Positions 1 to 27,185 of a stretch of DNA of 27,185 bases are shown one piece after another. Under the pieces are notes generated by a model. That model had not been told where the DNA came from. It was given only the letters and a program-made list of their open reading frames with translations, and did not search any database. The position numbers and the translations under genes are program-made. Numbering within the stretch: the first letter of the stretch is position 1; the number at the start of each line of letters is the position of its first letter. Source of the stretch: a virus; the IMG/VR virus record IMGVR_UViG_3300035704_000019, positions 1 to 27,185 of that record; one strand, given 5' to 3'.

Positions 1-61
1 TCGCCGCCGGGCCGGGGTTGCCGCGAGCGCCGCCGTCGACGTTGACTCTCAGCTTCTGCAT
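1..61 (-). CDS. RNase HI-like protein, N-terminus only (runs off left edge)
   Basis: Read leftward from an ATG at 61-59, the first codons give MQKLRVNVDGGARGNPGPAA. The DGG-A-R-GNPGPA stretch is the first-strand signature of ribonuclease H type I; its Asp (residue 9) matches the first catalytic carboxylate of the family, which cuts RNA in RNA-DNA hybrids and would act in primer removal during phage DNA replication. Only 20 codons are inside the window, so the other catalytic residues cannot be checked. The start lies 5 nt after the stop of the upstream 56-aa gene, which suggests one leftward operon. No clear Shine-Dalgarno sequence is seen. The identification rests on one motif, but the motif is very characteristic. 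Confidence 0.75.
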   Translation of the reverse strand, partial: MQKLRVNVDGGARGNPGPAA

Positions 62-66
62 CGAGC

Positions 67-237
67 TCAGCGTGCCGCCGGCTCGCCACGGCGCGGCGGC
101 GGCGCGGCGCGGCGACCGAAGGGGTTTTCCGGCGTCGCCTCGCTTTTGTCGGAGCGGCGCCAGTACCAGCTTTTCCAGCCTGGCAGCCACTCCGAGGTTT
201 CGCATTCGATGATGTAGCGCTCGTTCGTCTCGCTCAT
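67..237 (-). CDS. hypothetical protein, 56 aa, Trp/Tyr-rich
   Basis: Small leftward ORF beginning MSETNERYIIECETSEW, with a Trp/Tyr-rich centre (LPGWKSWYWRRS) and a basic, Pro/Ala-rich tail. The start is supported by TAGGCT placed 7 nt upstream of the ATG, the same spacing found at six other starts in this window. A longer version starting at 285 would add 16 residues and lose this signal. It lies 10 nt after the stop of the 58-aa gene and 5 nt before the RNase HI-like gene. I recognise no family. The mixed acidic and aromatic composition looks like a real protein and not a reading-frame shadow. Confidence 0.6.
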   Translation of the reverse strand: MSETNERYIIECETSEWLPGWKSWYWRRSDKSEATPENPFGRRAAPPPRRGEPAAR

Positions 238-244
238 GGAGCGC

Positions 245-250
245 AGCCTA
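245..250 (-). promoter_or_regulatory. TAGGCT, -10-like element for leaderless start at 237
   Basis: On the minus strand, TAGGCT is followed by 7 nt (gcgctcc) and then the ATG at 237-235. Its TAG is also the stop codon of the upstream 58-aa gene. No -35 hexamer is evident. Part of a set of seven identical arrangements. Confidence 0.55.
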
Positions 251-424
251 GCGCCGAGTCGATCGACTGCGCGTCTCAGCGCCACGCCAGTCCGATTTGC
301 GGGTCGAGCGGTTGTGCGCCCACTTCTTCGCCGCCTTCGGTACGACGGCCCACATGAAGCGGCGCTGGCGCTCAGACTTGAACTTGCCGCCGCCGTGCTT
401 GCGCTGACGCGATCGCCTGGCCAT
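248..424 (-). CDS. small basic phage protein, 58 aa (KFKSERQRR type)
   Basis: Leftward ORF whose N-terminus, MARRSRQRKHGGGKFKSERQ, continues into RRFMWAVVPKAAKKWAHN. The 'F-K-S-E-R-Q-R-R-(aromatic)' followed by 'P-x-x-A-x-K-W' pattern is common in short phage proteins of unknown function (from memory of the family). It is very rich in Arg and Lys and might bind nucleic acid, which is inference. The start at 424 is chosen over the longer frame from 586 because the extra 54 residues are Gly/Ala-rich and unlike a protein core, and because TACTAT stands exactly 7 nt upstream of this ATG. It is the first gene of the leftward group. Confidence 0.65.
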   Translation of the reverse strand: MARRSRQRKHGGGKFKSERQRRFMWAVVPKAAKKWAHNRSTRKSDWRGAETRSRSTRR

Positions 425-431
425 CAGCTGA

Positions 432-437
432 ATAGTA
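432..437 (-). promoter_or_regulatory. TACTAT, -10-like element for leaderless start at 424
   Basis: On the minus strand, TACTAT is followed by 7 nt (tcagctg) and then the ATG at 424-422. There is no Shine-Dalgarno sequence, so transcription would begin at or next to the start codon. No matching -35 hexamer is visible. Confidence 0.6.
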
Positions 438-739
438 GCGCCGCCGGCTCCCCACCCCGAGAAGCCGGCGGCGCTTGACTCGATCCCCCGATCGAGGCGC
501 TGCAGCCTATCCGTCCAGCGGCCGTCGCCGCCACCCGGCAGGCTAGGGGCGCCGTCGCCGCTGCCCGCCGCGCTGCCCGCCGTCACCCGGGCGCTGCGTG
601 GGCGGGCCCAGCCTAGCGCCTCCTGGATAGCCCCTTCCGCCTGCGCCTGCGCCTCCGCGCGGGCGCGCGCGCGAGGTATCCGTTATCCGAGGGGCAATTC
701 GATACGTGCCTTGCAGGGCTTTCGTTGGATAGGGGGTGA

Positions 740-757
740 TTATCCACGCTATCCACA
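740..757 (+). promoter_or_regulatory. two abutting DnaA-box-like 9-mers
   Basis: TTATCCACG (740-748) is immediately followed by CTATCCACA (749-757); each differs from the DnaA-box consensus TTATCCACA at one position. A reversed near-match, TGTGGATAC, lies at 852-860 across the start of the next gene, and shorter TATCC copies lie at 677-681, 684-688 and (reversed) 727-731. They could be DnaA boxes or a repressor operator. Confidence 0.4.
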
Positions 758-839
758 GCTGGGGGCGACCGCAGGGATGCCTGTGCGCCTGACGAGCGCG
801 CCCGCGCCGCGCCGCCGCGGGCGACACGAGAGGCGCGAG

Positions 840-845
840 TACGAT
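840..845 (+). promoter_or_regulatory. TACGAT, -10-like element for leaderless start at 853
   Basis: TACGAT is followed by 7 nt (ccccgct) and the GTG at 853. No Shine-Dalgarno sequence is present. It would drive the terminase transcript. Confidence 0.6.
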
Positions 846-852
846 CCCCGCT

Positions 853-1095
853 GTGGATACGACGCAGGTAGGGCTGGCAGCCGCGCGACTGATGGACGAG
901 CTCGCCGAGGGGTTGCCCGAGGGCGCCGAGCTCCGGCACGTGACCCTTGTCGCGGTGTGCGATCTGCCTGACATCGAGGACGGCCTCAGCGAGTCGGTCT
1001 ACCTCGCTTCGACGACCGAGTCGCGCCTTGAGCAGGTCGGCTCCCTCAGCACCGCGGCGTCGATGGCGATGCACGCGCCAATCGACGAGGAGTGA
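853..1095 (+). CDS. hypothetical protein upstream of terminase, 80 aa
   Basis: Acidic 80-aa protein from a GTG start (MDTTQVGLAAARLMDELAEG). The N-terminal half should form an amphipathic helix; the middle (HVTLVAVCDLPDIED) looks like a beta strand and loop. It sits directly before the large terminase and its TGA overlaps the terminase ATG (TGATG). A small terminase subunit is often found here, but I see no helix-turn-helix DNA-binding domain and the protein is short, so that role is not assigned. Start choice: TACGAT lies exactly 7 nt upstream of the GTG, matching other leaderless starts in the window. Function unknown. Confidence 0.7.
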   Translation: MDTTQVGLAAARLMDELAEGLPEGAELRHVTLVAVCDLPDIEDGLSESVYLASTTESRLEQVGSLSTAASMAMHAPIDEE

Positions 1096-2927
1096 TGGAG
1101 GTCGCCACCGTCGAGGGGCTGGTGCTGCCGACCGGCGCCGGCGAGCTCTGGCATCCCGAGACGCCGACGGGGCTCGACGTCGACGAGGTCCTCGACCTCT
1201 CCGACGTCGACGCGCAGGTCCTCGCCCTTTGGCACGCCGAAGTCGCCGGCGACGTTGCGGCGCGCCCGTTCTGGCCGGCGGCGATTCGCTGCCTGACGCT
1301 GGAGCAGCGAATGACGATGGCCTCGGATCCCATGCTCTCCGCGGCGTGGAAGGAGCGCGAGCGCCGGCGGGTTCGAGAAGGCGCGTGGTCACCCGGCGGC
1401 GAGGAGCTCGTGATGTCCGGGCTTGAGTACTTCGTTCGCGGCTACGGGCACGTCCAGCCCGAGCACGGACCGCCGATCCCGTTCACGCTCTGGCAGGAGC
1501 AGGCCGACGTGCTGCGGACGATGGAAGAGGCGCTTCGTGTGATCGTGCTGAAGGCGCGCCAGCTCGGCCTGACCTGGTTGGCGCTCCATCACGCGTTTCA
1601 CATGCTTGCCTTCGATCCGGTGACGCCGGTGGCGAAAATCCTGGCGCTCTCCAAGAAGGCCGAGGACGCGAAGAAACTGCTGCAGCGGGCTCGGCGGATC
1701 AACGAGCTCTTGCCGCCCTATCTGCGGGTCGAGGAGGAGAGCGAGACGAAAGGGTCGCTCTCGAAATTCGGCTTGCTCGACCGAGGCGAAATGGTCTCGC
1801 TCACCTCCAACCCCGAGGATGCTCGATCGGAGACGGCGAGCTACGTGATCTGGGACGAGGCCGCCTTCACCCGCAACGGCGGCGCGGCGGAAACGCTGAC
1901 GGCACTGCGCGCGACGCTCGGCACGCGCGGCCGGCTCTGCGTGATCTCGACCGGCAACGGGCCCGCCGAGGCGCCCGGCGACGGGCAGACCTACGCGCAG
2001 CTGTGGAAGAACGCGAAAGCCGGCGCCTCGGACCTGGTCCCGATCTTCCTGGCCGACTCGGTGCATCCTGGCCGTACCGAGACCTGGCGTAAGAGCGAGC
2101 GGCGTAACTACCTGTCTGAGGAGGACTTCCTCAAGGAGCACCCCGAGACCGAGGACGACGCCTTCTCCGTCGTCGGCGGCCTGCGGGTCTACTCGCCGGC
2201 GGGGATCAACGCGGCGGAGAAGCTCGGCCGGGAGTACGACGCGCTGCTGGCGTGCGGCGAGCTGCCGTTGCCAGAAGAGATCTTCAGCGGCGGCGACTTC
2301 GGCGAGTTCACGCACATGCTGGTCGCTTGGCCGTTGGAGGGCGGCGGCTGGTACATACCGCCGGGCGAGGTGGCGCCCGAGGTGCCGCAGGAGGTCGGTG
2401 AATCGGCGCGGCAGTTCTGCGAGTCGATTCGCGAGGTGCAGGAGGCTGCTTGCTCGAACGGGCAGGCGCCGGACGACGGCAAGCTGGCCCCGCTGATGCG
2501 CGTCTTTCGCTACGACGCAGCTGGCATCCAGAGCAAACGCACCTTCGTCAAAACGGTGCAGTCCGATCGCGAGCTGATGCGCTCATGGCAGATCGCCCGC
2601 CGCGGTGGCAAGGATCAGATCCGCACTTCGAAGATCGCCTTCGGGAAGTACAAGGACGACACGAAGGACCATCTGCGGATGCTCTTCGCGCGCTCGGCGA
2701 AGACGATGCTGACGCGCCTCGGCGACCTCTCCGAAGACGACGAGAACTACTGCGATGGGACGCGGATCATCGCGATCAGCCCGCAGAACGAGACGCTGCT
2801 GCGGCAGCTTCGCGGCCTCAAGCTGAAAGACGACGGCACGGGGCGGATCGAGAAGGGCGACGATCACGGGCCCGACGCGCTGATTGCCGTCGATGCTCCG
2901 CTCGCCGTGAAAGAGCATGATCGCTGA
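1095..2927 (+). CDS. terL: terminase large subunit (TerL)
   Basis: A 610-aa packaging motor. The N-terminal ATPase half has the variant Walker A typical of phage terminases, LKARQLGLTW (about residues 152-161), a Walker B with catalytic Glu, YVIWDEAAF (Asp and Glu near 254-255), and a coupling motif VISTGNG near 283-289. The C-terminal RNase H-fold nuclease half has GGDFGEF (Asp near 401), RYDAAG (Asp near 474) and HGPDALIAV (Asp near 594), which fit the three metal-binding carboxylates. It cuts concatemeric DNA and pumps it through the portal using ATP. The first ~120 residues are an extension of unclear role. The ATG at 1095 overlaps the previous stop; a GTG at 1092 in the same frame is the alternative. 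It is the anchor gene of the late operon. Confidence 0.95.
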   Translation: MEVATVEGLVLPTGAGELWHPETPTGLDVDEVLDLSDVDAQVLALWHAEVAGDVAARPFWPAAIRCLTLEQRMTMASDPMLSAAWKERERRRVREGAWSPGGEELVMSGLEYFVRGYGHVQPEHGPPIPFTLWQEQADVLRTMEEALRVIVLKARQLGLTWLALHHAFHMLAFDPVTPVAKILALSKKAEDAKKLLQRARRINELLPPYLRVEEESETKGSLSKFGLLDRGEMVSLTSNPEDARSETASYVIWDEAAFTRNGGAAETLTALRATLGTRGRLCVISTGNGPAEAPGDGQTYAQLWKNAKAGASDLVPIFLADSVHPGRTETWRKSERRNYLSEEDFLKEHPETEDDAFSVVGGLRVYSPAGINAAEKLGREYDALLACGELPLPEEIFSGGDFGEFTHMLVAWPLEGGGWYIPPGEVAPEVPQEVGESARQFCESIREVQEAACSNGQAPDDGKLAPLMRVFRYDAAGIQSKRTFVKTVQSDRELMRSWQIARRGGKDQIRTSKIAFGKYKDDTKDHLRMLFARSAKTMLTRLGDLSEDDENYCDGTRIIAISPQNETLLRQLRGLKLKDDGTGRIEKGDDHGPDALIAVDAPLAVKEHDR

Positions 2928-3032
2928 GGGTTAGCCCGGCGGCGATGACTGTCGGGGGTGAGTCCCGGTGTCCGTCGCCGTCGGACCCTGCCTGACACCG
3001 CGTCGCGGTAGCACGGCCGACCGGATTCCCTC

Positions 3033-3071
3033 GCGAGCAGTGTAGTACCTTGGTGCTCGCTGTTTGCACCA
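3033..3071 (+). promoter_or_regulatory. two overlapping, mutually exclusive hairpins upstream of the 83-aa gene
   Basis: In the 190-nt gap after terL, GCGAGCA (3033-3039) pairs perfectly with TGCTCGC (3054-3060). TGGTGC (3051-3056), which overlaps that second arm, pairs perfectly with GCACCA (3066-3071). Only one stem can form at a time. No U-run follows either stem, so a simple terminator is not clear. The rest of 2928-3117 holds no convincing ORF. Confidence 0.4.
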
Positions 3072-3104
3072 TAGAGCGCCGCCGGCGACTCCGGGCTCTG
3101 AGGC

Positions 3105-3110
3105 GAGGAG
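3105..3110 (+). promoter_or_regulatory. Shine-Dalgarno GAGGAG deciding the start at 3118
   Basis: GAGGAG ends 7 nt before the ATG at 3118, ideal spacing. It favours this start over a TTG at 3064 that would add 18 residues. Confidence 0.65.
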
Positions 3111-3117
3111 AGCTTGC

Positions 3118-3369
3118 ATGGATCCGCGAAGTGGCGAGGTGTTTGGCCCGCTCGGCGATAATGAGGCGGGCGAGGAGTTGACGAAGGAGAAGCTGCTTGC
3201 CGAGATGGGTCAGATCAAGGATCGGTCGGACAAGCGCTTGACGGAGCTCCAGCGGGCGGCTGATCACGTCGAGGTGCACGGCCCGCTCGTTGCCGTCGAC
3301 GGCGAGGTCGTTCAGCGGTTGCGGCTCGGCGATCGCGAGCTCCGTCGACGTCGGCGCCGCGGTCGCTAG
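3118..3369 (+). CDS. hypothetical protein, 83 aa, helical with Arg-rich C-terminus
   Basis: Starts MDPRSGEVFGPLGDNEAGEE, followed by a charged, probably helical segment (LTKEKLLAEMGQIKDRSDKRLTE in outline), and ends in a run of Arg. The start has a well-spaced GAGGAG. It lies between terminase and the HELLE protein and has non-coding structured DNA on both sides. I recognise no family. The Arg-rich tail (last ~8 residues) could reflect loss of the original C-terminus by a frame change, since the coding pattern weakens after about codon 60. Confidence 0.5.
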   Translation: MDPRSGEVFGPLGDNEAGEELTKEKLLAEMGQIKDRSDKRLTELQRAADHVEVHGPLVAVDGEVVQRLRLGDRELRRRRRRGR

Positions 3370-3378
3370 GATGCTCTC

Positions 3379-3471
3379 CGCGAAGAGTGGCATTGCGGGA
3401 AAGCGGCGACGGCACGCCGCCGGGCAAGCACGGAATTGGACCCCCCGCCGCGATCTCGGCCACTCTTCGCG
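3379..3471. repeat. nested inverted repeat (13-bp outer arms), 93 nt
   Basis: CGCGAAGAGTGGC (3379-3391) and GCCACTCTTCGCG (3459-3471) are perfect inverted copies. Inside are TTGC/GCAA (3393-3396 with 3424-3427) and GCGGCG/CGCCGC (3403-3408 with 3415-3420). The element fills most of the gap between the 83-aa gene and the HELLE gene and stops 15 nt before that gene's -10-like box. A terminator, a small structured RNA or a protein-binding palindrome would fit. Confidence 0.55.
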
Positions 3472-3486
3472 TTAGGACCGAGGTGC

Positions 3487-3492
3487 TACTCT
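3487..3492 (+). promoter_or_regulatory. TACTCT, -10-like element for leaderless start at 3500
   Basis: TACTCT is followed by 7 nt (gctcgcc) and GTG at 3500. It is preceded by TGC, as in an extended -10 element. No Shine-Dalgarno sequence at usual distance. Confidence 0.6.
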
Positions 3493-3499
3493 GCTCGCC

Positions 3500-4258
3500 G
3501 TGCGGATCAGGGTGCAGATCGTCAACGAATCGGCGGAGCTCGCCGACGTGCTCGGCTCTCGCATCACGGCGGCGCTGCAGCATCAGGTCGACCACGACTT
3601 CCGCCCCACGTGGGGGGTCGCGGCCGAGCTGGAGTATGTCGCCCGCGACGACAAACCCGACCCCGAGGCATGGTGGCTCGTCGTCCTCGACGACTCCGAC
3701 CAAGCCGAGGCGCTCGGCTATCACGACTTGACGCCGAAGGTGCTCCATCCGATCGGCAAGGCGTTCGCGAAGACGACGATCGCCGACGGTGCCGAGCTCT
3801 CGGTGACGATCGGGCACGAGCTGCTGGAGATGCTCGGCAACCCCTACCTCGGCGATTGCGTGATCGACCCGCGCACTGGGCGCGTCTACGCGAAGGAGAA
3901 CTGCGACGCCGTCGAGGCGGACCAGTTCGCCTATCCGATCAACGGGATCCTCGTTTCCGACTTCGTGCTGCCGCAGTTCTTCGATCCCCGTCATCGCGGC
4001 AAGGGGATCCCGCTTTCGTTCAAGGGCAACGTGCACGAGCCATTCGAGATCGCGACGGGCGGCTACCTCTCCTATCTCAATCTCGACGCTCTGGGCGAAG
4101 GCTGGCAGCAGGCGCTCGGGATGAACTCCGAGGCGGTCGAAACCTCTCGCGGCGTTCGTTCGTCGGGCTGGCCGCGGGGGTCGCGTCGCGATCGCATTCG
4201 CCGTGCCGCCGCCGGCGAGCTCGTGATCTCCGAAGACTCAGTCTGCGCGCCGCGCTGA
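3500..4258 (+). CDS. putative zincin-like metalloprotease with HELLE motif
   Basis: 252-aa protein. Residues 104-113 read TIGHELLEML, a HExx-type zinc motif in which the usual second His is Glu (H106, E107, E110). It is followed by a conserved-looking segment, ENCDAVEADQFAYPINGILV near 133-152, then SDFVLPQFF. Phage proteins with a HELLE(M/V)L core and a following C-D-x-V-E segment recur in actinobacterial and proteobacterial phages; I know of no proven function. A peptidase acting on the cell wall or on a virion precursor is inference, encouraged by the adjacent endolysin. The last ~35 residues are Arg-rich and may be an extension. It ends in TGATG overlap with the amidase gene, so the two are translated together. 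The start is set by the 7-nt-spaced TACTCT. Confidence 0.6.
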   Translation: MRIRVQIVNESAELADVLGSRITAALQHQVDHDFRPTWGVAAELEYVARDDKPDPEAWWLVVLDDSDQAEALGYHDLTPKVLHPIGKAFAKTTIADGAELSVTIGHELLEMLGNPYLGDCVIDPRTGRVYAKENCDAVEADQFAYPINGILVSDFVLPQFFDPRHRGKGIPLSFKGNVHEPFEIATGGYLSYLNLDALGEGWQQALGMNSEAVETSRGVRSSGWPRGSRRDRIRRAAAGELVISEDSVCAPR

Positions 4259-4863
4259 TGGCGCGACGGACCAAGTCGAACCCCCATCGCCATCACCGGC
4301 CGCGCCGCCGTCCGCGCGTCGCGCCGAAGGTTGTCGTTCGTCATCGCAGCCCCAACTGCTACCCCGATGGCATGGAGCGTCCCCTGCTGATCCCCCTGCA
4401 CGACACCGAGGGGCAGAACAAGTTCAAGTCGATCGAGGATCTGGAGGGGCTCGGCAACTTCTTTGCAGAGCCTTCGACCGAAGCGGCTTCGCAGGCAGCT
4501 GTCGACGGCGACGGCTGGTCTGCGCGCTTCGTAGCTGACAGGGACGCCGCTTGGCATGTCGCCGACTTCAACCGCGTCTCACTCGGGATCGAGCAGATCG
4601 GTTTCGCCTCGCAGGGCAAGTGGACGCGAGCCGAGCGGCGCGAGGCAGCGCGCTGGGTCGCCCAGTGGTCGCACGAGCATGGGATCCCGATCCGTCACGG
4701 CAAGGTCTCTGGCTCGATGGTTGTTCGCTCCGGCGTCGTCCGTCACTCCGACCTCGGCGCCGCCGGCGGCGGCCACAGTGACCCCGGGCCCAACTACAAC
4801 GTCAAGTCGGTCATCCGCTGGGCACGTCTCTTCAAGGCGTTGCGCTACGGCCGGGTCCGATAG
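4258..4863 (+). CDS. N-acetylmuramoyl-L-alanine amidase (amidase_2 / PGRP fold), endolysin
   Basis: 201-aa zinc amidase expected to cut the bond between N-acetylmuramic acid and L-Ala in peptidoglycan at lysis. Visible landmarks: LIPLHDTEG (H48, first zinc ligand), AAWHVADFNRVSLGIEQIG (100-115, with E112 in the position usual for substrate activation), VRHSDLG (H163, second ligand) and GGHSDPGPNYN (D175, third ligand in the DPGP motif). The first ~40 residues are basic and of low complexity, possibly a wall- or membrane-targeting tail; there is no signal peptide and no separate binding domain. The ATG overlaps the previous TGA by one base. Finding an endolysin between terminase and portal is uncommon but known in actinobacteriophages. 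No holin is apparent next to it. Confidence 0.9.
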   Translation: MARRTKSNPHRHHRPRRRPRVAPKVVVRHRSPNCYPDGMERPLLIPLHDTEGQNKFKSIEDLEGLGNFFAEPSTEAASQAAVDGDGWSARFVADRDAAWHVADFNRVSLGIEQIGFASQGKWTRAERREAARWVAQWSHEHGIPIRHGKVSGSMVVRSGVVRHSDLGAAGGGHSDPGPNYNVKSVIRWARLFKALRYGRVR

Positions 4864-4871
4864 GCCCGCGC

Positions 4872-4877
4872 TAGGCT
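4872..4877 (+). promoter_or_regulatory. TAGGCT, -10-like element for leaderless start at 4885
   Basis: TAGGCT is followed by 7 nt (tgcgcgc) and GTG at 4885. It is flanked by an imperfect palindrome, GCCCGCGC before and GCGCGTGGGC after. Confidence 0.6.
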
Positions 4878-4884
4878 TGCGCGC

Positions 4885-5274
4885 GTGGGCAGCGACGTGA
4901 GCGAGACGATCGAGGCGCCGGCGGGTCCGCTTCGCGCCCTGGTCGACGCTCTCAGTCGCGGTCGCCCGCTCTTCTGGACCGGCGAGGTCCTGGTCGAGGT
5001 CGACGTCGACTTCCCGGCTGGTGTCGGGCAGGCGACGATGGTGCTCGATGCTGACGACATGGCAGCACTGCGCGGCGCGATCGAGCAGCGTTGCCGCCAG
5101 TGCGGGTGCGCCGAGAGCAACGCCTGCGTGCTGATGATCGAAGGCTGCGCCGCGCACGGCTGCCGCTGGGTCGAGCAGGACCTCTGCAGTGCGTGTGTTC
5201 CGGGCGCCTCTCCCGACTGGCGGCGCCCTGCGAAAGTGGCTGAGCTGCAGCACCCGGGCAGGACGGCCGCATAG
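4885..5274 (+). CDS. Cys-rich putative zinc-binding protein, 129 aa
   Basis: The N-terminal half (1-60) is acidic and beta-rich. The C-terminal half has eight Cys: CRQCGC (70, 73, 75), AC (81), GC (88), GC (93) and LCSAC (101, 104), with W95 between. The pattern C-x2-C-G-C ... A-C ... C-x-W-x-E-x-D-L-C-S-x-C is one I associate with small phage proteins that probably bind zinc, of unknown role. It is located immediately before the portal gene and its TAG overlaps the portal GTG by one base, so the two are translationally coupled. The start is supported by the 7-nt-spaced TAGGCT. Confidence 0.7.
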   Translation: MGSDVSETIEAPAGPLRALVDALSRGRPLFWTGEVLVEVDVDFPAGVGQATMVLDADDMAALRGAIEQRCRQCGCAESNACVLMIEGCAAHGCRWVEQDLCSACVPGASPDWRRPAKVAELQHPGRTAA

Positions 5275-6824
5275 TGGGCGTCTGGATCGACAAGCTGGTC
5301 GAGCAGCTCGACCGTCATCAGGTTTGGCCCGCGGGTCGCTTCAAGCGGATCGGCGAAGACGTCGGGCTCTGGATCGCGTTCCGTGAGACCGACCGAGGTC
5401 GGCTGAAGCAGGACATCGGCTGGCAGGACGCACAGCGGCTCTACCAGGTCGACCCGCTGGCGCCGAAGATCTCCGATGCCTTCGCGTCACTGCTCTTCGG
5501 TCGCCGCCCCGACGTCAAACCGGCGGCAACCGGTGACACGAAGCGTCTCGACGAGGTGGTCGAAGAAAACGGCTTCCCCGCCAACCTGCAGCGCGCGGTG
5601 CGGACCTCGTCCAGCGAGGGCGAGGTTTGGTGGCGAATTCGAGCCGATCCTGAGCTCGCCGATGCCCCGCTGGTCGAGTGGTATTCGCGCACCGCCGTCT
5701 ACCCGCTGTGGGTCGGGCCTCGACTGGCGGCGGTCGCGTTCATCTCGCGCTATGACACCGAAGGCGACGACGGTCGGCCGAATGCCACCGTCTTTCGCCA
5801 CTTCGAGATCCACGAACGCGGCGAAGCGCAGAACATTCTCTACGAGGGCAGCAAGGGCACGCTCGGCAAGCAGGTCGGCCTTGATCGTTTCAGCGAGACG
5901 GCGGATCTGGACGAGGTATGGGAGCACAACCTGCCGGCAATGCTGGCCGGACGGATTCCTAACACTGAGGGCGTCGACTCGACGCTCGGCGTCTCCGACT
6001 ACTACCGGATCAAGGATCTCCTGCACGACGTCAACGAGGCGCTGACGATCGGCGCCGAAAACGCACGGCTGACGTTGAAGCAGCGGATGATCGCGCCGGC
6101 GTCGGCGTTCGACGCGGAGGGCAACCTGCGCGACGTCGATGTCTGGGCCGCCGAGTCGTTGGACAACGAGGACCTCTCCGACGAACAGCGCGGCGCTCCG
6201 TTCCGCGTGCTGGAGTACACCTTCGAAGCGGAACGCTTGCTGAACTGGCGCCGCGGTCTCGCCGAAGATGCGTTCGGTCGGATCGGGATCGTGCCGCAGT
6301 TCGTCGGCGCCGGCAATGCCGCGGAAGGGCTCGCCCAGTCGGGCACCGCGCTCCGCGTGCGGCTGATCCCGACCACGGCCGCCGGTGAGGAGCGCGGTCA
6401 GTTCTGGGACGACAAACGCGGAGGGCTGCCCGGGATCCTCACGGTGATGCAGATGGTCGACGCGCTTCCTCGCGACGAGGGTGGTTTCGGCGTCAGCTGG
6501 GGCGACGCTGAGACGCCGCCGTCGGTCGAACGGGGCTCGACGCTTCCCGAGGACGAGAACGAAGTCGTCGATCGCAACGCCGCGGCCGTGCAGGGGCAGA
6601 TCCGCAGCCGCCGCGTTGCCGTAGAAGAGCAGCATCCCGATTGGTCAGACGACGAAGTCGACGAAGAGCTTGAGCGCATCAGACGCGATGTGGCAGACTC
6701 ACAGCCGTTGACCGGATTTCTTCACGACCAGGGAGGCGGCGTCGGCAACGGCGTCACCCCCGACGCCGGCGGCAGTGATGGCGCCGGCGGTGAAGAAGAA
6801 GGTCCACCGGCCGAGACCAGCTAG
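5274..6824 (+). CDS. portal protein
   Basis: 516-aa protein that should form the dodecameric ring at one capsid vertex through which DNA enters and leaves. The N-terminal third has the typical portal pattern of an entry helix and 'L-Y-Q-V-D-P-L-A-P-K-I-S-D-A-F-A-S-L-L-F-G' near 55-75. A beta-rich wing follows (EWYSRTAVYPLWVGPRLAAV, about 139-158). Near 245-270 is the stem/clip helix region with DLLHDVNEALTIGAENARLT. Around 345-385 lies the long helix with SGTALRVRLIP, and the C-terminus is acidic and disordered (DVADSQPLTGF onward, Gly/Glu-rich). The length fits SPP1 gp6-like portals. The order terminase - portal - scaffold - capsid supports the call. The GTG start overlaps the previous stop. 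Confidence 0.9.
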   Translation: MGVWIDKLVEQLDRHQVWPAGRFKRIGEDVGLWIAFRETDRGRLKQDIGWQDAQRLYQVDPLAPKISDAFASLLFGRRPDVKPAATGDTKRLDEVVEENGFPANLQRAVRTSSSEGEVWWRIRADPELADAPLVEWYSRTAVYPLWVGPRLAAVAFISRYDTEGDDGRPNATVFRHFEIHERGEAQNILYEGSKGTLGKQVGLDRFSETADLDEVWEHNLPAMLAGRIPNTEGVDSTLGVSDYYRIKDLLHDVNEALTIGAENARLTLKQRMIAPASAFDAEGNLRDVDVWAAESLDNEDLSDEQRGAPFRVLEYTFEAERLLNWRRGLAEDAFGRIGIVPQFVGAGNAAEGLAQSGTALRVRLIPTTAAGEERGQFWDDKRGGLPGILTVMQMVDALPRDEGGFGVSWGDAETPPSVERGSTLPEDENEVVDRNAAAVQGQIRSRRVAVEEQHPDWSDDEVDEELERIRRDVADSQPLTGFLHDQGGGVGNGVTPDAGGSDGAGGEEEGPPAETS

Positions 6825-6866
6825 GCCGCCGCGGTAGGACGCGGCTTTACAAATTACCGCTGGCTA

Positions 6867-6883
6867 GCCCTGACCGGCAGGGC
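6867..6883 (+). other. 6-bp hairpin in the portal-scaffold gap
   Basis: GCCCTG (6867-6872) and CAGGGC (6878-6883) pair with a 5-nt loop in the 118-nt gap after the portal gene. No U-run follows, so termination is uncertain. The AT-rich TTTACAAATTACC just upstream (from 6845) could be promoter-like but has no matching downstream box. Confidence 0.35.
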
Positions 6884-6942
6884 ACCGAGACGGACTCGGG
6901 GAATCAACCGCCGGACGAACGACTAGATCGGAGACACGACGC

Positions 6943-7794
6943 ATGAACCGCCTACGCCGACTCTTAACCGCCATTCGAGATCGCTTCTCGCGCGACCGGG
7001 CCCATGCCCTGCCGCTGGAGGAACTACTCGACAAGGCGGGAGTGCCGAGGTCGCTGACCCCTGAGCTTCTGCTTGTCGCAGATCTCGCTGGGCTGCGCCT
7101 CGACGGGGACGGCGACGGAGATGGTGACGGTGATGACGACGGAGACGGCGACGACGACGGAGACCGCGACGATGAGGGCGACGGCGACGGCGACGAGGAC
7201 GGCGACGACGACGGAGACGGCGACGACGACGACGGAACCGCGGCCGAGAACCGTGCCCTCAAGCGTCGACTGAACGAAGAAACGAAGGCGCGCAAGAAAG
7301 CCGAGAAGGACCTCAAGGCCAAAGAGCGTCAGCGTCAGGAGCGTTCGGGTCAGCACAAAAAGATGTTCGAAGAGGAGAAAGAGCGCCGCGAAGAGCTGGA
7401 AGGCCAGCTCAAGGACGGCGCTCTGGAACGTGCCATCACCTCTGAGGCGAGCCGCCAGGATTTCCGGAGCCCGGACCTGGCGGTTTCGATCGTGAAAGCC
7501 GGTCTAAGCGAGGCTGTGGATGACGATGGCGAAGTCGACGAGGACGCCGTTCGCGACGCCCTTAAGAAGCTTGCCAAGCGCGAACCCGGTCTGATCAAGA
7601 AGGGCAAACGTCAGGGCAACGTCCGAGGTGACGAGGACGAAGGCGCTGACGAGGAGGAGGACGATCAGGACGGGCGGCGTAGTCGCCGCAGTAAATCGGA
7701 CGACGACGAGCAGCTGACTCCTCGGGAGCGGATGCGTCGAGGCCACGAGCAGATCGAGAAAGATCGCAAGCGGCGCGAAGGCGCAAGGGCGTAG
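6943..7794 (+). CDS. capsid scaffolding protein with Asp-Gly tract
   Basis: 283-aa highly charged protein placed directly before the major capsid gene, the standard scaffold position. Residues 1-52 form a helical head. Residues 54-98 are almost only Asp and Gly (codons gac/gat alternating with ggn). Residues ~100-170 form a long charged coiled coil (NEETKARKKAEKDLKAKE and similar). Residues ~175-225 carry a conserved-looking motif, RSPDLAVSIVKAGL then DEDAVRDALKKLAKREPGLI, as in scaffold and minor capsid assembly proteins of actinobacteriophages. The tail is acidic then basic, fitting the C-terminal capsid-binding helix of scaffolds. It would fill the procapsid and leave before or during packaging. 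The Asp-Gly tract is unusual. Confidence 0.75.
   Translation: MNRLRRLLTAIRDRFSRDRAHALPLEELLDKAGVPRSLTPELLLVADLAGLRLDGDGDGDGDGDDDGDGDDDGDRDDEGDGDGDEDGDDDGDGDDDDGTAAENRALKRRLNEETKARKKAEKDLKAKERQRQERSGQHKKMFEEEKERREELEGQLKDGALERAITSEASRQDFRSPDLAVSIVKAGLSEAVDDDGEVDEDAVRDALKKLAKREPGLIKKGKRQGNVRGDEDEGADEEEDDQDGRRSRRSKSDDDEQLTPRERMRRGHEQIEKDRKRREGARA
7102..7236 (+). repeat. Asp-Gly codon repeat in the scaffold gene
   Basis: About 45 codons of mostly gac/gat with ggn, in short units such as ggagacggcgacgacgac. It encodes residues 54-98 of the scaffold protein. Slippage-prone at the DNA level, and similar at the protein level to DxDxDG calcium-binding loops. Confidence 0.8.
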
Positions 7795-7803
7795 TTGGAG
7801 CAG

Positions 7804-7838
7804 CCTCGGGCGTGAAAATCACGTAACAGAAACCGAGG
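7804..7838 (+). promoter_or_regulatory. nested hairpin covering the capsid gene ribosome-binding site
   Basis: CCTCGG (7804-7809) pairs with CCGAGG (7833-7838), and CGTGA/TCACG (7811-7815 with 7819-7823) pair inside. The GAGG at 7835-7838, the only Shine-Dalgarno candidate for the ATG at 7850, lies in the outer stem. Confidence 0.4.
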
Positions 7839-7849
7839 TACAAACCAAA

Positions 7850-8800
7850 ATGGCACTAACGCTTGCCGAAGCGGCAAAACTGAGTGACAACGACCTGCAG
7901 CGCGGGGTCATCGAGACGTTTGTGATGGAAGAGGAGTCGGTCATCCTCGATCGCATCCCCTTCCTGGAGGTAACGGGCAACGCCTACGCCTACAACGAAG
8001 AGGCGTCGCTGCCTGGGGTCGAGTTCCGCGCCGTCAACGCCGGCTACACCGAGTCGACGGGGACGGTCAACCAGAAGACGGAGAAGCTCGTGATCATGGG
8101 AGGGGACGCCGATGTCGACGTCTTCATCCAGAAAACGCGCTCGAACCTCAACGACCAGCGGGCCACGCAGGAGCGGATGAAGGTCAAGGCCGCGACCTTC
8201 AAGTTCCAGGACACGTTCATCAACGGGAACGTCGAAGTCGACGCGAACTCGTTCGATGGGCTCAAGAAGCGGCTGACCGGCGCGCAAGTCATCAGCGCCG
8301 GGACCAACGGCGCCGAAATCGTCGGCACCGAAGAAAACACCCGGTTCGCGTTCTACGAACTCCTCGACCAGCTGTGCGCGGCGGTCGTCGGGGGGCCGGA
8401 CGCGCTCTACATGAACAAATTCATCCTCGCTCGGATCAAATCGGCCGCCCGCCGCACCGGCCACTACGAAACGACCCGGGACGAGTTCGGGAAGACGATC
8501 GAGATGTTCAACGGGATTCCCCTGCGGGACATCGGCAACAAGGCCGACGGGACGTTGATCATTCCGCAGACGGAGACCAAAGGCACGTCCTCGACGTGCT
8601 CTTCGATCTACGCCGTGCGGTTCGGCGAAGACGACGGCGATCGTGCCGTCACGGGGCTGATCGGCGAAAGCGGGGTCGACGTGCGTGACCTCGGCGAGAT
8701 CACCGAAAAGCCCGTCTTCCGCACCCGGATCGAAATGTTCACCGGCCTGGCCGTGTTCGGCCCCGGCGCTGCGCGGCTCGAAGGGGTGCTCAACAAATAG
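7850..8800 (+). CDS. major capsid protein (HK97 fold, inferred)
   Basis: 316-aa protein following the scaffold gene. The N-terminus, MALTLAEAAKLSDNDLQRGV then ETFVMEEESVILDRIPF, matches the N-arm and first helix of short HK97-like capsid proteins without a protease-cleaved delta domain. The middle has a long charged spine helix (NDQRATQERMKVKAATF-like, about 101-118) and an A-domain segment ending GTLIIPQTETKGTSSTCSSI. The C-terminus, FTGLAVFGPGAARLEGVLNK, is the closing strand typical of the family. No separate protease gene is visible, which fits a protein-scaffolded procapsid. The gene should be the most highly expressed in the window. The fold call rests on context and overall pattern, not on an alignment. 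Confidence 0.85.
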   Translation: MALTLAEAAKLSDNDLQRGVIETFVMEEESVILDRIPFLEVTGNAYAYNEEASLPGVEFRAVNAGYTESTGTVNQKTEKLVIMGGDADVDVFIQKTRSNLNDQRATQERMKVKAATFKFQDTFINGNVEVDANSFDGLKKRLTGAQVISAGTNGAEIVGTEENTRFAFYELLDQLCAAVVGGPDALYMNKFILARIKSAARRTGHYETTRDEFGKTIEMFNGIPLRDIGNKADGTLIIPQTETKGTSSTCSSIYAVRFGEDDGDRAVTGLIGESGVDVRDLGEITEKPVFRTRIEMFTGLAVFGPGAARLEGVLNK

Positions 8801-8840
8801 ATCGAAGCCGTCGATAGGCGGCGCGACAGAGAAAAGGACT

Positions 8841-9278
8841 ATGGAGAACTCACACGGAGATCAGATCAAGGAGCAGGTCGAGACCGACGAGTCTGCAGGC
8901 GTCGAGGCGCCGGCGGACGAGAGCGGCGTCATCGACAAGGTGGGGCCCGAGGAGGGCGCTGCCGTCGAGACCGACGAGGAGGAGCCTGAGACCGGCCAGA
9001 GCCGGCGTCATCGCCTGCGCGAGCGGGCGGCGGACAAGGCGGCTCGCCTCGCTCGGGTGAGGTTCGACCAGGCGTGCGAGCTGGCGGAGGACATGCGCCA
9101 CAAACGCGACTGCCCGGAAGAAGGCGCCCTGCCCGGAGACCCTGATCGCCGTGTCGAGTTCTTCACGGCAACGCGACCTCGAACCAAAGACGCACCGGCG
9201 AAGGAGATGCTGGTCGTCCGCTGCATCGAATGCGGCGAGGAAGAGGTCGCCGAGGACGAAACGGAGAAGCGAGCATGA
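8841..9278 (+). CDS. hypothetical acidic protein with C-terminal CxxC, 145 aa
   Basis: The first ~55 residues are very acidic and low-complexity. A basic helix follows (RRHRLRERAADKAARLARVR, about 54-73). The C-terminal part is globular-looking with three Cys before the end (RDCPEEGALPGDPDRRVEFF and RCIECGEEE), suggesting a small metal-binding knuckle. Start at 8841 chosen because AGAAAAGGA lies just upstream and the longer frame has no protein-like extension. It lies 40 nt after the capsid stop and its TGA overlaps the next ATG (ATGA). No family recognised; a capsid-associated role is inference from position. Confidence 0.6.
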   Translation: MENSHGDQIKEQVETDESAGVEAPADESGVIDKVGPEEGAAVETDEEEPETGQSRRHRLRERAADKAARLARVRFDQACELAEDMRHKRDCPEEGALPGDPDRRVEFFTATRPRTKDAPAKEMLVVRCIECGEEEVAEDETEKRA

Positions 9279-9739
9279 GCGACGAGTTCGAAGATCAGCG
9301 CAGCGACCAGCTCGGGGCCGAGGGCCAGGCCGACGAGCAGTCCGACGGCGCCGACGGCGCAGCGGACGAGAGCGGGGCCGAAGGCCAGGCCGGAGACGGC
9401 GCAACCGACGGCGTCGGCAACGAGCAGGGCACGATCACCAAAGACGACGCGACCGACGCCGGCGCCCCGATGTTGCCGGGCAGCCCCGGCGAGCCGCAAG
9501 GGCCCGAGGACGCGCTCGGCGAGGGGCTCAAGCGCGGCGACTACGCCGACCGCATCGGCTCTCAGCAGCACGCCGAGAGCGCGGCCACCGCCGACGGTGG
9601 CGAGCCGGTCTATGGCGGTGAGGACGGCGACGAGGTCGTCGACGTCAAGCCGCGCAGCGAGCTCCGCTCGCAGAACGATCGGGTCAGCGAAGTCGGCGAC
9701 GAGGCCGGCGAGAAGGGCGGGGTTACGACCTCCTCCTAG
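9275..9739 (+). CDS. hypothetical acidic Gly/Ala/Glu-rich protein, 154 aa
   Basis: Begins MSDEFEDQRSDQLGAEGQAD and stays Asp/Glu/Gly/Ala-rich and probably disordered for ~90 residues. The C-terminal third looks more ordered: RGDYADRIGSQQHAE, then GGEPVYGG, DVKPRSELRSQN and GEKGGVTTSS. This K/R-G-D-Y-x-x-R-I-G ... V-K-P-R-x-x-L ... G-E-K-G-G-V order resembles small proteins in capsid modules of other actinobacteriophages as I remember them, with no known function. The ATG overlaps the previous stop by 4 nt. Only 6 nt separate its stop from the strong hairpin at 9746-9781. Confidence 0.6.
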   Translation: MSDEFEDQRSDQLGAEGQADEQSDGADGAADESGAEGQAGDGATDGVGNEQGTITKDDATDAGAPMLPGSPGEPQGPEDALGEGLKRGDYADRIGSQQHAESAATADGGEPVYGGEDGDEVVDVKPRSELRSQNDRVSEVGDEAGEKGGVTTSS

Positions 9740-9745
9740 CAGTAG

Positions 9746-9781
9746 GCGCCTCCAGGTCGTATGCTGCCGGCCTGGAGGCGC
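9746..9781 (+). promoter_or_regulatory. 11-bp perfect hairpin sequestering GGAGG upstream of 9788
   Basis: GCGCCTCCAGG (9746-9756) pairs perfectly with CCTGGAGGCGC (9771-9781) around a 14-nt loop. The GGAGG that would serve the ATG at 9788 is inside the 3' arm. The loop contains TATGCT (9760-9765), a -10-like hexamer. Possible roles: terminator after the 154-aa gene, translational switch, or palindromic operator around a promoter. Confidence 0.5.
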
Positions 9782-9787
9782 TCTCCT

Positions 9788-10264
9788 ATGCCAGATCACG
9801 ACTTCACCATTCTCAGAGTTCGCAAGCTCGCTGATCGGAGTGTCGAGCGGCTGAGGCGCGTTGACCCCGAGAGCGGCGATACCTACCTGATCAACCCGGA
9901 CACTGGGGCGCGGGAAGGCTACCCACTCGCCGGCGTTCGCTTCGAGGACGGGCCGCCGGCGAAGACCAGCGTCTCGCAGAACTGGCTGCTGAGCGCTGAG
10001 GGCGAGGGCTGGGCCGAGCTCTTCGCCAAGCAGACCGTGATGCGGACGCAGGGGCCGCCCGATGCGCCGGTCTCGCCCGACAATCCGCCGCACGTCTTCG
10101 TGCAGGCCAGCGAGGTCCTCTTTCACACCGTCGACGGCGACTTCCGCTACACGGTTACTCGCAGCCCCGACAAGTGGCCGGACGAGAAAGACGAGGAGGC
10201 CGAGCTCGAACCGGGGTTCGGCGGAGAGGTCTCCTGGATCTTCGAGCTGGAGCTGCAGGGCTGA
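9788..10264 (+). CDS. hypothetical virion-module protein, 158 aa
   Basis: Begins MPDHDFTILRVRKLADRSVE. Mixed beta-rich protein with VDPESGDTYLINPDTG near 27-42, SQNWLLSAEGEGWAELF near 64-80, a hydrophobic strand FVQASEVLFHTVDGDFRYTV near 102-121, and an acidic linker before a terminal strand (SWIFELELQG). No known motif. Start chosen at the ATG preceded by GGAGG (9775-9779, about 8 nt upstream) over an in-frame ATG at 9761 inside the hairpin loop. It ends in TGATG overlap with the next gene, so the two probably belong together. By position, a capsid decoration or head accessory role is possible; this is inference. Confidence 0.6.
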   Translation: MPDHDFTILRVRKLADRSVERLRRVDPESGDTYLINPDTGAREGYPLAGVRFEDGPPAKTSVSQNWLLSAEGEGWAELFAKQTVMRTQGPPDAPVSPDNPPHVFVQASEVLFHTVDGDFRYTVTRSPDKWPDEKDEEAELEPGFGGEVSWIFELELQG

Positions 10265-10743
10265 TGGCGAACTTCGTCCACAATCGCGCCAAAGGTCGCC
10301 TCACTGAGTGGGCCGAGAGGATCAACGCGAACGACCCGACGAACAGCGTTTTCCTGATCGCCCTGATCGCCTCGACCGGGGTCGAGTCCGATGCGGTGCT
10401 GACCGACAAGGACGATTGGGCTGGGCTGGTCGAAGGCGCGACGAACTTCGCGACCAACACGGGGTCGACGAGGAAGACGCTCGACCAGGCCGGCGGGATC
10501 ACGATCACCTACGACGACACGAACGACCGCGTCGACGTCGACGTCCCCGATCAGACCTGGACCGCGGTGGCAAACGACGGCACCGGTGGCATCAGCGACG
10601 TCGCGTTTGGGTTCGACACTGACTCGACCAGCGGTACCGATTCGAGCGTTCTTCCTGGCACCTTCCACGACTTCGCCGTGACCCCGGACGGGTCGGACAT
10701 CACGGCGAAAATCGCGGAACTCGGGTTCTTCCGAGCGTCCTAG
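10264..10743 (+). CDS. putative virion structural protein, 159 aa
   Basis: Begins MANFVHNRAKGRLTEWAERI, followed by FLIALIASTGVESDAVLTD, then DDTNDRVDVDVPDQTW and VAFGFDTDSTSGTDSS. The order 'F-x-N-R-A-K-G ... D-x-A-L-x-D-x-D-x ... D-D-T-N-x-R-V-x-V-D-x-P-D-x-T-W ... TPDGSDITAKI' is one I recognise as a frequent small structural protein in actinobacteriophage head modules, without an assigned role. It is probably a beta-sandwich. The ATG overlaps the preceding TGA; the stop lies 15 nt before the repeat-bearing protein. Capsid decoration is a reasonable guess. Confidence 0.65.
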   Translation: MANFVHNRAKGRLTEWAERINANDPTNSVFLIALIASTGVESDAVLTDKDDWAGLVEGATNFATNTGSTRKTLDQAGGITITYDDTNDRVDVDVPDQTWTAVANDGTGGISDVAFGFDTDSTSGTDSSVLPGTFHDFAVTPDGSDITAKIAELGFFRAS

Positions 10744-10758
10744 ACGGCGAGGGCGCCT

Positions 10759-12423
10759 GTGGCCCTCAGTCGAACCGTCATCGGGATCTACAGCAAACTC
10801 AACGCGGGCACGCCCGCGTTCACGACGGAAGAATTCACGCCGCCGGCGAACTCGCTCCTGGTTGTGCGCGTCTACCTCATGCGGAAAGAAGGGGAATCTG
10901 AAATCGGGACGCCGGCGGTTTCGGGCGGCGGCCTCGTCTGGACTAATCGGGGCGCGAACACGACCTTGAAACCGGCCTGGTCGACGAAAGCGGTGTGGTT
11001 CACCGCGCCTGTTGGGGGCTCGCCGGCGAAAATGGCAGTCACGGTCGACGATGCGAACAACCTCAATATCTACGAATACATCGTCTCGGTCATCGCCTAC
11101 ACCGGCTATGACACGACCACGCCGATCGGCGGGATCGTCAGCAGCGGGGCGACCAACATCGGCGATGGAGAAGAGTCGCGAGAACTCAGTGAAGCGCCGG
11201 GGGTCGCGGACGAGACGCTTGTCTGCATCGACGTAGACGCGACGAAAGCGCCGCCGGCCCCTTCGCTCGAAACTGGATGGGCGATCGTCCATGAAAAATC
11301 AGCCTCGGGGGAAAGCGGCATTGCGGTCGCGAGTCGAGGTGCTTCGACCTCGAAAGTAGTCAAAGTCAAAGACGTCTATGTCGGCGGCGGAACGCTATTC
11401 AAGGCGGGACTGGGCGCGATGGTGGTCCGTGCGGCTGCCGGTGCCAAAGTCGTCGAAGTAGGAAGGGCGACCGATACGAGCACCGCTCGCGCTATCTCCT
11501 CTGCGAAGACGCTGCAGGTAGTTCGCGCCGCAGAGGTCGACGTTGCTCGACCGATCGCCGCGGTGAAGGTGGCAGCGGTGCTCAGGGCGACCGAGGTCGA
11601 CTCGGCAAGGCCCTTGGCCTCCGCCAAGGGGAAGCTCGTGGATCGCGCTGCTGAGGTTGACTTCGCGCACGCGATCGCCGCGGTGAAGACGACGACCGTT
11701 GACAGGGCGTCAGAGGCCGACCTCGCTCGTGCGCTTATGGAGACCAAAGCGGCCGCGGTGGGGAGGGCCAGCGAGGGTGATCTTGCGAGGCCTCTTAGCT
11801 CCTTGAAGGTCGCTGCGCTCGCTAGAGCCACGGAGATCGACGTTGCCCGCGGACTCAGCGTCGGTAGGGCGTTTACCCTCAATCGCGCGGTCGAGGTCGA
11901 CCAGGCGCGTTCGGTTGGCTCGCGCAAGGCTCTGGCGCTGGGTCGTGCCGTCGAGGTCGACCAGGCGCGGGCGATCGAGCTATTGCATGGCCTCGAAGTG
12001 GCACGCGCGGTCGAGGCCGACGCCGCCGGCGGGATCTCGAAGGCGAAGGTCGCGCAGATTGCACGGGCGGTCGAGATCGACGTTGCGACGGTCGTCAGGC
12101 CGCTGAAGCTGGTCGCCGTCCTGCCGGCGATCGAGGTCGACTCGGCGGCTTCGATCGAAACCCCTCTTCCGCCAACGCCGGCGCTGGCGCGGCCGCTGGG
12201 TGCGATCTGCCTCTCAGCTGAGTCGACCGGCGCAGTGCTTGTCGAGCTCGCAGAGCGCGGTGCGCTCTGCCTTTCGGCCGAGCCAACGGCCGCGATCGCC
12301 GTCGTGGTTACCGAGAACGGCGCCGTAGCGATCGTCCCCGAGCAGGCGGGGGCGCTATCCCTTGGCGCTGAGTCGACGGGCGCGCTGCAGCTGGTCCGGG
12401 TCCGAGGCGCGCGGCTGCTCTAG
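10759..12423 (+). CDS. virion-associated repeat protein (N-terminal beta domain + 20-residue tandem repeats)
   Basis: 554-aa protein from a GTG with GCGAGGG upstream. Residues 1-~230 form a beta-rich domain with lectin/Ig-like character (FTPPANSLLVVRVYLM near 27-42; KAVWFTAPVGGSPAKMAVTV near 81-100). Residues 232-471 are twelve 20-residue units with consensus R-A-x-E-V-D-x-A-R-x-I-x-x-x-K. Residues 481-550 carry a second repeat, GA(I/L)CLSAE(S/T)TGA..., also of 20-residue period. There is no signal peptide or membrane segment. Located among head accessory genes, it may be a long decoration fibre or surface adhesin; this is inference. I recall similar R-A-x-E-x-D repeats in phage and prophage virion proteins but cannot check. 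Confidence 0.75.
   Translation: MALSRTVIGIYSKLNAGTPAFTTEEFTPPANSLLVVRVYLMRKEGESEIGTPAVSGGGLVWTNRGANTTLKPAWSTKAVWFTAPVGGSPAKMAVTVDDANNLNIYEYIVSVIAYTGYDTTTPIGGIVSSGATNIGDGEESRELSEAPGVADETLVCIDVDATKAPPAPSLETGWAIVHEKSASGESGIAVASRGASTSKVVKVKDVYVGGGTLFKAGLGAMVVRAAAGAKVVEVGRATDTSTARAISSAKTLQVVRAAEVDVARPIAAVKVAAVLRATEVDSARPLASAKGKLVDRAAEVDFAHAIAAVKTTTVDRASEADLARALMETKAAAVGRASEGDLARPLSSLKVAALARATEIDVARGLSVGRAFTLNRAVEVDQARSVGSRKALALGRAVEVDQARAIELLHGLEVARAVEADAAGGISKAKVAQIARAVEIDVATVVRPLKLVAVLPAIEVDSAASIETPLPPTPALARPLGAICLSAESTGAVLVELAERGALCLSAEPTAAIAVVVTENGAVAIVPEQAGALSLGAESTGALQLVRVRGARLL
11452..12171 (+). repeat. 12 tandem 60-bp coding repeats
   Basis: Twelve in-frame 60-nt units in perfect phase (unit starts at 11452, 11512, 11572 and so on to 12112). 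Most have diverged at the DNA level but keep R-A-x-E-V-D-x-A-R. Units starting at 11872 and 11932 share a near-identical stretch, gtcgaggtcgaccaggcgcg, suggesting a more recent duplication. The first and last units are the most degenerate. Confidence 0.85.
12199..12408 (+). repeat. second coding repeat, three and a half 20-codon units
   Basis: Units begin at 12199, 12259, 12319 (only 10 codons) and 12349, with the shared core G-A-(I/L)-(C/S)-L-(S/G)-A-E-(S/P)-T. The half unit (GAVAIVPEQA) suggests an internal deletion of 30 nt. Confidence 0.7.
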
Positions 12424-12448
12424 CCCCGCGTGGTAGCTTCCTGCGGGG
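12424..12448 (+). promoter_or_regulatory. palindrome enclosing TAGCTT before 12449
   Basis: CCCCGC (12424-12429) and GCGGGG (12443-12448) form a perfect 6-bp stem filling the whole gap between two genes. The loop contains TAGCTT (12434-12439), 9 nt from the ATG. It may be a weaker variant of the leaderless promoter or a hairpin covering the start. Confidence 0.35.
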
Positions 12449-12862
12449 ATGGCCGAGGTTGAACCGTTCCTGATCAAGCAGGGCGATACCGCTCCAAGCT
12501 ATGCGGTCGTCTTGACCAGCGGCGACAAATACGTCGCCCTCGGTGACGACGAAGGCAACCCGATCGCCGACAAAGTTAGGTTCCTCATGCGAGGAGAGGA
12601 CGTCGAAGATCCTTCGGCTCCGGCCGTCACCGGCGAAATGACCTTCTCGCTGGAGAAAATCCCGGACCCGAAAAACCCAACCGGGCCCGAAATCGAAGTC
12701 TGGGTTTGCGTCTATGACTGGCAGCCGGGGGACACCGAACAGGAACCTGGGATCTACAACACCGAGCATGAGGTGACCTGGAAATCGGGCAAGGTCGAGA
12801 CGTTCCCCGCCCAGCAGGAGGATCCCTATTTGAGGGTGCTGATCTTGGAGGACCTCGGGTGA
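12449..12862 (+). CDS. BppU N-terminal-like virion protein, 137 aa
   Basis: Begins MAEVEPFLIKQGDTAPSYAV, with KVRFLMRGEDVEDPSAPAVT near 42-61, a strand EVWVCVYDWQPGD near 82-94, GIYNTEHEVTWKSGKVETFP near 100-119, and a closing strand YLRVLILEDLG. The order 'I-K-x-G-D-T-x-P-x ... V-R-F-x-M-R ... Y-D-W-x-x-x-D-T ... G-x-Y-x-x-E-x-x-V-T-W-x-x-G-K-x-x-T-F-P' is that of the immunoglobulin-like N-terminal domain of phage baseplate upper proteins (BppU_N). As a stand-alone protein in a head module it may be a decoration protein. It follows the repeat protein and may be its partner. Confidence 0.7.
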   Translation: MAEVEPFLIKQGDTAPSYAVVLTSGDKYVALGDDEGNPIADKVRFLMRGEDVEDPSAPAVTGEMTFSLEKIPDPKNPTGPEIEVWVCVYDWQPGDTEQEPGIYNTEHEVTWKSGKVETFPAQQEDPYLRVLILEDLG

Positions 12863-12895
12863 GGCTCGGTCGGCTCAGCTCGATCAAGGAAGACG

Positions 12896-13423
12896 TTGAG
12901 CTCCATCGTCTTCACCGAAGCGGAGCTCGGCCACCGTCGAAGCGTAGGCCGCCGGCGGTCGTCGGCGACGCTGGCAGTCGACGACAAGCGAGCCCGGGCG
13001 GTCGTCGTGCCTGACCCCGCCGCTTACGCGACGGTGGCCGACTTCGAGGATTATGTCGAGGGCTGGGCCACTGACGACGAAGATGTCCTCAAGCGCACGC
13101 TGCACCGTGCCAGTCGGGACGTCGATCGCTTTGTTGGTCCTTGCTGGTCGATGGAGAGCAACGGTCTTCGGTTTGGTGACTTGACCGAAAACCCGAAGAA
13201 GCTCTCCGACGAACAGCGGGCGGCGCTGGTCGCCGCTACGTGCGCGCAGGCCGAGTACCGGATCGAAAAGGGCGAGGATTGGTTTGTGCACGACCAGTAC
13301 AAGCAGACGAACGGGCCCGACTTCGCCACGGTGGGGAGGCTTAATCGGTTCGGGCCGAAGGCTCGCGAGGAGCTCCGGTATAGCGGCCTCTCCAGGGCGC
13401 AGGGCGGAAGGCTCGTCCGCTGA
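12896..13423 (+). CDS. head-tail connector (adaptor, gp6/gp15-like)
   Basis: 175 aa from a TTG start with AGGA 5 nt upstream; a GTG at 13007 would give a 138-aa core that begins just before the recognisable domain. The core, YATVADFEDYVEGWATDDED near 43-62 followed by LKRTLHRASRDVDRFVG, is the all-helical adaptor fold that binds under the portal. The later segment DEQRAALVAATCAQAEYRIE and the terminal SGLSRAQGGRLVR fit the family. The first ~37 residues are Arg-rich and unlike the family, so the true start may be 13007. It stands directly upstream of the closure-like gene and overlaps it by 4 nt, as adaptors usually do. Confidence 0.75.
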   Translation: MSSIVFTEAELGHRRSVGRRRSSATLAVDDKRARAVVVPDPAAYATVADFEDYVEGWATDDEDVLKRTLHRASRDVDRFVGPCWSMESNGLRFGDLTENPKKLSDEQRAALVAATCAQAEYRIEKGEDWFVHDQYKQTNGPDFATVGRLNRFGPKAREELRYSGLSRAQGGRLVR

Positions 13424-13785
13424 GCCTGTCGCAGAAAAACGCAACCCTGATCGAAGTCAAAGCCGAAGGCACGACGCCGGACTGGGATAGCCCTGACAAC
13501 GACGGGCCGCCGAAGTGGAGGGGTCGAGCTGACGCCTTCTACACGCAGCGTAAGGATCGCAATGTCGGGCCAGGCTCAGGAACGTCGACGGCAGAGACCT
13601 ACGAGCTGCGGCGGCAGCTGATCGTCGAGCCGCGACGTCCAGGCATCGACTTCGAGCAGGGCGACCTGGTCGTCTTCCTGTACCGGGGTACGCAGCGCAG
13701 CGGCGTCATCGTCATCGCCGAGGAGTACGACATTCCGAACACCCTGGTCGCCGGTTCGATCCGGCTCACCCTTCGCGACGCCTGA
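13420..13785 (+). CDS. head closure-like connector protein, CTG start, 121 aa
   Basis: An open frame between adaptor and minor head genes has no ATG, GTG or TTG near its beginning: an in-frame TAG lies at 13381-13383 and the first usable codon is CTG at 13420. That CTG overlaps the adaptor stop (CTGA) and has GGAAGG 8 nt upstream. The protein would begin MSLSQKNATLIEVKAEGTTP, then PPKWRGRADAFYTQRKDRNV, ELRRQLIVEPRRPGIDFEQG and DLVVFLYRGTQRSGVIVIAE: a small beta-barrel pattern expected for stopper/closure proteins that seal the head after packaging. Codon use and frame match its neighbours. The alternative, CTG at 13426, is less well spaced. The product call is by position and pattern. Confidence 0.7.
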   Translation: MSLSQKNATLIEVKAEGTTPDWDSPDNDGPPKWRGRADAFYTQRKDRNVGPGSGTSTAETYELRRQLIVEPRRPGIDFEQGDLVVFLYRGTQRSGVIVIAEEYDIPNTLVAGSIRLTLRDA

Positions 13786-13787
13786 CG

Positions 13788-14657
13788 ATGGCTGCCACGG
13801 GGGCAGAGCGCTCAATCGCTCGGCTCCCCGAGGTCGCGACGGTGGAAATCGTCGCGCAGTACGAACGTGCCGCTCGGTTGCTGCGGTCGATGATCGCCAA
13901 CGCTGTGCGCCGCGGCGCTCTCGGCACCGCAAACGAACAGCGCAAGCAGCTGGCCGCCGTCAATCGGCTCTTGCTGCAGCTGCGAGCAAGTATGAACGGA
14001 CTGGCGACGCTGTCGATCGCGGGTGGGTATCAGATTGGAGCCCAGTCGGCCGACGTTTCCATGCTCGAAGCCCTTCCCCCTGACGTAGCGGAGAAGCTGA
14101 TAGAGCCGCGGTTTGCGAACGGCGCCAACAAGGCGGCGATGCAAGCCCTGCAGGCAGCCACCGAACAGAGGCTGCAGGAGTCGGTCAGGACCGTGGGACG
14201 CTCCGTAGACGACGTCTTTCGCAGGGTCGGTCTGGAGGAAGTCAAGCTCGGCACCGCGGCGGGGCTGACCAGGCGCGAGACCTCGAATCGGATCGTTTCG
14301 AAGCTGGTCGACGAAGGGTTGACGTCCTTCGTCGATCGAGCGGGGCGCCGATGGAAGCTCGACGTCTACGCGGGCATGGTGGCCAGGACCACGCAGCGCG
14401 AGGCTGTGACTCTCGGCGTCGTCGACCGGATGCTGCAGATCGGCCTCGACCTGGTCACGGTTTCAAAGCACGCCGGATCCTGTGACATCTGCAAGGACTA
14501 TGAGGGGAAGACCTACTCGCTGACCGGGCACACCGAGGGGTTCGAGGTGATGACCGTCTTCCCGCCCTTCCACCCGAACTGCCGCCACATGATCGGGGCG
14601 GCCAAGGCGAATCTGACCGAGGTGCTGGAACTCGACGAGATGGCGATCGCGGCGTAG
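13788..14657 (+). CDS. minor head protein (phage minor capsid 2 / MuF-like)
   Basis: 289 aa, mostly helical in the first 190 residues. TRRETSNRIVSKLVDEGLTS (161-180) and YAGMVARTTQREAV (194-207) are the helix pair seen in minor capsid 2/SPP1 gp7-type proteins. A metal-binding C-terminal knot follows: KHAGSCDICKDYEGKTYSL (C232, C235) and FHPNCRHMIG (H262, C265, H267). Such proteins enter the procapsid with the portal and help DNA exit or ejection. They usually follow the portal gene; here the gene lies after the adaptor and closure genes. ATG 2 nt after the previous stop. Confidence 0.8.
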   Translation: MAATGAERSIARLPEVATVEIVAQYERAARLLRSMIANAVRRGALGTANEQRKQLAAVNRLLLQLRASMNGLATLSIAGGYQIGAQSADVSMLEALPPDVAEKLIEPRFANGANKAAMQALQAATEQRLQESVRTVGRSVDDVFRRVGLEEVKLGTAAGLTRRETSNRIVSKLVDEGLTSFVDRAGRRWKLDVYAGMVARTTQREAVTLGVVDRMLQIGLDLVTVSKHAGSCDICKDYEGKTYSLTGHTEGFEVMTVFPPFHPNCRHMIGAAKANLTEVLELDEMAIAA

Positions 14658-14660
14658 CAT
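14655..14660 (+). promoter_or_regulatory. TAGCAT, -10-like element for leaderless start at 14668
   Basis: TAGCAT is followed by 7 nt (cttcggc) and GTG at 14668. Its TAG is the stop codon of the minor head gene. TCGACG at 14632-14637 is one mismatch from a TTGACN -35 at 17-nt spacing, the only -35-like match in the set. Confidence 0.6.
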
Positions 14661-14667
14661 CTTCGGC

Positions 14668-15027
14668 GTGACGATCGTCCGCGGCGAAATCAGCTTCAAC
14701 ACCGTCTACGCGGCTTATCAGCACGAGCACACTGAGCTCAAGCATCCGCGCGGGGGCAACGCGAAGTATCTAGAGGCGCCGCTGAAGCAGTATGCGCCTG
14801 AGCTCGCACCGTTCATCGCGGCGCGGGTTCGAGCGGCGATTAAAGCCGCCGGCGCGCTGTGGTCCGCGGCGGCGATCGCGCGGATCCAGGCCGACGCCGC
14901 CGAGGATGCGATCGGCGCCTTTGCCGAGATCGTCGCCGGCGAGGCTCAGCGACAGGCTCCGATCCTGGAGGGGATCTTGCGCGGCTCGGTCGAGGTTTCC
15001 ACGGGCAGGGTTCGAGAGCTCGGGTAG
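14668..15027 (+). CDS. tail completion / HK97 gp10-like protein, 119 aa
   Basis: Begins MTIVRGEISFNTVYAAYQHE, then HTELKHPRGGNAKYLEAPLK, a helical middle rich in Ala, and a final segment RQAPILEGILRGSVEVSTGR. The 'KYLE-x-P-(L/F) ... A-P-x-x-x-G-x-L-R-x-S-V/I' pattern is that of HK97 gp10-like proteins that complete the tail and join it to the head. Position between minor head protein and tail terminator agrees. GTG start set by the 7-nt-spaced TAGCAT. Confidence 0.7.
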   Translation: MTIVRGEISFNTVYAAYQHEHTELKHPRGGNAKYLEAPLKQYAPELAPFIAARVRAAIKAAGALWSAAAIARIQADAAEDAIGAFAEIVAGEAQRQAPILEGILRGSVEVSTGRVRELG

Positions 15028-15030
15028 CCT
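15025..15030 (+). promoter_or_regulatory. TAGCCT, -10-like element for leaderless start at 15038
   Basis: TAGCCT is followed by 7 nt (cccccgc) and GTG at 15038. Its TAG is the stop codon of the tail completion gene. CGGG and CCCG flank it as a short palindrome. Confidence 0.6.
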
Positions 15031-15037
15031 CCCCCGC

Positions 15038-15529
15038 GTGGACGACCTGGTCCAGCCCTTCATTCGTTCCTACTTGGTCTCGAAGAACGGCGCGCGAGAA
15101 GAAGGAGAGCCGGGTTTCCGGGCGCCGAGTGACGCCGATCCAGACGGTGCCGCGGGCAGCCTCTATCCGGTTTTCGTCGAGCCTCGCGAAGGCGCGCCGG
15201 CGCCGGGGCAGCGGAAGGGCAACGAGGACAACACCGAGGCGGTGCTCTCGCTGGTCTACACCGGCGGGATCCCGACTGGTCCGCTGGAGAGCTTCCACCG
15301 TCGCGAGACCTTCGATCTCTGGGTTCGCTCGAAAGGGCCGCAGCTGGCGAAGCAGATCGACAACCGTCTGTGGAAGCTGCTGCACGACAAGCGCGACTGG
15401 GACATGGACGGCCTAACGGTGATCGAATCGCTGCAGTGGCGGCCAATGCAGCCGCTCGGAAACGACCCGCAGGGCTATACCTACATCGTCTCCTTCATCT
15501 TCGAGCTTTACGCAGAGAGCGGGAATTAG
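15038..15529 (+). CDS. tail terminator protein, 163 aa
   Basis: Begins MDDLVQPFIRSYLVSKNGAR. After an acidic, Gly/Pro-rich insert (about 26-75), the core reads EAVLSLVYTGGIPTGPLESF, RETFDLWVRSKGPQLAKQID, then NRLWKLLHDKRDWDMDGLTV and YTYIVSFIFELY. The alternating strand-helix-helix-strand pattern with a W-x-R-S helix and final aromatic strand is that of tail terminators, which cap the tail tube. Position just before the tube operon agrees. The start is chosen at the GTG with the 7-nt-spaced TAGCCT; an upstream open frame to 14792 is a shadow of the previous gene. Confidence 0.75.
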   Translation: MDDLVQPFIRSYLVSKNGAREEGEPGFRAPSDADPDGAAGSLYPVFVEPREGAPAPGQRKGNEDNTEAVLSLVYTGGIPTGPLESFHRRETFDLWVRSKGPQLAKQIDNRLWKLLHDKRDWDMDGLTVIESLQWRPMQPLGNDPQGYTYIVSFIFELYAESGN

Positions 15530-15552
15530 CCGCGCTCGGATTTCAGGTTCTA

Positions 15553-15584
15553 GCCGCCGGCGCATTACGTTCGGCGCCAACGGC
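15553..15584 (+). promoter_or_regulatory. hairpin in the terminator-to-tail-operon gap
   Basis: GCCG-CC-GGCGC (15553-15563) pairs with GCGCC-AA-CGGC (15574-15584), 9 bp interrupted by one symmetric 2-nt mismatch, loop of 10 nt. It lies just after the tail terminator stop and may be a weak terminator or a leader structure. Confidence 0.4.
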
Positions 15585-15618
15585 TCTCGGATCCGGTTGC
15601 GGCTGCGAGGGAGACACC

Positions 15619-15634
15619 CGAACCAAGGGGTTCG
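15619..15634 (+). promoter_or_regulatory. hairpin holding the Shine-Dalgarno of the gene at 15638
   Basis: CGAACC (15619-15624) pairs with GGTTCG (15629-15634) around an AAGG loop. The AAGGGG Shine-Dalgarno (15625-15630) is half in the loop and half in the stem, about 7 nt before the ATG. Confidence 0.4.
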
Positions 15635-15637
15635 CAC

Positions 15638-16162
15638 ATGGAAGGCTTGATCGCTTACGAGCTGGCTCCCGGCTACGAGGAGTTCAGCGGCGGGAACGTC
15701 ACGCTGGTCGGCGGTGTGATGTACGACGTCAAGGAGCTGCTCGACGAGAGCAACGGGCGGATCGTTCTGGGCCCGAACCCCCGGACGAACGCTGACGAGG
15801 AAGTGCCCGACGAGGAGGCTGAGCGCGCCAATCGCGACGCCGAAATCGCCGACGCTCTTTCCAAATACCCGGCGCTCGAACGGGTCGAGGCCGAGGACGG
15901 CGACGAGCCGCTCAGCTACGACAACGTCGACTTGACGACCGTGTCCGAGGGGCCGACGAAAATCGAGCTGCGCGAGCGCGCAAACGAGCTCGACATTCCG
16001 GGTCGGTCCTCGATGACCAAGGGCGAGCTGATCAGGGCGATCGCCGAAACCGAGGAAGCGCTCGCCTCGGCCGAGCAGTCAAGCGGCGAGAGCACCGACC
16101 AGGGCGGCGACGCTGGCGACGCCGGCGATGGCGAAGCCTCGACCGAAGGGAGCGATGACTGA
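15638..16162 (+). CDS. SAP/Rho-N-like domain protein, 174 aa
   Basis: The N-terminal ~45 residues (MEGLIAYELAPGYEEFSGGN, VMYDVKELLDE) look like a compact beta/alpha unit. An acidic linker follows. Residues about 107-136, TKIELRERANELDIPGRSSM and TKGELIRAIAE, match the helix-turn-helix-like SAP or Rho N-terminal fold (L-x-x-x-A-x-x-L-x-I-x-G-x-S-x-x-x-K-x-E-L-I-x-x-I), often nucleic-acid binding. The tail is Ser/Gly/Asp-rich. Such small SAP-like proteins frequently precede tail tube genes in actinobacteriophages. Its TGA overlaps the tail tube ATG. Whether it binds DNA in the virion is unknown. Confidence 0.7.
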   Translation: MEGLIAYELAPGYEEFSGGNVTLVGGVMYDVKELLDESNGRIVLGPNPRTNADEEVPDEEAERANRDAEIADALSKYPALERVEAEDGDEPLSYDNVDLTTVSEGPTKIELRERANELDIPGRSSMTKGELIRAIAETEEALASAEQSSGESTDQGGDAGDAGDGEASTEGSDD

Positions 16163-17187
16163 TGGCTCTGGAGTCAAATCTCTACGCACTCTGGGCGGCC
16201 AAGCAGACCGCGAAGGGCACGTCGGCGACGGAAGCTACTCGCAGGTTCCGCCAGGTCGCCGGCGATCTGGCGACGAACCGCGAGGACGGTTCGGAGGGGT
16301 TCTCGGATCTCGATCGCTTCGGGAACATGACGGACTTCGTCAACACCTTGTCGGGCGAAGGAGCGCCGGGACTGCAGTCGACGCCGACCGAGGCCGCTTG
16401 GCTCTTCTGGGTCTTCTTCGGCGCCGACACGGTGACGGGCGCGGCCGATCCCTGGAAACACGTCTTCACCCCGCAGACCAACGGTGGTTCGTGGGTCACC
16501 TTCTGGAAGCGGGTCGGCGGATCGGTCGTGCAGCGCGAGAAGTTCAACGACTGCAAAATCGGTCAGCTGGTCATCGAAGGATCGACGGGGCAGAAGGTCG
16601 TGCGGGTTACGCCCTCGATCTTGGCGCTCGATCCCGGTGAAAAGTTCGCCGTCGACCCGACGCAGGAAATGCCCACCGGTGAACCGTTCCTATGGACTGA
16701 GGGCGTCGGGACGTTCAAAGTCAACGGCGTCGTGCTCAAGGGGAGCTCGCAGTTCACGGCGACTTGGGACGAGGGCTTCGCGCCGTACTACGGCGACGAC
16801 GTCGTCTCGATCGACCTGACCACGGGCAACGCGCAGATCACGCTGGGGACGACCATCCTGGTCGACTCCGAAGGGCTGGGCGAGTACAACAAGCGGATCT
16901 ACGGCGAAGCGGCGCCGGCGGCTGGCAAAAAACCGATCAAGGTGCCCGAGGCGCTCGGCTCCTACAACTTCACGCTGACCAAACGGAATTCGGCTGGACC
17001 GGTCGCCCCGGCTCGGACGATGAAAGTCGAGTTCCCCGGCGTAAAGTGGGCGCCCGACGTTGCCATCCCGCCCAGCCCCGACGGCGGGCCCGTCGAGCTC
17101 TCGCTCGGCGGCGGGATGCGCAAGGTCTCGCCCGAACCCGGCAGCCGGATCACGATGGAAATCGGCAACGCCGCGTTCACCGGCTGA
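16162..17187 (+). CDS. major tail protein (tail tube subunit)
   Basis: 341 aa, beta-rich. Begins MALESNLYALWAAKQTAKGT, a typical tube-protein start. Then FRQVAGDLATNREDGSEGFS, WLFWVFFGADTVTGAADPWK and FTPQTNGGSWVTFWKRVGGS, and a run of strands to the end (SLGGGMRKVSPEPGSRITM). The order resembles large actinobacteriophage tail tube proteins that carry an extra beta domain in the C-terminal half. It assembles as stacked hexamers around the tape measure. The following genes are the chaperone G/G-T pair and tape measure, which fixes the identity by synteny. ATG overlaps the previous TGA. Confidence 0.85.
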   Translation: MALESNLYALWAAKQTAKGTSATEATRRFRQVAGDLATNREDGSEGFSDLDRFGNMTDFVNTLSGEGAPGLQSTPTEAAWLFWVFFGADTVTGAADPWKHVFTPQTNGGSWVTFWKRVGGSVVQREKFNDCKIGQLVIEGSTGQKVVRVTPSILALDPGEKFAVDPTQEMPTGEPFLWTEGVGTFKVNGVVLKGSSQFTATWDEGFAPYYGDDVVSIDLTTGNAQITLGTTILVDSEGLGEYNKRIYGEAAPAAGKKPIKVPEALGSYNFTLTKRNSAGPVAPARTMKVEFPGVKWAPDVAIPPSPDGGPVELSLGGGMRKVSPEPGSRITMEIGNAAFTG

Positions 17188-17206
17188 GCCGCGAGAGGAG
17201 AAGCGC

Positions 17207-18058
17207 ATGAGCGAAGAGACGAAGGTCGTCTCGCGGCAGATCGAAGTCAGCGGCGAGACCTACGAGATCACGAAGTTCAAGGGGTACAAGGCGTTCCGCA
17301 TCGGGCGGTTGCTGACGAGCCTCGGAGAGATAGGCTCGGCCGTCTCGAAGAAGGTCAGCGGCTTCGTCGCCGACTACCGACGCGAGAACGTCGACGAGAT
17401 CCCTCGGGCGACGCTGGAGTTCCGCTACCCCGAGGAAGCGGCCACCGTCTCCGAGGAGGCGTGGAAGGAAAGCGGGGGGGTGATCAGGCTCTCCAACGAG
17501 CCGAGCGAAGCGGAGATCCTGGCAGTGGTCCTGCCGACCATCTTCGAGCTCGCCGGCGACAAAATCGCCGACCTGCTCGCGTGGGTCATCGCCGACGACG
17601 CGGTCCTGGAGGAAAAGGACGGGGAGAGTGAGGAGGCGGTCGTCGAGTACATCACGGGACTGCGCAAGCAGCTCCTCTTCCATTCGACGATCGACGAGCT
17701 CTTCGATATCGCCATTGCCGCGCAAGGCGTTCTCGGCGAGCAAATGGCGGGAAAAGCGGAGCAGGTCCGCTCGCTTCTCCCGTTGGTGGGCCTGGGCGGG
17801 CAGGACGAGGAGACGGAGCCGGAGACGTCGGAGGCGCCGGAGACGTCGGAGGCGCCGGACCCGGACGCACCGATGGTGGCGAGCCCGGAGTTCGAGGAGG
17901 AGGATCCCTTGAAGGTCGAGACCCCTTCGACCCCCGAGTCTCAGACGACGTCGGAGAGGCGCGACTCCTCCACCGATTCGCCGCCGGATACGGATGGCGA
18001 CGAGGAGAGGTCCTCCACGGACCAAGTTGGGGAGCCCTCAGCGAGCATCTCCGGCTGA
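17207..18058 (+). CDS. tail assembly chaperone G (unshifted product)
   Basis: 283 aa with GGAG upstream of the ATG. The folded part, about residues 1-190, includes SGETYEITKFKGYKAFRIGR near 14-33 and a helical region (KESGGVIRLSNEPSEAEILA, then IDELFDIAIAAQGVLGEQM). This is the gpG-like chaperone that coats the tape measure before tube polymerisation. After the shift site the zero frame continues for 100 residues of acidic Ser/Thr/Pro/Glu sequence, including a duplicated ETSEAP unit encoded by an 18-nt direct repeat. This tail shares its DNA with the T frame. Confidence 0.85.
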   Translation: MSEETKVVSRQIEVSGETYEITKFKGYKAFRIGRLLTSLGEIGSAVSKKVSGFVADYRRENVDEIPRATLEFRYPEEAATVSEEAWKESGGVIRLSNEPSEAEILAVVLPTIFELAGDKIADLLAWVIADDAVLEEKDGESEEAVVEYITGLRKQLLFHSTIDELFDIAIAAQGVLGEQMAGKAEQVRSLLPLVGLGGQDEETEPETSEAPETSEAPDPDAPMVASPEFEEEDPLKVETPSTPESQTTSERRDSSTDSPPDTDGDEERSSTDQVGEPSASISG

Positions 18059-18237
18059 TCCGTGAGGACGAGGAATTCGAGATGCGCCAGCGCCTCGCCC
18101 TCGCAGGACAAGACCCTGATGTTCTGAGTGGCGCTCTGCCTCCCTTGGAGGCACCGCCTGCCCCGAACGAGGCGCTGGCGCGCGCGAAGCACCTCAAGGC
18201 CGGGCTCGAAAGCCAGGCTCAGCAGAGGAGGAATTAG
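17207..18237 (+). CDS. tail assembly chaperone G-T (-1 frameshift fusion)
   Basis: The -1 frame is open from 17632 to a TAG at 18235-18237, and after the G stop (18056-18058) no other gene explains 18059-18237. Slipping at GGGAAAA (17749-17755) joins the first 183 residues of G to a 160-residue T extension, for a 343-aa product. The first part of T is a Gly/Ala/Arg-rich linker; the last ~85 residues look like a real domain (RLLHRFAAGYGWRRGEVLHG, ALSEHLRLIREDEEFEMRQR, ALARAKHLKAGLESQAQQ). T normally bridges the tape measure and tube subunits. The stop lies 3 nt before the tape measure ATG. An upstream slip site is most likely; sites nearer the T domain cannot be excluded. Confidence 0.8.
17749..17755 (+). 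other. -1 frameshift slippery heptamer GGGAAAA
   Basis: In the G frame it reads gcG GGA AAA, the X XXY YYZ form in exact phase. It is followed immediately by a 6-bp hairpin, AGCGGA/TCCGCT (17755-17760 with 17766-17771), closer than usual stimulatory stems. Confidence 0.8.
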
Positions 18238-18240
18238 AGG

Positions 18241-21200
18241 ATGGAGGCCGGCGGGATCGACGTCGGTCACATCTTCGCGCGCCTGGACGCGAAACTCGAC
18301 GATCGCAACTTCAAGCGCTTCGACACCGCGGTCGACAAATCTCGCGCCAAGGCGCAGGGCATGGCGCGGGATCAGGACAAGCTCTCCCGCAGTACGCAGA
18401 CCCTCAGTCGCGAGCAGCAGCGCCACGCGAAATTTCTCCGCTCGCAGGGCTATGAGTGGGCCGCTGTGGCGAAAGAGGTCGGCGTCAACGAGGATGCGCT
18501 GAAGAGCTGGAACACGACTTCGCGGACCACGGTGCGGGAGCAGGAGCGCGTGCGTCGCAGCGTGCGCGAGACCGGACGGGAGAGCCGAAGTACGAGCAAG
18601 GATATCTCCGGCCTGGAAGGGGTAATGGCGCGGGCCAACCGCGCGACGACCTTCTTCGGTCGGACGCTGAGGCTCTTGAAATGGCCGGCGCTGATCGCCG
18701 GCGCTGGCGCCGCACTGCAGGGGATCAACGCCCTGGCCGCTGGCACCGTCGCGTTGACCTCGGCGTTGGCCCCCCTCTCGGGTCTGCTTGTGACCATCCC
18801 CGCGGGGTTGGGAACGCTAGGACAAACCTTGGGGACGGCGGCGCTGAGTTTGATGGGCGTGGGGAACGCCGTCAAAGCGCTCAATAGCGAAGAAGTCAAA
18901 TCAGGAAAAGTCGCCGAAGACACGGCTAAAAAACGACGGAGCGCTGCGCAGCAAATTCGTTCAGCCGAGGAACAGCTTGCCGATTCACAGCGCTCGGAGA
19001 AAGGCGCTCAGCGGGACCTCAACAAAGCTCGCCTCGAAGCAGTCAAAACGCTGCAGGACATGCGCAACGCCGCGATCCAAGCGAAGTTTGGCGAACAGGA
19101 TGCGCAGCTCGCGCTACGTCGTTCGATCGTCGAATTGCGGAAAGCGGAGATCAACCCGAAATCCTCATTCCTCGAAATCGAAGAACTGGAACTGGGAGTG
19201 CGAGAGGCCCGCCAAGGCGTCAAAGAAGCGAGGTTGGATCGGAAACGCGCTGACCAGGAAGATCGCAAAGAGAGGCGAGGGGGCGTCAAAAAAGATCCGG
19301 GGGTCGTTGAAGCGAAACGCTCCCTTGCGGATGCTCAGCGCGGCGTTGCGCAATCGGCTCGCGACGTCGCGGAAGCCGAGAAAGACGCGACCGAATCGCT
19401 TTCCGAATCGTCATCTGCGGCGAGCAAAGTTGAAGAATCGTTCGCCAAATTGACGCCCGAGGCGGCGCGCTTCTCGCGCTTCCTCTACGGCCTAAAACCG
19501 CAGCTGCAGGGTCTCCAGGCGACCGCAGCAAAAGGATTCCTGCCTGGCGCCGAAAAAGGCATCACCTCGACGCTGCGCAACTTGCCCGCGGTACAGAAGG
19601 TGATTGGCGCGACCTCGCGCGTGATGGGGAACCTCTCGGAGCGAGCCGGTCGCTTCTTCGGCTCGCGTGGCTTCGGCAAGGACCTCGAAACGGTCGGCCG
19701 CGGGAATGCACAGACGCTCGGCCTCATGGGGCGGAGCGCCGAGCACCTCTTCAAAGGGCTCACGAACGTCCTGGTCGTGGCTCAGCCGTTCCTGCGCTGG
19801 ACCGGGAAATTCGTCAATCAGCTCACGGCATGGGTCGAGAAATCGACCGAGGTCAACAAGAAGAACGGCGATATGGCGAGGTTCTTCGGGCGAACGCGCC
19901 AGGTCGTCGAAGTGCTCTCTTCGATCTTCGAGCACCTCGGCGGCACTCTGCACGTGATCGGCGAAGAGGCGGCGCCGCTCGGGCGAGAAATCCTGGCGGC
20001 CTTCGATCAGGGATCCGAAGGGCTGGAGAAATGGGCCAAGTCCACCGAAGGACGCAAATCGATCGGGCGCTACTTCAAGGAAGCGAAAGGTCCGCTCTTC
20101 GAATTTGGCCGGCTCGTCAGGGACATCATCGACGCCTTCTTCGAACTCGGCGAGGGGCAGGGCGGCGTTACTCGGGATCTGATCCATCAGATGAGGGTCG
20201 AACTGCTTCCTGTCATCACGGAAGTCCTGAAGTCGACGACCGAATCGTTCGGGCCTCACGTAGTCGAAATGCTCACGCAGGTCCTTGGCCTCTTCGCTCG
20301 CCTATCAGGGGCGAGTGGCCCCCTCACCCTCTACGTCGAAAGCCTCACCGCCGCAGCGAAGATCACGAACACCTTGCTCGACGCTGTGCCGGGGCTCCGA
20401 GGGCTCACCGTGAACTTGCTCGGCCTGGTTGCCGTGATGAAGACGGTGACCACGATCGGACACTTTACGGGGATCACGAAGGGGCTCGAACTCCTCTTCG
20501 GAGAGGACATGGGGGACCGCCTCAAAGGTCGGTTCCGATCGATGATGAAATCGGTGTTCCTGCGTGGCGCGCTCGCTCTTAACTACGTCGTTGCGTGGGG
20601 AGAAGGCGTCGCCCAGACCGCCGCGGGCGGGATCTCCAAGCAGCTGACCAGGTTCCGCGCCGTCGCCCGTAAAGCGGCTATTGCCTTCATCGGCACCTTC
20701 GCCCCCGAGGTTGCCGCCGGGATGGCCGCCGGCGGCCGGCTCGGGGAATTGCTTGGCACTCGGTTTCCCAAAATCGCCGGCATGTTCAAACGGGGCGGCA
20801 AACTAGCGGGCAAAGGCTTCATCGTCGGAGTGCTCCTCGGCGCTGTCTTGCTCGGCGTCGAGCTCGGCAACATGATCAACAAGAAGTACCCCGACCTGGG
20901 CCCCTCGATCCGACATTGGGGGATCCGCGCCGGCGAAGACTTCGTCAATGCCCTGATCGACGCGGTCAACCTTGGGATCAAGGGCATCAACAAGGCGCTT
21001 GACGAGGGCAACCCGCTGGGAAAGCTCGGCGTCGACGCGCCCAACATCGGTGAAGTCGGTCACGTCAACTGGCATTCGAGCGGCGAACGCAAGAGCTCCG
21101 AAGTCGACGAAGCGATGGGCGGCAAGAAAGTCGAAACGTATGGCGGTCGCATCGTGTCGCCCAAACAGGCCGCGAAGATCGCTCGGGAAGTTCAGGAAGG

Positions 21201-23175
21201 CAAGCGCGATCAATTCGGGAACCCTGTTCGCGGGAGTCAGCGACAGCGCGATCGCGGCGGACGTCCCGCCGGGCCCGAGGGTCCGGTAGGGGGCAAGCGC
21301 GAAGAGATGATGGGCTCCCCCCCGCACCCGGGTTCTCGCCGTAAGCCAGAGGACGAAGCGAAAGACACCGGGCGCAAGGTCCTCGACGAGCACAAAAAGT
21401 TGCGTCGCGGCGTTGAGGACGAGTCGACTCGGATGCAGCGAACCGTTCTCGACCGGTTCGGTCGGATCCGCAAAGGAGGATCCGAAGAAAGCAAGCGGCT
21501 CGACAAATCGGTCACCGATTCCGTCACCGATATGCAGGGGGCTCACGATCGGAGCACTCGGCAGATGCTCACCGCGACCGACTCGCGCTTCGAGGGGATG
21601 CGAGACATCGTCACCAAGCGAAGCGGGCGGATGGCCGAAGACCTGGGCGACAACGTCGACGAGATGAACCGCACGACGTCTGACGGGATGGACCACATAC
21701 AGCGCGCCGTGGTCAAGGCGCTCAAAGCGTTCGGCGTCAAAGACGTCAACCTCGATCTGAAAGAGGGTGGCGGGTCGAAAGGCAAACCGCGCAAGGCGGC
21801 GCAGGGAGGGGTATTCACGGTCCCAGGTGAAGGATTGCAAGACACGGTCTATCTCCCCGGCGTACACGCGATGGTGGCGCCGGGGGAGGAGCTCTTCGCT
21901 GCAACCCGCCACCAGCAGCCCCTGCTCGACTATGCGGTCGAAGCCGCGCTCGGGGTGCAGGGCGGCCTCGACGGCTTCTTCTCAACCTTCGATCGCCCCC
22001 ATTACCTCGCTCGCGGGGGGCGAGCAGCCTCGACGTTGGCTGCCAGGGCGACCGGCGCCATCAGGCGCTTTGCCGGCGGCGGGCGCGTTGTGCTCGATCC
22101 CGGTACGAACATGGGCGTCGGCCAGGAGCCGCAGATCCTTCGCGCGCTCAGGGCGCTGTCCGGCGAGCTCGGCAAGATCGTCTACGTCATCAGCGGCTAC
22201 CGCTCACCGCAGCACTCTGTGGAAGTCGGAGGCTTCGCCAACGACCCCCACACGCGGGGGGAGGCCGCGGACATCGGGGTCGGGTCGCCGCTCTTGGAAA
22301 CGATGTTCGGCGTCAGCGAGGCCGCTCTGAAAGCTGTGGGCCTCTACCGGCCGTTTTACCCCGCGAGCGCTCACGAGGTGAACCACGTGCAACTGCTCGC
22401 CGGCGGTCCGAAGGGCGGGTTTGCTGGCGCCGGCCCTGCCGGTGCGAAGCCCGAGCACGTGAAGGCACCTCATATTGGCGGCCGTGACGGCACCTTCCGA
22501 ACGCTGGTCGAAGCCGCACTGGGGAGGACGACCGAAGCCGGCAATCGCTACATCGACCGCAAGGCGTCGAAGCGTTCGAGGTCACTGGGCGGCCTCGGGA
22601 TCTCGGTGCCGAGTGGACCCATACAGAAGATGGCTCGCGAAATGGTCTCGCAGATCTGGGGTCCGAGCGAATTCGGCGCCTTCAATGCGCTGGAGATGTC
22701 AGAGGCCGGCTGGGACCCTCGCGCTGAAAATCCGAGCAGCGGCGCCGCTGGGCTGGCGCAGGCGTTGCCGTCTTCGAAGTATCCACCCGGCGCGTGGCCC
22801 TACAGGGGTGTCAAATCGGCTCGACTGCAGCTCGAATGGATGATGGGCTATATCCGCGAACGCTACGGCTCGCCGGCGGCGGCCTGGTCGTTTCATCAGG
22901 CAAACAACTGGTACGCCCGCGGCGGCCGCGTGATGCGTCGCTTCGCCCGCGGCGGCGCCTTCAAGGGAAACATCAACCATCGCTACTCGCCGCACTGGGC
23001 GCCGGACTACAGCGGCGCCACGTTGCCGAGCTACGTCGTGGCTGCGCTGGCCGAGGCTGCGGGGGCGCCGGGTCGGACGATGGAGCAGGTCACCCGCGGC
23101 GAGTCGGGAGCGCATCGGAAGGGAACGGCGCGGCCGGGTGCCGCCGGCGGCGACGCCGGCGGCACGCGCGGTTAA
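18241..23175 (+). CDS. tape measure protein, main part, ending at an in-frame TAA
   Basis: 1644 aa from an ATG preceded by AGGAGG; it sets tail length and helps DNA enter the cell. A coiled-coil head (1-140) is followed by a hydrophobic stretch (about 143-207), long charged coiled coils (210-400), a second hydrophobic segment (GFIVGVLLGAVLLGVELGNM near 860-879) and an apolipoprotein-like helical region (~1040-1160). About 1277-1387 is a peptidase M15-like domain (ISGYRSPQHSVEV, DPHTRGEAADIG, HEVNHVQL). About 1459-1558 is a lytic-transglycosylase-like domain (SEAGWDPRAENPSSGAAGLA). From ~1581 a third, lysozyme-like domain starts (RTMEQVTRGESG) and is cut by TAA at 23173-23175. Short ARGGR-type linkers separate the modules. 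The same frame stays open for 1614 nt beyond the stop. Confidence 0.9.
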   Translation: MEAGGIDVGHIFARLDAKLDDRNFKRFDTAVDKSRAKAQGMARDQDKLSRSTQTLSREQQRHAKFLRSQGYEWAAVAKEVGVNEDALKSWNTTSRTTVREQERVRRSVRETGRESRSTSKDISGLEGVMARANRATTFFGRTLRLLKWPALIAGAGAALQGINALAAGTVALTSALAPLSGLLVTIPAGLGTLGQTLGTAALSLMGVGNAVKALNSEEVKSGKVAEDTAKKRRSAAQQIRSAEEQLADSQRSEKGAQRDLNKARLEAVKTLQDMRNAAIQAKFGEQDAQLALRRSIVELRKAEINPKSSFLEIEELELGVREARQGVKEARLDRKRADQEDRKERRGGVKKDPGVVEAKRSLADAQRGVAQSARDVAEAEKDATESLSESSSAASKVEESFAKLTPEAARFSRFLYGLKPQLQGLQATAAKGFLPGAEKGITSTLRNLPAVQKVIGATSRVMGNLSERAGRFFGSRGFGKDLETVGRGNAQTLGLMGRSAEHLFKGLTNVLVVAQPFLRWTGKFVNQLTAWVEKSTEVNKKNGDMARFFGRTRQVVEVLSSIFEHLGGTLHVIGEEAAPLGREILAAFDQGSEGLEKWAKSTEGRKSIGRYFKEAKGPLFEFGRLVRDIIDAFFELGEGQGGVTRDLIHQMRVELLPVITEVLKSTTESFGPHVVEMLTQVLGLFARLSGASGPLTLYVESLTAAAKITNTLLDAVPGLRGLTVNLLGLVAVMKTVTTIGHFTGITKGLELLFGEDMGDRLKGRFRSMMKSVFLRGALALNYVVAWGEGVAQTAAGGISKQLTRFRAVARKAAIAFIGTFAPEVAAGMAAGGRLGELLGTRFPKIAGMFKRGGKLAGKGFIVGVLLGAVLLGVELGNMINKKYPDLGPSIRHWGIRAGEDFVNALIDAVNLGIKGINKALDEGNPLGKLGVDAPNIGEVGHVNWHSSGERKSSEVDEAMGGKKVETYGGRIVSPKQAAKIAREVQEGKRDQFGNPVRGSQRQRDRGGRPAGPEGPVGGKREEMMGSPPHPGSRRKPEDEAKDTGRKVLDEHKKLRRGVEDESTRMQRTVLDRFGRIRKGGSEESKRLDKSVTDSVTDMQGAHDRSTRQMLTATDSRFEGMRDIVTKRSGRMAEDLGDNVDEMNRTTSDGMDHIQRAVVKALKAFGVKDVNLDLKEGGGSKGKPRKAAQGGVFTVPGEGLQDTVYLPGVHAMVAPGEELFAATRHQQPLLDYAVEAALGVQGGLDGFFSTFDRPHYLARGGRAASTLAARATGAIRRFAGGGRVVLDPGTNMGVGQEPQILRALRALSGELGKIVYVISGYRSPQHSVEVGGFANDPHTRGEAADIGVGSPLLETMFGVSEAALKAVGLYRPFYPASAHEVNHVQLLAGGPKGGFAGAGPAGAKPEHVKAPHIGGRDGTFRTLVEAALGRTTEAGNRYIDRKASKRSRSLGGLGISVPSGPIQKMAREMVSQIWGPSEFGAFNALEMSEAGWDPRAENPSSGAAGLAQALPSSKYPPGAWPYRGVKSARLQLEWMMGYIRERYGSPAAAWSFHQANNWYARGGRVMRRFARGGAFKGNINHRYSPHWAPDYSGATLPSYVVAALAEAAGAPGRTMEQVTRGESGAHRKGTARPGAAGGDAGGTRG
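23173..23175 (+). other. in-frame TAA splitting the tape measure gene
   Basis: The reading is ggc acg cgc ggt TAA ggc ctg tgg gcg atc, that is GTRG-stop-GLWAI. In related lysozyme-like domains as I know them, the G-(any)-G-L-W-(A/M)-I segment is continuous, so the stop sits inside a domain. It is the only TAA terminating any frame called here. Confidence 0.7.
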
Positions 23176-23223
23176 GGCCTGTGGGCGATCACCGAGCCAT
23201 TCTCCGATGCGATCGTCTCCGCG

Positions 23224-24789
23224 TTGGGTGGTTACGGGGAAATGTTCAACCCGGTCAAGAACGCGGCTGCGATGAAAGCGGTGCTAGGTCAGAACGGAAT
23301 TGGTGCCTGGTATGGAACGGGCTCGGTCACTGGATCGAACCTGCACTACACCGGCGGCTATGACGTTCGCAACGCGCTCGGCGGTCTCAGCTTCAAGGAA
23401 GCGCTAATGGGGCGGAAGACGCCGGGGCCCGAATCCCTGCAGGGCGAGCGAAAGCATTCGACGCCAGCTGCAGGGGTGAAAGGCAAACGCAGGAAACCGC
23501 CGCGGATGGGGCTGGCGGCTTCGACCGCGACCGAAGCGCCGAGCGGCAAGTACAGCCCGCAGGCGCTCTTGCGCGTCGTGGCTGAAACGGGGATCGGCTT
23601 GCCTTACGCGCTGCTGATGAACGGAGTGCCGAACTGGCGCGGGCTCAGCTCGACTAGGTATGGGCAGCTGGTCAATTCCTACTACAGGAAGATCTCCGAA
23701 TATAGGCAGTCACTCGGCGAAGAACGTCAGCAGGCCGAAGAATCGTTCAAGGCGAATCCGACGCTGCCGAGCGTCACGGCACTGAGCTCGGCGACGATCG
23801 CTTCGGCGATCGCCTACAACGCCCCGACCGGTTCAGATGCGAGCGCATACGGCACGGGCTATGGCGCGTTGGCCGCGCTCGACAAGCGCGCTGCTGCAAC
23901 TCGAAGCACCTACCTCAACACGTACTCCGAGGCTTACCTCAAGCCCTACCGTGAGAAAGAAGCCCTCGCCGAATACATTCACGAAGGATTGCTGAAATCG
24001 GTTAACCCCGAAGCTGAAAAAAAAGCTTTCGAGCTGGCGAAGCTCAAAGGGCTGCGTCGTCGAATGAAGCGAACCAGGGAAGGGCGCAAGCCGGGGAAGA
24101 AGTCTCAGTCCGCGGTTGCTGCTGCTCAGGTCGCGAGGTCACGTCGTGGCGGCAAACGTGCAGGACGTCGCTTCGCGCGCGGCGGTCGGATCACGATGCT
24201 CGCCAAGGGGGGCAAGTCGAAGCAGACCGTCGCGCAGCAAACGCACAACACCGCAGCGCCGTCTGCGAAAGCCACCAGGAAGAAGGTGCAAGCGCAGATC
24301 CGCCACCATAACCGCGTCGTCGATCGACGCGGTGCCAAGCGCCAGCAGTATGCGGACGACCGCTACGAAGAAGAATCAGAAGGCATCCTCGATCCCGTCG
24401 AAAAAGAACGGGAAGAACTCGAAGCACGCGAAGCCTACGAAGCGGCTCGGCGGGAAGAACTCGCACCGCTGCTGAACGAAATCGCCGTCAACGTGCAGCG
24501 GACCTCTCTGATCGGGGCCATGCAATCGAGCCTCTTTAGCGCACCGACCTTCGCTCGTGGCGGAAGGGTCCCGCCGGCGGCAGCTTCAGCTGCAGCGCAG
24601 CCGGTGCACGTCGGGTCGCCTAGCGTTACCGTGCCGCTGGCGGTGCAGCTCTCAGGGGCGATGGAGGCACTGAACCCGCAGATCCAGGCCGTGGTCGACG
24701 GACGACTCCGGGATCTCGGTCAGGCAGCCGGCAGCGCGAAGACGACCGTCTCGGCGCCAGGGCGTCGAGTCAGCTACGGAGGCAATTAG
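23224..24789 (+). CDS. tape measure protein, C-terminal part downstream of TAA
   Basis: 521 aa if started at the TTG at 23224; the frame is open from 23176, and ATG 23242 is another possible start. None has a good Shine-Dalgarno sequence. The first residues after the TAA (GLWAITEPFSDAIVSALGGY, FNPVKNAAAMKAVLGQNGIG, AWYG) complete the lysozyme-like domain broken by the stop. The rest is helical and basic, with the same linkers as the main part (RFARGGRITML, TFARGGRVPP), and it ends DLGQAAGSAKTTVSAPGRRV, a usual tape measure C-terminus. This shows one ancestral gene of 18241-24789 (about 2182 codons). Whether it is now made by readthrough, as a separate protein, or not at all cannot be told from sequence. 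Confidence 0.75.
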   Translation: MGGYGEMFNPVKNAAAMKAVLGQNGIGAWYGTGSVTGSNLHYTGGYDVRNALGGLSFKEALMGRKTPGPESLQGERKHSTPAAGVKGKRRKPPRMGLAASTATEAPSGKYSPQALLRVVAETGIGLPYALLMNGVPNWRGLSSTRYGQLVNSYYRKISEYRQSLGEERQQAEESFKANPTLPSVTALSSATIASAIAYNAPTGSDASAYGTGYGALAALDKRAAATRSTYLNTYSEAYLKPYREKEALAEYIHEGLLKSVNPEAEKKAFELAKLKGLRRRMKRTREGRKPGKKSQSAVAAAQVARSRRGGKRAGRRFARGGRITMLAKGGKSKQTVAQQTHNTAAPSAKATRKKVQAQIRHHNRVVDRRGAKRQQYADDRYEEESEGILDPVEKEREELEAREAYEAARREELAPLLNEIAVNVQRTSLIGAMQSSLFSAPTFARGGRVPPAAASAAAQPVHVGSPSVTVPLAVQLSGAMEALNPQIQAVVDGRLRDLGQAAGSAKTTVSAPGRRVSYGGN

Positions 24790-27185
24790 ATGCTCGAAAC
24801 GCTCGAACGCTTGATCGTGGACCCCGTCTCAGAGGTGCCGCCCTACGGCGTGGCCGCGAACCGACCGTTCGAGATCACTGGGCTTCGTACTCCGAGCCCC
24901 GAGGGGCACGGCGTTTTCCTCGTCGACCACAGCTACCCGCGGCCCGAGATGCAGAGCACCTTCGCCAGCTCGCGCGACTCTCAGGGCGAAGCGCGCTTCG
25001 GCAAGCCGAAGCTCGCCAACCGGAAGATTCCGATCAAGGTCTACATCTCCGAGGCTGGCGGGATCGGCGAAGTCTCGAACCTGGTACTCAACCCGAGCGC
25101 TGAGACGGGGATAGAACGCTTTGCCTTCAGCAGTGTCAGCTGGGCGGAAAGCGCCTTCGTTCGAGGCCTGGTCACGCCGGGGCTGTTTCGAAATGCCGGC
25201 GAGTTCGCGGCCCATATCACGGCCAAAAAGGATGCGACCGTAACGCAGCGGACCCTGTCGGCGGCACAGAGCTCACCTGTCGGCAGCGTTACTCCGGGGA
25301 ACAAATACTCCTTCGCAGCGACCATCCTCGCAGTGGATAACTCGGATATGGGATTTCAGGTTCGGATCGACTGGTATACGGCGGTGGGGGCTTACATCTC
25401 CAGTTCTGCGGCGTCAGCTTTGTTCACGGGCACCGGCGAGCAGCGCCTCTCGATCGTTAATCAAGTCGCGCCGGCGACGGCTTCATTCGCGACCGTCGTT
25501 CTCGTTGGCTTCAGCAAAATCAGCGGCGAAACCGTCGACCTCTGGACCGACGCCTGGCAGTTCGAGGAAGGTTCGGCGTCGACCGCCTACTTTGACGGCG
25601 ATACGCCGGGGTGCTCGTGGACGGGAACGCCGCACAACTCGACGTCGAAGCGATTCGGCACCGGCTCGGATCGCACTCGTTTCATCCGCAGCTTCTACGA
25701 CATGCAGGAGAAGGTTGAGAAGCTTGCCGAGGAGGGGGGGACCCTCAAACGCGTACTGCCTGATGGTTCCTACATGGTTTTCGACGTAGTCGAGGCGACC
25801 TTCGTGGGTAACTGGGAGAAACGTTTCAACCAGGGCCAGGAAGAGTTCCAATTCGAACTCATCTGCAAACCGGGTGCGCGACTTCCGCCGATCACCCTGG
25901 CCGCACACGAAGAGAAAACGCTACCCGTTCTCACCTTCACCGAGGTTGAAATCCCAGGCAACCTGCCGGCTCTCGGCGACCTCCTGATCGAGGATACGCA
26001 GGGAGTGGATCGCAAGTTCGTTGCGATCTCGATGGCATCGCGCTTCCTTGACCTTTCTGTCAACGCTGAAACCTTCTACGAGGCTGAGGGCAGGTTGAGG
26101 CTCGGAAACACTTCACTCGTCGCTGGGTCCGGCATACCCAGCGGCTCGGGCGGTAACAAGGCTGTTAGCGCAGCGCTCACTTCTGGCTATACCCCGGTGC
26201 TGAGCACGAGGTCGGCAGCGGGCGTCTACACGACTCACGTGGGGGCACATCGGATACTCGCTCGCGTATGGAGGCCGACCGCCAACAAAGGGAGCACGAG
26301 CATTCGGTTCGAATACTCGCAGGGAGATCTCCTCCGCTGGAGGACGCTTCCTACCACCGCTGAATTTTCCGCGGACGTGCTTGAGGGCGAATGGGTGATC
26401 ATCGACCTTGGCATTGTCAGGCTCAATCGCGCCGCGATAGGGCCGCAGCGCTGGGAGGGGAGGCTCGTCGCAAAGACGAGCTACGCCGGATTCGGCGACA
26501 CTCTGCAGGTCGACTGGATCTCGATCTTCCCGGTTGAGGAGTTCTACGGATCCGTCAGGGCGCTGACGATTCCACCGGGCACGATCGGCGTGCAGCTTGC
26601 GGCCGATCAGTTTGCACAGGTAGCTGGGGCGCTGACCGGAACCACGGCGCCGCTCGGAGGGGTATGGAGCGGCGCCGGTAGTACGAATGACATTCTTGAG
26701 TTCAGCGGGGGGCCTTTCGCTTATCGCGTCTATGAAGCAGGGAAATACGATGTCGCCGGCGCTAATCCTGATCCACCTACTCCCGCAACCGAAGGAGTGA
26801 CTGGACGCTACGTTCGGCTTGGCACTGGAACTCAGATAGACGTAACTGTCAGCCAGGAAATAGCGCTTGGTAACGGGTTTCTTTCTCGCGCCGGCGTGCT
26901 TGCCCGGTACGTCGATATAAGCAACATGCTTATGTGCCGGATAGCCAGGACTAGTACTTATCCTAGTCACGATCGATTGGAAGTGTTCAAAAAAAAGGCA
27001 GGCGTCTGGACGGAAAAGGCTGTCGGCGAACTGTATGCGTCACAGATCTCAGCAGCGGTTCTAGTCTCAGTACATGTAAGCGCAAATGGGTCCGGGTACG
27101 CCGTAGCGAAGCTGGGCGGCTCTATCATCAGCCAGTGCTCGTGGCTCCCTGACGCCGATCTCGCTACGGGGGGCACCCTTGCTAC
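24790..27185 (+). CDS. Dit-like minor tail protein with carbohydrate-binding-like modules (3' end outside window)
   Basis: Open from the ATG at 24790 to the right edge (798 codons, no stop). Residues 1-~95 and ~297-371 look like two halves of a distal tail (Dit/sipho_tail) domain: FEITGLRTPSPEGHGVFLVD, NRKIPIKVYISEA, then FYDMQEKVEKLAEEGGTLKR, FDVVEATFVGNWEKRF. Between them sits a CBM4/9-like jelly roll (~97-294): NLVLNPSAETGIERF ... DAWQFEEGSSTAYFDGDTPG-C-SWTGTPHNSTSKR in outline. A second jelly roll spans ~440-590 (ending DTLQVDWISIFPVEEFYGS). A third lectin-like region begins near 610. It forms the tail tip and may bind wall sugars. It starts one base after the tape measure stop codon. Confidence 0.8.
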   Translation, partial: MLETLERLIVDPVSEVPPYGVAANRPFEITGLRTPSPEGHGVFLVDHSYPRPEMQSTFASSRDSQGEARFGKPKLANRKIPIKVYISEAGGIGEVSNLVLNPSAETGIERFAFSSVSWAESAFVRGLVTPGLFRNAGEFAAHITAKKDATVTQRTLSAAQSSPVGSVTPGNKYSFAATILAVDNSDMGFQVRIDWYTAVGAYISSSAASALFTGTGEQRLSIVNQVAPATASFATVVLVGFSKISGETVDLWTDAWQFEEGSASTAYFDGDTPGCSWTGTPHNSTSKRFGTGSDRTRFIRSFYDMQEKVEKLAEEGGTLKRVLPDGSYMVFDVVEATFVGNWEKRFNQGQEEFQFELICKPGARLPPITLAAHEEKTLPVLTFTEVEIPGNLPALGDLLIEDTQGVDRKFVAISMASRFLDLSVNAETFYEAEGRLRLGNTSLVAGSGIPSGSGGNKAVSAALTSGYTPVLSTRSAAGVYTTHVGAHRILARVWRPTANKGSTSIRFEYSQGDLLRWRTLPTTAEFSADVLEGEWVIIDLGIVRLNRAAIGPQRWEGRLVAKTSYAGFGDTLQVDWISIFPVEEFYGSVRALTIPPGTIGVQLAADQFAQVAGALTGTTAPLGGVWSGAGSTNDILEFSGGPFAYRVYEAGKYDVAGANPDPPTPATEGVTGRYVRLGTGTQIDVTVSQEIALGNGFLSRAGVLARYVDISNMLMCRIARTSTYPSHDRLEVFKKKAGVWTEKAVGELYASQISAAVLVSVHVSANGSGYAVAKLGGSIISQCSWLPDADLATGGTLA

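What the first reader, a model, noticed from the sequence alone, without database searches (positions are those of the whole stretch)
245..15040. A repeated TA[C/G]N[A/C]T - exactly 7 nt - RTG start signal at seven genes on both strands
At starts 424(-), 237(-), 853, 3500, 4885, 14668 and 15038 the hexamers are TACTAT, TAGGCT, TACGAT, TACTCT, TAGGCT, TAGCAT and TAGCCT, each followed by exactly 7 nt and then ATG or GTG. All seven lack a Shine-Dalgarno sequence, while many genes without the motif have one or overlap a preceding stop. With roughly 0.2 for each fixed T/A/T base, about 0.2 hits would be expected at 27 starts. TANNNT close to the start codon is the known form of leaderless promoters in actinobacteria. 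No -35 box is shared, so this may be a phage-specific or extended -10 promoter set that makes leaderless late mRNAs and splits the structural region into many transcripts.
Basis: partly seen in the sequence, partly recalled or inferred. Interest (0 to 1): 0.85.

Follow-up and report, generated by a model that had tools for sequence, protein, structure and literature searches.

The report
Leaderless host-type promoters in a phage
Several genes of an uncultured actinobacterial-type phage, some of them in its structural gene block, are preceded at a fixed 7-base distance by the -10 promoter box that actinobacteria use to make messages starting directly at the start codon; the pattern is real and partly conserved, but it is a known kind of signal.

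Summary
TANNNT-N7-RTG occurs 7 times in the window, all at the seven named starts. At 27 gene starts the box lies at 7 nt in 7 cases, and only twice at all other distances 0-60 nt. The peak does not depend on start calls: 7 hits at spacing 7 against a mean of 1.1 at other spacings. In the closest relative (G001, 76% TerL identity) all three alignable box starts keep TANNNT-N7-RTG although bases inside and around the box changed, and an eighth start (12449) keeps it at 9 and 8 nt. Seven more distant phage contigs repeat the spacing-7 peak on other genes (12 vs 2.85 expected). The chromosome of a Solirubrobacterales genome with a related prophage peaks at the same 6-8 nt (27, 30, 10 vs 4.6 background). 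Best reading: ordinary actinobacterial -10 elements read by host RNA polymerase, giving leaderless mRNAs. A phage-specific sigma or extended -10 set is not supported: no sigma domain passes Pfam's cut-off in seven relatives. Leaderless SigA-type promoters were already predicted in cluster O mycobacteriophages. RNA 5' ends were not tested.

The parts
425..437 (-). TACTAT box and 7-nt spacer before ATG of a 58-aa gene (start 424, minus strand)
   Evidence: a 16-bp GC hairpin lies directly upstream (z -4.3)
238..250 (-). TAGGCT box and 7-nt spacer before ATG of a 56-aa ORF (start 237, minus strand)
840..852 (+). TACGAT box and 7-nt spacer before GTG of the 80-aa gene 853-1095
   Evidence: weak SD -2.5 kcal
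3487..3499 (+). TACTCT box (the only one with a TGN extension) and 7-nt spacer before GTG of the 252-aa gene 3500-4258
   Evidence: G001 ortholog TAGGCT-N7-GTG
4872..4884 (+). TAGGCT box and 7-nt spacer before GTG of the 129-aa gene 4885-5274
   Evidence: no homolog found in G001
14655..14667 (+). TAGCAT box and 7-nt spacer before GTG of the 119-aa gene 14668-15027 (weak minor-head match); TAG is also the stop of the minor head gene 13788
   Evidence: G001 keeps TAGCAT-N7-ATG
15025..15037 (+). TAGCCT box and 7-nt spacer before GTG of the tail-terminator-like gene 15038-15529; TAG is also the stop of the preceding gene
   Evidence: weak Pfam hit; G001 keeps TAGCGT-N7-GTG with no ORF ending there
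12434..12448 (+). TAGCTT box, 9 nt before ATG of gene 12449-12862: near-leaderless eighth case
   Evidence: G001 has TAGGTT-N8-ATG
9760..9787 (+). TATGCT box with predicted short leader carrying GGAGG before ATG 9788: leadered use of the same box type
   Evidence: SD -9.3 kcal

Best explanation
The seven sites are ordinary actinobacterial -10 elements (TANNNT) placed so that host RNA polymerase starts transcription on the first base of the start codon. The mRNAs would have no 5' leader and be translated by leaderless initiation. The boxes, spacing, lack of SD and conservation are shown; polymerase use, the transcription start and leaderless translation are inferred from the same signal in actinobacteria. 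The phage appears to use host-type signals, gaining and losing them gene by gene; some sit inside the structural block.
For: Seven of seven window-wide matches lie at gene starts with one spacing. In G001, 3 of 3 alignable box starts keep TANNNT-N7-RTG while internal bases and flanks change; aligned non-box starts do not have it (Fisher 3/3 vs 0/13 P 0.002; the 13 is my own count of aligned non-box starts). At the G001 orthologs of 15038 and 14668 the box stands where no gene, or only a 78-codon open frame antisense to a predicted ORF, ends, so the boxes are not mere stop codons. Relatives show k=7 12 vs 2.85, P 4e-5. The G012 chromosome peaks at k=6-8, P 3e-15 at k=7. TANNNT is 8 times denser between than within genes (Fisher P 2e-10). 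Literature: TANNNT centred 7-12 bp upstream of 73% of primary TSSs in M. tuberculosis with no -35 motif (PMC3898074); TANNNT about 12 bp before starts marks leaderless genes, over 20% of genes in Actinobacteria (PMC3160421).
Against: No RNA 5' ends. The host is not identified: codon usage does not separate candidates, and Streptomyces phage Rowa has an MCP as close (66%) as the Solirubrobacterales prophages (60-62%). The window has only k=7, whereas the G012 chromosome uses 6 and 7 about equally. Eleven Streptomyces loci with a related capsid gene show no peak (20 vs 24 expected at k=6-8) although a Streptomyces chromosome does (25, 35, 17). Four of the seven starts have no usable ortholog in G001. 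In G001 alone the k=7 excess is weak (5 vs 1.8, P 0.04).
Confidence: 0.8

Rival explanations
1. A phage-encoded sigma factor or modified polymerase reads a phage-specific box with exactly 7 nt to the start codon, making a late regulon.
For: All seven boxes are at exactly 7 nt, tighter than the G012 chromosome (27, 30, 10 at 6, 7, 8 nt). Rowa, a relative by capsid, has an annotated RNA polymerase sigma factor.
Against: No sigma-70 region 2 match in seven relatives and only sub-threshold region 4 hits in G007; G001 has none in 70 kb. Relatives mix 6, 7 and 8 nt. The box is the host-type box.
Confidence: 0.05
2. Translational coupling: the TAG is the stop codon of the preceding gene and ribosomes reinitiate 10 nt further on.
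For: True in position for 14668 and 15038 in the window.
Against: Not possible at the other five. In G001 the two orthologs keep the box where the coupling geometry is lost. A stop codon does not fix the last T.
Confidence: 0.05
3. The boxes are promoters, but the mRNAs have a leader of one or more bases, or start sites scatter, so they are short-leadered rather than strictly leaderless.
For: Start distance from -10 varies by a base or two in bacteria; 12449 has 9 nt here and 8 nt in G001, and 9788 looks leadered with an SD.
Against: A sharp peak at 7 with the purine of RTG at the expected start; no SD at these starts.
Confidence: 0.1

Closest known systems
TANNNT-led (leaderless) genes of Actinobacteria and Deinococcus-Thermus (PMC3160421, PMC3898074, PMC12340547)
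   Same: Degenerate TANNNT, about 6-7 nt before the start codon, no -35 consensus, no SD.
   Different: Here in an uncultured phage, partly in its structural block, all at 7 nt; no transcript data.
Predicted leaderless SigA-like promoters PL1, PR2 and PL2 of cluster O mycobacteriophages (PMC4351075)
   Same: Actinobacteriophage promoters with +1 predicted on the first base of the start codon, one of them within the structural operon.
   Different: Three such promoters per genome, found by a -35/-10 search; here seven or eight in 27 kb without a shared -35.

Membership tests
Actinobacterial TANNNT-led leaderless genes | TANNNT box about 6-8 nt before the start codon, above chance | tested here: met
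Actinobacterial TANNNT-led leaderless genes | Same signal and spacing in host-type chromosomes | tested here: met
   G012 27, 30, 10 vs 4.6; Streptomyces 25, 35, 17. The host of this phage itself is unknown
Actinobacterial TANNNT-led leaderless genes | No Shine-Dalgarno at these starts | tested here: met
   at 3500 a GAGG lies too far upstream to serve
Actinobacterial TANNNT-led leaderless genes | No conserved -35 element | tested here: met
   by inspection of column frequencies; small sample
Actinobacterial TANNNT-led leaderless genes | Transcript 5' end on the start codon | not testable with these tools
   no RNA data
Phage-specific sigma regulon | Phage encodes a sigma factor | tested here: inconclusive
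   none over cut-off in seven relatives; the rest of this phage's genome is not in the window, and most relatives are fragments
Extended -10 promoters | TGN directly before the -10 box | tested here: not met
   one of seven (3500), by reading the upstream bases

The most novel reading that the evidence does not exclude
This phage lineage runs part of its structural programme on several separate leaderless mRNAs, which would let those genes be translated by a different initiation route when leadered translation is down, unlike Streptomyces loci with related capsid genes, which show no such peak.
Probability: 0.15. Interest if true: 0.65.

Novelty: new member of a known kind. Interest (0 to 1): 0.33.

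Why it matters
It gives a clear, partly conserved set of predicted leaderless starts in an uncultured phage group, improves start calls (GTG starts without SD; the G001 ortholog of 3500 probably starts 12 nt earlier than the alignment suggests), and shows that the spacing alone can mark likely phage promoters in high-GC actinobacterial viruses.

Tried and rejected
Whole-window shuffles as the main test: weak, replaced by start-anchored and spacing tests. The backwards-pattern control of the genome pattern search: not comparable in composition, not used. A phage sigma factor: not found. Host by codon usage: not decisive. Conservation in distant relatives: orthologs there mostly lack the box, while other genes carry it (TerL in G004, minor head in G003), so only G001 supports per-gene conservation. 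Rfam: no match in the window. A capsid scan of viral contigs found nothing more.

Full report
What the window is. It is a 27,185-base virus record with a tailed-phage structural block: terminase large subunit at 1092, amidase endolysin at 4258, portal at 5274, major capsid at 7850, minor head protein at 13788, a tail-terminator-like gene at 15038, and a very long gene at 18241 that I read as the tape measure from its size and position. The closest relative is G001, a 70,275-base record with 76% identity in TerL. Capsid relatives are phages and prophages of which the closest are from Actinobacteria: Streptomyces phage Rowa 66%, and loci in Streptomyces, Solirubrobacterales and others. The host is not known.

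Observation. TANNNT-N7-RTG has seven matches on both strands, all at the seven listed starts. Counting TANNNT at each distance from 27 starts gives 7 at 7 nt, 1 at 9 nt, 1 at 22 nt and none at the other distances up to 60 nt. Without assuming starts, spacing 7 has 7 hits and other spacings average 1.1. SD pairing is weak at these starts and strong at most others; 3500 shows -6.9 kcal only because of a GAGG lying too far upstream. TANNNT is found 19 times in 1,614 non-coding positions per strand against 37 times in 25,571 coding ones (Fisher P 2e-10).

Conservation. At the G001 orthologs, 14668 has TAGCAT-N7-ATG, 15038 has TAGCGT-N7-GTG, and 3500 has TAGGCT-N7-GTG at an in-frame GTG 12 nt upstream of the aligned start. 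The varying letters are those that are free in TANNNT. In the window the TAG of 14668 and 15038 is also the stop codon of the preceding gene; in G001 no ORF ends at the 15038 box, and a predicted opposite-strand ORF with its own TAGGCT-N6-ATG lies beside the 14668 box, so stop codons alone do not explain them. In more distant relatives other genes carry the box: TerL in G004 and the minor head gene in G003.

Spacing elsewhere. Seven distant relatives together have 12 at k=7 against a background of 2.85 (P 4e-5). A 397-kb sample of G012, a Solirubrobacterales genome with a related portal and capsid, has 27, 30 and 10 at k=6, 7, 8 against 4.6. A 400-kb sample of a Streptomyces chromosome has 25, 35, 17 against roughly 10. 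Eleven Streptomyces loci with a related capsid show no peak. So the box is host-type; whether a phage uses it in this block varies.

Mechanism. Shown: box, spacing, absence of SD, conservation, host-type match. Inferred: host polymerase reads the box and starts on the R of RTG, and leaderless initiation follows, as described for actinobacteria (PMC3898074, PMC3160421). Seven relatives searched for sigma factors give no region 2 match and only sub-threshold region 4 matches in one. Two box sites have strong hairpins just upstream: 16 bp abutting the 424 box (z -4.3) and a long stem ending about 12 nt before the 3500 box (z -2.4). These could end upstream transcripts, but have no U-run and were not tested.

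Known work. Leaderless TANNNT genes are well established in Actinobacteria. Leaderless SigA-like promoters, one inside the structural operon, were predicted in cluster O mycobacteriophages (PMC4351075). I found no report of an array like this in phages in the searches made, which cover open-licence papers only. I file it as a new member of a known kind.

Noticed in passing
window 3367-3476; G001 about 18945-19016 (minus strand): Between gene 3118 and the 3500 box lies a long hairpin with a 13-bp closing stem; G001 has a hairpin of different sequence at the same place (z -2.0 and -2.6). In both a TANNNT box sits about 7 nt before the 5' arm, as if a small structured RNA had its own promoter. 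No Rfam match.
   Followed up: partly
window 438-509, minus strand: TAGGCT box at 509 followed after 7 nt by a perfect 6-bp hairpin, then a 16-bp GC hairpin that abuts the TACTAT box of gene 424.
   Followed up: partly
G001 upstream of 18886 (minus strand): A second TAGGGT-N7-GTG lies about 45 nt upstream of the box of the 3500 ortholog and would open a 14-codon ORF whose TGA overlaps the GTG start, a possible leaderless coupled uORF (sequence).
   Followed up: no
window 480-620, minus strand: Three TAGGCT/TAGCCT boxes in a non-coding stretch without an RTG at 7 nt.
   Followed up: no
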